NCBI GenBank assembly: GCA_019096065.1
Contig: JAGUCH010000008.1
Span: 191,001 to 255,000 of the forward strand
Source of the DNA: Paracyclopina nana
Taxonomy: Eukaryota > Arthropoda > Copepoda > Cyclopoida > Cyclopettidae
Direction: 5' to 3'
DNA: 64,000 nt
Position 1 is the first letter of the stretch; each line of letters opens with the position of its first letter. The position numbers were made by a program, and so were the translations under genes. Positions 1 through 64,000 of this stretch are shown here, piece by piece. The notes beneath the pieces are model-generated. The model was not told the origin of the DNA. It saw nothing but the letters and a program-made list of their open reading frames with translations, and did not search any database.

Positions 1-2
1 TT

Positions 3-284
3 GACAAATCAGCTGCCAAGTCAGCTGTTGCAACAGCTGACACTTCAGCTGTTGCATCAGCTGACACTTCAGCTGCTGCATCAGCTGATGACTCAGCTTC
101 AAATTCAGCTCATACATTTGATGGCAAAGCAGCTGTATCAGCTGATACATCAGCTGTTGTGTCAGCTGACGCGTCAGCTGCCGCCAAGAAGAAGCTTCCC
201 CCTGCTGTGCCTGTGAGAATCAACTCAAGCTTGAGTAACAACAACCAAAAGGACCAGAAAGTGTATGAAACTGAGATAATTTGA
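3..284 (+). CDS. C-terminal end of an unidentified protein (partial, Ala/Ser/Asp-rich)
   Basis: The third forward frame is open from the window edge to a TGA at 282-284, about 93 residues. The first two thirds is an imperfect repeat of Ser-Ala-Asp-Thr-Ser-Ala type, encoded by DNA rich in TCAGCTG words. The tail is not repetitive: a KKK stretch, a proline-containing linker, an Asn/Gln/Lys-rich segment and a C-terminus reading VYETEII. The end of a real gene would look like this, but repeats of CAGCTG leave more than one frame open here, so the frame choice is uncertain. AATAAA sequences near 788 and 943 could serve as its polyadenylation signals. No domain is recognised. Confidence 0.35.
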   Translation, partial: DKSAAKSAVATADTSAVASADTSAAASADDSASNSAHTFDGKAAVSADTSAVVSADASAAAKKKLPPAVPVRINSSLSNNNQKDQKVYETEII

Positions 285-1093
285 AATATGGAGTATGATG
301 CAAAAAACACCGGTGAAGTCTTGCTTTTTTTGCTTTGCCTTCTTTTCCACTTCAGTATTGTTTTGATTCCCTGCTACTTCTACTAAAATTGATAAATACA
401 ATTGTGATATGTTACAGCATGAAAAATACACTCAAAAATGCTCTCTTGTTAAGCCAAAAAGCCATAGTGAAGCTTTCTTAATTAATGTCTAATTGACAAG
501 AAGTCCTTGTTATGCATTCATACAGATAATTTTAGAATAGGAATCCAAATTTTTATAGAGCGGAGCAACCAGTGTTTAGTTTCTTAATTTTACAAGGAAA
601 GAAGTACGCTTTGCCCTGCTCGAATAATCCTAGCCAGTTTAATTGAGACGAGTTAGGTGTCCAAGGTGTGGAGAAATACTTTGCCAACTTGGATGATTCG
701 AGGGCAGCGTTGTACACCAAGTGAAGAAATCAGTGTTTTTATGTGCACACTGGGGTGCTTTGGCGTAAAAAACTTTTAATCTGAACATAGCGAGAAATAA
801 AAATGTACATATGCAAAGGCGGAGCCCAAACATTTTCGAGAATTAAAAAATGTTTGCTGAGAAACGAGACCCAACGGATTCATAGCATTGTGTTTCACAA
901 ACTTAATGGCATTGCCTCATGTCGTCATGCATTTTGGCGAAATAAATAATGTGCAGATTTTACTAAAGTGCTTTGCTTATTTGAATCAAGTACGCATCAT
1001 AAATTTGATCTTTTGTGAATGGCAGTTAATTCGGCTCAGATAATTTAAGAAAAGAAGTCTGACTGTGGACGTCTATCTTCCTATTTTTGCAGA
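285..1093. other. Intergenic / 5' UTR region before the FKBP gene
   Basis: I see no gene in this stretch. It contains AATAAA words that may end the upstream gene and the inverted-repeat copy described at 578-768. Just before the FKBP start codon, a polypyrimidine run followed by GCAG at about 1084-1092 looks like a splice acceptor, so a 5' UTR exon may lie upstream. Confidence 0.4.
578..768. repeat. Dispersed repeat, inverted partner of 8548-8740
   Basis: The reverse complement of this stretch closely matches 8548-8740, with small indels. The best-preserved part, next to AGTTTCTTAATTTTACAAGG, differs at only a few positions. The two copies lie on either side of FKBP exons 1 and 2. The right-hand copy ends about a dozen bases before the exon 3 acceptor. 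Confidence 0.75.
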
Positions 1094-4000
1094 ATGAAAT
1101 CGATTGCTCTGGTGACTTTGGTGGCAGTTTTGGCCATTGGCAGCCTCCATTTGTCAAATGGCGAAGAAGGGGAAAAGCAGCCCAAGAAAAAGCTCCAGAT
1201 TGGCATCAAAAAGAGAGTGGAGAATTGTGAGCAAAAATCCAGGAGAGGAGATTTGCTCAGCATGCATTACACTGTAATAATTTGCTCTTTTCCTCCAATG
1301 TTCAATGTTTTCATTTTTGGCCTTTTTTTAGGGCACTCTCGAGGATGGAACTGAATTTGACTCCAGCATTCCTAGAGGACAACCTTTGCAATTTACCCTC
1401 GGATCCGGCCAAGTCATCAAAGGCTGGGATCAAGGCCTCATTGGGTAACTCGATTTCACAATCAATCGAGCAAAGTCAAGCAAAGCATTTTAGCAAAATC
1501 TGCCCAATATTTTTTCCATCAAAGTGCATGTCGACATGATGCAACTGCATTAAAAGATTGAAGCGCTACTCCATGAAAATGTCGAAGCACATATCGCATA
1601 TAATTTCCTACAATACTTGCTGCATTGTTCATTGCTCAACTTCAATCAGGCCCATACTAAATACTGCCCACGATCGCGCACTATCGCGCACAATCGCGCA
1701 CAATCGCGCACAATCGCGCACAATCGCGCACAAACGCGCAACTACTAAAAACTGACCATGGATCAAAACGCGCACAAACGCGCACAAACGCGCACAATCT
1801 TAATACTGCCCAGAGATGATAATTAACAGACTGATTTTTTAGGCCAGAGCTTCGTTTGATACATCGATTCGGGTTTGATTTTTCAATTTTGGGCCCAAAC
1901 CCCTTGTCACCATGTGGTTTGATGGGGTTTCAAGTTTGGCGGCCCCCAGGATGCTCTAAGGGGGTCAAATGGGGCCTGGTCTAATCAGCTGATTGAAACA
2001 AGGCAAATCTTTGCGGGGGCGTGGCTGGAGGAGTGGAGGGCAGCCAAAATCAACTATGCCCCAATTCTTGAGGCCCCTGGGGGGTGTCCAGATGTCAGGG
2101 GGAAAAAGTTGGAAAAAGTCCTCGGCAAGGCCAAAAAAAGCCAAAATTTGCGTTTTCGGACCCAACTTTGAGGCCGATTATCTCCAAAGGCTACGGATGG
2201 ATTTTGGATTTTTTTGCTCCAAATGGCAGATAAAGATCCAAATTAGTACCAAGAAAAAATTTGGGAGGGTGTTATTCCTCGTTTGTCCGCTACGAGCTCT
2301 CAAAGTTGGACAAAATTCACTTTTTCACAGTAGTAACAAAATGGCTACTTTTCTTCTGTCAAAAATTCTCGATTGGTCACAGTGGCCAAGTTGATGGCTG
2401 GAGTGTGGGCCATTTGGTCTGGAGGACACCTCTAGGGTCTCAGTGGTTGGTATCAGGTCCAACTTCCTTGGTAGGGCTAGGCCAGGCTCAGCCAGGAGCC
2501 TTGGAGCCGAGCCATCGCGACGGCCATTTCGATTCAGTGGCAATTCCAAGGGCCTTGCTGCCAATTCTGGGGACAGATTGTTAGCCATTTGTCCTTGATC
2601 ACTCCTTCAGGGTCCCAGCAGATGATTTCAAGGCTAACAGTCAAGGTACAGCAAGGCCAGCTTGATCCAGGGGGCTTGGAGTTCACTTGTGGCATTGGTG
2701 ATTTGGCTACAGAAAGTCTTCGAGGGTCTCGATGGCCAAGTTCTCTGATCAGGTGAGGATTTTTTGAGCTGTATCACTCCTTTGACATCCCATGAGATGA
2801 TTTCAAGTTCAACTTTGATGGTGATCATCAGCTGACTGCTTCCAGGGCTACCAGAGCTTATTTGCCAACTCAGCTGCCAATGGTTCAATGAAAGGCAGCA
2901 TGGATCACAGCCAAGACCAAGGCTGGAAAGTGGATTTTTTAGGTGAATCAACTCAAATGGATGCAAGGAGATGAAAGACAGTCTATTTTTCATGGTGATA
3001 TGCTCCCTTCTTCAACCAGGAGTGCCAAAGTTTCGTATGAACAAAAATCGAAAATGGCTTCAATAAAGAGCTCCTTTGATTGCAGCCAAGATGAGCAATG
3101 GCAAGTCACTTTTTTGCCCCAGCTCATCTCAGTGGGTGCCAAAGAGAATTTAGAAGGTGCAAACTGTCAGGTGTTGCGCACCTTTCATGGTTCTGGATGC
3201 GCAAACTTTCCTGTGACAGCCAGAGCTCTTATAATAACAACTGCTACTCGCAAACGGAAAACGCCTCGCGCTCAAAAATTCACGGATGGAACTTGACTTT
3301 TTTGGCCTAGATCACCTCAGTGGGTGCCAAAGAGGCTGTAGAATGTGAAAAATTTCGGGTGTTCTCCATTTTTCATGATTCTGGACTGGGCAAAGTTTTA
3401 TGGAGTGATGGCCACTAAATTATACTATATGCTGCTACTCACGGATGAAAAAGGCTCGCGCTCGACAAATCGCGGATTGAACTTGACTTTTTTGGTCCAG
3501 CTCAACTCCATTGGTGCCAAAGAGGCTGTAGAATGTGAAAAATTTCGGGTGTTCTCCATTTTTCATGATTCTGGACTGGGCAAAGTTTTATGGAGTGATG
3601 GCCACTATTATACTATATGCTGCTACTCGCGGATGAAAATGGGCTCGCGCGCAGCAAATCGCATAACACCTGACAGTTTGCACCTTCTAAATTCTCTTTG
3701 GCACCCACTGAGGTGATCTAGGCCAAAAAAGTCAAGTTCCATCCGTGAATTTTTGAGCGCGAGGCGTTTTCCGTTTGCAAGTAGCAGTTGTTATTATAAG
3801 AGCTCTGGCTGTCACAGGAAAGTTTGCGCATCCAGAACCATGAAAGGTGCGCAACACCTGACAGTTTGCACCTTCTAAATTCTCTTTGGCACCCACTGAG
3901 ATGAGCTGGGGCAAAAAAGTGACTTGCCATTGCTCATCTTGGCTGCAATCAAAGGAGCTCTTTATTGAAGCCATTTTCGATTTTTGTTCATACGAAACTT

Positions 4001-7000
4001 TGGCACTCCTGGTTGAAGAAGGGAGCATATCACCATGAAAAATAGACTGTCTTTCATCTCCTTGCATCCATTTGAGTTGATTCACCTAAAAAATCCACTT
4101 TCCAGCCTTGGTCTTGGCTGTGATCCATGCTGCCTTTCATTGAACCATTGGCAGCTGAGCTGGCAAATAAGCTCTGGTAGCCCTGGAAGCAGTCAGCTGA
4201 TGATCACCATCAAAGTTGAACTTGAAATCATCTCATGGGATGTCAAAGGAGTGATACAGCTCAAAAAATCCTCACCTGATCAGAGAACTTGGCCATCGAG
4301 ACCCTCGAAGACTTTCTGTAGCCAAATCACCAATGCCACAAGTGAACTCCAAGCCCCCTGGATCAAGCTGGCCTTGCTGTACCTTGACTGTTAGCCTTGA
4401 AATCATCTGCTGGGACCCTGAAGGAGTGATCAAGGACAAATGGCTAACAATCTGTCCCCAGAATTGGCAGCAAGGCCCTTGGAATTGCCACTGAATCGAA
4501 ATGGCCGTCGCGATGGCTCGGCTCCAAGGCTCCTGGCTGAGCCTGGCCTAGCCCTACCAAGGAAGTTGGACCTGATACCAACCACTGAGACCCTAGAGGT
4601 GTCCTCCAGACCAAATGGCCCACACTCCAGCCATCAACTTGGCCACTGTGACCAATCGAGAATTTTTGACAGAAGAAAAGTAGCCATTTTGTTACTACTG
4701 TGAAAAAGTGAATTTTGTCCAACTTTGAGAGCTCGTAGCGGACAAACGAGGAATAACACCCTCCCAAATTTTTTCTTGGTACTAATTTGGATCTTTATCT
4801 GCCATTTGGAGCAAAAAAATCCAAAATCCATCCGTAGCCTTTGGAGATAATCGGCCTCAAAGTTGGGTCCGAAAACGCAAATTTTGGCTTTTTTTGGCCT
4901 TGCCGAGGACTTTTTCCAACTTTTTCCCCCTGACATCTGGACACCCCCCAGGGGCCTCAAGAATTGGGGCATAGTTGATTTTGGCTGCCCTCCACTCCTC
5001 CAGCCACGCCCCCGCAAAGATTTGCCTTGTTTCAATCAGCTGATTAGACCAGGCCCCATTTGACCCCCTTAGAGCATCCTGGGGGCCGCCAAACTTGAAA
5101 CCCCATCAAACCACATGGTGACAAGGGGTTTGGGCCCAAAATTGAAAAATCAAACCCGAATCGATGTATCAAACGAAGCTCTGGCCTAAAAAATCAGTCT
5201 GTTAAGAGATAAAAAAAGAATAAGAGTAGAAATACAAAAATGAGTCATTTACTCACTTCTGAGACTTGACTCAGTATTCTTGACCCAATGCTGATTTTTG
5301 CTGAGAATTTGAGGCACCTGAGTCAACCCCAACCTGTAGATTAAGCAAGGATCTACAAAATCCGTTTTTTGGCTGCCCTGAAACGTCTACAGTAGTACTT
5401 TTTTTCAGCTAAGAGCAGTCTCAGCATTCTTGACCCTTTGCTGAGCTCTGCTGAAAATTTGAGGCAGCTGAGTCAATTTTAAGGGCCGATTTCAGGAGTA
5501 CCAACAAGCTGCTAACTCCTGCACATGTACTAATAGTTGACCAGCATAAAATAGAAATACAAAAATGAGTCATTTACTCAATCCTGAGACCTGACTCAGT
5601 ATTCTTGACCCAATGCTGATTTTTGCTGAGAATTTGAGGCACCTGAGTCAACCCCAACCTGTAGATTAAGCAAGGATCTACCGATTGAGTCATCAAAACC
5701 GGGTAAGCGCTATGGCCAATTCGGCCGGTTTATTTAGTGCAGCAGTGCAGCCAGCGCATTGCGTTTCTCATGACTCAATCGGTACAAAATCCGTTTTTTG
5801 GCTCCCCTGAAACGTCCACAGTAGTACTTTTTTTCAGCTAAGTGCAGTCTCAGCATTCTTGACCCTTTGCTGAGCTCTGCTGATAATTTGAGGCAGCTGA
5901 GTCAATTTTAAGGGCCGATTTTAGGAGTATCAACAAATTGCTAAGAAAAGCCCATGTACTGAAAGTTGACCAGCATAAAATGGAAATACACCTGACTCAG
6001 CATTCTTGACCCATTGCTGAGTTTTGCTGAGAATTTGAGGTACCTGAGTCAACCCCAACCTGTAGATTAAGCAAGGATCTACAAAATCCGTTTTTTGGCT
6101 GCCCTGAAACGTCCACAGTAGTACTTTTTTTCAGCTAAGAGCAGTCTCAGCATTCTTGACCCAATGCTGAGTTTTGCTGAGAATTTGAGGTACCTGAGTC
6201 AACCCCAACCTGTAGATTAAGCAAGGATCTACAAAATCCGTTTTTTGGCTGCCCTGAAAAGTCCACAGTAGTACTTTTTTTCAGCTAAGAGCAGTCTCAG
6301 CATTCTTGACCCTTTGCTGAGCTCTGCTGATAATTTGAGGCAGCTGAGTCAATTTTAAGGGCCGATTTCAGGAGTACCAACAAGCTGCTAACTTCTGCCC
6401 ATGTACTAATAGTTGGCCAGCATAAAGTAGAAATACAAAAATGAGTCATTTACTCACTTCTGAGACTTGACTCAGCATTTTTGTATTTCTATTTTATGCC
6501 TGTAAACTTTCAGTACATGGGCTTTACTTAGCAATTGTTGATACTCCTAAAATCGGCCCTTAAAATTGACTCAGCTGCTTCAAATTTTCAGCAGAGCTCA
6601 GCAAAGGGTCAAGAATGCTGAGACTGCACTTAGCTGAAAAAAAGTACTACTGTGGACGTTTCAGGGCAGCCAAAAAACGGATTTTGTAGATCCTTGCTTA
6701 ATCTACAGGTTGGGGTTGACTCAGGTACCTAAAATTCTCAGCAAAACTCAGCATTGGGTAAAAAATGCTGAGACTGCACTTAGCTGAAAAAAAGTACTAC
6801 TGTGGACGTTTCAGGGCAGCCAGAAAACGGATTTTGTAGATCCTTGCTTAATCTACAGGCTGGGGTTGACTCAGGTAACTCAAATTCTCAGCAAAACTCA
6901 GCATTGGGTCAAGAATGCTGAGTCAGGTCTCAGAAGTGAATAACTGACTCATTTTTGTATTTCTATTTTATGCCTGTAAACTTTCAGTACATGTGCTTTA

Positions 7001-8898
7001 CTTAGCAATTGTTGGTACTCCAGAAATCGGCCCTTAAAATTGACTCAGCTGCCTCAAATTTTCAGCAGAGCTCAGCAAAGTGCCAAGAATGCTGAGACTG
7101 CACTTAGCTGAAAAAAAGTACTACTGTGGACGTTTCAGGGCAGCCAGAAAACGGATTTTGTAGATCCTTGCTTAATCTACAGGCTGGGGTTGACTCAGGT
7201 ACCTCAAATTCTCAGCAAAACTCAGCATTGGGTCAAGAATGCCGAGTCAGGTCTCAGAAGTGAGTAACTGACTCATTTTTGTATTTCCATTTTATGCCTG
7301 TCAACTTTCAGTACATGGGCTTTACTTAGCAATTTGTTGATACTCCTAAAATCGGCCCTTAAAATTGACTCAGCTGCCTCAAATTTTCAGCAGAGCTCAG
7401 CAAAGGGCCAAGAATGCTGAGACTGCACTTAGCTGAAAAAAAGTACTACTGTGGACGTTTCAGGGCAGCCAAAAAACGGATTTTGTAGATCCTTGCTTAA
7501 TCTACAGGTTGGGGTTGACTCAGGTACCTAAAATTCTCAGCAAAACTCAGCATTGGGTCAAAATTGCTGAGACTGCACTTAGCTGAAAAAAAGTACTACT
7601 GTGGACGTTTCAGGGCAGCCAGAAAACGGATTTTGTCGATCCTTGCTTAATCTACAGGCTGGGGTTGACTCAGGTACCTAAAATTTTCAGCAGAGCTCAG
7701 CAAAGGGTCAAGAATGCTGAGACTGCACTTAGCTGAAAAAAAGTACTACTGTGGACGTTTCAGGGCAGCCAAAAAACGGATTTTGTAGATCCTTGCTTAA
7801 TCTACAGGTTGGGGTTGACTCAGGTACCTCAAATTCTCAGCAAAACTCAGCATTGGGTCAAGAATGCTGAGTCAAGTCTCAGAAGTGAGTAAATGACTCA
7901 TTTTTGTAATTCTACTTTATGCTGGTCAACTATTAGTACATGGGCTTTACTTAGCAATTTGTTGGTACTCCAGAAATCGGCCCTTAAAATTGACTCAGCT
8001 GCCTCAAATTTTCAGCAGAGCTCAGCAAAGGGTCAAGAATGCTGAGACTGCACTTAGCTGAAAAAAAGTACTACTGTGGACGTTTCAGGGCAGCCAAAAA
8101 ACGGATTTTGTAGATCCTTGCTTAATCTACAGGTTGGGGTTGACTCAGGTACCTCAAATTCTCAGCAAAACTCAGCATTGGGTCAAGAATGCTGAGTCAG
8201 GTCTCAGAAGTGAGTAACTGACTCATTTTTGTATTTCCATTTTATGCCTGTCAACTTTCAGTACATGGGCTTTACTTGGCAATTTGTTGATGCTCCTAAA
8301 ATCGCAGTATTTAATAGTCATTTTGTTGATCCTTTTGAATATACAGGTTGGGGTTGACTCAGGCGCCCTTAACTCAAAAATATGAGTTTCTTATCATTTG
8401 TGGGCAGTATTTAGTATTTGCGCGTTTGGGTGCGATAGTGCGCGTTCGTGCACGTTCGTGCGCGTTTGCGCGCGATTGTGGGCAGTATTTAGTATATACG
8501 ACTTCAATCATTGCGTCTTTTGCACATATTCATTACAACATTGGCTTTTATGCGTCACGATACCCCACAGTGCACATAAAAACACTGATTAGTCTGACTA
8601 TTGTACAACACTCCGCTCGAATCATCCGAGTCGGCAAATCATTGCTCACAGCCTTCGACACCTAACTAGTCAAAATTCAACTGGCTAGGATTATTCGAGC
8701 AGAGCAAATCGTACTTCTTTCCTTGTAAAATTAAGAAACTAGTTAATTTTCAGAATGTGCGTGGGAGAGAAGCGCAAACTGGTTATTCCACCAGAGCTTG
8801 GCTATGGCGCTTCCGGAGCTCCGCCCAAAATTCCGGGCAATTCCGTGCTCATTTTCGAGGTTGAGCTCACTGGAATTGACCGAAAAGACGAGCTCTGA
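1094..8898 (+). CDS. FKBP2: FKBP-type peptidyl-prolyl isomerase of the ER (FKBP2/FKBP13 type)
   Basis: Three coding exons, 1094-1273, 1332-1444 and 8754-8898, join to 145 codons, close to the usual FKBP2 length. Residues 1-23 are a signal peptide. The FKBP fold follows, with the family's [19 protein letters not shown] and [15 protein letters not shown] segments, and the protein ends in KDEL, an ER-retention signal. It should catalyse proline cis-trans isomerisation during folding in the ER lumen. Introns begin GTAATA and GTAACT and end TTTTTTAG and TTTTCAG; the phases fit (0, then 2). The start is the only ATG before the signal peptide. AATAAA lies at 9006-9011. Intron 1 is 58 bp, whereas intron 2 is 7.3 kb and full of inverted repeats. 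The family identity is secure; the splice sites were predicted by eye. Confidence 0.93.
1674..1797 (+). repeat. CGCGCACAAT tandem repeat
   Basis: About ten copies of a CGCGCACAA(T/A) decamer, in two runs, lie in FKBP intron 2. The reverse complement recurs as a degenerate run at 8415-8485, next to the shared phrase GGGCAGTATTTAGTAT. The decamer array therefore belongs to the same dispersed repeat family as 8400-8740. Confidence 0.8.
1827..5201. mobile_element. Giant fold-back element with 1508-bp arms and TTAA target duplication
   Basis: Arms 1827-3334 and 3694-5201 are reverse complements without any indel: every mirrored position sums to 7028. The only mismatch I found is position 3249 against 3779. 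The element sits between TTAA at 1823-1826 and TTAA at 5202-5205. Its ends read CAGACTGATTTTTT. A TTAA duplication is typical of piggyBac-type insertion, but the ends lack the usual piggyBac CCC/GGG and there is no transposase. The mirrored open frames, up to 133 codons, are by-products of the palindrome. The element is non-autonomous and very young or homogenised by gene conversion; an assembly fold-back is less likely because the flanks are not mirrored. Confidence 0.85.
3335..3693. repeat. Central loop of the fold-back element with 190-bp tandem units
   Basis: The unique centre between the palindrome arms holds two copies of a unit 190 bp apart (for example GAATGTGAAA at 3341 and 3531). 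Diverged copies of the unit continue into the arms. The palindrome was probably built from a pre-existing tandem array. Confidence 0.7.
5206..8345. repeat. Inverted array of about 330-bp AP-1-word repeat units
   Basis: Units contain TGACTCAGCATTCTTGACC, the anchor GTAGATTAAGCAAGGATCTA and AGTACTTTTTTTCAGCTAAG. Four anchors run forward (near 5337, 5661, 6062 and 6209). Seven run in reverse (near 6687, 6835, 7161, 7485, 7631, 7785 and 8110). The orientation flips near 6478, so the array could form a second long hairpin. I see no coding sequence in it. Confidence 0.85.
5681..5782. mobile_element. 102-bp MITE with 13-bp inverted repeats and TA duplication
   Basis: The element begins CCGATTGAGTCAT and ends with its exact reverse complement. 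TA flanks it at 5679-5680 and 5783-5784. Neighbouring repeat units show the uninterrupted site, GGATCTACAAAATCCG, so the insertion and its 2-bp duplication can be read directly. A TA duplication fits Tc1/mariner-type mobilisation. There is no coding capacity. Confidence 0.9.
8548..8740. repeat. Dispersed repeat, inverted partner of 578-768
   Basis: This is the better-preserved right-hand copy. It continues leftwards into the CGCGCA-type run at 8400-8485. It ends just before the polypyrimidine tract of the FKBP exon 3 acceptor. Confidence 0.75.
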
Positions 8899-9005
8899 CA
8901 TGAGGCCACCAATCGAGCTGCAAAGATGAAAACTCTTGGCATTTGTCTACCATTTTTGGTTTTAATCTTCACCAATTTTTGAAAATCCAAGTGTGTAAGT
9001 GTTAA

Positions 9006-9011
9006 AATAAA
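9006..9011 (+). terminator. FKBP2 polyadenylation signal
   Basis: A canonical AATAAA lies 108 bp after the FKBP stop codon. Confidence 0.75.
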
Positions 9012-9300
9012 TGGATGCTTCATCAATAACGGCTTTTAACTGTGGAATAACGATTTTATTCCTTAACTTCCACATCGTTACTACTAATTCAATTTATTTG
9101 TGACTGGTTAATGCAGTCATTTCCATTTTGGTGTTTGGTTGCTGATTTGGATAATTAGATTGATTAAACGTCAGTAAACTCTTTAATAGCGTTCAAGTTA
9201 TTCAAGTTTCTTCGTAAATACTTTTCAAACTTGTACGTGTCTGACAACAGGTTAATCCAATTTTCGACAGTTACAATATACTTTAATAAGCTGCTTATTT

Positions 9301-9458
9301 GCAATTATTGAGATCACTGTAATTGATCGCAAAGCCAAAAAATGACTTGAAGTCATCGAAAAAGCTGCAAAAGCGAAAACGTTTGTCATTTTTCAGCCCA
9401 GTTTGGTCTCAATCAGCAACAATTTCTGAAAATGTGAGTGACAGTCAGGGAAAATAAA
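9301..9458 (+). pseudogene. Decayed copy of the FKBP2 last-exon tail and 3' UTR
   Basis: The frame from 9301 reads a relic of the FKBP C-terminus (IEITVIDRKAKK, stop at 9343-9345) in place of the parental [12 protein letters not shown]. Downstream, the non-coding sequence aligns in order with the FKBP2 3' UTR, including the GAGCTGCAAAG-type segment, the AATTTTTGAAAAT-type segment and AATAAA at 9453-9458. The KDEL signal is lost, and I see no upstream FKBP domain. It looks like a local tandem duplicate that has decayed, although it could be the end of a diverged paralogue whose other exons I cannot recognise. Confidence 0.6.
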
Positions 9459-9635
9459 CTCATGTCACATTCATAAGTGAAAGCATCGGAACATTTAATT
9501 AGATAATCACGCAACCTTTCCAAAAGCTTTTTTTTCTCTTACAAAAGCCTTTCTTTGGAGCTACAAAGACGGAAGACTGCATTGAACAAGTCCTTTTTTG
9601 TTCACGGATGCTTTCACAAGTAGCCTACGCCTCTA

Positions 9636-10498
9636 CAGGGTGACTCTTTTTGTCTTTAAGTTGTTGAGATTTTGAGTCACCCTGTTTTTCTAAAAGATAC
9701 AATCAACCTCAAGCGCTTATAAGTAATGTGGTCTTTCAAGTGAATTGCTCTTTAAAAAACAGGGTGACTAGCAGCCTCAGGACATCCATTAAAATCCATT
9801 GAGTCACCCTGTTTTTTTTAGAGAAAAAGTTATGCAAAATAGCTGGCACTTGAAAAGCTGACAATTTATTCATACCTATGAAACTAACTTAATTAAAAAA
9901 CAGGGTGTCTTACGACCTACAGCATTTATAATATCAAATGAGTCACCCTGTTTTTTAAAAGTAACATCCAGAGCTTTTAATTAAAAAAAAATGGCATATC
10001 TAGAGCTCAGTTGCTGAGAAACTTAAGTTTTTTATTATAAACAGGGTGTATAGCAACTATTCCACCTTATTGAATAAAATTAGCATTTGAGTCATCCTGT
10101 TTGTCAAAAAGAAGCACTATTTTCCATTAGCTGAATTACTTTGAAGCCTAAGTTATTTCGTTTAAAAAAACAGGGCGTCTCACTCTCACAAGCCTCAATG
10201 TTCCCATAAGAATTGAGTCTCCCTGTTTTTTAAGAGCAACATGAACTTTTGATTTTGAAGATGAAATATTTAACAATGCTTGAAAATTTCAAGGAAACAA
10301 AAACAAATCTTTAAAAAAACAGGGTGTACCGCAATAGTACTTTTTTATTATCAATTGAGTCACCCTGTTTTTTAAAAGAAGCAAAGTAAATGAACTTTTG
10401 ATTATGAAGCTGAAATATTTGGAATAGTTAAATAAACAAAAACAGGGTGTGCCTCAATTCCTTTTTTAGCATCAGTTGAGTCACCCTGTTTTTTTAAA
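9636..10498. repeat. Array of seven CAGGGTG...CACCCTG hairpin units
   Basis: Each unit starts with AAAACAGGGTG or a close variant and closes about 45 bases later with GAGTCACCCTGTTTTT, forming a hairpin with arms of about 10-13 bp. Units start near 9636, 9760, 9901, 10042, 10171, 10320 and 10443, spaced 123-149 bp. The sequence between units is unrelated. The same CACCCTGTTTTT word builds the array at 62.0-62.9 kb. Confidence 0.85.
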
Positions 10499-11549
10499 AG
10501 AAGCGCAAGAACTTGAGGAGCTGAAATGTTTTCCATTAGCCGAATTACCAAGGAAACCAAAGTTTCTCCATTTTGCATATTTTGCATGGAAGCACAAGAA
10601 ACTTTGCTGCAGCAGAATTCGCCAATAAAATGGCCGACTTTATTTTTTTTTCGCGGGAAAACACCTGTGGCAAAAATTTGCCCTTTGAAAAAAAGGGTGA
10701 TGTCAGCCATTTTTAATTTTTCTTTAGCCATTTTGAGGTCGATACCGCGTGCACTTTACCGGAAAAATCAGCTGAAATTGCAGGCGTAGGCCCACACAGT
10801 AAATAGGCCTTTTATATAGGCTCACTGTGTGTGAGTCATGCGCCTTTTTACAAAATGGCGCGCGCTACGTAGCGTTGCATTCCACAGTGGGCGAAAAGGC
10901 CCCGCGGAAATCATTGTAATATACATATTTTTCAATTTTATGAAAAATTTTTAAGGGTGATTTTCCATTAAAAACACTGAGAAATATAAATATTGTGGTA
11001 AAAATAATTTAATGATAATTTAAAGAATAATACAAAATTTAACAATGCAGTTTTTGTTTATGTAGGCCTGACCATGAATTTTGAATCTATTTATGAACTT
11101 GTAACTATTTATCCAGTTCAAAATAAGTCTTAAAAAAACAAAACTCAACTTGCAAGATGTAGCAGGATTTTGCAAGGGCAACAAATTAGCCTAGATACAT
11201 TGCAAGTATTATTTCAAGTTCAGCCTTTGAATTCGGTCTGATTATTACTATAATATAATCATGATAAAATTCAATTTTCCCGAACTAAAACAAATTTCGA
11301 GCATACCTAAATAAATGCCGATTTCCATTTTCTCAATAAAGCTCAGTTTTCCAAAAAGATCTAAATTCACTTAAAATTTCAGTTTCCCAAAACAAAATAA
11401 GATAAAAGTAGAAAAAAGTCAAATTTTCAATCCAAAGTAAGGCCAAATTATTAGATATAACAAAGATCAATTTCGCCTAGGAAAAAGTTGGCAAAATCCA
11501 AGAAATTAAAATAAGTAAAAAAAAACTAAAAAAATATTGTCTATATTCG
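10499..11549. other. AT-rich intergenic stretch without a recognised gene
   Basis: Short frames on both strands near 10402-10789 overlap the last hairpin and show no domain. The stretch contains CACAGTGG-type words near 10793 and 10880, then mostly A/T-rich sequence. Confidence 0.5.
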
Positions 11550-11815
11550 CCGGTCATGAGTGCGGGCGTTTCAGGCCGCGAAAGGTCCACTGTGCGCAGC
11601 GTGTTGAGAACGCGCGCGCGCGCGCGCGCGCTCCGTTGAAGCGGCTCGAGTCGGCGCTTTCGCGAGAAGTTGCTCAGTTTTTGTCCGACTTACACAGTGG
11701 TCAGAGTGCGCGCGGAAACTTTGCTGAATTTCGTCTCAGCAGGAAAAATCGAGAAATTCCGCGAATTGTGAGTGCGTTTGTGAATCTGTGCAAATCGGCG
11801 ATTTTCAGGGCCAAA
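11550..11815 (+). promoter_or_regulatory. CpG-rich promoter / 5' UTR of a secreted-protein gene
   Basis: GC content rises sharply, with a (CG)n run at about 11611-11630 and two CACAGTGG/CCACTGTG words, immediately upstream of a signal-peptide exon. A possible short intron lies between GTGAGT (about 11768) and TTTTCAG (about 11808), which would put a splice junction in the leader. This is inferred from composition only. Confidence 0.45.
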
Positions 11816-11870
11816 ATGGCGCGAATTGCCCTTCTGCTTTTCCTCGCCACTTGTGTCCTCGCAATTGAAG
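11816..11870 (+). CDS. First coding exon of a secreted or membrane protein (signal peptide)
   Basis: The ATG at 11816 opens MARIALLLFLATCVLAIE, a textbook signal peptide with a hydrophobic core and small residues before the likely cleavage site. The exon stops at a consensus donor, GAAG|GTAAGG, after 18 codons plus one base. No continuation exon of matching phase was recognised downstream, so the rest of the gene probably lies beyond a long repeat-filled intron. The internal exon at 56078-56252 has the wrong phase to be the direct next exon. The mature protein is unknown. Confidence 0.6.
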
Positions 11871-14459
11871 GTAAGGCCAAGCCTTTTTTATTATCGCGGC
11901 CTTCAAGGCCTAAAATTGGCCTTTATTAAGCCTCATGAAAATAAAAGTGCATTTCAGCTGAAATTGGCCATTTTCCATGTTTGTTTACCTTTCTTTTAAA
12001 AAATTCCAAAAATTTGAATTCTTAACGCTTTTTTTTTAAAAAAAGTGATTTTTTATTACATATCTCAAGTAATATTTTTTTGGTGGCCAAATAAATGTTT
12101 TTGAATGGTTTTTTTGGCGGGAAACTTCAAATTTTCTTGGTAAAATGAAAATCCGCCAAAATTGGCTCTTTTTTAGTGGATTTGGATTTTTCAAGCTTTG
12201 TGCTTTTAGATATTATTTCGGGGCTTTATTATTTGACAATCACACAAGGAAATGGTGCATTTTTGAGGCAGCAAACTCCAAAATCTGATGCTTTTGGACA
12301 TTTTTGGCATTAGACTTGACAGCTGTCTACCAGCATTAAGTATGAATGCACTACAAAGTGGGACTATATTTTTGTCACATTATTGCTGCATTTTGAATGA
12401 GCAAATTGAGATATTTTTAGGTAAGGCTTTTTTCTCCTCTCTTTTGTTGTTGAATTTCTTTAGATTGCTTTTGGCTTGTTTATTTCGTTCTATTCTTTGG
12501 GCGCACAATCACTTTTATGTTATACACCATACAGAGTGTGCACAGTGGACTGTTGTTCTCCCAATTCAAATTCCTATTCAATTCCTACTTCAAGACTTCT
12601 TCTAAAAAAAAGCAAATATCTACTTTTAGCTAAGAACTTCAACTTTTAAGAAGGTTCATTTTTTAATTAAGAATTCAATTTCAGCTTTGAATTCTCATTT
12701 CAAAACTCTGTTGAACATTTTTGAAAACAAACTATTTTAGCTAAGGTTTTAGCTGATTGTTCCATTTCTTGCAAAGATTTCAATCTTTATATAAAACTAT
12801 TTAAAATTTGAATTCTATTTTTAAGCTGAGGATTCTTAACATTAAAAACTTTGAAGCTTTTAAGCACAGGTGACTTTTTTAGCCAGTAATTTAAACTTTG
12901 TGATAATTCAATTTCAGCTAAAAACTGATTTTAAAGCGGCTTAAATATAATCCGTTGTACCCTAATTTTATCTAATTGTTAATAAGTAAATAAACTCTGT
13001 TTTGCCTTTTAAAAAATAAAATAAAAATATTACCAGAAGTATCAGCAGTCTGCAATTTTAGCATGCTCGCCCAAAGTTGGGAACATTCCACTGTGGCATC
13101 ATTATTTTTCGAGTCATTTTGTATTCACCGAGCCACCCCTAATTTTACCAACTTCATCCCTTGGAAATGAAGTTCCAATCTTTGATTTAGGGCCTCTTTT
13201 TGTATCTCGGCAAATGGCCAGAATTAATTTTCCGTCAAAATGGATGGGTGAAAAAAGATGGAATTTTCCGAGCGTTCGGCCCAGTGTGTTTTTACTCAGT
13301 GTTCAAAAATTTGACGGAAAAAATAAGGAGTGGTTTTTTTCAAAATGCTAAATAACTTTTCGTGATTTTGTAAGATTGAAAGCTTTCGGGCCAAAGATGG
13401 CGACACTGAGATAACATTGATAACTGCACACTGGGCTGGTTACTTCTGAAATTGCACGCATTTTTGAAATTGTTTTGAGGCGTTAATTTTTTCGAAAGCT
13501 CATTTCTTTTTGTCCGCCAAAACTGTTTGACTGCTTTTGAGCTGAAAAAATTTGATTATTTTGCTCTATATTGATGATGGAAATTTTTTAAAAGGTTATT
13601 TAAAAAATTCCCTAGTTTTTCTTAAAAGTGAAAATAATTATCTCAAAAAAGCCAAATTTTCTAAAATATTTCAGTAGTTAATTTTGGCTTATTTATTATT
13701 TTTGGTTGACAGCTGATCAAATTAAATTAATTTTATAATAATTTGTTATGATTGACTCCAGTTCATTTAGGCATTTGCAGTCCTTGAAAACATTTTGGGG
13801 GTTGGAAAAACATTTTGAAAGGAGCAATCAATCAATGCAAGAAAAGTAAATTTGCTGACCTTTGCGGATTTGCCAAAAATGTCAAAAGGGGGAAAATGCA
13901 TGAAAATCCCCCATGTTGCGCAGCAGTTGAATAAAAGAGTTTTTTGGGCGAGCTGAAATTACATTTAGTTGTATCATGTCAAGGTCTGCGCACAGCGGGG
14001 CAAAAAACCCCAATAAAAGTTGCATTTTTAAAAAGTTCATTTTCTCTCCAAAAAAAAGTTTTCCTAATACACAGTGGATTATTTTAGGCACTTGACCCAC
14101 CAAGATGTGCCAAAACGGCCTTTTTTTGCTAGTTTTTATCAGAATTGTAATTGGCGATATTTTTGAAAAAATTGAAAATGCGGGAGAAAATGGATGAATA
14201 ATCCACTGTGCACTGTGGTTTGCCTCATTTTCATTTGAATGCTGCCCATCTTTTGGCTATTTTGACAGTTTGCGCATTTGTGACGCTTTTTTTGAGGTGG
14301 GGAGATAAATGGGGAAAACGCTCACTGTGGAACAACGCACCTTAAAAAAAACGTTTAAGCGCCACTTTTATGGTCCATTTGGGCCATATTATGTAAATGA
14401 ATTGAAATTGTGGGCTCTTTTTCGCTTTTTCGTGTGGCCAATTGCTGATTTTTAAGCAG
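11871..14459. other. Probable intron or intergenic AT-rich DNA, no gene seen
   Basis: A/T-rich, with TTTTAGCT and AATTC words and scattered CACAGTGG words (near 12540, 13090, 14072 and 14203). Frames up to 105 codons show no domain or splice context. It would form the first intron of the signal-peptide gene if that gene continues rightwards. Confidence 0.45.
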
Positions 14460-14920
14460 AAAAGATCAACATTAAAAAAAGGAACTTTTTTCTTACTTTT
14501 ACCCCGCTGTGAGCTCTTGTGTTGATGGAAGCAGCAATTTTATTTTCGAATATTTAAAAATTGAAACATGTTGAAAATTGCTATTTTTCATGCGAAAACC
14601 GAATTTTCAAAGATGGAACTTTTTTACTATTTTTACCCCGCTGTGTGTCATTATATTGTATTAATGAAAGCTGCACTTTTCCATAGGATTATTGAAAACT
14701 GCAACTTTTCATTATAATATTGAAAATTGCAATTTTTCATTTTAAAATTCAAAGATGAACTTTTTTCATCCTTTTACCCCGCTGTGAGCTATTATATTAT
14801 GTTATTTAAACATGAACTTAACACGGATATTGCAAATTTTAACTATTCATAAAAAACCCGAAAATTCGAGATTGAACTTTTTTCATCTTTTTACCTCGCT
14901 GTGAGTAGTTATTATAGCAG
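14460..14920 (+). repeat. Four units of a roughly 130-bp repeat around ACCCCGCTGTGAG
   Basis: The phrase TGAACTTTTTTCATC-TTTTACCCCGCTGTGAG recurs with variation, its core near 14500, 14635, 14777 and 14890. Between cores are A/T-rich stretches with TTGAAAATTGC. The units are diverged and non-coding. Confidence 0.7.
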
Positions 14921-16784
14921 AAAAAACTGACACAGATGTCGCTTCTACTTTTAGTATAAATCTCACGCTCATTATGTCAAATTATGATAATGTTAATCCC
15001 TTTTTTGAATTTTAAGCTTTGTGAGAAATTGAAATGTTTATGAAACTTTTGTACGATGCTCTCATAAAAAATGCTTTTTTATAGCTTGCCATTTCCCAAG
15101 AAATGCACCAAAAAATGATGCACTTTTCCCTTCTTCATTCTAATTCAAATTCTTTATTAGTTTTTTTCATAAAAACTAGAAATTTGTTGATTTTAGTGAC
15201 AAATTCAAAAATTAACAGCGAAAAAAATAAGAAAAAATGGTTTCAGAAATAAACATATTTACTTTTTCTAAAATATTAAAAAATATATTTTACAAAAATA
15301 GTGATTTTTTTAAAAACAGGGATTTTTTTTAAAATAGTGATTTTTAGAAAAAGTAAAAAATACAAGAATAAAAATATTGTTTTTAAAAATTGAAAATATA
15401 TACATTTTTAATCATTTTGAAATATTGGGTGATTTTGGGTGAAAAATGGTGGCCCATAAACATTTTTAGATGAAGAATTAAATTTTTTCTTCTTCATCTT
15501 CGTTTAAATTCAGCAGGTTCAATTCAGTGTCTAAGTTGATTGATTGCTTTGATCAGCTTCACTGATGCATATTTTTCACTTTATTGCTAGCAGATTAGCC
15601 CTAAAGCAGATGTCATTTTGCATCAATGCACATTAAACATGATGCAGGAATTACTCACCCATCCATGAATTTGTGTTGTAAACAAAAAAACATGCCAAAA
15701 ATCCATCTGGAACTCCTTCAGATCATCGTAATATTGATTGTATTATTTTGGCACGACATTTTGCAAAATTCCCCAAACCAACCAGGTTTGCACCAATTTT
15801 ATTGGATTTTCAGGCCAAAAATGGCTTGATTTCGCAATAAGACATATTAATGTCGTCACTTCAAGCCTTTTTGATATACTAATTAATATAGATAATGACG
15901 ATGATTTTAGCTTAGTGCATAAAGGATAATAAAGGCGGCTTTTTTTCGTAATATAAAATAAAGCATTTTAAAAAAGGACCTCTTTTTTAAAAATTATAAA
16001 TATCTGGAAGCTTTATAAGTTTATAGCGTAATAAACATAATGTATGTTATCATAACGTTACTGAACGACATTTTGCAAAGTCCACCTATTCAACCATATT
16101 TCCCCCAATTTTATTGCATTTTCAGGCTAATATTAGCTTGATTTCACAAAAAATAAAAATATTGTTGTGCTTCCAAGCCTTTTTCGGCAAATGACGCATA
16201 AAAGATAATCCCGCAAAATAATATGACAACAAATAGTCTGCGTAAAGTAAATCCCGAGGATAATAAAAACCGAGGAAGTTGTCCCATTAGTCTCCATGTC
16301 CCATTAGTAGTGTCCCATTAGCGTGCATGTCTCATTTAGCCGCTGCACAATTTGCTCAAAATTTTCAACTTGCCAAATTAACGCACACTGGGCCAAAGTT
16401 TCATAATGAGTTTTTTTAAGGGCCAGTGTCTATTTTTTATTGCATGCATTTTTTTCTTTGCCCTTGGGGCTTTTTTCTTCAAGATTCACACTTCAAAATT
16501 GCCCCTAATAAACCTTTCTCAGCTATTTCTCAAAATACTATATATAAGCGCCAAATTTGCATTTTTTAATTAAGGAATTAAAAAATAGAAAATATGGAAA
16601 AATAAGCTCTCTTTTTTATGTAAAAGAGCTCTCTTATTTCTTATACATAGAAAGCTTCTCCCTTTTTCACGCAAAAAATAAAGCTAAGAGACTGATCCGA
16701 AAAAAATTAAACCTTGAGATTTTGCCAGATTTTTTCAAAAAATACTCAGTAAAAGCACATTTGGGTGACGAGGACAGAAAAGGT
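14921..16784. other. AT-rich DNA, no gene seen
   Basis: Long A/T runs, including AAAATAGTGATTTTT motifs near 15300-15350. Two related segments near 15770-15860 and 16070-16170 share the phrases CGACATTTTGCAAA, ATTTTATTG.ATTTTCAGGC and GCTTGATTTC, and are diverged copies of one repeat. No convincing coding sequence. Confidence 0.45.
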
Positions 16785-17225
16785 GGACACAGTGGGGTAA
16801 ACTGGACAAAAAAGTTCAACCTTAAAAGTACACAATGTGATGAAGTGGATGAAAAACGTTCACTTTTTAAAAATCAGCCCTTAGTGCACAGTGGGGCAAT
16901 TTGGTCGAAAAAATCATTTATAAAGTTTGCTAAAAAAGCTCACAGTGGGGTAAACGGGACAAAAAAGGTCAACCTTAAAAGTACACAATGGGATAAAGTG
17001 GAGGAAAAAAGTTCACATTTAAAAAATATCCCATTTTGCACAGTGGGGTAAAATTGCAAAAAAATCACATTTAAAGTAAGCTAATAAGTGCACAGTGGGG
17101 TAAACCGGACAAAAAATCCCATTCAAAAGTAGCACACAGTGGAGAAAGTTTTTAATTTTTTTAAAAAAGCAGCAAAAAGTGCACAGTGTGGTAAATTGGC
17201 CTTAAAAATCCTAAGCGCACAGTGG
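16785..17225 (+). repeat. CACAGTGGGGTAAA repeat array
   Basis: CACAGTGGGG or CACAGTGGRG recurs about every 70-100 bp (near 16789, 16890, 16944, 17038, 17092 and 17138), most copies followed by TAAAxxGGACAAAAAA and AAAAGTACACA. A 164-codon frame through this array is only the repeat read in one frame. Confidence 0.75.
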
Positions 17226-17639
17226 GACTAGATGTGGAATTTCTAAAAAGTTTTTTTTAAAAGGTTGTTTTTTTATGCATCAGACTCTTATATTTCAATT
17301 CAGTTTTTTTCGGATCACTCTCTAGTGTTATTGCACATTTCATGCAAGATTCCTCATTACCTCTTTTCTTCTTGAATCCACATGGGGTATAATAAGGCGG
17401 CCATTTTGTTGGGATTTGCTGAATAATAATGCCTTGTTTACTTGCTACCACAAAATACATATAATACCGTAAAGAGCCTTCATAAAATTGAGGATGATCA
17501 TTTTTTAGCATCAGACTTTTTTCGGCCCTAAAAACTGTCACTTTTTATGAGGCTTTTTCAGCTGAAAGGAATTTCATCATGTATTATAGATTGAGTTTGT
17601 TGACAATCTTTGTCAAATACTAAAAATCCATATTCAAAA
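17226..17639. other. Spacer, no gene seen
   Basis: A minus-strand frame of 94 codons (17257-17541) has no domain, no good start context and no splice support. I do not call it a gene. Confidence 0.4.
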
Positions 17640-17950
17640 TTGGAAACAGTGGAAAATGTTACTACATTTCACCAAAATATCAATATTTCACCAAGATATC
17701 AATATTTCACCAATATACCTAAAATCTAGATTGTCTATAAGCCATCAAAATATATACATTTCACCAAAATATCAATATTCCAATAAAATGTCTTAAGTTC
17801 ATCAAAATATCTATAATTCTTTAAAGTATCTATAATTCATCAAAATATCTATAATTCATCAAAACATCAATATTCCATCAAAATATCAATAATCCATCAA
17901 AATATCTACATTTCATCAAAACATGAAAATATCAATATTTCACTCAAAAT
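17640..17950 (+). repeat. AT-rich minisatellite of TTTCACCAAAATATCAATA type
   Basis: Imperfect units of about 17-20 bp alternate between CACCAAAATATC and CATCAAAATATC forms. Low complexity and non-coding. Confidence 0.75.
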
Positions 17951-18424
17951 TCCTCATAGAGGATCTCTAGTTCATTCTCAGTTTTTGGTATATTTTGTGT
18001 GTGATGATGATGCGTGATCCAAGTGATTATTCCCCACATTATGATATGAAAAACTATCAGCAGTTCTTCTACAAGGGACAAAAGTGACGGGACACGCCTT
18101 TGGTTTCTTCTACTAGCATTGAGTAGCTGCCAAAATTACCAGACCACCTTGGAGCAATTTTCTGATTAAATGAGGTGCAAAGTTTACTTACCTTCTTTTA
18201 AAAGAGCACCTGAAATTCCAGCTACCTTGGTAATTATTGTGTGTGTTATACTGGGCTTTAATTGTCACTTTTACCTTAATAGTAGAGAGCATTTACACTT
18301 AGGGGCACTGATGAATGTGGACAGAAATGGGTCAATTGTGGGCTTGTGCATGGTCACTTCTTCCTGACTTTTAGGGGAAATCTTTGTATTTAAGATTGAA
18401 TATTGTAGATTTAACAAGAAACTA

Positions 18425-20120
18425 ATTTTGAGTCAGGTTTTGAGTCAGGTTTTGAGTCAGGTTTTGAGTCATGTATAGCTTTTTGGGTCATAGCTAGTGT
18501 CTTGAGTCATAGTAAGTTAATTGAGTCATATATTACTGACTTGAGTCAAATATACTGACTTGAGTCATATATTACTGACTTGAGTCATATATTACTGACT
18601 TGAGTCATAGCTAGAGCCTTGAGTCATAGTAATAGTGACTTGAATATTGGTAAGTGACTTGAGTCATAGTTAGTCGCTTGAGTAAGTGAGTGACTTGAGT
18701 CAGTGAGTGACTTGAGTCAGTGAGTGACTTGAGTCAGTGAGTGACTTGAGTCAGTGAGTGACTTGAGTCAGTGAGTGACTTGAGTAAGTGGGCCACTTGA
18801 GTCAGTGAGTGACTTGAGTCAGTGAGTGACTTGAGTCAGTGAGTGACTTGAGTCAGTGAGTGACTTGAGTAAGTGGGCCACTTGAGTCAGTGAGTGACTT
18901 GAGTCAGTGAGTGACTTGAGTCAGTGAGTGACTTGAGTCAGTGAGTGACTTGAGTCAGTGAGTGACTTGAGTCAGTGAGTGACTTGAGTCAGCGAGTGAC
19001 TTGAGTAAGTGAGTGACTTGAGTCAGTGAGTGACTTGAGTTAGTGGGTGACTTGAGTCAGTGAGTGGATTGAGTCAGTGAGTGACTTGAGTCAGTGAGTG
19101 ACTTGAGTCAGTGAGTGATTTGAGTCAGTGAGTGACTTGAGTCAGTGAGTGACTTGAGTCAGTGAGTGACTTGAGTAAGTGGGCCACTTGAGTCAGTGAG
19201 TGACTTGAGTCAGTGAGTGACTTGAGTCAGTGAGTGACTTGAGTCAGTGAGTGACTTGAGTAAGTGGGCCACTTGAGTCAGTGAGTGACTTGAGTCAGTG
19301 AGTGACTTGAGTCAGTGAGTGACTTGAGTCAGTGAGTGACTTGAGTCAGTGAGTGACTTGAGTCAGTGAGTGACTTGAGTCAGCGAGTGACTTGAGTAAG
19401 TGAGTGACTTGAGTCAGTGAGTGACTTGAGTTAGTGGGTGACTTGAGTCAGTGAGTGGATTGAGTCAGTGAGTGACTTGAGTCAGTGAGTGACTTGAGTC
19501 AGTGAGTGACTTGAGTCAGTGAGTGACTTGAGTCAGTGAGTGACTTGAGTCAGTGAGTGACTTGAGTCAGTGAGTGACTTGAGTCAGTGAGTGACTTGAG
19601 TCAGTGAGTGACTTGAGTCAGTGAGTGACTTGAGTCAGTGAGTGACTTGAGTAAGTGGGCCACTTGAGTCAGTGAGTGACTTGAGTCAGTGAGTGACTTG
19701 AGTCAGTGAGTGACTTGAGTCAGTGAGTGACTTGAGTCAGTGAGTGACTTGAGTCAGCGAGTGACTTGAGTAAGTGAGTGACTTGAGTCAGTGAGTGACT
19801 TGAGTTAGTGGGTGACTTGAGTCAGTGAGTGGATTGAGTCAGTGAGTGACTTGAGTCAGTGAGTGACTTGAGTCAGTGAGTGACTTGAGTCAGTGAGTGA
19901 CTCTGGTCATGGAAAGTGACTTGGGTCATAGAAATTGACTTGGGTCATAGAAAGTGACTAGAGTCATAGAAAGTGACTAGAGTCATAGAAAGTGACTAGA
20001 GTCATAGAACGTGACTAGAGTCATAGAAAGTGACTAGAGTCATAGAAAGTGACTAGAGTCATAGAAAGTGACTAGAGTCATAGTAAGTGACTTGGGTCTT
20101 AGAAAATGAAAAGAGTCATA
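18425..20120 (+). repeat. Satellite: 17-bp TGAGTCA units with higher-order repeats, then 19-bp units
   Basis: From about 18680 to 19900 the unit GAGTGACTTGAGTCAGT repeats in 17-bp steps. Marker variants recur at multiples of the unit: CAGCGAG lies at 18990, 19381 and 19755, intervals of 391 (23 x 17) and 374 (22 x 17). The TAAGTGGGCCACTT variant also recurs. From about 19910 to 20095 the array switches to 19-bp units (GACTAGAGTCATAGAAAGT). Irregular copies flank both sides. There is no coding capacity. Confidence 0.92.
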
Positions 20121-20819
20121 GTTAGTTGCTTGAGTCAGTGAGTGACTTGAATCAGTGAGTGACTCGAGCCGGTGAGCGACTTGAGAAAAGCTATTGTTTT
20201 GAGTAATGGTTAGTGACTTGAGAAACAGCTACTGTCTCCAGTCATTACTAATGACTTGAGTCAAAGTTAACAACTTATTTAGTGACTTGTGAAAGAGCTA
20301 GTGACTCAAGTCTTTGAGTCATTGTTAGCGCCTAAAGTTCCCATTGGTGACTTAAGTCAAGATTGACAAAAAATAATATTTACTAGCCTAAGTCAAAGTT
20401 AGTGACTTGAGTCTTTCTTTATGGCTTTTGCCATTTGTTTCTTTCCATGTTTGCTTAGTAAGAGCAAACTGTGTTTCCCCTACTGCTCAAAACATCATTT
20501 GGCCTTTAGCATTGGTTGGTGAAAGCCTCTTAATGATGGATCATATCAAAGTCAGGAAGTTTGGCATCATGAGCTCTCCTACTACACTTGAGTGTACCAC
20601 TAGTCCACTTGTGAAGGGGGAATCTTATGCACTTAGCAAGAGGGTGGAGACTCTTGAAATAACAACAACAACAGACTCAAATTCCAGACTTGTCACCATG
20701 ACACTTGTCTTGATTATGCTCAGCAGGAAAATACTTTCAATCACTTCTGCTCTCTCACTACTTAGACTCAATTGTTGCTGATATCAGTCCTGCTCAACTG
20801 TCAGCCCAAAATATTCTCC
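20121..20819. other. Degenerate satellite edge and unassigned sequence
   Basis: Decayed TGACTTGAGTC copies continue to about 20415. A 124-codon frame follows at 20407-20781 but begins at TTG and has no domain, so it is not called as a gene. Confidence 0.4.
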
Positions 20820-21400
20820 CCTCCTCACTGAGGCACACTGGGGTACACTGGCTGAAAAAGGATCAAAATATTTGAAAGCCAAATTTGATTTTTTTTACTT
20901 TTTCTGCTTGATTTCAATTTTTCACCTCAATGTTAGTGAACAGAAATATGTTTGTTTTTAATTTTATAAATGTTTTAAAAAAAATGTTTTACAGCTTTTT
21001 TGATTTTTTAAATGTTTCAAAAGTAGATAAGAGTAGGGGAATAGATTTTATGTACACAATTATCCCTTTGTTACTGTTTTACAAAAGTGAGGCACACTGG
21101 GGTAAACTGGCTGAAAAAGGATGAGCAAAAATATGTAGATTAAAAATATTTATGTTGATTTTTTTGACTTTTTCGCCTTAATGTGAGTTTAAAGACACAT
21201 GTTTGTTTTCAAGTGTCAATGTGAGACACACTGGGGTAAGCTGGCCCAAAAAGGGTCTTATATGTTGTACAGCTAAATTAGATTTTTTGAATGTTTGCTA
21301 AGTAAATATAAGTTGAAAAAAAGGTTTTGCGTACATAATTATCCCTTTTTTTTCTTTACACAAGTGAGGCACACCGGGGTAAATTGGCCCCAAAAGTGTC
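20820..21400 (+). repeat. Four units of a GAGGCACACTGGGGTAAACTGG repeat
   Basis: The phrase recurs near 20829, 21089, 21226 and 21366 with GGCTGAAAAAGGAT or GGCCCAAAAAGGGT after it. Between copies are TTTTTTGA, GTTTGTTTT and AATTATCCCTTT segments in constant order. The unit is about 137-140 bp, with one double-length gap. Confidence 0.75.
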
Positions 21401-24400
21401 TTGCTGGTTCATTTTCGTAAACTTTCGTGAGCGCAGATTTTGTTTTGTAAAATTTGCCTAATTGTCAGTTTTCAGTTGACTGTTGCACCAAGTGCTTTTC
21501 CAGCCCTAGCTTTTGCTATATAGTTAATGGACTTTAGCAATTTACACAAAGTTTGCTGTTTAAAACCTTTAAATTTGCAGCAAATTTGATACACCAAAAT
21601 GTCACTTGAATTTTTTTAGTTTAAAGTTTTTTATTTTCTTAGGCTTGTCATTGAAAAATGGCCCTAAAAATAGTATCTCAATCCTTTGAAGAAATGTTTT
21701 TAAATACTAATTCAGGTCAATTATTGGCTAATGTTGCCCTCATTAAGTCTAATTACCATATCAAGTTTAGGGGTGACACAATTTGGGTGGGCCAAAATGA
21801 GCTTGTTACTGAGATGATTCACACTATGGCCAAAGTAGGATAGTAAAAAGTATGAGGGTGTCTGCATGTTTCCACTGGGAAGAGACACATTTATTACCTT
21901 CACTGGAATTTTGTGAGCTGACTTTGAAAATCTAGACACACACTGTGTTATTATTATCCCTAGTAAGAGCTCAAAAGCCGCAAAAATTCCACCAGGCTTT
22001 GCTGTCATGCATGGTAATATGATATTCGAATATATTTTCCATATTTTCCCCAAAGAAATAATTGCCATTTCAGGCGAGAATCAGTACAAGCTTTTAAAAG
22101 GAATTGATCTCAGTTGAGACAAATTTGGATCTTGGGCAATTTTTGCTTCAAGCCCAAACCGTTAAGGCGTTGAACCAACAAAGCTTAAGCGTGCTTGCGT
22201 TAAAATTTTACAAGTACGCCGCTTACTCTTTACTTGTTCGGCATCTCTTAAAGGAGGGAAAATCCTGTAACAAATTACCCATGTGGGCGTGAGCAAAGCC
22301 CTGACTTCAAGTTCCATTTTGTAAGGCAGCGCAGGGGAAAAAATTGACGTTTTTAAAGAAGAAATAGCGAACAACATTTGGTGTAAAGTCATGAGTGTTA
22401 AGTGTGATCTGTGCTGCATCAATTCATTTGGGATGGAGTTGGGTATTGAACTTGAGACATTTGCACTGCACCTTAATGAAGCTAGCCATATTTCACAACT
22501 AATGGACCGATTGGGCTTTGGCTTGACATCTTCATTTCAACACCTCACAATTAAAATGAACACTTCTTCTTCTCTTGTACAGGCTAAATCTCTTGGCAGA
22601 AATGTTGGGTGTTCTTCTGTGTAGTTCATCCATGTCACTGTTTTGTTGTTCCCGCCCTAAAATTACACCTTGAAAAGAACTGTTAAGGTCACACTCAAAT
22701 TTCCTCTTTGGGATTTCAGACACAAAATTTATGTGACGCGTACAAGAACTCACAAAACGAAAATTGAAAGTACGACAAGATTACTTTTCGATGTGCAGTC
22801 AAGCCATTTTTGGGCTGGAAAATATCTGAAAATTGCAACAAATGGGCTTGAGTTGGCAATGAAAGCAAAATGCTTGGAATAAATCTTGGTCATTACTTTA
22901 CAACTTTTCTTCTCGTCATTCTTCTAAAGCCGTTGTTGTCATTTAGCATAAACGACCTTTGCCATTATTTACTTTTGGCACCAATTCACATGGGTTTTGG
23001 CAGACGCCAAAAGCAAACAGAAGAAGAAGGTTGTTGGCATGTACAAATTGGGGTCAATTTGCTCATGTTGCACATTTTTTCTACCCTACTCAGGCTGAAA
23101 TTGGTGTGTGCATTTTTTGTTGCCACCTCCCATCATGTGCAGCCATTTTTGCACCAAAAAAAGCCCCCATTGTGCATCAGGTTTCGACTTGAGTGCAATC
23201 AATCAAGTGCTAGCTTTTTCTACAAGGATTTACTAGCAAATTTTACAAGCCGTCAAAATTGGACGGAATTTGTTTTAGCACAACGTGAATTAAAATTGTT
23301 AACGTATGACCGATATTTTCACCCAAAAATATGCTTTCAATGCCAAATCTGCCTGATTTTTGCCAATTTTCAGATATTTCCCAGCTTAAAAATGGCTTGT
23401 TTTCACATTGAAAAGTAATTTTGTCGTACTTTGAATTAAACTTGAAACATCGTCATTTTTCCAAAAAAAATCATTAATTTAGATAAAAAAGACTGGTATA
23501 CAATGACATTTTGAACTGACATGCAATCCACACTGTAAATACTATCTCATTAAAAGTTACGTGTACTAATCTTTAATGTTTCCTTTCTTTTTTTAGGTAA
23601 GACCACCACTTCCTTTTTTCCACCAAAAAATCAAACAAAGGGGGGCAAAATGGAAGGGTGACTCATCAAGTATGCATTATACAAAATCTAGATGAAGAAA
23701 AAGAAGATGTGTTTTTTCCCTTGGAAAAGGCAGAAAATCGATCTTCTTGTCCGAAGAAATGTTGCATACATTTCTTGATTTGACCTTCTCACGAGAAAAA
23801 ATAAGGTTTTCCCTTGTATTTTTTCATTATAGAGCAGGAAAATGTGCTTTTCTTCCCAAAAGCAAATGTAATTTGGTTCTTCCTGCTCCCAATCAATTAT
23901 ATTGGAGTCCATTTTCAGTGAGATGGAACTTTTTCCTTTTGTTTGCCTTCATTTGTGCAGAATCACAGCATTCTAATCCAAATTATACATCATAGAGTTC
24001 TACTTTGGCAGTCAGCTGCTAGTTGGAGTCAGCAGTTTTTTTATGAGTACATATATTCCCAGAATTCATCATTGCTTTGATAAGCAGTGGGAAAAAAATT
24101 TACCAATATACCAAGGCATGGAAAAAGGTGCTTTTCTTATTTTCAATTTATTAATATAAACTAGGTAAAGGCGTCCATAAATGGACAGCGGAGGGCGGGC
24201 CTACGGAAATATTTGAAAGTAGCCCTTTATTTAAATAAAAAAATGGAAAGCATGCTTCATATCACAAAGCTTTTTCCTTCAGCAACCTTCACTTTTAAAT
24301 GGAGCTGAGTCACAATATGTGTAGTTGCTAGTTTAACTATGTTATAAGAGAGAGCGGCAATCTTCCAACACACATTGCTGAGCAGATTGCAAAGGTTGAA

Positions 24401-24529
24401 ACTGGTCAAAGTCATAGGTGGCGCAATTTTTAGGATTTTTAGGACAATTTTTCTGTCACTCCACCTCGCCAAGTAAATAAGTTCGACCTTTGCAAATTTT
24501 GGAGGGCTCGTGTAGATCTCAGCTAGCCA
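21401..24529. other. Low-GC region without a confident gene
   Basis: The longest frame is 182 codons (22870-23418, plus). It begins in a hydrophobic stretch but has no domain and no splice or Kozak support. Shorter frames around 21658-22624 contain Cys/His and leucine-rich pieces and could be remnants of an old gene, but they are not placed. Near 24300-24374 a segment is the inverted partner of sequence right of the LTR element. Confidence 0.4.
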
Positions 24530-24533
24530 AGAT
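24530..24533. repeat. Target-site duplication AGAT (left)
   Basis: AGAT directly precedes the 5' LTR and recurs at 48340-48343 directly after the 3' LTR. Confidence 0.75.
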
Positions 24534-25243
24534 TGATGGACGACAAGTTCATCATGGCGTTATGATATGGAAATGGGATGACAGAAACAGAAGGAAGAAG
24601 AAGATGACTATTCAACGCAAAAATATCAACCATAACCTCGCAACCTCCCTGTTGAATTGCATCAGAAATATGGGGAGGAAGATGAAGCTACCTGGTGAAG
24701 GGAGGTTAGCCTTGGGAGGACAAGGCAGGATTGCGAGGTAGAAGGGAGTTCTTCGGGGGACCTCAGAGAAGCAACATGTCAAACCTTATAGCTAGAGGTT
24801 GACTGGTGCGAACTCTGCCAGCAGCTGGAACCAGAAGATCCTCACTAAGTTTGATGTGTGCAGCACTGAAGAAACAGCCGCAGAGAAGAAACTTTATTGT
24901 CATATATATTGTTTTGAGCTCTGATTAGAAGCAGCTGTTATATTGTGTTGTGCCAGCTAATGAATAGAAAATACCATCAGACCTTAATGAAGTATATTAG
25001 TGCTCAACTCATAGCGAGGTCCTGACCCCTGGAATGATCAGGGTGAAAGGGCGAGCCTTAACCACTGGTCAACTGTACATAAGCGTGCCGAGAGGTCCCT
25101 TGCCAGAAGCTGTGTACGTGAGGCTGCGGCCTCTGCATAGCGGCTCGTGAGACCTGGCAGCTCCGGTGTTGCGAATGAGTACTGGACTTGGGACCGATGC
25201 TTAACCTTCCTAGGTTCCTGAAGAGAGTACGAATTGTACACCA
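24534..25243 (+). repeat. 5' LTR (710 bp)
   Basis: Begins TGATGGACGACAAG and ends GAATTGTACACCA. It has the same length as 47630-48339, and I saw no difference between the two. Flanking sequence diverges at exactly these positions. A TATATAT sequence lies near 24902 as a possible core promoter. No AATAAA was seen; AATAGA near 24963 may substitute. Confidence 0.95.
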
Positions 25244-25246
25244 TTT

Positions 25247-25264
25247 TGGAGGCCCCGGAGGGAT
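25247..25264 (+). promoter_or_regulatory. Primer-binding site, tRNA-Thr-like
   Basis: Three bases after the LTR the sequence reads TGGAGGCCCCGGAGGGAT. Its first 11 bases are complementary to the 3' end of animal tRNA-Thr (ending CGGGGCCTCCA), and GGGAT matches further into the T arm. The position just after the LTR is where a minus-strand primer site should lie. The exact tRNA should be confirmed in the host. Confidence 0.65.
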
Positions 25265-26528
25265 AGAATGGCCACTCTCTCTCTAGTGGTTTGAAGACCA
25301 AAAGAAGTCCTGGAAAAAGATGGATGGATGCGTCCTGAAGTTACCCATTTGTGGCTGTGAATTGCCGAGGGCGAGGCTGCAATGGTTAGGCGGCACTTTA
25401 GTTGCGACTGGGGTGTGTCAATACTGTAAAAGTCCTGAGGCTGACGAGCCAAGAAGGCCATCCCGGTGGAAGTGTCTATGTGTAGTCTAGCGGTAAATGC
25501 AATGAAAAAGGCACACGTACATTTCGCACCGTTGCCACATTTAGAGGTTGTGCCTAAATAGACTATATCTATGAATGGACGGCCCTAGTTTGTGAAGAAA
25601 ATTCCATGGATCCTAGCCAGACAAAGTTCCTATGTTGTGTGGCTTGGTACTATCATTTCCTAAGGGAGAAGGCCCGTGGGGACGTCCTTGCTTGTCTTAA
25701 GCTGGAAAATGGGAGCCAAGCAGCCGGAAATGGTAGCCGGGTGGTGGCATGCGTGTCATTGCCCCTGTGGGCTTTAATGGGTCAATGGAGCTCAAGATGG
25801 GAGCCATTTTGGAAAGTTGAACCCGTTAGAAGCTGAAGCAGATGGAAGAACGAATAACCTGGAGCGTGTAGGGCGTGCATGGAGCTTGGGGTGGAAGCCA
25901 CCCTGGAAAGTGTATGGTGCTCTGGACCAGGGCTCTTCTGGGGCGCAAAGAGTGCGCGCCTGGGCGAGCCGTATACCTGTGTGTGTGTGTACCTCTTTCT
26001 CTTTCCATTCACTTTGTTGAGCTTGCTCAGCACAGTGGCGTTCAGGATTGGTAAAAGTGAATGCAACCCTTGTTTTTCAGCTTGTGGGCACTTAGGATTC
26101 TGTTGGACATCTGGTGCCTAGGTTTGGTAATATCTCTTCTGAGCAAGTGCTCATCTTTATTCTTGTGTGTGTGTGTGTATATTTGTGTGCGTGTGGGTCT
26201 TTGGTGAAGACTACTTAGGTAAAAGTGGTCCTAATCATTGAAATAAAAACTTGTCATAGTAATTGCAACTTTTTCTCCGAGTCACTTGACCGGCGTAAGT
26301 AGGAAGCTAACTGTGCTTTGAACAGTATTACGATTAAAAGCTTTAGCTTTTAATTGAGTGCGATTAGAGGCCTAGTGCTTTTAAGTCGTGCGACGTAGCT
26401 CTGTACGAAAAGTTAGCATTTGTGTTAACTTAGTACAAAAACCTAGTTGAGTCTTAGAGATTAACTTCTCTGACGAAACTAAAGGACAAGTTGAGTTAAA
26501 GAGAACCTCTCTTTAGCGAAACGGAAGG
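25265..26528 (+). other. Untranslated leader of the retroelement
   Basis: 1.26 kb between primer site and gag. It contains (GT)n runs near 25978 and 26166, an AATAAA at 26242 and several short upstream frames, none convincing. It presumably carries packaging signals and a splice donor, but neither can be pinpointed. Confidence 0.45.
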
Positions 26529-29015
26529 ATGTCTCGTGATTTGAAAAATGCACTTCGAGTGCACTTGGAAGTCACTGAGATTGCTTTGGGGAAACTGCTG
26601 AAACCTTGCACTCCTACTGGGGGAAGCAGGGAGGCAGTGAAGGACTTTCTATCGTGGGTCAAGTACCCAACGTCTACTGGTACCTTGAATGTCACCAAGA
26701 CAGAGGTGGTAAGGGCATGGAATGCTACACAAATTATTGTCCTAAACACCGTGGAGCCCCTTTCTCTTGATTTGCATATTATGAAAATCATAGAGCAAAT
26801 GCCCCAGGATGATCCTATTAGACAGATTATGGTGGTGGTCAGGTATGTCAATGCAATTGACCCTCCTGATCGCAATTCGGCTACGTGTGCTTTGCTCCTC
26901 TATTGTTTTGGTATGGAGTATTTGAATAAAGCATTCAGGGAGAAGAAAACGATCATTCTTAACAGGTCTACTGATGCTGGTGAAGAGGACTTTGCTAGCC
27001 CTAATGAGGAATTGGAGCCAATAATAACAGCTCTGAGTACCATGATTAATAAAGAGAAACTTACTAACCCAGCAACAGGATTAGATGCTGTTGCTGCTTT
27101 GTTTGGATTACGGCCTGACTTCTTCTTAGAACCTGATGAGGAAGAAGGACTAGTGATCTCCACTTCGTTTGCAGTGGAGGATCCGCCAAAGGATGCTAAT
27201 AAAAACAAGTCATTGGACCTGTCGGCCATCCCCAAGAAGGTTGGGTTCCAAGATGGCCAAAAATCAATCCTCACTTCTACTAAAATGACTTTGAAAGACT
27301 TGACTGTCCTAAATAATTCGGTGGTTCTGCCCCCTGGTAAGGTGGTAGAAACCACAGTAATGAAATTGTTGAAAGGAAAGACCTTGAGTCCATATGACTT
27401 GGGTGTGGTGCGAGCCCATTACACTGCGTTGCATGATGCGAGCACTGCTAATAAAATAATAGCTACTGCCCAAATGACTGCAAAGCACATGTTTGGGGCT
27501 GACCCAAATGATATTTACGAACGAAACCTTGAACGGGTTTTGAAATTAGCTGATGCTGCGTCCAAGGATTCATTAGTACCAGTGGCTGAGTCGGTCTACC
27601 ATGAAGATGCCCCACTGGATGAAAGGATTGAAGCTATCAATATTAATGAAATAATAGATGTTGAATCTGCTAGGCGAGTTGTGTTGCAAATGGTGGATCC
27701 GGAGTTGTCACCTGGAAAAAAGGTCATTGAGATGCAAAAACTATTTCAGGCCTTGCAGACCAGACCTGAGTTCACCCCATTGCAGCGCAAAATCTTTGTG
27801 GAATGTCACTTAAAAAGCCCTGAGGTGAGCTATGCTGTTCCCTCGTACTCCGAACATTCGAAAAGTGTGTATGATCCTAAATACAATAAGGATTATATAC
27901 CTTTGCCTCCTAATGGGCATCTGAAATTTGCCAATACTAGTGCCCTCAAGGAGATCAGAGCAAAGTACGCTAAGAGGTTCGATATGCAAAGTTCTTCTAA
28001 TACTGCTGATAGTGTGCTAGAATTCTTGCGCACAGTGAGCACACTGGCCCGCCGGTATGACTGGAGCCATGATGCTATAATTGAAGGTTTATGCGAAGGG
28101 GCTACTGCAAGCACAGCTGAGTATTTCAGAGGTGTGGCAAGTGAAGGCGTAGAGATCCTTTGGAATGACATCTATGCTTACACCAAGAATGTCCAGGAGG
28201 TAGATGAGTTTGTAAGAATACATAACATCATCAGGAACCCCACCCAGACTTTTGATCAATCCGTTAGGGAATTGTATAAACTCAGGTTGCGAATCCATAG
28301 AGACTCTATGGATGGAGATGGCAAAGCACATGCCATTTCTGAGACGATCACTGATGCACATGCCCTACTGAAAAGGCATTGGCCTCAACAATACCAAGGG
28401 TATATCAATATATACCATGAGCATCTGTTGAAACAAGGTACGCCCCTGAGGAGCATGGCCGCTCTATCGGAGATGGTCAAGGTAATTGGGGGCCATGTGG
28501 GGACTCACATACCGAAAACTGAGCGAGACAGAGGGGCTAGAGATGCTAGGCTACCTATGGCCCCAGCTGTTAAACACAAAGCCCATCTTGCTATGGTTGA
28601 AGTTGATGAGGACAATTTGGACAGTGCTAGCATGCTATCAGTGATGTCACATGTTAGCTCAAAGAGTGCCAAAATAATAAGTGCTCTGCATGGTGAGTTG
28701 GCTAGAAAGAATACAGAATTGGAACGCCAAACTGCTGAAGTAGCGGCATTAAAAGCCGAGACTGAGGCTGAGCGATCTAAAAGAATTGCAGCTACCTTTA
28801 ATATCGACATTAGTAAGCTGCCGGCGGGAAACCCATTTGAAACAGGTGGATGCCTGTTCTGCAATGGGACCCACTATGCCAAAAGTTGCGAGAACTATCC
28901 AGGTGTTTCACTGGATGAGTTAAAAAAGGATGGCACTGTGTGTATATCTTGTAAAGGATTACACAAGGTCATAAATGGATTACCGTGCTGGAAGTCGAGA
29001 CAAGCACGAAGGTAA
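26529..29015 (+). CDS. gag: Gag polyprotein, 828 aa
   Basis: An open frame from ATG (context AAGGATGTC) to TAA. The identity rests on position after the leader and on two zinc-knuckle-like motifs at the C-terminus: C-x2-C-x3-H-x4-C at residues 775-787 and C-x2-C-x3-H-x7-C from residue 805. The spacing of the pair recalls BEL/Pao Gag more than Ty3/Gypsy. The N-terminal 650 residues, presumably matrix and capsid, match no domain I can name; a charged, probably coiled-coil segment precedes the knuckles. At 828 aa it is long for a Gag. The stop codon overlaps the next ATG as TAATG. The structural role is inferred from position. Confidence 0.85.
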   Translation: MSRDLKNALRVHLEVTEIALGKLLKPCTPTGGSREAVKDFLSWVKYPTSTGTLNVTKTEVVRAWNATQIIVLNTVEPLSLDLHIMKIIEQMPQDDPIRQIMVVVRYVNAIDPPDRNSATCALLLYCFGMEYLNKAFREKKTIILNRSTDAGEEDFASPNEELEPIITALSTMINKEKLTNPATGLDAVAALFGLRPDFFLEPDEEEGLVISTSFAVEDPPKDANKNKSLDLSAIPKKVGFQDGQKSILTSTKMTLKDLTVLNNSVVLPPGKVVETTVMKLLKGKTLSPYDLGVVRAHYTALHDASTANKIIATAQMTAKHMFGADPNDIYERNLERVLKLADAASKDSLVPVAESVYHEDAPLDERIEAININEIIDVESARRVVLQMVDPELSPGKKVIEMQKLFQALQTRPEFTPLQRKIFVECHLKSPEVSYAVPSYSEHSKSVYDPKYNKDYIPLPPNGHLKFANTSALKEIRAKYAKRFDMQSSSNTADSVLEFLRTVSTLARRYDWSHDAIIEGLCEGATASTAEYFRGVASEGVEILWNDIYAYTKNVQEVDEFVRIHNIIRNPTQTFDQSVRELYKLRLRIHRDSMDGDGKAHAISETITDAHALLKRHWPQQYQGYINIYHEHLLKQGTPLRSMAALSEMVKVIGGHVGTHIPKTERDRGARDARLPMAPAVKHKAHLAMVEVDEDNLDSASMLSVMSHVSSKSAKIISALHGELARKNTELERQTAEVAALKAETEAERSKRIAATFNIDISKLPAGNPFETGGCLFCNGTHYAKSCENYPGVSLDELKKDGTVCISCKGLHKVINGLPCWKSRQARR

Positions 29016-30250
29016 TGTCTGAAATGGAAGAAGAACCTAAAACAGACACTACACTTGATGATTGTTATGTTCTGCCCTCATTTATGCGTGGAGAATATAA
29101 CAAAGAAGTAGGGAGAGTGTATTTTGATCATCTAAAAGCACTCTCAGAAAAGAGAAAACAGTGCGCAAAGAGGCCTGATGAAAAAACCTCAAGTGCCATT
29201 GTTTTGGCCATATCTGGTTCTCAGTACATGAATGAGACTAAAGATGGGTTAACCCCACCTAGGATGTGGAAAGGAATATTGTTATGGGTAATTGTGATGC
29301 TAGCTTTGGTGCTGTGGCTGAACAATTATGACCAAGTCGTGCCTGTAGCGATAGTATACATTATAATAATGGTATGCTGGTGTATGTGCTGGTTTTTTCC
29401 AGACACATCCCACACGTATGATGTACCTGTACATGTGGCGAAGCTAACTGCTGGCTGCATTGAAACTCCGGATGAAAATGTACAGCCAGAAGGGATCATT
29501 AAAGATGATGACACGCTAAGTGTATTTTCCTTAAAACTACACAATGTGTGTGAAAGGTACTACATACCTGTCCAAATTACAGGCCAGATAAGACTTCATG
29601 CCTTATTTGACAGTGGAGCAATGGTTCAAATCATATCTCGCACACTAGTAAGGTTAGTTGAAGAAAAATTGGGTTACTCATTACCGCGAGTTCAAACCAA
29701 TTATCTTATTAAGAATTTCAATGGGGAAGAATTTCCCAGCACTGAAGGTGTGGTTCTGCAAGTCGCCTTTAACAATAGAGTACTGATTAGACAAGCAGTG
29801 TTCTTAGTCTCTGACTGTGAGACCCTGCTTATGATTGGGAATTCGTTATTAGTAGATAACAACATACGCTTGACTAGTAGGGATGGAAGTCATTTTATTG
29901 ATTTCCCAGGGCGAATAAAATATAAAAAGATTCCCCTAGTCCTTACTAAGGAAGCGTTTTACCCTGTAGCTATAAATGAAAGTATTACTGTGCTACCTGG
30001 AAGGGAAGTGACAGTTAATGCTAGCTTTCCGCATGAGATACCTTTGGTAGCTGAGCCCATTCTTGGTGATTCAGACGCCGAAGTGGACCATGATGAAGTT
30101 AAAGTAAAGCCAGAAAGTAAAAGCGTTTACTCTAGCTTTCATGATAAGTGTTTGGAATTTAGTCCGGATGAGGATTATACCAGCGCTACTGCTGAAGGAT
30201 GTGTTACTTCTGTGACTCCGGAAGGGCACTTTTCCAGTGCAGATAGGTAA
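29015..30250 (+). CDS. pro: Aspartic protease (retropepsin) with two N-terminal membrane helices
   Basis: The ATG at 29015 shares its A with the gag stop (TAATG), suggesting termination-reinitiation. A -1 frameshift is possible too, because this frame is open upstream to 28955. The protein has 411 residues. The catalytic motif is FDSGA with Asp at residue 199, and LLMIGNSLL further on fits the retropepsin pattern before the second hydrophobic turn. Unexpectedly, residues of about 87-104 and 108-129 form two strongly hydrophobic segments, WVIVMLALVLWL and VAIVYIIIMVCWCMCWFF. The protease may therefore be anchored in a membrane before or during particle maturation. The C-terminus is acidic and overlaps the next ORF by about 35 nt. 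Confidence 0.8.
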   Translation: MSEMEEEPKTDTTLDDCYVLPSFMRGEYNKEVGRVYFDHLKALSEKRKQCAKRPDEKTSSAIVLAISGSQYMNETKDGLTPPRMWKGILLWVIVMLALVLWLNNYDQVVPVAIVYIIIMVCWCMCWFFPDTSHTYDVPVHVAKLTAGCIETPDENVQPEGIIKDDDTLSVFSLKLHNVCERYYIPVQITGQIRLHALFDSGAMVQIISRTLVRLVEEKLGYSLPRVQTNYLIKNFNGEEFPSTEGVVLQVAFNNRVLIRQAVFLVSDCETLLMIGNSLLVDNNIRLTSRDGSHFIDFPGRIKYKKIPLVLTKEAFYPVAINESITVLPGREVTVNASFPHEIPLVAEPILGDSDAEVDHDEVKVKPESKSVYSSFHDKCLEFSPDEDYTSATAEGCVTSVTPEGHFSSADR

Positions 30251-32672
30251 TAATTCTGACGAGCCCATTTACATTGAGGCTCATTCTATCATAGGAAAGG
30301 CTAATATTGTTAAGAAACAACGCTATAAGCCTACCCAAATAGTGCATAAGTTAAACCTCAGTTTAAAGTCTTTGAACCATATAGTGGACACTTGCTATTG
30401 TGAGTTTATTGACACGCATATTTTGGTGCAATTTGTTGACATAAATGGATTAGCTTTCACTGACATGCACACCTTTAATGAACAAGTTCACATAAAGGGT
30501 AATGTTAAACAAAAGCTAACCAGACATTGGAACCATGTTTTCATTGCCTCTAACCAATCTGATGGTTTTGAGGAAATCACTGATGACTTATTGATAGAGT
30601 TTGTCAGTAAATGGAACTGGAATAGCCTACCATGGGTAGTTGTTGTCCCTAGTGACAAATTATTGTCTGGGGAACAAAAGCGGATTATATTAAAGCTCAA
30701 CTCTATAGTTGAAAAACTAAGTGTAGTTTGGGTAAAATACAAAAACGTTCATGATAAATGTAGGACTATAGCTCTCACTCCTATAGAGAATTACCTGGCG
30801 GGTATGGAGAGAGTGGTGCTAACTATCATGGTTCATAGTTATGATTGCTTTCCTGTTGCTTATCAAAGAAATGGAAATGATAAATATTACGAATTCACTA
30901 TCTTGGGTGCTCCCACCGTCATGTATAAGATAGCAAATGATATAGAACTAATGATCCATGTGCCTTGCCCCAAATCAAGGGATGTTGGTTACATGGCTAC
31001 CTTAGTTTACAATATATTTGGCCACTTACGTTACAAATGTGTGGCTGATAATATATGGGTGAGAACCTTAATGGATGGTGATGTGTCAGTAGAAGAACCT
31101 GTGTGTTTAGCAGTGTCTTCTGCATTGTTATTACTATCGGGCTTGCCTATGTATCCACATGAATCTACATTTGAGGATATAAAGACAAAGTTTGGTGGTT
31201 TTATACCTTTTGAGTTTAAGCCAGAAAATTGTGCTTGTGCTCTTTGTCTAGCTAACCGTGCTGGGTCTAAGATAGTGTGTAAAAGTTACACTACAATATA
31301 TGAAGGCCCTATAGCTGATCTTTGTGTCAGGCAAACGGTAATTCATAACCCATCTGAATTGGACCTAGTGTCCGCTTCTTTAGAAATAACGCAAGACGAG
31401 GCAAAGAATCAGAGGCTGTATGAAGAGGTTTATAACCTTTTATTGCAGTTCCCTAGTGAATTTGACCCACATCGAGTTCTAAATGGAGTAGCTGGCTACA
31501 CCTTTCCATTGGAACTTGACACCGTCTTAAAGTTTGACCTGGACCACATACCAGTGGAAGTCAGAGAAGACTACAGGAATATATTGATAGAATATAAGGA
31601 CATCTTCTCTGATGATCCGAGATCTTTTAGGTTATGGAATGTGGACCCCGTAAAGTTTCAATTGAAGGACAATAAACCCCTGGTACCGAAGGTGTTTAAC
31701 ATGTCTGAATATGAAACCACTCAAGTGGATAGAAAGATATCATTGATGTTATCTTCTGGTCTAATTGAGATAGTAGATAAGTCTTTGAATAGGTACTCTG
31801 CTTGTCCTTGCTTCTTGACATCAAGGCCAAACGATGAAAAGTTACCTATGAAACAACGTAAACCTAGGTTATTAGTGGACCTGACGTCCTTTAATAAGAA
31901 CCTAATTTTCACGCCATCTGAACATATTGTTCCACCTATTCCTACATTATTAGGGATGCTTTCGAACTCATGTTTGATGTCATCTTTTGATGTCACCTCA
32001 GGATATGACAATTTACCTGTCGATTCTGACAGTGCAGATATGTGCTGCCTAGCTGTGACGTCACCACGGTCTAGGTATAGAGGCCTTTATTTGAAAAGTA
32101 AGGCTATATTGCAGGGTACGGCCTTGGCTGTGAGAGAATTTTCATCTTTATTAATTCAGGCAATTAATCCTGAAATATTACCTTTCACTTGTGTCTATGT
32201 AGACGATTTATTGGTCTCTTGCAAGAATCCGGACAAACCGAAGCCGGCAACTCTAGACGATTATAAGAGGCATTTAGGTGATCTCAGGAAACTGTTTGAC
32301 AGTTTAAGGGAACTAAATGCATTATTACAAATCAAAAAGACTCAATTAGGGGTCAAGGAAGCTACAGTCCTTGGACACCTCATAAAAATTGATGAGCATG
32401 GAGTTATGACGATGCAGATGCCTGATAAATACAGGACTGCGTTTGATGACTTCCCGATGCCTTCAACAAAGAAGCAATTACAAAAGTTCATTGGTATGAC
32501 CAACTGGTTAAGCCAATATTGTCCTAACATGGCCACTTACACGGCACCTCTATTGGATGTAATGGCAACTAAACAGGGGAAAACAGGAAGTTTAACTTCT
32601 CCCTTTTCAAGAAAAATGCTTTTACAAGGTTATAGAGGAAATAAAGACAGGAATGTCCTTGGCCTTGCCTAA
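30237..32672 (+). CDS. pol: Reverse transcriptase ORF
   Basis: The frame is open from 30216 and has no early ATG, so it is probably made by a +1 frameshift from the protease frame, which ends AGG TAA at 30245-30250. Numbering from 30237, residues 1-400 are unassigned, with a CACALC cluster near 340. The fingers-palm region follows, with the first catalytic Asp in SFDVTSGYD (residue 585) and YVDD at 654-657. The sequence beyond it (LGHLIKIDEHGV, KFIGMTNWLSQYCPNMA) is typical of Ty3/Gypsy connection regions. At the 3' end the homologous frame appears to change twice within about 32590-32630, so RT and RNase H are split over two ORFs. This is either real damage, programmed shifting or base-calling error. 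Confidence 0.88.
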   Translation: MQIGNNSDEPIYIEAHSIIGKANIVKKQRYKPTQIVHKLNLSLKSLNHIVDTCYCEFIDTHILVQFVDINGLAFTDMHTFNEQVHIKGNVKQKLTRHWNHVFIASNQSDGFEEITDDLLIEFVSKWNWNSLPWVVVVPSDKLLSGEQKRIILKLNSIVEKLSVVWVKYKNVHDKCRTIALTPIENYLAGMERVVLTIMVHSYDCFPVAYQRNGNDKYYEFTILGAPTVMYKIANDIELMIHVPCPKSRDVGYMATLVYNIFGHLRYKCVADNIWVRTLMDGDVSVEEPVCLAVSSALLLLSGLPMYPHESTFEDIKTKFGGFIPFEFKPENCACALCLANRAGSKIVCKSYTTIYEGPIADLCVRQTVIHNPSELDLVSASLEITQDEAKNQRLYEEVYNLLLQFPSEFDPHRVLNGVAGYTFPLELDTVLKFDLDHIPVEVREDYRNILIEYKDIFSDDPRSFRLWNVDPVKFQLKDNKPLVPKVFNMSEYETTQVDRKISLMLSSGLIEIVDKSLNRYSACPCFLTSRPNDEKLPMKQRKPRLLVDLTSFNKNLIFTPSEHIVPPIPTLLGMLSNSCLMSSFDVTSGYDNLPVDSDSADMCCLAVTSPRSRYRGLYLKSKAILQGTALAVREFSSLLIQAINPEILPFTCVYVDDLLVSCKNPDKPKPATLDDYKRHLGDLRKLFDSLRELNALLQIKKTQLGVKEATVLGHLIKIDEHGVMTMQMPDKYRTAFDDFPMPSTKKQLQKFIGMTNWLSQYCPNMATYTAPLLDVMATKQGKTGSLTSPFSRKMLLQGYRGNKDRNVLGLA

Positions 32673-35600
32673 CTTCAAGGAAGCGTATTTAGTAGTAGAC
32701 TCGGGTGTAATAAGTACCTCAGCTCTACTTATGGAAATTGATGCCAATGGGAAGGCAGTGTGTGTTGGGGCTCACAGTGCTAGATTCCCATTGTCAGTGT
32801 GCTTGTCTTACCACTCGTTTCAGCGAGAAGCATTAGGTGTATTAATGATGATACACCACTATAAAAGTATACTCTTTGCGTATGAGCGGTTAGTGATAGT
32901 AACTGATTGTCTATCGATTGCCAGTATACTGGCTAGCTCATTTACTGGTAAAGATGCTTTTACGCACAGACTTGCAGCGAGAATATACTCCTTGCCAGTA
33001 GCGTGGAAAATACGTGCTGTGCCAAGAACTGAGATTGAAATTGTTGATATATTATTGAATAAGTATCATCAAACTGAGGGAAATACAGTGTTCTTTGCAC
33101 CGTATTCCATTCAATCGCAAATTACGAAGGACATTTATGCTGGTGTTTATCCACTCCCGGAGGAAATTTCCTCTAAAGTAATAACCACGCAGGAACTTTT
33201 GACACATGTATTTGACACTTTGGTTAATTCAGGTACTATGTCAAAGTCTTTACTACAAAAAAGATTACAATGTCTGAATGACAAGTGGGTTGAACTAATA
33301 GGTTCCTCTCCACCTTTTGTTCATGATGACACTTCCACTATTCTTCATGCGCGTCATAAGGATGATGATGAGGTTGACAGGTTAACTGAGGTTTCGCATT
33401 CATTTGAAGGTGAAGCTAACCCTGAATCCCCTGTCTTTGACATAGAAAACAATGTTATTGTTGACGCAATTACTGTTAAGCGTAAAATATCGGTACATTT
33501 ACCAGGAATTACACGCAACCTTCTCATACGTTTGCAACAAAACTGTGAGGAAACTCAAAAACTAGTGAACATGTTAGTTCTCACTCCTGAACACGAGGTA
33601 CCTACCAGTATTGCGGCCAGGTACCGTGTCATTGATTGTGCACTTCTTGTTATTAGAAAGAATGTAAAGTTACCATTTACGAAGGCCACCAACACGAAAG
33701 TGTATATGAGCATGCAAAATTGTGTTTACTTGATGGCCTGCATTCACCTTTTACATAACCATTTAGGAAGTAAGAAGGTGAATACCTTGTTTACACAGTC
33801 TATGTTCTCAACTTATTCTGCTAGAATAAGTAGAATAATTGTAGGTGCGTGCATGCATTGTGCACTGTATAGACAAGCAAATACAAGGTTTGTGGGTAAG
33901 GGCAGATTCCGTATTCCGGATAAGCCCTTTGACCTTGTTATGATTGACCTTGCTTACTTTGATCAAACTTTAGTCAAAGGAAAGGATGCCAAAGTATGCC
34001 TAGTTATTATCGATGTTTATTCGAAAATGATAATAGCTAAACCTTTGTTAAATTCCACTTACAGGGAGGTAGCTACTGCTATGGAAGAAGTAACCTCCTT
34101 GTTTGGTGTGCCTAAAACCTTATTGGCTGATAATGGAGCGCAGCTTACTAGTAACCATGCCCTCCAGCGCTTGATTGACAAGTATAAAATACAGGAATTG
34201 TGCCAATACAGAACACTGTCACCAAACAAACATTCAAATGCTTATGCTGAGAACAGTGTTCGTGTTTTGAGGAATGCTTTAATACTAAACTCCAAGTCAT
34301 ATAAGCGGCCTATGAGTGAAGTATTTAAACTGTCTGTATATGCCATAAATAACCGCCCACTAACTTATTTATCATATACTGACCCGAATGGAGTCAAAGT
34401 AATACCTACTCCATTCTCTCTATTCTTTGACAAAATGCCAGGTTACCACCTTGGGCGTGATGTCTTTGAAATATTGAGCGAAAGTGAGGACATCATACAT
34501 AAAGCTGAATGGCAGGATGTCATGAGGAAGTATGATGAGGAAGAGCAAAGACGTTTTGAACTAATGAAAGCCACTGAAAGGCCTTCGTTTAAACCTGAAA
34601 TTGGTTCATTAGTCTTAGTTATTAAACATCCTGTAAATAAGCATGGGTACAAATTCATGCAGGATCTATTTGAGGTGATTGATGTGGGGTCCCACTCCAC
34701 TGTGGCAGTAAAACCTTATTTGCATGATGGACTAACTCGTGAAGTCAGTCTGGATCATGTAAAGTTGTACCGGTTTCATGAGTTATATAAGTTCTTACCT
34801 GAAAAGATAACTCATTTGCTTATGCGGCCTTACACTCCTGATGAGATGTTACAACGTCTTTCCAGGAATGAAATGCTTAAATTCTTGGAGGAGGATGAGC
34901 CTGAAGTAAATGAGTATGCATTGCGAAATCGAGTGTCACAAAGTATTGCCGCTCGAGATGAAGCGAAAAGTGAATGGGCTTCCAACGTAACAGAAGAACT
35001 TATTACTGCTACTTCTTCGCTAGGAACCTCTACCATAAAGGATCACCAAACCTTGAAACATTCTGGATCTATACTGCGGAAGAAGGCTACTGATTTGTTT
35101 AAGCCCTCTGATGTGCGTCGCATCCAGGAGGAAAATCGTAGAATTGTTAAGCAGCAATGGGACAATTATGTACCTAAACCACCGCCTAATGAAGGTGTGA
35201 CTGATTCTGCTGATTCTGCTCATATGAAGGAAGGTTCGTACCTTTCTCCGAATGAACAGAAGGCTGATAAACTCATTGACCAGTTACTCGAATCTAGTAG
35301 CAAAACATATGAAACTACCCTCTACGAGGAGCTTAAGTCTCTCCAATCGGAAGATTTACCCACTTTTGAAGACTTGGCTGCAAAAGGGAAGGTATTCCTC
35401 GAAGTACCGAAATCCACTCGACCACGCAGCCCCAGTCAAATAAGTACACCTACTAATATGACTGGGACACTATTGAATGATGATGTCAGTCCAGTTCCTC
35501 GTGCTTTTAGAGGTCGAAGGTCACCGCGCCCCAGCCCCAAAAGCCCAGAACAGGAAGAAGCTGACATCTCAAAAGTAGTGAGCGAGGCCTCGTTGCTTAT

Positions 35601-36495
35601 AAATCAAGATAAGTTTGATACGGATCTTGAATCGCTAGCTTCGGCACTAGAAAATGTAGGTGAATTCATAGATGATGAATATATAGACAGCCAACCACCA
35701 TATCAGCCTACAATTGCTGATGTGCTAGAAACCTTTGAATCTGAGAAAGATTTTGAAGAGACTCTATCTAAAGTAATGGCGGAGAACAGAAAGTTTTCTC
35801 CTGATACAAAAAACCGATTTCTAGATGCCTTTAAGCGAGGCTCACAATTACTAAAGAAAAAACTCTCTATGTCGCCAAAGAAAAATGACAAAGAAGAGGA
35901 TGGAAATCAGAGTATAAAAAGTAATGTAATTCCGTCAGCCCCCACACGGGAACAAATATACGAGACAGATATGTTACAAAATGATAGTGAGTCTTCTAGT
36001 ACTAGTTCTCCGGAAGATGAATTGTTATCACCAATTAAGGAAGCCGCAGTGCCTGGGGCCAGTGATGAAGTGGAGCCGGAAGGTGCTGCTGCAGCGATAC
36101 CTCTAAAAATCCTCCAGCGTCCTCGTGAAGGGCTACGAGACAAACCAAGAGTTGATTATAAAGCGATGGTAACACGCCGATATAATAGAAAATTACCTAT
36201 CCACTATAATCCTGGACATCCACGTGAGTCTGCGCTCACTCCAGAGGAACGTGAATTGGCCCGGATCAAATACTCGTTCAGGAATCCTAGGCCAAAACCT
36301 AATGAAAAATATATTTTACAGAAGGTGGTTCCTGCTTGGAGGAAAGATACTAACGTGGCAACGGTCCAAGATTACTCCAAGTTCCTGGAAGCAGGTGGCT
36401 TAGACCACTTGAACGATAGTTTTGTACAAGAGCTGAAAAAGTTGAGGCTGAACCGCCACGAACTCTATCTGCTGGTACATAAACAATTCAAGTAA
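32653..36495 (+). CDS. pol: RNase H - integrase ORF with a 570-aa C-terminal extension
   Basis: 1280 codons; the ATG is internal to the domain series, and the frame is open upstream from 32596. RNase H occupies residues 10-120 (acidic residues D16, E59 and D85). The integrase zinc-binding motif has His near 368 and Cys 400/403. The catalytic triad is D432, D493 and E533 (spacing 60 and 39), and a GPY/F-like module follows at about 647-705. The remaining 570 residues are Ser/Glu/Lys/Pro-rich, with long acidic and probably coiled-coil stretches and a conserved-looking basic end. No domain is recognised there. Such an extension is unusual and may be a separate product released by the protease, for example a chromatin-targeting or nucleoprotein function; that is speculation. 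Confidence 0.9.
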   Translation: MSLALPNFKEAYLVVDSGVISTSALLMEIDANGKAVCVGAHSARFPLSVCLSYHSFQREALGVLMMIHHYKSILFAYERLVIVTDCLSIASILASSFTGKDAFTHRLAARIYSLPVAWKIRAVPRTEIEIVDILLNKYHQTEGNTVFFAPYSIQSQITKDIYAGVYPLPEEISSKVITTQELLTHVFDTLVNSGTMSKSLLQKRLQCLNDKWVELIGSSPPFVHDDTSTILHARHKDDDEVDRLTEVSHSFEGEANPESPVFDIENNVIVDAITVKRKISVHLPGITRNLLIRLQQNCEETQKLVNMLVLTPEHEVPTSIAARYRVIDCALLVIRKNVKLPFTKATNTKVYMSMQNCVYLMACIHLLHNHLGSKKVNTLFTQSMFSTYSARISRIIVGACMHCALYRQANTRFVGKGRFRIPDKPFDLVMIDLAYFDQTLVKGKDAKVCLVIIDVYSKMIIAKPLLNSTYREVATAMEEVTSLFGVPKTLLADNGAQLTSNHALQRLIDKYKIQELCQYRTLSPNKHSNAYAENSVRVLRNALILNSKSYKRPMSEVFKLSVYAINNRPLTYLSYTDPNGVKVIPTPFSLFFDKMPGYHLGRDVFEILSESEDIIHKAEWQDVMRKYDEEEQRRFELMKATERPSFKPEIGSLVLVIKHPVNKHGYKFMQDLFEVIDVGSHSTVAVKPYLHDGLTREVSLDHVKLYRFHELYKFLPEKITHLLMRPYTPDEMLQRLSRNEMLKFLEEDEPEVNEYALRNRVSQSIAARDEAKSEWASNVTEELITATSSLGTSTIKDHQTLKHSGSILRKKATDLFKPSDVRRIQEENRRIVKQQWDNYVPKPPPNEGVTDSADSAHMKEGSYLSPNEQKADKLIDQLLESSSKTYETTLYEELKSLQSEDLPTFEDLAAKGKVFLEVPKSTRPRSPSQISTPTNMTGTLLNDDVSPVPRAFRGRRSPRPSPKSPEQEEADISKVVSEASLLINQDKFDTDLESLASALENVGEFIDDEYIDSQPPYQPTIADVLETFESEKDFEETLSKVMAENRKFSPDTKNRFLDAFKRGSQLLKKKLSMSPKKNDKEEDGNQSIKSNVIPSAPTREQIYETDMLQNDSESSSTSSPEDELLSPIKEAAVPGASDEVEPEGAAAAIPLKILQRPREGLRDKPRVDYKAMVTRRYNRKLPIHYNPGHPRESALTPEERELARIKYSFRNPRPKPNEKYILQKVVPAWRKDTNVATVQDYSKFLEAGGLDHLNDSFVQELKKLRLNRHELYLLVHKQFK

Positions 36496-37798
36496 CCTGA
36501 TAAAATGACCAGAATCTGGTCTTTATTTGGTATTCGTAAGATGCCACATTTTCGTATAGTAAGTACGGTGGCCATGCTTTTTACGAAAACAAACATTACC
36601 AGCTAGTAACTGGTAATGGAATACTAAAAGTGTAAAGAAAAAGGTTATATTTTGCCTATTGCTTTAACCATAACCGAGTGTGGTCGTGCTTTCTAAGTAT
36701 ATACATTTGTACCATAAAGCACTTATGTATATGGGGAATCGTGATGCACAAAGGCCAAATACTCCCGTGGCAGATGCCAGAAAGTATGGAAATAAAGTGA
36801 ACAAAATATTGCTGCGTCTGATTTAACAAGATCAGGGTGTAGGGTAATATGTCATCACCAGGGAATGGAGCCTCTTATTAGGCCCCTGATACTGTTATAG
36901 CTAGTATACTAAGAACGTCATGCAAATAAAAATCTGATTTGGCGTAACTTAGGATGCTGGCTTCAGATGTATGATAAAATCTTTCAGAACTTTGCCCCTA
37001 GGCAATTGGAAGTTGCAAGTGGGGTTGATCAAAGTGATCAGTGGGGCGCAGCTTTTATGCCACTCCCACTAATGATATTACTATAAAATTAACGAAGTGC
37101 CTGATGCACTGTGGCTATGTTCAAATGGAACCCTTGAACAACGCATAGATGCGAATGGTACGATGTGTGGAACTGTTTTCGAGCTTATAACTTGAAAATA
37201 ACCCGAACAAAATGTCACGAATGATTACAAATTCGTGTACCTTTTTTACGATTTTTTACTCATCAGTGAAATGCTTAGCCAGCACAATAGCACTGGCGTC
37301 AGCGTTACAATATTATAAAATATAAGGCATTTATGTCTTGCTACCTTTTAATAGAACACTATTTGTCTCCAAAAGATGATAAGTGAAAACCATTTGCAAC
37401 CTTTTGGGGGCAGCTCTGGTGTGACTAGCTCCATACCAGTGTGCGACTGCAAGTGCAAATGGGGTTGATTAAGGTTGATTAAGCAAAAATCTTGCTTCCA
37501 TTATGGACTTCAGAGTTGACCGCCTCTTTGATAAAATCTTAATGAGGCGATGTAAGAGTTCAGCATAAAGGATAATTGCTGGAATTCTACGCTTGAGTTC
37601 CACGAAGGTGGTAAACTCAAGCTATAAACTAAATGCGAAATGTACGCCACCCTCGGACTGAACCGAACAAGGGCACTCGCATAAGATTACCACTACTATC
37701 GGCCACTTGGCACGTAGTGTAATATAAATAAAATGAATGATAAAATAAGGTGTGTGCTGAACAACTAGGGCACATCAATTCTTAACATCATGGACGAG

Positions 37799-37824
37799 AA
37801 GTATCAGGCTGCCACCTGATACTT
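37799..37824. other. Perfect hairpin in the spacer
   Basis: AAGTATCAGG and its exact reverse complement CCTGATACTT are separated by 6 bases. The 10-bp stem could act as an RNA structure in the genomic transcript. Confidence 0.6.
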
Positions 37825-38044
37825 GCATACTATATGGATTTGATAAAAAGAGCAAGAATAAAATAGGGGAGCTCAGTAGCGCCTCTTGGCTACTTCTTCT
37901 TGTCCCACGTACAGCTCTTTCAACTGAGCGTGTACTATACAATATTGCCAAGCTTCCAGATGGAAAAGCAATCTGCTTAAGCTGCAAAAAGACTTTGGCC
38001 AACTTGACAAGTGCCAATCGACATTTCAATATGAATCAAAGAAC

Positions 38045-38271
38045 GGGTCGCCATTCTTCAATCGCAGCGCTGCCCAGCCATGGATGGGCGTGGGCTAGCG
38101 CAATAATAGCCTACGTTGCATTAAGCAACTTTAAAAATAAAAATTAGAAGACAAAAATGAAGGATGCGACACCCTTGCAAGCGGGTCGCCGTTCTTCATG
38201 CACTGCTCTGCCCGTATTGGGCTAGAGCAAGCGCGATAATAGATTACGTTGCATTAAGCAACTTTAGAAAC
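38045..38271. repeat. Imperfect tandem duplication in the spacer
   Basis: The segment CGGGTCGCC...CTACGTTGCATTAAGCAACTTTA is present at 38045-38133 and again, diverged and slightly shortened, at 38188-38271. The ends are best conserved. Confidence 0.7.
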
Positions 38272-38345
38272 GTTCTTGGCCACAGCGTCCTGTGACCATG
38301 TTTATTTAAAAAATTATTATTATTTTATTAGTACTGAGCAAAAGG

Positions 38346-38356
38346 ATACTTACCTG
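38346..38356 (-). promoter_or_regulatory. Perfect 5' splice site on the minus strand
   Basis: On the minus strand the sequence is CAG|GTAAGTAT, complementary to the U1 snRNA 5' end over 11 bases. It implies another antisense exon reading leftwards from about 38.6 kb. A TATAATATAAG element on the same strand near 38650, with a CATT initiator about 31 bp further on, could start it. No coding sequence was found in that exon. Confidence 0.45.
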
Positions 38357-38697
38357 AAGACTGCCAAGTTTTGGAAGGATTTTCCTCCCAAAACCTGAGC
38401 TTCTTGGGTAGGGGGGGTACCCAGAGCCAGAGCACGCACAAGCCAGAGAGCGAGTGCGCGCTGTCACTAAAAATTCCAAAAAAAAAATGGAGGCGTCCTT
38501 AAAACAGACGCGACCACTTCTAGTTTGAGGCGGTTTTACCCCTTTGTTAAAGCAAGCTGAAGTCTAGACCGAAACAGCCCAAGAATTCCAAGGGAACAGT
38601 CTGCCCTAAAACTATAACAATGCACACCAATAGGAAAAACGTAGCGCTTATATTATAACATCCTGGCCCGCGTCAGGGTGCAATTACATAAGGGGTG

Positions 38698-38713
38698 TGG
38701 CGCCACCTAGAGA
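38698..38713 (-). promoter_or_regulatory. CTCF-like site 1
   Basis: The minus strand reads TCTCTAGGTGGCGCCA, matching the AGRKGGCGC core of bilaterian CTCF sites. It is one of four within 1.8 kb. Confidence 0.35.
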
Positions 38714-39092
38714 CCAAGGGGCCCGCGCCCATTTGAAAACGTTTTTGCTAAATTAGCAGATAATTTTGCAAAATAAGCAGACTGCAAACTAAAACATTGT
38801 AGTTTTGCTCGGGAAAAAGATATCCAAAAGCGACTGGATTTGTCAAAATTCTGCCAAATTCTAATAAATGCTGAGTAGCCTTTGCAGAACTTTCCCTACA
38901 AGATATGTACACGTATGGAAATTTGAGCATTAAGGTAAACTAAGCTAAAGTTCGTGCTCGGTCAGCTGAACAAGCTTCTATATAAAAAAGCTGACTTATA
39001 TCAAAAAATCTGTCTATGATATTTTGGGTGCAGTGACCACTGAAACCATTAGTAAAAGTGTGCTGGCTGCAACGTATGTGACGTAGCCGTAG

Positions 39093-39107
39093 CCTCCAGG
39101 GGGCGCG
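39093..39107 (+). promoter_or_regulatory. CTCF-like site 2
   Basis: CCTCCAGGGGGCGCG differs from the classic CCACCAGGGGGCGC consensus at one core position. It is the best of the four candidates. Confidence 0.45.
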
Positions 39108-39656
39108 ACTATCCCCATATAACTGTGGCAAGGATGATGCATATTTTATGCAACAACCTAGTACCTGAAACAGTACATCATTGGTGCCGTTATGCATGGC
39201 TTAATAAGTTGACCAGACCAATACTAAGTTTGGCAAGGAGTTTATAGAAAACATCCGGACTTGATTATGTATTCAAAGATAGATATCATGATGCTTGGTC
39301 ATGAATTGAGCTAGAACCTACTGGAAACCATACTTTATTATCTTTTTGTTCCTCGTCTGGTTCTATGGTTTTGCCCTGGGACCAGATTGAGTTGCAAAGG
39401 TGACTGATGCCGCAGAGTATGCGCCTTATAAAAAGGCCGATAATTGCTCTAGTAGCTCTTGCTTTTCCGTCCTATAACCGAGCTATCTGTACTGGTACTC
39501 AGTCACAAATAAGCGCACAATTTTTATGTGGCCCCATTTTGGGCCTTTAATGATAACTAGACAAAGCTATAAGGTAAAGCTTTACAATGAAAACGATAAA
39601 CAGTGAGTGCTCGTTTACCATTACATGGAAACAAATAAATAGTACTCAAACAGGTT

Positions 39657-39851
39657 ATGTGTCTGTGCCTAAAGTTGGCCTTTAGCGAGCCAGAAGTTTT
39701 GGGTTGGATGAGGGACAATGACCCTTCTGAACAGACAATGAACTGCCATGAGTTGAGTAATGGTTATTGCTTGGCAAAAAACATTATTGAACGTCTTCCC
39801 CGCTGTGTGGTTTTGCTAGAAGATGAAAATAATGGCAGACACTGCCCATAA
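39657..39851 (+). CDS. Possible small ORF, 64 aa
   Basis: A Cys-rich frame from ATG to TAA. A TATAAGG lies at 39568 and a CAGT initiator at 39601, 34 bp apart, similar to the promoters of the other accessory genes but slightly long. A five-codon upstream ORF (ATG at 39625) intervenes. No domain or signal peptide is recognised and no polyadenylation signal follows closely. It may well be spurious. Confidence 0.22.
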   Translation: MCLCLKLAFSEPEVLGWMRDNDPSEQTMNCHELSNGYCLAKNIIERLPRCVVLLEDENNGRHCP

Positions 39852-39921
39852 AAAGCAATGGTACGGCAGACAGTAAATGGGTAAAACGTTACAAACGTTG
39901 CGGTTAATAGTACTGAGGGTT

Positions 39922-39937
39922 GCGCCAGAGGGCGCTC
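39922..39937 (+). promoter_or_regulatory. CTCF-like site 3
   Basis: GCGCCAGAGGGCGCTC contains AGAGGGCGC, a match to the CTCF core; the upstream part is weak. Confidence 0.3.
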
Positions 39938-40449
39938 CATGACTCGTTGACTATGCTGCACCTGAAAATTACTGCCTGCCTGCGAAGCGAAACCCGAAAT
40001 AATAGCTTTGCAGGTATGTGCTTGGGGCTGTAATACATAGCCTTCTTTACTGTAGCTGCAGGTGGCTTAAAAATGGCTATTCATGCTACAAGTATGAGAA
40101 TGTTCAATGTAAATGAGAAAATGGTTTGATGGTTGCTAAACAAAAATGTACGAACAAACCATTACTTTATGACAACTTTGTGCTTGTCTGCTTCTGGGGT
40201 TCTGTCCCCAGGAGTAGGTACCGTGCAGTAGCATTCAGTGGTCTGTCATGTAGCAGGGCTCAAAAGCGAGCCCTATCATTAAAATATAAGATATGAGGGC
40301 ATTGACTTGGAAAAGTTCTGAGCGTGCTGATGTGAAAAAGAGCTCATGATAATAACCGGTGCTTCTTATGCGCCAATGAGAATGCAAATATCATTTTAGC
40401 ACTCAGTCTAAGAACGAAACGTTATGAATATAAATTACCGCTGTGTTAG

Positions 40450-40464
40450 TGCTAGGGGGCGCCA
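40450..40464 (+). promoter_or_regulatory. CTCF-like site 4
   Basis: TGCTAGGGGGCGCCA contains the CTAGGGGGCGC core. Confidence 0.4.
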
Positions 40465-41353
40465 CGGGTGGTAATCGTGAATCATTAATTCCACCAGTAA
40501 TGTCATGCCATTATAGCGTAGAGGCATGAGAACCAAGGAGCAGTGCTTTAATGTGGACTTATTATTAATGTGCATCGAGAACCTTGCTGAAGTTTTGAAA
40601 AGTGTCGAGGCTAATATGTACTGCGTCTTTTACCAAAAGAGAAAATAAGACTGATGGAAAGATGGTACTGCAGTGTGTGCTAAACAGACCATATTTTTGT
40701 TCACTTTTTGTTCCTAGTCTCAGCTTGGGTTTTGCCCCTTGCTTGAGCTAAGGTGCGTAAGGCATCTGGGATCAGAAGAATAAAGCGATGCTCCAGGGGC
40801 TAGTCCCTTGGTTTATGGGCTTGAACTTTCTTCTTTTCTCTGCTTATGACACCTGATTTCGGATGCCTCCACGCACCCGTATTTTTGTTGGGCGATAGCG
40901 CCCCTTAATATAGCTAATATGGAAAGTAATCTGTTCGTCGCACCGTACAGAATTTTATGTGCAAGTGCTGAACCGAGTACGAGAAGGTTATTGTTATTAC
41001 CTGCTCACGTGAGGTGACGAGATAAGACCTTAACCTCTGATTTTCTGCTATGGCTTTCTACCTGTGGAGCTAATTATAATGTGCGTGACGAACGCTGTAA
41101 ATGTAGCTTTTCGCTGAGATGCGTGAAAAAGTGCGAATTAGCTATATACGCACATGAGAATATTGTAGTCGGCAAGGCTCAAGTTATGCCATGCTAACGT
41201 AAATATGATATGATAAGATGAGGCAGGCAAAGCAATTCGGCACTTGAAGAAGCCGTAGTTTTTGCTGAGGCCCCGACGATGATAAGTTGCTCAGCTCAGA
41301 AAACGCGAAATGATTTGCGAAAACTCAGATATCAGAAGTAAGGTGGAACTGGC

Positions 41354-41359
41354 TTTATT
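41354..41359 (-). terminator. Polyadenylation signal of the small antisense gene
   Basis: AATAAA on the minus strand, in a final exon that begins after a TTTATTTTTGCAG acceptor (exon start about 41441). Confidence 0.55.
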
Positions 41360-41709
41360 GCCTGAAGGGAGGTGAGGCCGGGCCCGGCGGAAGGGTGGGC
41401 CGGGGGTGCGCCCTGTCGCCCCTCCTCGAAACCAGACAGTTCTGCAAAAATAAAAGACAGTGTCAAGGGTGATTTCATTAATCCTGATAAGGACACTTAC
41501 TACACCACGCCCTCGAGGGGGTCCTCGGTCTCGGGGATCCCGAGGAGGCCGAGGACCCAGCGGGTCACCCGGGGGAGCTCCTCTGGCTCGGCCCAGACTC
41601 GGCTGACGAGCCGATACAGCCCCCGGGGCTTGGCCCGGTTGACCCAGACCAAGCCCGGGAGCACCACCCCATAATAGGTGGCCGCCGCTGCCACGTTTAT
41701 GGCGATGCC

Positions 41710-42043
41710 CTAGAGAATCTCTTCGGCCTGCAATGAAAAGGAAGATCGCTAAAGGGATCTAATCTGTTATGAAAAGAACTTACAACACCATCCCCCTGGC
41801 AGGTTTGGCCTTGAAGGCCCGCCAGCTGGCCTGCGGGCTCCTGGGGCAGCAGGACCGCGGACTCGGCCGCGGCCTGCCCCCCTTCGACGGGAAGGTGGGC
41901 GGGGGCAGCCGTTGCTGCTGCTGCTGCTGTTGTTTGTTCGTTTGACTGTAAAACATAAAAATGTTGTTTTATGTATAAGATTGCACTGGAATTTAAAGAT
42001 TTCTGTTTGCACTTACGAAAAAACCGTCCAAAAATGGGGCCAT
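41710..42043 (-). CDS. Small spliced antisense protein, 68 aa
   Basis: Minus-strand coding exons are 42043-42017, 41945-41784 and 41727-41710, with further non-coding exon sequence to the AATAAA at 41354. The start ATG has a strong context (AAGATGG) and is the first ATG after a TATA/CAGT promoter. Donors read GTAAGTG and GTAAGTT, acceptors TTTTACAG and TTGCAG; all junctions are phase 0. The protein has an aromatic N-terminus (MAPFLDGFF), then an Ala-rich, Gln/Glu-rich middle with a polyalanine run, and stops early in exon 3. No domain is known. The introns are 71 and 56 bp. Another frame of exon 3 is open throughout and very Gly/Arg/Pro-rich, so alternative splicing could yield a different protein. 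GC content exceeds 65 percent in places, unlike pol. Confidence 0.5.
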
Positions 42044-42058
42044 CTTGGAAAGAATGCT

Positions 42059-42094
42059 AACTGTAGCGCTACCAAGTAATTTGTCACTTATATG
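42059..42094 (-). promoter_or_regulatory. TATA/CAGT core promoter of the small antisense gene
   Basis: The minus strand has CATATAAG (first T at 42092) and CAGTT with its A at 42062, 30 bp apart. The first downstream ATG (42043) is the predicted start. Confidence 0.55.
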
Positions 42095-42254
42095 AGTAAG
42101 AAGTTAACCAAAAGTGCCAAAATAAAAGGAACACTTGCATTAGCTCATAAAAGCAGCCCTGACTGCTATGCCGGCATTCTTGGTTGATGTAACTACCACA
42201 CTTGGCGGTATCGAACTTGTGTTATGAATATATGACTATTAGGGCATTAGTGCT

Positions 42255-42268
42255 TTTATTAGTTTATT
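42255..42268 (-). terminator. Tandem polyadenylation signals of the antisense membrane-protein gene
   Basis: Two AATAAA hexamers on the minus strand (42268-42263 and 42260-42255), about 160 bp after the stop codon at 42428. Confidence 0.6.
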
Positions 42269-42427
42269 GGATCTGTCAATGCTTATGTAAATAAAAACAA
42301 TAACATAGTGCTAAAACAGACCGCATAAAATGAATAATTTCCACCCGAAAAGTTGCACTTGACGAGTGGGATGACTAAGTGTAAGACTATTGGGCCCCGC
42401 GAGGTCTGATGAGGTCGCCATGGATCA

Positions 42428-43438
42428 CTAATTGGTGGGCTCTGCTACAGTGCTTGACAATGCGTGGGTGGCCTCGTTTGGTAGTTCTTGGATCACTGCC
42501 CCAGTGGTCCTCGGGACATTGACGTAGAACTGGCTCCGGTTGCGGCGCCTTTTGTTCCTTCTCCGCTTAGAGCGTTGGCTTTCATCTGTTTGCCCCTGTA
42601 AAAAAAGGGCACCTGATGAGGATCTAAGGTACACAAAACGCATGGAGCAGACATCTTCATTGAGCTTTGGTCCCATTAAGGAAACGAACAATTACTTACT
42701 TGTCCCAGTGGCCGCAGCACATCATAGATGGGCTCGTTCAATGATGGGCGTGAAAAGGTGGAGACATGGTAAGGGGGCGTGCCTCCACGTACCAAGATCA
42801 TGTTATCAAAATTGGACAATGGCAATGAAGGCAACGGTCTCCTACTCATAGTTTCGTAAAGTTCCGGGAAAGAGGGGTTTGCCAATGGCAAGGCCAGAGG
42901 CTCCAGCTCAACCTGGTCAATGACCTCTGCGTTCTCAACGCAGGCCCGGCATAGACAGCACCGCTTGCACCTCTTGTACAGGCGGTACAAGAAGCATGTG
43001 ACCATGATTAGAAGAAGCTACGATGGCGAGGAAAAGTATTAATGACTAGCCTTGCTTAAATTCAATGGTCATAATTGGACTCACCAAAATGATCACTAGG
43101 GCCGCTACCAGGCCAACCCAATCCTGAACGCTGTACTGATCGAATTCGAAGAAACTTCGGGATGACGGTACAGAGGGGTCGATCTCCGCGGTATCCTTTG
43201 GAACAGACTCCATAGAGGTTGCAACCTCAGGGAGAGGACTAGTAGAGGCCGTGGTAACCCTAGTTGGGGGTGCTGCAGTCGCCATTGTTGAAGTTCTTGT
43301 CCAAGACTCGGGCAAGGTCCACCTAGTGGTGGTTGCAAGGGTCTTTGCAGTGGGACGAACTGTCGTTGGCAATGTGCTAGTCATTGCTGTTGTAGTTGTA
43401 GCCGCCGTAGTGGTGGTGGGCAACTGGAGGAAACCCAT
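42428..43438 (-). CDS. Mucin-like single-pass membrane protein encoded antisense in three exons, 279 aa
   Basis: Minus-strand exons are 43438-43085, 43017-42700 and 42595-42428 (118, 106 and 55 codons plus stop). All junctions are phase 0, with donors GTGAGTCC and GTAAGTAA and acceptors ATCGTAG and TTTTTTACAG. Residues 1-100 are Thr/Pro/Ala/Ser-rich, likely O-glycosylated. A membrane helix at about 105-130 spans the first splice junction, and its hydrophobic run continues smoothly across it, which strongly supports the splice. A basic Cys-rich stop-transfer follows (RLYKRCKRCCLCRAC), then a tail with tyrosine motifs (LYETM, IYDVL) and a basic cluster near 234-245. There is no cleaved signal peptide, so it may be type III. 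Function unknown; a surface or trafficking protein is likely. It is convergent with pol and divergent from the 43784 ORF. Confidence 0.75.
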
Positions 43439-43504
43439 GACTTATGTATATAAACAACTGTAAAGTTGGGCTATTATAAGTTCAAGGGTTGATATGCTGC
43501 TGAA

Positions 43505-43541
43505 GACTGCGTGAAAGCTGACCAGGGCATTGCCTTTTATG
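43505..43541 (-). promoter_or_regulatory. TATA/CAGT core promoter of the antisense membrane-protein gene
   Basis: The minus strand has CATAAAAGGC (T at 43539) and GCAGTC with its A at 43508, 31 bp apart. The inferred 70-nt leader contains no ATG before the start at 43438. Confidence 0.6.
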
Positions 43542-43746
43542 CAAGAGAGCTTGACGTATGTTGCAAGACCGAGACTTGAGCAGTGGAATTTGTTGACTCA
43601 GCATCTTGGAGACAAGAGCAACGATTTCAGCGGGGAGAAATGATTCACCTCGGCAACGAGAAAATTGCGCACTATAATATGAACGTGCTGGAGAAATTAT
43701 GGTAATAATAACGCTGTGAGGCGCTGTTGGTTACCTGGTTGAGAGC

Positions 43747-43783
43747 TATAAAAGAAGGGGTGGAAATGAGCAGGTTCCAGTCT
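43747..43783 (+). promoter_or_regulatory. TATA/CAGT core promoter of the 526-aa ORF
   Basis: TATAAAAG at 43747-43754 and CCAGTC with its A at 43779, 32 bp apart. It lies about 210 bp from the antisense promoter, so the two genes share a divergent control region. Confidence 0.6.
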
Positions 43784-45364
43784 ATGATGAACACTGCTGC
43801 CGATACCACCCTCCCCAGTCTTGCCAAACTTGGTGAAGCTTTGCCTGAAAACGAGATGGACCCGAAAAAGAACGGTGAAGTCCGAAAGGTTGACGTAGTC
43901 ATGATCCCGCAACTGGAGGATCATGAACATGAGGCTCTACTTATGGAAGAGGTACCTGAGGGTGTGGCCCCTGGTACCATTGATCAGGATGCATACCGGG
44001 CTAATGCCCAGTTTTGGGACGAAGAAAGTGCTGGATTAGACCAGATGGCGCTCTTTGCTGATACCCAAACTGGTGATGAGGCTGACGAGGCTGAGGGGCC
44101 TCCCTTACTTGTGAGGGGAGGTGAGGCTTCAAGGAAGGACTCTGGTGACCAGGTTATCCACGAGAATGTAGAACATGAAGTTGCTACTGTGACTCGGGCT
44201 CCAAATGCTAGAGTTATGACTGAAAAAATGGATCAGGATGATGAAGGACTAGCACCTACTCACAATGTTGAGGTAGCCCGTGCTGACCCAAGATTGATGA
44301 GGCCTTGCATAGTTGAGCTCCCCCTTGGGGATGAAGCTGTGAGGCTGAGGTATCCTGTGGCGTATCAGGACTTGATCCGCCCCCCATTTCCGGACACCGT
44401 CAAGACGTATAACCGTCAAGCAATGGCAGTACGAGAATTGGTCCAGAGGGGCTTTAACGAGGCCATGTTAAAAGTGGCTATCAGTAATACTCCGATGGTT
44501 AGCCGTGAGAGAGCCTTTGATATCACGGTACGCTGCAATGGCGAGGTTCTGGAGCAACCGGACTTCCGCCGCCCATTAAAGGTGTGTAACTTTGAGACTT
44601 TCGAGTTACAATTGAAGCCAGTTAGCGAGGGAGGACCGCTACCAGATTTTGTGGTGGTCTTCTTGATGTTGGGGACGCTCCCGGTCTTCAATTTGCCAAA
44701 GGAGGCTGCGTTCAATGACACCTATCATCGACGCACTAATGTCAGGGATTGGGCTGCGATTCAAAGTCCCTCTGCACTTAGCTACGCAGTCTACAATGTC
44801 CAAGGAAGAGACGGTGCCAGGGTACCTGTTGTGGTGTCCAAGCATCTGGCTAAACATGGCGTTGTTCAATTAAAGCCAACTCTGGATAGGTCGTTTGCCA
44901 ATGCCAGGCTTTTTATGGATGTGAGCTCACCTTACTTCCAATTGCACGTTGGAACCCCGTCTTGCCTTATGCATGAGGTTGCTCAAGCCCCACGAAGAAT
45001 CGATATCAAAGTTGACATGACTGCCATGCTACCTCGCGAGGTAGGCAGGTTTGTGGAAAGAGTAGAGCGCTCTAACCCCCAAGCGATGCGTTTCATCTCT
45101 GGGGCCCGCTCACTGAAGGTAGCTGAAATACAGGATCGGCCACAGAAAAACCGTCGAGGTACCCGCACTTACTTGGAGGCGGCGACCAATCAATCTGCTG
45201 GGGCCATGTCTATAAAACAAGGAGCTCCAAAAGCGAAACGTACCAAGGGTGACAAGGAAAAGGCTCGATTGGGCCAACTAATTGTAGCCAAGATGGAGAC
45301 GCTATCATCAACTGACTTGAAGTCCTTTGGAGCGGCGATAAATGAGTTTGTTGACCAATTCTAA
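43784..45364 (+). CDS. Unknown accessory protein, 526 aa
   Basis: The open frame runs upstream to 43727, with an ATG at 43766. I place the start at 43784 because the predicted transcription start (43779) lies between the two, which leaves a very short leader; 43766 would give 532 aa. Residues 1-170 are acidic and look disordered. The middle (about 190-440) looks globular, with beta-type alternation and few cysteines. The C-terminus (about 445-505) is basic, with RRGTR and KAKRTKGDKEKAR. No signal peptide, membrane segment or known family was recognised. An acidic head and basic tail would suit a nucleoprotein or matrix-type protein, but that is a guess. GC content and codon use are richer in GC than in gag-pol, suggesting separate acquisition. 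Confidence 0.75.
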   Translation: MMNTAADTTLPSLAKLGEALPENEMDPKKNGEVRKVDVVMIPQLEDHEHEALLMEEVPEGVAPGTIDQDAYRANAQFWDEESAGLDQMALFADTQTGDEADEAEGPPLLVRGGEASRKDSGDQVIHENVEHEVATVTRAPNARVMTEKMDQDDEGLAPTHNVEVARADPRLMRPCIVELPLGDEAVRLRYPVAYQDLIRPPFPDTVKTYNRQAMAVRELVQRGFNEAMLKVAISNTPMVSRERAFDITVRCNGEVLEQPDFRRPLKVCNFETFELQLKPVSEGGPLPDFVVVFLMLGTLPVFNLPKEAAFNDTYHRRTNVRDWAAIQSPSALSYAVYNVQGRDGARVPVVVSKHLAKHGVVQLKPTLDRSFANARLFMDVSSPYFQLHVGTPSCLMHEVAQAPRRIDIKVDMTAMLPREVGRFVERVERSNPQAMRFISGARSLKVAEIQDRPQKNRRGTRTYLEAATNQSAGAMSIKQGAPKAKRTKGDKEKARLGQLIVAKMETLSSTDLKSFGAAINEFVDQF

Positions 45365-45507
45365 ACATTGTATTTTGACTTTGTTGTAGATATGGATTAT
45401 GAGTTTTGATCTACTTTGCTAAGTGGACCTCGGGTTCTAAGTAGGTTAGACTCGAGATATACGGTATTATAAAGTAAGATATGGTCTTGTGCGCACCTGA
45501 CTATACT

Positions 45508-45513
45508 AATAAA
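45508..45513 (+). terminator. Internal polyadenylation signal of the 526-aa ORF
   Basis: AATAAA 144 bp after the stop, followed by a GT-rich stretch (TGTTTGGTGGGG) that resembles a downstream element. Confidence 0.6.
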
Positions 45514-45570
45514 TGTTTGGTGGGGAAGGCTGGCTCGCTTGCCTTGCCCGAAACAAGTACCTGTTGTACA

Positions 45571-45606
45571 TTTAAAGGCGGCGTAGGCCTGGGGCCTAGT
45601 CAGTTT
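45571..45606 (+). promoter_or_regulatory. TATA/TCAGT core promoter of env
   Basis: ATTTAAAGG (T at 45571) and TCAGT with its A at 45602, 31 bp apart. The first ATG downstream (45632) opens env. Confidence 0.6.
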
Positions 45607-45631
45607 TTACTTGACATTCGCTGAGTTAATA

Positions 45632-47515
45632 ATGTTGGTGCTTGTGCTTTTAACTTTGTCCGTGCCCATAATCAACAGCCGGGCTGCATCTAACGCACTA
45701 TTAGATGGACCGGTATGTCACAAAGGGCATGCCTTGGTCCCTGTGCGCATGGTTTATCATCCTAAGCCTGATAAAAAGGCTATGATCATTGACACTGGTA
45801 ATTTCCGCCAGCTCCTTGAAAAGACCCGTGACGCGGTGAATATGCTTGAGGATGGGGTGGGACGATTAACGGAGGAGGTTCCTACAACTCAGACTCCCAC
45901 TGATGTAGTGACCTACCAAGATAGAGAATATGTGGGTGTTAAGGCTCTCCCAACGAAATTGGATGAGGAGTGTAAAACACTAGGACTTGATTTTAACTCG
46001 TTTATTCTGGAAAACCAAGTTGACATGGACAGAACATTAGAACTTTTGACTCAAGCAGCAGATTCTAATACTGCGACTACCTTCACGTTTTGCTTGAAGT
46101 TTCGTTTCATTGGGAACTCTCCAGTTTCACTGGATGGACGTGTTCAGTTTGATAGAATTCCATGGAAAGAAGTTCCTAAAGCTTCCATCAAACCTGGGTT
46201 CCCATGCATAACAGGGAAGTTTACTGATAAAAAACTAGTAGAGGCCTCGTCACATCTTTTTGACGGCACAAGCCCAGTGGGAACTATCTGTGTACGTCAT
46301 AAATATGCCATTAATCATAAAGGCCGGATCAGCCATAAATTGTCCAAGGCCAAAAGTATGGTCAACCATGCTTTGACCGCTCTTAATAACCTTGCTGAAG
46401 CTGGTCGCACTACAAAATTTACTGAAGGAATGATGAAGAAAGTCAAACTTCTGGTCATTCCGGATAATATTAGTTTGGCAGTACACATGCTACGAAAGGT
46501 TAGTGACGCATTTGTAAAACTCGGCTACTTGCCCGGAGATTACAAGGAAGTGCTAGCGATGGTGGAACAAATAGTAACCTTTGCTAGAAACATTAGGCAG
46601 GTTGACAAGCGATTCAGTCTGCCCCGAGTTAACATAGCTAGTGATTTGGAGAACCAAGCTGTGACAAATAGTGTGTATGATCCACTAACTAATACTGAAG
46701 TGGTGGGCGATAGTGTATCTCAGGGAATGATGAGTTCCCACAGTCTGGATCCTGAACCTGAAGTGACATTTAAAGTAGTGTCTAGAAGTGTTCATGGACA
46801 AGTGTTAGCAGACACATTCTTAACAAAATATAAAGATATGGCTTATGTCACTAAGGATCTACCTATTTATGGAGATTGCTATATGCATGATGCCAATGTC
46901 ACTGTGTGTGGTACTAAGCATGTTACAATACCATACGGAGCCCAACAGTGTGCCAAGTTATTATTGGGCCTAGCTTTGGGTGACCCTTTTTCCGAGTGTA
47001 ACATGGTCCCACTGGCTGATAATACATTGGAAGAAGTGGCTTGCCAGGAGTACAGAGGGTTCCTGAACGTCATCAAGGACACTTCTATAAACAGGACTTG
47101 CTTAAATGACTTTAAAAATTCCATAACTTTAGTGCCTGGCTCGTACCAAGTACTGAGCCATTGCCTGGTCACGATGGGAAGTTATAGTACTGGGTATGAA
47201 GACTCCCCATGGGAAAGTGACATTTTGAAGTTCTTTACAAAGTTTCCAGAGGAAGAGCCATTGGGTTTGTTTGACCATTGGAAAATCATACTAATTATAA
47301 GCACACTTTCAGGCTTTATTATAATTTTGTTAGTCTGCATCCTAGTGTGGAAACGTCGGGCACTAATCCGCAGATGCTGTGGAGAGCCTGATTATGTTGA
47401 ACCAAGAACTGGGCGCCGGCGAGTTAATGCCAGGCGCCTTGACAATGAAAAGGACCCCATGGAAATGGGACTGATGGGTGTAAAAAACAAACTTGGAGCT
47501 GCTACGTTAGTATAA
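45632..47515 (+). CDS. env: Env-like type I membrane glycoprotein, 627 aa
   Basis: Starts with a signal peptide (MLVLVLLTLSVPIINSRA), has a long ectodomain with paired cysteines concentrated in the last third and sequons such as NVT and NRT, then one membrane helix at about 552-573 and a 54-residue basic tail containing RRCC and several Arg-rich groups. It is the last gene and ends 114 bp before the 3' LTR, the position of env in retroviruses. No furin site or fusion peptide could be confidently placed, and no known glycoprotein family was recognised, so 'Env' rests on topology and position. It may allow virus-like spread; that is inferred. The frame is intact in this copy. Base composition is like pol rather than the 41-45 kb cassette. 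Confidence 0.8.
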   Translation: MLVLVLLTLSVPIINSRAASNALLDGPVCHKGHALVPVRMVYHPKPDKKAMIIDTGNFRQLLEKTRDAVNMLEDGVGRLTEEVPTTQTPTDVVTYQDREYVGVKALPTKLDEECKTLGLDFNSFILENQVDMDRTLELLTQAADSNTATTFTFCLKFRFIGNSPVSLDGRVQFDRIPWKEVPKASIKPGFPCITGKFTDKKLVEASSHLFDGTSPVGTICVRHKYAINHKGRISHKLSKAKSMVNHALTALNNLAEAGRTTKFTEGMMKKVKLLVIPDNISLAVHMLRKVSDAFVKLGYLPGDYKEVLAMVEQIVTFARNIRQVDKRFSLPRVNIASDLENQAVTNSVYDPLTNTEVVGDSVSQGMMSSHSLDPEPEVTFKVVSRSVHGQVLADTFLTKYKDMAYVTKDLPIYGDCYMHDANVTVCGTKHVTIPYGAQQCAKLLLGLALGDPFSECNMVPLADNTLEEVACQEYRGFLNVIKDTSINRTCLNDFKNSITLVPGSYQVLSHCLVTMGSYSTGYEDSPWESDILKFFTKFPEEEPLGLFDHWKIILIISTLSGFIIILLVCILVWKRRALIRRCCGEPDYVEPRTGRRRVNARRLDNEKDPMEMGLMGVKNKLGAATLV

Positions 47516-47600
47516 AGCTAAAGTTTTGTTGTATCACTTATCATTTACTATTGAGCAATCTAGTCACCTTTTTTCATATTTTAGTTCATAAAATGATGAC

Positions 47601-47629
47601 AAAAGCTGAAAAAGTTTGGGCCGGGGTAA
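47601..47629 (+). promoter_or_regulatory. Candidate polypurine tract
   Basis: A-rich then G-rich sequence (AAAAGCTGAAAAAG, then CCGGGG) directly before the 3' LTR. Pyrimidines interrupt it, so it is a weak tract placed by position only. Confidence 0.3.
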
Positions 47630-48339
47630 TGATGGACGACAAGTTCATCATGGCGTTATGATATGGAAATGGGATGACAGAAACAGAAGGAAGAAGAAGA
47701 TGACTATTCAACGCAAAAATATCAACCATAACCTCGCAACCTCCCTGTTGAATTGCATCAGAAATATGGGGAGGAAGATGAAGCTACCTGGTGAAGGGAG
47801 GTTAGCCTTGGGAGGACAAGGCAGGATTGCGAGGTAGAAGGGAGTTCTTCGGGGGACCTCAGAGAAGCAACATGTCAAACCTTATAGCTAGAGGTTGACT
47901 GGTGCGAACTCTGCCAGCAGCTGGAACCAGAAGATCCTCACTAAGTTTGATGTGTGCAGCACTGAAGAAACAGCCGCAGAGAAGAAACTTTATTGTCATA
48001 TATATTGTTTTGAGCTCTGATTAGAAGCAGCTGTTATATTGTGTTGTGCCAGCTAATGAATAGAAAATACCATCAGACCTTAATGAAGTATATTAGTGCT
48101 CAACTCATAGCGAGGTCCTGACCCCTGGAATGATCAGGGTGAAAGGGCGAGCCTTAACCACTGGTCAACTGTACATAAGCGTGCCGAGAGGTCCCTTGCC
48201 AGAAGCTGTGTACGTGAGGCTGCGGCCTCTGCATAGCGGCTCGTGAGACCTGGCAGCTCCGGTGTTGCGAATGAGTACTGGACTTGGGACCGATGCTTAA
48301 CCTTCCTAGGTTCCTGAAGAGAGTACGAATTGTACACCA
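47630..48339 (+). repeat. 3' LTR (710 bp)
   Basis: Same length and, by eye, same sequence as 24534-25243. The next four bases are the AGAT target duplication. Confidence 0.95.
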
Positions 48340-48343
48340 AGAT
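48340..48343. repeat. Target-site duplication AGAT (right)
   Basis: Matches 24530-24533. Confidence 0.75.
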
Positions 48344-48929
48344 TGCCGCTCTCTCTGATATTCAGTTGAACTAGTAGTTGCACTCAGGTTCAAATATGCT
48401 AATATTAAGAAGACCTGTGTCCTATGCATGGATCAACTGAGACAAACTCAGACCAGAACCAACTGTTTGCTAGAACCAGGACCAACTATCAGGTGGCCAT
48501 GCTTGGATCAACTAGGACATACTGTCCTTAGATAGACTGCAACAGATTGTCCTTGGATAGACAGACATAACTCATAGTCCCTGGATCAACTTTGAAGATA
48601 AACAGTCCTTGGATCAATGAAACGGATAGTCCTTGGATAGACTAGTATGACCTAGCAGGACCTGGGACAAGTATAACAAACTGTGACTGGATAGTCTGAC
48701 ATAACTGATTGTCCCTGCACCAAAAAATGGATCATACTTGGATTGAAAGCTAGAACGTATTGTATGTACATTGTTAGAATGCAGCAACAAACTGTCCCTG
48801 GATTGACAAAAACATACTGTCCTTGGATAGACTTGCAGAGCAGACTATCCTTGGATAGACTGGCAAAAGAGACTACCATGGCTGGAGAAAGTGCTCAGCT
48901 ACTAAATTTAGACTCTTACAGCAAAAGTA
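48344..48929 (+). repeat. TGTCCTTGGATAGACT-type minisatellite
   Basis: Irregular copies of CTGTCCTTGGATAGACT and CTTGGATCAACT recur roughly every 30-50 bp. The same words reappear near 51370-51440. No gene is seen. The first 70 bases are the inverted partner of 24300-24374. Confidence 0.65.
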
Positions 48930-51310
48930 TAGCTAGATTTGAGACAGTATTTTAATGCTTTTTGATGGCATGAGTTTCTGCTTGGCTTGAAAGCTTGAGC
49001 TACAACAGCACAAAGCTTGGGATTGCTTGAACCAAATTTTGAAAAGCTTGAAAGTTGAAAAAGCTTATTTGAATACGGTGACTTAATCACCATTTTTTCC
49101 TTTATGTAAAATAGTGAAAAGTTTGAAAAAAGCTTGAAAAGTGAAATTTTCAGTCGATGCAAGAACAGTATGTTTTCCCAGTCGATCCAAGGCTGACTAG
49201 TCATGTTGATGCACATACTGTCCATCTTTTGTCTATCCAAAGATGATCTGTTTGTAGATCCAAAAACTATGTTTTCATAGTTGATTCAAGAACAATTTGT
49301 CCAGCCAATTCAAGTACAGTTGCACAGTGGTTCAAAATGCCGCTTTCATGCTCATCCCAAAAAAGTCGCGAATTTGACATGGCACCTTTTTCTTATAAGC
49401 CATTGGAGGGAAAAACTTTTTCACTAGATGGCGCTTTTTGGGCAAGCATATTTGGAAAGACTGTAGCACGTGAAACTTGTCATGTGATCAAAAGCAGCAG
49501 TTTGATTGGCTCATCAGCGAAGCCAGGTTAGAAAAAAAACAGTTTCAGCAATGAAAAGCTTATCTGTAAAATTAGTTGATCCAAGAACGATTTGTTTTCT
49601 CCATGAGAGGCTGATTTGTCGTAGTCTATCCACGGATGATCCATTGTGGATCCAAGGGTAGGAGTCCCAACTGTCCACATGGACTGACTAGTGTCTTTGA
49701 TCACAATGCTGATCATGACCAACTGAAAGACCAAGACCAACTAATAGATTAGTCAGTTCTTGGACCTGGCTGCCCAAAATCTACCTATGTCCTGGTAAAT
49801 CTACATCAGTCATGGTTATCCAAGTAATCCATTGCTGCTCAAGTCAGCTATGGTTTCCAAAGACAGAGGTGGTGACTCAAGTCACTCCTTAAGGGGCTGC
49901 ACAAGGTAAAGCTTAATAAGGCTTGGCTACCCAAGTCAGTCCTAAGTAGTTTGTGTTTTACCAAGTTAGCCCAAGCTAGTTAAGTCACAAGTCAGTTATA
50001 TAGCTAGATTTGAGACAGGAGACAGTATTTTAATGTTATTGATGGAATGAGTGTCTGCTTGGCTTGAAAGCTTGAGCTACAACAGCACAAACCTTGAGAT
50101 TCCTTGAAGCTAGAAAATTGAAAAAGCTTGTTAAATATGGTGACTTTCACCACCTTTTTTTGAAAAAAGCCTGAAATGTGAAATTTTTCAGTCGATGCAA
50201 GAACAGTATGTTTTCCCAATCGATCCAAGGCTGATTAGTTGAGTTGACACAAGTGCTGTCCGCCTTATGTCTATCCAAAGATGATCCGTTTGTCGATCCA
50301 AAAACTTAATGTGATTCAAGTACAGTTGCGTAGTGGTTGAAAATGCCGCTTTTATGCTCATCCCGAAAAAGTTGCGAATTTGACATGGCACCTTTTTCTT
50401 ATAGCCATAAGCTAAAAACAGGCTATCATAGCTCCTCATTCCACAAATTTCCGGGTCCAATTTCAATTGATTATCCTGAAATGGTGTCTTGGTTATTTTT
50501 TTTGTCACAATATCTTGATTGCCTCAAAATGGCCAAGCTGTTCTACTATTTCTCCAAAAATGGACTTTATCCAGGAAAAATTGATTGTTAAGGCCAATTT
50601 CCATCTTAATTTGTCAATAACTTCTAATTTGGACACTTTTGATAGCCAAGAACTCATTCAAAAATGAGATGCTGAAAATTGGTCTTGAAATGAGAATTTG
50701 GCCAATTCACCCGAATTTCTTGTGAGCGTGAAAAGGCTTTTTTATGTGGGTTGGTATTTCTTGTCTAACCCAATATATGTCTGTCCTGGTCTATCTATAG
50801 CCTGTGTGCTCTGACTGTTGATCCTATGATGATCCATCGTGTTGATCAATGGATTATCTGTAAAAGTAGTTGATCCAAGAATGATTTGTTTTGTCCATGA
50901 GAGGCCAATTTGTCGAATTCTATCCACGGATGATCCATTGTGGATCCAAGGGTAGGAGTCCCAACTGTCCACATGGACTGACTAGTGTCTTTGATCACAA
51001 ATGCTGATCATGACCAACTGAAAGACCAAGACCAACTAATAGATTAGTCAGTTCTTGGACCTGGCTGCCCAAAATCTAAAAATGTCCTGGCAAATCTAAG
51101 TCAGCCATGGTTATCCAAGTAATCTATTGTTGCTCAAGTCAGCTATGGTTTCCAAAGACAGAGGTGGTGACTCAAGTCACTCCTTAAGTGGCTGCACAAG
51201 GTGAAGCTTAATTAGGCTTAGCTACCTAAGTCACTCCTAAGTAGTTTGTTTTTAACCAAATCAGTCCTAGCTAGTTAAGTCACAAGTCAGTTCTTCTTGT
51301 TGTGGTGAAT
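48930..51310 (+). repeat. Imperfect segmental duplication (A1-B1-A2-B2)
   Basis: Segment A (about 48930-49400) recurs at about 50000-50410, and segment B (about 49560-49990) at about 50850-51310. Anchors: CTTGGCTTGAAAGCTTGAGC at 48981 and 50058, and CTGTCCACATGG at 49671 and 50965. The offsets differ (1077 and 1294) because of later indels. Frames inside are not conserved between copies, so I call no gene. Confidence 0.75.
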
Positions 51311-51814
51311 TTAAGTCAGCCATGGTTACACAATTTAGCCCCAACTTAGTATGTTATTTGCTAGAATAGTAGTTGGTCCCTAGATCAAAGAGACGGATCC
51401 TCCTTGGATCGATTGTTAGAACACACACTCCTTGGATAGACAGGACTTACTGGGCAGGGAGATAGGGGTAGGCCTTTTGCCCACTCCCAATAATATGTAT
51501 CAATCAGTTTGTTAATAGTATTACAGTTTTAGTTTTGAGGGCCCGCCCTCCCAAAATAATGAGAGTGGGCGGGCCTTCGGCCCGCTCCCACTAATATTGC
51601 ATGTATACTGTTGGCGCTTTTTTTACAGTTTCCTGTTTTTTGAACAGGGAGCAACATAAGTCATAGTGAAATTTGGAGGGCAGGCCTTCTTTGGCCCGCT
51701 CCCAAAAAAATTGCCTGAATATTGTTGAATGTGGTCAACATAATTTGTTTGGTGTAAGGGCAATCCTAAACATTTGCTCAACTTTATATTTCAATCATAA
51801 TGCAAAGAATTGGT

Positions 51815-51886
51815 GCTCTGATAGCTCAGTGACAGAGTTTCAGATTGCAATGCAGTCCGACCCAGGTTCAAATCCCGGAAGAGGCA
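51815..51886 (+). other. tRNA-derived repeat head (SINE-like or tRNA pseudogene)
   Basis: Exactly 72 bases with a Pol III box A (TAGCTCAGTGACAGAGT, 51822-51838) and box B (GGTTCAAATCC, 51865-51875). D and T arms can form, but the acceptor stem pairs badly and the anticodon stem does not close around the central TTGCAAT. It is therefore not a functional tRNA gene. It lies within the GC-hairpin repeat family and could be that family's promoter head. Confidence 0.6.
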
Positions 51887-52168
51887 ATAATTTTTTTGTT
51901 TTTTTCTGGATAACAATTTAATTCCTGGTCGATATCTCGGCCCGCCCTCCAAAAACCAATGCTATGGAAGGGCTTCTGACATAATAAATATAATTCTGTG
52001 AAAATAATTTTTTGAATTGAGAAACAAAAAAATTGAGAGGGGGCAAACCTTTTGCCAACTCTTCTAGACTTCTAGACTAGAATTTACTTCCTGGTCGATA
52101 TCCTTGTGCAGTTTCCTGGTGCAGTTTCCTGTGTCAAACGGGGGAGCGACATAGGTCACAGCGAAATG

Positions 52169-52196
52169 TGGAGGGCGGGCCTTCGGCCCGCCCTCC
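52169..52196. other. 12-bp perfect hairpin with TTCG-type loop
   Basis: GGAGGGCGGGCC and its reverse complement are separated by TTC. It is the best-preserved member of the family at 51540-52200. Confidence 0.75.
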
Positions 52197-52200
52197 AAAA

Positions 52201-53149
52201 CCGACATTTCAGCTTTTTTAGTCCTGGTTTAAGACGTGCAAAAAGTACAAAATATTTTTTAGTTATTTTTTCTTAATTAATTTAAAACAAATATCCTTGA
52301 GATTTTTGTGCATTTCAAAGTTATTAAAAATATATTTCAGACTTAACAAGTGTTTTCCTGTTATATTTCAAGGTTCTTATTTTTAAAAAGTCCTTGTTTT
52401 ATTTCATACATTAAAAAGTGTATCTCATCACTACACAATGAAATGTCTAATTCAGTCCATTTACCTTTTTGCTTTAAGTGTTTTTAAGCCAAAGTCTTAG
52501 AATTTCTAATTTCGGCTTTAAAAAGTGTTTATGGCGTGTTTTTGTTGCAAAAATTAGTGGGGCTTCATGCGAGCAAAGAATCCCCACTGTGCACCCCATA
52601 CAATGTGTAAATACAGAGTGAATCGCCAATTTTTGCTTTTTCCGCCAAAAACACTTTGGTTGGAATTATTTAACTGGAATTGCGCGCGGCTATTCCAGTT
52701 ATTTTTTGTTGTTGTTTGCAGTGCGGCGGCGCGGCGCGGGCCTAATTCCGCGGAGCTAATTTACAAGTGTAATTTTTTCATGTCGCGTGCTCACTCTTGT
52801 TGACCCTAGAATGTGTGTGCAATTTTCTCAGCAAACATGGCTGAATCTGGATCAAAGTAGTCACGAACTTCTTCACTCTCGTTTGACTGGAGGGATTAGA
52901 AAAATTGCTGCCTAATCCACCGCTCAAATCTCGCACCAATTTCGCGGAAAAACTCGAGCGGAGAGCATCAGCAACAGCTGCACTTTTATTCAAATATTGA
53001 AATCAGCTGACAGCTCTAAAGTCATGTTTTTGAATAGAAAAGCTGTTAAAATGGACGGGGACTTTTTGTGAGACAGGTGGGACGTATTTATTAATTACTT
53101 GTGTTAAAAGTAGGCGAAGTTGGGACATAATGGCTTCTTTTTTGAGACT
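52201..53149. other. No confident gene; CpG-rich patch at 52720-52770
   Basis: A GC-rich, CpG-rich patch follows a long pyrimidine tract ending GTTTGCAG (about 52720) and could be a promoter or exon. A 71-codon minus-strand frame (52778-52993) starts at TTG and has no recognised domain. Confidence 0.35.
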
Positions 53150-53880
53150 AGGTTGTTTTTGGGACTTAGTTGTCTTTGTTGGGACTAAGTTGTCTTTTTG
53201 GGACTTAGTTGTCTTCTTTGGGACTTAGTTGTCTTTTTGGGACTTAGTTGTCTTTTTGGAACTGAGTTGTTTTTTTGGGACTTAGTTGTCTTTTTTTGGG
53301 ACCTAGTTGTCTTTTTTTGGGACTTAGTTATCTTTTTGGGACTTTTTTGACTGAGTTGCTTTTGGGGCTGGAAACGCTTTTTGGGAGTGAGTAGCTTCTT
53401 TTTGGGACTGAGTAGCTTCTTTTGGGACTGAGTAGCTTCTTTTTGGGACTGAGTAGCTTCTTTTTGGGACTGAGTAGCTTCTTTTTGGGACTGAGTAGCT
53501 TCTTTTGGGACTGAGTCATTTTTTGGACAGAGTGACTTTTTGGACTGAGTCACTTTATTGTCTGAGTCACTTTATTGTCTGCATGAGTCACTTTTTGGAC
53601 TGAGTCACTCTATTGTCTGAGTCACTTTTTTGGACTGAGTCACTTTTTTTTTGGGACTCAGTCCCTTCTTTTGGGACTGAGTAGCTCCTTTTTTGGCTGA
53701 GTAGCTTCTTTTTGGACAGAGTGACTTTTTTGGACTGAGTCACTTTTTTCGACTGAGTCTTTTTGACTGAGTCACTTTTTTGGACTCAGTCCCTTCTTTT
53801 GGGACTTAATTATCTTTTATAAGACTTAGTCACTTTTATGGGACTGAGTTGCTTTTTTGGGACTGAGTTGCTACATGGGA
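53150..53880 (+). repeat. GGGACTGAGT/GGGACTTAGTTG minisatellite
   Basis: Units of about 20-24 bp: GGGACTTAGTTGTCTTTTT, then GGGACTGAGTAGCTTCTTTTT, then GGACTGAGTCACTTTTT. Reading the minus strand gives a 122-codon frame of SQKEATQ and SPKKKLL heptads. This is a by-product of unit length and I do not call it a gene. Confidence 0.8.
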
Positions 53881-54369
53881 TTTTTGACTTTTTGTAGCAT
53901 ATTGGGTCTCATTGTTGCTAAAATCTCTCTTTTAACAGAGCCTCGCTAAATATCCTCTCTTTCAGAAAGAAAAATCATTTTTGTGAGTTTGTCTCAGTTT
54001 TGTCCTGTCTCAAGTTATCATTATCATATTACTTTCAATTATCTTCCAACTGTCACACACTCACTTGCATCAACTTGCCTTAAAAAACCCATTTTCATCA
54101 GCTGACTTTTTTTCCAGTACAATTTTTGACTGATTTCATCACCTGTAGGCTTTTCTCCTGTCATTGTAGCTGACGTCAGCATGAATATTTTATCTTTGCC
54201 CAGAGCCAAGCCTTTTTTCCGCGAAATCACACATTTGTTGAATCACTCTGTTTTTAAAGGAATTTCAGTGAATTTTGAATCACCAATGATTCACTAAAGC
54301 AGATAAATATGGAAACATAAATATGGAAGCATTTTGAATAAAATTGCAATCAAGAATGACTGACTTAAA

Positions 54370-54895
54370 TTTTTTTTTTTCACTAGTTCATTTTTTCCGC
54401 TAGTTTATCTTACTATGACAAGTTCTACTTTTTTATTAGTTCAACTTTTTTGATAAGTTCAAACTTTTCTACTATTCTAGTTCAACTTTTTCTACTAGTT
54501 CAACTTTTTTACTAGTTCAACTTTTTTGAATAGTTCAATTTTTTTCCGCTTGTTTATCTTTTTATGACAAGTTCAACTTTTTGCTAGTTCAAATTTTTTT
54601 ACACTAGTTCAACTTTTTCGGCTTGTTCAACCTTTTTAACTAGTTCAATTTTTAATTCTTTTTTACTTTATCAACTTTTTGCTAACTAGTTCAATTTTTG
54701 TGCTAGTTCAGTTTTTTACTAGTTCAACTTTTTTTAATGGTTCAACTTTTTGGACTAGTTCAACTTTTTTCCACTAGTTCAACTTTATTTGACTAGTTCA
54801 ACATTTCTAAGTAGTTGAATTTTTCTTGACTAGTTCAACATTTCTAAGTAGTTGAATTTTTGACTAGTTCAACTTTATAAGAATAATTCAACTCT
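54370..54895 (+). repeat. ACTAGTTCAACTTTTT minisatellite
   Basis: Imperfect 16-22-bp units built on ACTAGTTCAACTTTTT. Non-coding. Confidence 0.8.
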
Positions 54896-56077
54896 GGTTT
54901 TTCTCAGGTCATTGCTCTTTTTTCTTCACGAAGCAGGCAGAGCATGATGATGAAATTAGATGCGGATTTCTCCAGAGCTTCAATAATCATTGAGGGACTT
55001 TTATTACTAACCAAGCCTAATAAAATGCTGCTCTAGGGCGTGTATAAATGAGAGGTAAATTGTTGATGTGCTCTCAGCAAAATGTTGGTAAATGGGAGTT
55101 GGCAAATGTCAAAAGTTCTCTCATCAATTCCATCCCAAATGAATTTATGGCATGAAGATCAGACTTAATCATCACTTAATAACATCACTTGTCGTGTATC
55201 ATTTAATAAAAAACAACGCTAATTAAATTTATTAAATGCCGTCAGCTATTCCTTTTATAAACTAAAATACATAATTTGCTACAGGATAAGCCTTAAGTTT
55301 TAATGTTAAATATGAAATGACGCACTTTTGTGTTCACCGCTTACATTAAAGCGATGATTGACAAGCACGCTTACGCTTAATTGAAAGAACGTTTTGATGG
55401 TATGGGCTTATGAACAAAATTCACAAAGCTCAAGATTAGTAGCAACTGAGCTCAATCCTTGAAATGAGCTCATTGCGAATCTAACCTGAGCTGACTCATG
55501 TTTGTATTTATGTATTGTGACAAAAGGCGAAATAATATTAATCCCCATTGCAGTCTGGAAATGGAAGAAGACTTTTACACCAAAAGCTTTTACCATAATC
55601 CTGAGCTGCTGCAGTCATGCATGCAAAAGTTGTTGGGTATTGATTTACTGTACTGCAAAAGGAGTGCAATGAACTCATTTCCCCATGTGTCATTTGACAG
55701 ACAAAAAATTGAATTTAGTCTCACATTTTTGACTCACCTTCAATTTATTACATGATGTAATCTTTAGATTCAAATCTAATTGTCTAGCTTGTGGTGAATT
55801 ATGATGATTTTCCGCTGATTAGATAACAGCTTAATAACGGTCTAATTTAACCAGCCTGCGACCCCGAGCCGCCTTTTTTAGGGCCAATTTAAAATTTTTC
55901 CTCCCTGGTGTATGTGCTTTATTTTTGTCAATTCATCATCATATTTTGTGCTTGGCAATGAGCTGACCCTTTTGGCTCGAGCTGGAGTCGATCCATCATC
56001 CCAGCAGAGATGTCAACTAGGCCTTCTTTTCCGGCCTTGACACACAATTCCGTTCACTTAATGCAATTATTTTTCAG
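54896..56077. other. No gene seen
   Basis: Mixed sequence with short frames only (the longest is 85 codons, 55498-55755), without domain or splice support. It may be intron upstream of the exon at 56078. Confidence 0.35.
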
Positions 56078-56252
56078 CGTTTGCTGCCTCTGACACTCAC
56101 TGTTATATGTATTTGTTGTGAATACAAAAAAATACAATCTTTTGACGGAAAAATGGAGATGGAGGCTCTTCCTTTAGAAAAAGGCCACGTGAATGTGTCA
56201 TTACACGATCCATTCTCAATGCATTGCGCGGAAATTGATTTTCCCCGGGAAA
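56078..56252 (+). CDS. Candidate internal exon of an unknown gene
   Basis: A strong acceptor (TTATTTTTCAG) opens a 175-base frame, and a consensus donor (GGGAAA|GTAAGC) closes it after 58 codons plus one base. The peptide has a hydrophobic start with CICC, then a charged part with an NVS sequon and a Cys (EKGHVNVSLHDPFSMHC), consistent with an extracellular domain. No family is recognised. Entry phase 0 does not fit the phase 1 donor at 11870, so it is not the next exon of that gene, although it could be a later one. Confidence 0.45.
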
Positions 56253-58279
56253 GTAAGCTGAATTTATGCTGGCTTTCTACTTTTTATACACACATTTTAT
56301 GCTTTCAATATGGCGGCCAAAATTAGGTTTTTAGGTCATAAAAGATAAATTTAATAATTCAAAGGAAAAGAAGTGAACAAAACGACTCAAAAGAAAAAAG
56401 TAAACAAATTATTTTTAAGGAATTATTAAATAAAAAAATATGTAGAAAAAGTATGGAAATCATTTTTACTTTAAAAGTAAACATAACATTTTTTAAAGAA
56501 AAAAGTCAACAAAAGAACTAAAAAAGTAAACAAAATATTTTTAAAAGAAAAAGTAAGCAAAATAATTTAAAAAGGAAATTCTAACAAAATATTGCTTAAA
56601 AAAGAAAAGTAAATAAGAACTTCAAGGCTGGAAATGTTTAGAAAAACATAATGACTCGGAACGAATTTCCAAATGTTCTAATTGGGCATTGCGAATTTTG
56701 GCTTGACCCAATTTGGCGGCGCCAAAATAAAAGCTCCGCCAAAGTGATTAATTTCCTTCGCGTACATTTAACTCTCCCCTTTTAGGTCATAAATCACTTT
56801 TACTGAAGAGCAATAATAATTTATAGCCTTTTGGTCACAAATTGTTCGCATTTTCCAAGTTTGAAGCCTAAAATTGATCAGAGACAGCGCGGCGCCACCG
56901 GCCAAAACCGTTGGCAGTTGTCTAGACTTGGCGGCGCCACTCATTAATTTTACTCAATTTTAGCGCAATTTTTCACCGATTTTCAGCCTTTTTTAGTTTG
57001 TTTCCTTTTGTACATTGGGATTGTGACATGCCATAAATAAAGTGCTATTTTATGGCAAGCAATAAACCATTGTGGAGATATGAATTTTGATAAATTGTGG
57101 CCAGCATCCCACTGTGATAACAAGAGAGACAAAGACAGCAGAAAAAAGTATGCAAAGCTTACTTTGATGTCGTTTTTCTCAGCAGGAAGAACTACACACT
57201 TGCACAGTGAGCTATTTTTTCCCCATTGCAGCCGGATTTAGCCAATTGTCTCGTTGTGAGCGGAAATGCGCTATTTTTGCCTTCTGGCAAAACTTTTTCT
57301 TCGTGGCTGCAGCTTTTTTCAAGAGCATCTAATTAGATATTTTGTCTTACATTGCACAGTGGACTATTTCCCACTTTTTCGCGCATGCCAAAACAACTTT
57401 TAAGGCCCTTTCGTTGTCCTTTTTCAAGTTGTGCTCTACTATGAAAAAACCGGAAAGAGCTCAAGAAGACGCATCGAAAAAAACTATTTTTTTGAAAATA
57501 AAAACTAAAAATTATCTTTTAAAAGTGCGCTTTGAAATAGGCGAAATAGCAGGGTTTTTTTAGATATAATACCTGCTTTTTTTTGCCCGTTAATTAAAAG
57601 CCTTTTTATATGCGCGCAAATATCTGTATTTTTAAAAAATAACGGTTTTTTAAATAACCGTTTTATTAAGATGTGTGCAAAAACGGTATTTTTACAAAAT
57701 AATAACCGTTTTTTATGATATGCGCTAAAAACGGCATTTCTTAAAAAAGATAATAACCGCTTTTAAGATGTGCGTTAAAACGGTTTTTTAGAATAGTAAC
57801 TGTTTTTTAAAAGGGAGCATAAAAACAAGATTTTTAAAAATAATAAAAAGAAACTTTTTATTTAAAAACCTGGTTTCCATTTTAAAAAAACAGTGTTTTT
57901 TTAGATGCGCGCTAAAAGCAGCCACTGTGCAAGATGATTTATAAAGAAAGATTCAAAAGCGATCATGATCAATAATTCTCGTGAGTTGTTTCATCTACCG
58001 TTTCACACAGTGGTGAAATATGTAGCATAATTTTGCTCAGTGCGCAGGAATCGATCATTGAGGTGCCCACTGTGCACCAAGAGCTCTGTGATTTGCCCTT
58101 TGCATGTTTGAGCTGGAATTTCCACAGTGGGTAATTATTTGTGATTGAAAGGCAAATCAATTCACCACCACGTTGGCTCACTGTGCAAACACCTCTTTTT
58201 TCTCAGGGTGTTTTGCCCCCTTATTTGCCTCATAGAACGCAACTTTATTTCAAGCAATTGTGAACATATATTTATATGG
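56253..58279. other. AT-rich DNA with A-rich repeats and CACAGTGG words, no gene seen
   Basis: AAAAGTAAACAAAATATTTTT repeats at 56340-56640, a GGCGGCGCCA-containing element near 56885-56945 related to 61.1-61.6 kb, AACGGTTTTTT-type repeats at 57640-57900, and a cluster of CCACTGTG/CACAGTGG words at 57110-58190. Confidence 0.45.
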
Positions 58280-59545
58280 ATTCACTGAGCTAAGCAGAGC
58301 TCACAACTGAGTCGGTCAGAGCTCAATTGAGTCGAGCTGAGCTGAAATGAGTAGAGCTGAGCTCAACTGAGTCTGTATGAGCTCTGTTGCGTCTGTATGA
58401 GCTCAACTGAGTCTGAAAGAGCTCAACTGAGTCTGAAAGAGCTCAACTGAGTCTGTATGAGCTCAACTGAATCTTCATGAGCTCAACTGAGTCTGTATGA
58501 GCTCAACTGAATCTTCATGAGCTCAACTGAGTCTGAAAGAGCTCAACTGAGTCTGAAAGAGCTCAACTGAGTCTGAAAGAGCTCAACTGAGTCTGAAAGA
58601 GCTCAACTGAGTCTGAAAGAGCTCAACTGAGTCTGAAAGAGCTCAATTGAGTCAAGCTGAGCTCTGTTGCGACTGTATGAGCTCAACTGATTTTGAATGA
58701 GCCTAACTGAGTCAAGCTGAGCTGATGTGAGTCTGAAAGAGCTCAACTGAGTCTGAAAGAGCTCAACTGAGTCTGAAAGAGCTCAACTGAATCTTCGTGA
58801 GCTCAACTGAGTCTGAAAGAGCTCAACTGAGTCTGAAAGAGCTCAACTGAGTCTGAAAGAGCTCAACTGAGTCTGAAAGAGCTCAACTGAGTCTGAAAGA
58901 GCTCAACTGAGTCTGAAAGAGCTCAACTGAGTCTGAAAGAGCTCAACTGAGTCTGAAAGAGCTCAACTGAGTCTGAAAGAGCTCAACTGAGTCTGAAAGA
59001 GCTCAATTGAGTCAAGCTGAGCTCTGTTGGGTCTGTATGAGCCTAACTGAGTCAAGCTGTGCTCATGATGTGATGTGAGTCTGAATGAGCTTATCTAAGT
59101 CAAGCTGAGCTGAAATAAGTCAAGCTGATCAACTGAGCGTGTATGAGCTACACTGAATCTGTATGAGCTGGACTGAGTCTGAAAAAGCTCAACTGAACCT
59201 GAATGAGATGAACTGGGTCAAGTGTCCTCACTTGACTCAAGCTGAGCTTAACTGAGTCTCAATGAGCTCAACTGAGTCGAGCTGAGCTCAACTGAGTCAA
59301 GCTGAGCTCAACTGAGTCAAGCTGAGCTCAACTGAGTCAAGCTGAGCTCAACTGAGTCAAGCTGAGCTCAACTGAGTCAAGCTGAGCTCAACTGAGTCTG
59401 AAAGCGCTTAACTGAGTCAAGCTGAGCTTAACTGAGTCTGAATGAGTAAACTGAGTCAAGCTGAGCTCAACTCAGCTTTATTAAGCCAAACTCAGCTGAA
59501 CTGAGCCAAGTTGAGCTGATCTGAGTCAACTTCAGCCCAGCTGAG
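58280..59545 (+). repeat. 20-bp minisatellite GAGCTCAACTGAGTCTGAAA
   Basis: Long perfect runs of the 20-bp unit (for example 58530-58640 and 58800-59000), with variants TGTAT, TTCAT and CAAGC in the last five bases. The array ends in CTGAGTCAAGCTGAGCTCAA units. It contains SacI-like GAGCTC in nearly every unit. Non-coding. Confidence 0.93.
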
Positions 59546-59963
59546 TCAACCTCAGATTTTCAGCTAAAAATGATCGCTTTATGTTGAATTTTTCAAGAAA
59601 ATTGGATTACAGGAGTGAATCATTGACTTACTGAGAAGAATGTCATCAAACTGAGATAGCAATTAATGGCTGAGTCCCAAAATTAATTGAGGCGAGCATT
59701 TTCCATTTTTCCGGCCACAACCGCATATCCAGAAACAAAAAAATGTTCCCATAAGAACAGCAACTGTCAAGGATGTGCTAATGAAATTTCGGCTATTTTT
59801 CTCACAAAATGGGAAATATTTCGATCTTGTTTTTCTTTATTCTACAGGAAACTTGAAAATCAAATTGCTGCGTCTGTGTAATAAACCGCAGATTTGTCAA
59901 TGAATACATGATCAGAGTGCACCTGTTTGTTTACATTATGCTTATATAGAAATGAATAAGCTG
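59546..59963. other. Spacer, no gene seen
   Basis: Mixed sequence between two repeat arrays; one 64-codon frame (59687-59881) shows no domain. Confidence 0.4.
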
Positions 59964-60345
59964 CACAGTGGATTATTCCCATTTTCGAACGCGCAACATT
60001 CAAAAATATATTTTCAAATTTTTTTTGATATAATTTTTCATTGCTATGTATATTGAATTTCAGCTTAAAAATCGATGCTGCACAATGGATTATTCCCATT
60101 TACAAACGCGCATTAGCCAATTTTGTTTTTTTACTTTTTTTAATTAAATGTCCCATTTGTGATTTGATGCCCAAAATATGAATCGTTGCTGCACAGTGGA
60201 TTATTCACATGCTATGACGCGCATCTCTGAAAGATCTTAGTTCATTTTTCAATGATAAAAAACCTTTTTTTTTTTTATTTCGTGGCCAAAAATTGGGAAT
60301 TTCATCAAAACTAAATCCAGCACAGAGGATTATTCACTTATTTGA
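59964..60345 (+). repeat. Four units of GCTGCACAGTGGATTATTCCCAT
   Basis: Unit heads near 59964, 60081, 60188 and 60319, each followed by a CGCGCA-type or similar end and an A/T-rich spacer, about 107-131 bp apart. Confidence 0.8.
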
Positions 60346-60359
60346 ATATTCATAACTTT

Positions 60360-60560
60360 TTTACTATAAAAAATGTCATTTATAATGTTTAATAAAAATG
60401 TCATTTATAATATTTAATTAAAAAGTCATTTATAATATTTAATAACAATGTCATTCATAATATTTAATAAAAATGTCATTTTTTATATTTTGTAAAAATG
60501 TCTTATTTGTAATTTTTGATGAAAATGTCATTTTTAATATTTTTATTTTAAGGCCCGAAA
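60360..60560 (+). repeat. AAAAATGTCATTTATAATATTTAAT minisatellite
   Basis: About eight imperfect units of roughly 25 bp. Non-coding. Confidence 0.8.
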
Positions 60561-61080
60561 TAGGGATTTTTGCAATCAAGTAGAGTACTGTGGAATGGAA
60601 ATGCTTTGGTTTCCGTTTAAAAATACCAATTTCAGGCTTCACTAGTTTTCACGAGTTTTCACAAATAATAATAAAAGCTTAATTAGTGCAGAAAGTCGGC
60701 ATTTTTCGGCGGCGGGACCCGAACCACCCCCTTTTGTTGTTGACAGAAATCGATACCTTTTGCCACGTGCACTTTATCTACATACCAAGAAGTTTGTCAT
60801 TTCTGCACAAAATCGAAGACAGCCTAATTACTCTGTTGTGAGGGTGAGAGTCCCCCTTTTGTACCACTGTGCGCAAGTTTGCCCAGTGTGCATTATGGAT
60901 ATGGACAAATGATGGATCAGGAATGTATGGAAGACAAAAGTAGTGACATAATTGGCAATCCCAACTAGAAATAACCATCGATTTCCAATAACAGACAAGC
61001 TTTCTTCTTGTCTTTATTAAGCACACTCCATATTGAGCATTAACTCAAACTAAAACGCTCAAAAAGGTGAAAAAGTGGAG
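60561..61080. other. Spacer, no gene seen
   Basis: Contains a short GC-rich patch near 60705-60730 and one CCACTGTGCGC word. The 82-codon minus-strand frame (60778-61026) shows no domain. Confidence 0.4.
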
Positions 61081-61640
61081 TAGGCGCCGCAGAGTCTAGA
61101 CTACAGCCAACGGTTTTAACGGTTTCCTTTCTTAACTCTGGCGCCTAAATGTGCATTTTTAAGTGGGTGCCTCAAAGTCTAGACTTGAGCCAACATTTTT
61201 TATCTTTCCCTTGGCGCCTTGGTGCTGTTAGGCGCCGCAGAGTCTAGACTAGAGCCAACGGTTTTAACGATTTCCTTCCTTAAACCTGGCGCCTGAATGT
61301 GCATTTTTAAGTGGGTGCCTCAAAGTCTAGACTTGAGCCAACATTTTTTATCTTTCCCTTGGCGCCTTGGTGCTGTTAGGCGCCGCAGAGTCTAGACTAG
61401 AGCCAACGGTTTTAACGGTTTCCTTTCTTAAATCTTAAAGGCGCCAGTGAGTCTAGTCCACCACTTGTCCTTCCTTCTCACATATAAGTGTCTGTTCAGG
61501 CGCCATGAAGTCTTGGCTAAGCTTTGAACAGTTTCCTTCTTAAATAGTAGTGAAGGCGCCAGTGAGTCTGGAATTCATGCAACGGTTTTAACCGTTTTTC
61601 TCCTCTTGGCGCCAGGGCGTCTGGCGCTCTTTTGATCACG
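61081..61640. repeat. GGCGCC-AGTCTAGACT-CCAACGG repeat array
   Basis: Units read GGCGCCGCAGAGTCTAGACT, GAGCCAACGGTTTTAACGG, a T/C-rich spacer and GGCGCC; heads near 61083, 61230 and 61380, with divergent half-units between and after. Single copies occur near 56885-56945 (reverse) and 63068-63128. Confidence 0.8.
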
Positions 61641-62020
61641 TGCTGAGCTTCATTTGACTTCCTGATTGTTGTTGTTGTTGTGGTCAGTTTCTAATTGAAA
61701 GCAAGGCAATTTGATGACATGATATGCTATTGTAAATAAGCTGTCATTACTCTTACAGTAGGTCAGTATAATTAGAGCAATGCATGAGATTATCTTCTTG
61801 CATTTTCTGCTTGATTGCCTAGCAATAAACACATTTTTCAAGTCCATTTTTCCTCCATTTTGTAATATGGATCATGACAAATGGATGATGAAGAAAGTCT
61901 CATTAATTCGTTCCACAAAGCTTTGTTCTGCATTGTCAACTAGATCTTTAACTCGGTCTGTGGGGGGCAACTGCAACAATCATTATATGACTCACCCTGT
62001 AAGCTAAGCAGCATTCATGA
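61641..62020. other. Spacer, no gene seen
   Basis: Short frames only, up to 75 codons, without a domain. Confidence 0.4.
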
Positions 62021-62860
62021 AACTGATACACTCACCATTGCTAAACACCCTGCTGATGTCCTGTCACAAAAGCTGGCAGCTGACACACCCTGTTTTTTTA
62101 TTAAGACACCTCTTTAGCCTGACATGAAGCTCTGATTAGGACACCCTGTCATTTTGATTATATTTAAGAAAAGGAAAATGTCTGATGGTTAGTATATTTC
62201 ATGGAATATAATGAAACACCCTGTTTTTTTATTGAGTTACCTCTTTAGCCTAATATGAAGGTCTGATTAAGACACCCTGTCATTTTAATGATATTAAAGT
62301 AAAGGGAAATGTGCTAGAATTAGCATATTTAATGAAAAATGATGAAACACCCTGTTTTTTATTGAGACTCTTCTTAAGTCTAATATGAAGCTCTGATTGA
62401 GACACCCTGTCATTTTAATGATTTTAAGTTAAGAAATGTCCAATATCCTGCTAAGTGACAAATGGCCGAAACACCCTGTTTTTTTTAAATTATTTTGTTA
62501 ATACATTTATTAAAGTATGGGGAGCTGTCAAACTAATAGCCAACTGATAAAGAGTGGATGAAACACCCTGTTTTTAATAAAAACGCTTTAAGCAAAATTA
62601 CAAGTGATTAATGACACTTTTTCATTGAGTATCAATGCTTAAAATGGCTGACACACCCTGTTTTTTTATTAGCAGCTTCCAAATGAGCCTTTTAGCAGAA
62701 GGAGGAGCTCCAATTGAGTCACCCTGTAATTACTATATGGCTATGAAGTATGGGAAAATGTCCAATAATTAGCCTACTTTATGAAAAATGGCTGACAACC
62801 CATCAATAATTGACTTGTACTCTATTTTTTGCTTGGTACATTGAATCACCCTGTCTGTGA
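62021..62860 (+). repeat. CACCCTGTTTTTTTATT tandem array
   Basis: ACACCCTGTTTTTTTATT and GACACCCTGTCATTTT alternate every 50-100 bp, with conserved text between (CTCTTTAGCCTGACATGAAGCTCTGATTA). It shares the CACCCTG word with the hairpin array at 9.6-10.5 kb. Confidence 0.8.
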
Positions 62861-64000
62861 ATGTCATGGAGAAGAAATGCTCTTCCTTGTCTTTGTCAGT
62901 GATTTTGTCAGTGAACCATGCCGAGAAAGTTGCATCATAGCCTTCTACTTTCTGCATCACATTAGTATCTAGGGGATGCAAAATCATCCATTCTACACAT
63001 GTAAATATCAGCACTCGCAAAAGAGATGGATAGGCCACACTAGGGCCGAAATTCGGAATTTTGCAAGTGGCGCCAGCCAGTCTAGACTCGGGCCAACGGT
63101 CCTAACGGTTTTTCCAACTCCTGGCGCCCGCCCCTCTGTCCTCTTCTGAGGGCCTTTGAGCCTCCTTCTCCCACACTGTGCATGGTGATTTTCACATGAG
63201 AATCCTATGTGCACACATCTGGAGTGTGAGCTAGGAAGAAGGTTCATTTTCATTTGCCACCTGTTTTCCATAAAACTCCCCTAGATGAAATCATGGCTTG
63301 AGGCCAGTTAAGTCACTTGCTTGGCATCTGCTCCAAGTCCATCAAACTCGATTTAGATTTAATCTGTGGTGTCATAAAAAAGCCCCAAAATTGAGCTGGG
63401 GCTGGGTGCTGTACTGGCAAATCCAGGAGATTCCAGTCTGGATTCCAAGACTCCCATTAGTAAAGTTCAAATGATTTATTATGTAGGAAATCTAATTGTT
63501 TTCAAAGGGTGGTCTTGAACCTCATCTCCAGGGGCCTGATTAGAATTTCTCCACCAGGATCAAAGGGTTGCCTTTTTTGTGCTCATCCTTCTCATCGCAG
63601 CTGGAAATACTGATGCATATCTTTGACGCCAACAACAAGCAAAGCAGAAGTGGTGGAAAAAATTTCAAGCATTTTTTGCCCCCTCAAAAGCTCAAATGGA
63701 AAACTTGCATGACCAAGTGTGTCCACTTGCTAACTGTAAAACAATCTGCACCGAATACCTTGCATGATAAATTTTTGAAAAACGTTTGATTTGACGGGTT
63801 GATCATCAGCAACATCATGACCATCGCATGTTGCCTTGCTTGACCGGTTAAGCTATTAAGGTAGTAATTGACGTGACAGGCGTGTGTTTGCTTAGCGGTG
63901 TGACGTGGTGTAAAGTACGGCGATTGAACAAATTAATTGGCATGAACAACTAGTTTTGGGAGTCGACTGGAAATCCTGTATCACTGATCATCACCGATGA
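62861..64000. other. No confident gene
   Basis: Single copies of the GGCGCC/CTAGACT repeat (63068-63128) and of CACACTGTGC (63172). Frames up to 89 codons, none with a domain or splice context. Confidence 0.35.

What the first reader, a model, noticed from the sequence alone, without database searches (positions are those of the whole stretch)
24534..48339. A 23.8-kb retroelement carrying a four-gene accessory cassette
Seen: matching 710-bp LTRs, AGAT duplication, gag-pro-pol, then spacer, two antisense genes, an unknown ORF and an Env-like gene. Known: Ty3/Gypsy elements are usually 5-10 kb; only a few giants such as Ogre and Burro reach this size. Inference: this is a new lineage of giant endogenous retrovirus with large-virus-like gene content.
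Basis: partly seen in the sequence, partly recalled or inferred. Interest (0 to 1): 0.92.

Follow-up and report, generated by a model that had tools for sequence, protein, structure and literature searches.

The report
Giant two-way animal retrovirus-like element
An animal genome carries dozens of young virus-like jumping elements of up to about 24,000 bases that, besides the usual copying genes and a possible coat protein, keep two intron-containing genes written on the opposite strand, which may be how split genes survive the element's RNA stage.

Summary
The element at 24534-48339 is real: identical 710-bp LTRs, an AGAT duplication, a tRNA-Thr primer site. I built 15 LTR-paired copies (families A and B). 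All 15 have 4-bp duplications and LTRs differing at 0-2 sites, and all 15 carry the cassette. Families C (about 40 RT matches) and D share the gene order at 22-46% identity in ORF5 and Env; a fifth family, E, shares as2 and Env. So the cassette is an old part of the lineage and its measured genes are under purifying selection. Order: gag, pro-pol, spacer, two antisense genes (as2, as1), ORF5, Env-like. as2 keeps its introns across A, B, C and, in one locus read, E, with an in-frame TAG lying exactly at a second splice acceptor. as1 is a Thr-rich one-pass membrane protein interrupted inside its membrane segment, and is exchanged between copies as a block. Pro-pol starts at a stop/start TAATG overlap. 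Env-like and ORF5 match nothing searched, so 'large-virus-like gene content' is not supported. The window copy is damaged (pol frame-broken twice, about 0.9 kb of spacer missing). The host is an unnamed metazoan. There are no RNA data.

The parts
24530..24533 (.). target-site duplication AGAT, 5' copy
24534..25243 (+). 5' LTR, 710 bp
   Evidence: identical to the 3' LTR; 47 LTR matches in the host
25247..25264 (+). primer-binding site, 18 bases, tRNA-Thr(AGT)
   Evidence: exact tRNA 3'-end match in the host; ARAGORN calls tRNA-Thr
26529..29015 (+). gag
   Evidence: open frame with a CCHC-like motif; no Pfam match; W-L079 dN/dS 0.075
29013..29017 (+). TAATG: gag stop overlapping pro-pol start
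   Evidence: 6 of 6 junctions read, families A, B, C
29015..36495 (+). pro-pol (two hydrophobic segments, protease, RT, RNase H, integrase); broken here into three frames
36496..41353 (.). spacer without long conserved frames; about 906 bp missing at about 40256 in this copy
   Evidence: A/B share short pieces, no A/C match
41354..42043 (-). as2: exon 1 42043-42017, exon 2 41945-41784, exon 3 41727-41501 (TAG and second acceptor at 41712-41710; frame 41709-41503), 3'UTR exon from 41441, AATAAA 41359-41354; TATA-like box 42093-42087
   Evidence: boxes by eye
42428..43438 (-). as1: exon 1 43438-43085, exon 2 43017-42700, exon 3 42595-42428; TATA-like box 43540-43533; AATAAA 42268-42263
   Evidence: boxes by eye
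43766..45364 (+). ORF5, 532 aa, unknown
   Evidence: 15 of 15 A/B copies; homologues in C and D
45632..47515 (+). Env-like gene: N-terminal hydrophobic segment, C-terminal membrane segment, 11 invariant cysteines in 8 aligned rows
47618..47629 (+). purine-rich stretch before the 3' LTR (polypurine tract-like)
   Evidence: same bases, at most one change, in the 15 pairs read
47630..48339 (+). 3' LTR, 710 bp
48340..48343 (.). target-site duplication AGAT, 3' copy

Best explanation
A young, damaged copy of a giant, Env-bearing endogenous retrovirus lineage of Ty3/Gypsy type in a metazoan. Shown: LTR-flanked integration with 4-bp duplications, gag and pro-pol, a conserved cassette under purifying selection, conserved antisense splice sites, block exchange of as1. 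Inferred: the sense RNA is packaged and copied from tRNA-Thr; ribosomes that finish gag restart at UAAUG to make pro-pol; ORF5 and Env come from spliced sense RNAs; as2 and as1 are transcribed from their own internal promoters on the other strand and spliced by the host. Lying antisense, their introns and poly(A) signals are not seen in the sense genome RNA, so split genes can pass through the RNA stage. as2 probably makes a short form ending at the TAG or a longer, weakly membrane-bound form, by choosing one of two 3' splice sites. as1 is probably a fast-changing surface protein that meets host factors.
For: 15 of 15 LTR pairs with 4-bp duplications and 0-2 LTR differences. Cassette in all 15; same genes in C and D, as2 and Env in E. 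dN/dS below 0.2 for gag, RT, ORF5 and Env, and 0.20-0.28 for as1 in diverged pairs. as2: donor of intron 1, both ends of intron 2 and the TAG/acceptor in 18 of 18 loci; A-to-B exons 78-100% against introns 48-59% identical. as1 introns at matching places in A, B and C. TAATG in 6 of 6 junctions. RT's best solved match is Ty3, E 6e-15. Primer site matches a host tRNA-Thr.
Against: No RNA evidence for any transcript or splice. Env-like is Env by layout only; no sequence or usable fold match. Env is interrupted in 7 of 15 A/B copies. as2's long form is broken in the 3 B copies. as2 was not found in the one D copy read. as1 introns are not clearly more diverged than its exons, so its case rests on frames, dN/dS and splice sites. 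No dN/dS was computed for as2. E was read at one 1.6-kb locus, its LTRs and pol not at all.
Confidence: 0.8

Rival explanations
1. An intracellular giant LTR retrotransposon: the 'Env-like' protein and ORF5 have some other role (for example internal membrane or particle proteins) and the element never left the cell.
For: No sequence match of Env-like to any known envelope; no RX[KR]R furin-type site found.
Against: Layout of Env-like (N-terminal hydrophobic segment, glycosylation sites, conserved cysteines, C-terminal membrane segment), its place before the 3' LTR, and five diverged families in one genome, with young insertions in the four whose LTRs were read.
Confidence: 0.25
2. The cassette is inert baggage captured once and carried along.
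For: Several copies have broken cassette genes; the spacer between A and C is unconserved.
Against: dN/dS well below 1 for ORF5, Env and as1; homologues in diverged families with the same order.
Confidence: 0.04
3. The conserved TAG in as2 is read through by ribosomes rather than removed by using the second splice acceptor.
For: The frame continues with protein-type conservation after the TAG in A, C and E.
Against: The TAG closes a pyrimidine-rich acceptor-like stretch, and the piece that would be skipped is 18 bases in A/B/C and 12 in E, both keeping frame.
Confidence: 0.2
4. pro-pol is made from its own spliced RNA, not by restart at UAAUG.
For: A separate pol RNA is known in foamy viruses (recalled).
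Against: The five-base overlap is kept in A, B and C without need if the RNA were separate.
Confidence: 0.25

Closest known systems
Burro giant Gypsy-like elements of planarians (PMC6431247, passages seen)
   Same: Gypsy-type, over 20 kb, extra genes, Env homology reported
   Different: Burro has a huge polyprotein with env between gag and pol in frame; the passages seen mention no antisense genes ('antisense' occurs 0 times in that text)
Ogre of plants (PMC6431247, passages seen)
   Same: total length up to 25 kb
   Different: plant; size owed mostly to very long LTRs; 1-2 extra ORFs
Retand of plants (PMC11963269, abstract and passages seen)
   Same: long pol-to-3'LTR region with conserved antisense ORFs
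   Different: region 2.9-6.6 kb, no Env found there, antisense ORFs mostly carry TRP28; 'intron' occurs 0 times in that text
Errantiviruses such as gypsy (recalled)
   Same: Env-bearing Ty3/Gypsy elements with 4-bp duplications
   Different: much shorter, no antisense cassette, no Env match here
HTLV-1 HBZ antisense gene (mentioned; details recalled)
   Same: spliced antisense gene in a retrovirus
   Different: HBZ starts in the 3' LTR and is one gene; here two internal multi-exon genes, unrelated in sequence type
Giant fish foamy-like ERVs (PMC6431247, figure legend and passage)
   Same: large animal endogenous retroviruses
   Different: described there as more conventional in structure

Membership tests
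LTR retroelement | paired LTRs, target duplication, primer site | tested here: met
   15 of 15 pairs; tRNA-Thr
Ty3/Gypsy (Metaviridae-like) | RT closest to Ty3; order RT, RNase H, integrase | tested here: met
   Ty3 best solved match E 6e-15 against 0.0097 for a retroviral Gag-Pol; order; no reference tree with all LTR groups was built
Endogenous retrovirus | Env that mediates entry | not testable with these tools
   Env-like by layout only; no homologue or usable fold
Retand lineage | antisense TRP28 domain | tested here: not met
   Pfam scans of the window antisense exons show no family
Burro | giant fused polyprotein with env between gag and pol | tested here: not met
   separate gag, pro-pol and a downstream Env-like gene
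Ogre | extra ORF upstream of gag and very long LTRs | tested here: not met
   LTR 710 bp; no long sense frame before gag; the upstream-ORF feature is recalled

The most novel reading that the evidence does not exclude
An 'ambisense' giant retrovirus lineage that keeps two complete, self-promoted, multi-intron genes on the antisense strand over long evolution: one controlled by a conserved stop-within-splice-site switch, the other a mucin-like surface protein exchanged between viruses as a ready-made block.
Probability: 0.5. Interest if true: 0.92.

Novelty: new variant of a known kind. Interest (0 to 1): 0.8.

Why it matters
It suggests a simple answer to how a retroelement can carry split genes through an RNA stage: place them antisense. 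With dozens of young copies in a 92-Mb genome, expression, splice choice, stop/restart translation and gene exchange can all be tested directly. It also adds two protein families, ORF5 and Env-like, with no relatives in the databases searched here.

Tried and rejected
Two independent LTR insertions: rejected (identical LTRs, one AGAT duplication, like spacing in sister copies). A -1 frameshift between gag and pro-pol: disfavoured, since in family C the two frames overlap by only about 7 bases including the stop, while TAATG is kept. An ORF with two PPPPSY motifs beside the D copy was first thought to belong to the element; it lies beyond the D 3' LTR and is flank. Single-sequence fold predictions of ORF5 and Env-like gave mean pLDDT 35.8 and 40.4, so no fold search was run. 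Profile searches of the PDB gave nothing for ORF5 and two chance-like rows for Env-like (best E 0.017). Phage records and viral contigs gave no relative. PHROGs gave two weak-to-modest transposase matches to the integrase and otherwise chance-level rows. Rfam on the window: nothing. Host naming: Wnt matches at three loci show a metazoan, but nothing gave a name; contig ends C1 and C4 carry CTGGC/GCCAG repeats. A 13-row RT tree puts A, B and C together on a stem of 1.96 changes per column, next to a Ciona fragment (91/87), but has long branches and only 2 of 10 firm forks.

Full report
What is there. The window is C8:191001-255000 of a 92-Mb, 10-contig genome. Wnt matches at three loci make the host a metazoan; it could not be named. 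The LTRs are 710 bp, identical, TG...CA, flanked by AGAT. Three bases after the 5' LTR is an 18-base primer site. The host has one exact match to the corresponding tRNA 3' pattern and eight with one mismatch; the two of these nine that were read are tRNA-Thr(AGT) by ARAGORN.

Copies. The LTR search gave 47 matches, from which I built 15 LTR pairs: 12 of family A, window included, and 3 of family B. All 15 have 4-bp duplications. LTR differences are 0 in 10, 1 in 3 and 2 in 2 (in one B copy one counted difference may be a boundary artefact). LTR starts lie 22.7-24.1 kb apart in 13 pairs, and 33.3 and 36.5 kb in two, probably through later insertions that I did not read. Of 7 single LTR loci read, 4 have matching 4-bp flanks. 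One C copy has 925-bp identical LTRs and is 23,394 bp long; one D copy has 597-bp LTRs (99.8%) and is 18.9 kb long. RT search: 55 of 397 candidates were scored; 11 rows are A (97-100%), 1 B (89%), 40 C (62-72%) and 3 D (54%) (lower bounds). A search with the D Env-like protein shows 7 D loci and 6 loci of a further family E at 29-31%.

Cassette in other copies. ORF5 is present in 15 of 15 A/B copies and uninterrupted from its start in 14. Env-like is present in 15 and free of stops and splits in 8. All three as1 exons are found in 15 of 15 (the first only in part in 2), and as2 exon 2 in 15 of 15. D Env-like is 26% and D ORF5 22% identical to the window's. Identity falls in the same order, B then C then D, for RT (89, 70-71, 54), ORF5 (71-72, 41-46, 22) and Env-like (65-70, 44-45, 26), as expected if the cassette travelled with pol.

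Selection (Nei-Gojobori). gag 0.075 (W-L079); a 135-codon piece of a broken B gag gives 0.159. RT 0.090 within A, about 0.033 A to B. ORF5 0.062-0.117. Env 0.122-0.193 within A. as1 0.20-0.28 for six diverged pairs with dS 0.6-1.7; 0.17-0.58 for four near-identical pairs; 0.14-0.35 where dS near 2.9 is close to saturation. Comparisons of W with C, and of W with D, are saturated at silent sites. No dN/dS was computed for as2.

as2. In 18 loci aligned (15 A/B, 3 C): start ATG in 17, intron 1 donor GT in 18, intron 2 GT and AG in 18, intron 3 GT and AG in 17, AATAAA in the aligned column in 14. The intron 1 acceptor aligns in 12; in B and C an AG lies a few bases away, and a shifted AATAAA is seen in C. 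Exon 3 begins with an 18-base piece ending TAG, both an in-frame stop and a second acceptor-like site, in 18 of 18 loci that hold the region; 2 of 20 loci looked at do not hold it. After the TAG the frame runs on for 69 codons in A and 67-68 in C; in B it has an in-frame stop (2 copies) or a deletion (1). In family E, read at one locus (L088), the same arrangement occurs with a 12-base piece. The next stop codon straddles the donor of a 3'UTR intron, so it remains a stop whether spliced or not. W-to-B identity: exons 81, 78, 100 and 87%, introns 57, 59 and 48%. W-to-C: exons 63, 49, 94 and 75%, introns 42, 39 and 45%. The host search with the exon 3 protein gave 79 rows. Seven of these, at 45-51%, form family E; 6 of the 7 lie about 4.3 kb from a family-E Env-like gene on the other strand.

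as1. Three exons, 279 aa in the window: a Thr-rich outer part (40% Ser+Thr in the first 90 residues), one membrane segment cut by intron 1, and a tail with YETM and YDVL and a basic patch. Introns lie at matching places in A, B and C; in D the intron in the membrane segment is seen by eye only. C as1 is about 23% identical to the window's. Between the window and L022, identity in 300-base bins is 0.87-1.00 on both sides but 0.49-0.59 across 42300-43499, with dS 2.9 in as1 against 0.27 in ORF5 and 0.14 in Env. L022, L025 and L027 carry this other as1 type, and L028 looks mosaic. I read this as block exchange of one gene. as1 introns are not clearly more diverged than its exons. The exon 2 search found 16 rows, which all lie in or beside the A/B copies; no free host gene was found with this query.

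gag to pro-pol. In 6 of 6 junctions read, the gag stop and the pro-pol ATG overlap as TAATG: five by pattern, the C one by eye. In C the two frames overlap by only about 7 bases including the stop. Pro-pol begins with two hydrophobic segments before the protease: in C by hydropathy; in A by eye in the translation, because the row for the window was misframed. Stop/restart at such overlaps is known in some non-LTR retrotransposons (recalled; seen as a listing only).

Window copy. pol is in three frames, with breaks near 30216-30250 and 32596-32672. About 906 bp of spacer is missing relative to L067. gag, ORF5, Env-like, as1 and as2 are open in their frames here. Copies with a single long pro-pol frame exist.

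Novelty. Env-like and ORF5: none of 7,993 and 7,997 scored candidates matched. RT: 9 relatives at 22-34%. Seven paper searches ran, and passages of two papers were seen. In these listings and passages I saw no animal LTR element with conserved split antisense genes. The library holds open-licence PMC papers only, the rest of the listed papers were not opened, and the unnamed host prevents a host-specific check.

Verdict. The stronger finding is that the antisense genes are split, conserved and, for as1, exchanged as a block.

Noticed in passing
window 1823-5205: Inverted repeat with 1550-nt arms, 99% complementary, 283 nt apart; more inverted and tandem copies follow to about 8304.
   Followed up: no
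window 18483-20269 and 58304-59525: Long satellite-like arrays with 17-base and 20-base units.
   Followed up: no
window 48959-51292: Two neighbouring copies of a roughly 1-kb stretch, 87-93% alike in pieces, right after the element.
   Followed up: no
window 22852-23418: 188-aa open frame upstream of the element without a Pfam match.
   Followed up: partly
window 29015-29500 and L077:792-1301: Pro-pol begins with two hydrophobic segments before the protease in families A and C, unusual for Gypsy elements.
   Followed up: partly
L033 (C6:6509000-6516840): A further A/B-like copy, broken and lying beside another copy; its Env-like frame is open.
   Followed up: partly
L037:680-1156: Open frame with two PPPPSY motifs just outside the 3' LTR of a D copy; flank, not element.
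   Followed up: partly
L083 and L085: Start of contig C1 and end of contig C4 carry CTGGC/GCCAG repeats, possibly telomere-near.
   Followed up: no
C8:6673342-6675853 (not fetched): C-type ORF5 and Env-like pieces lie directly after an A copy, suggesting nested or neighbouring insertions.
   Followed up: no
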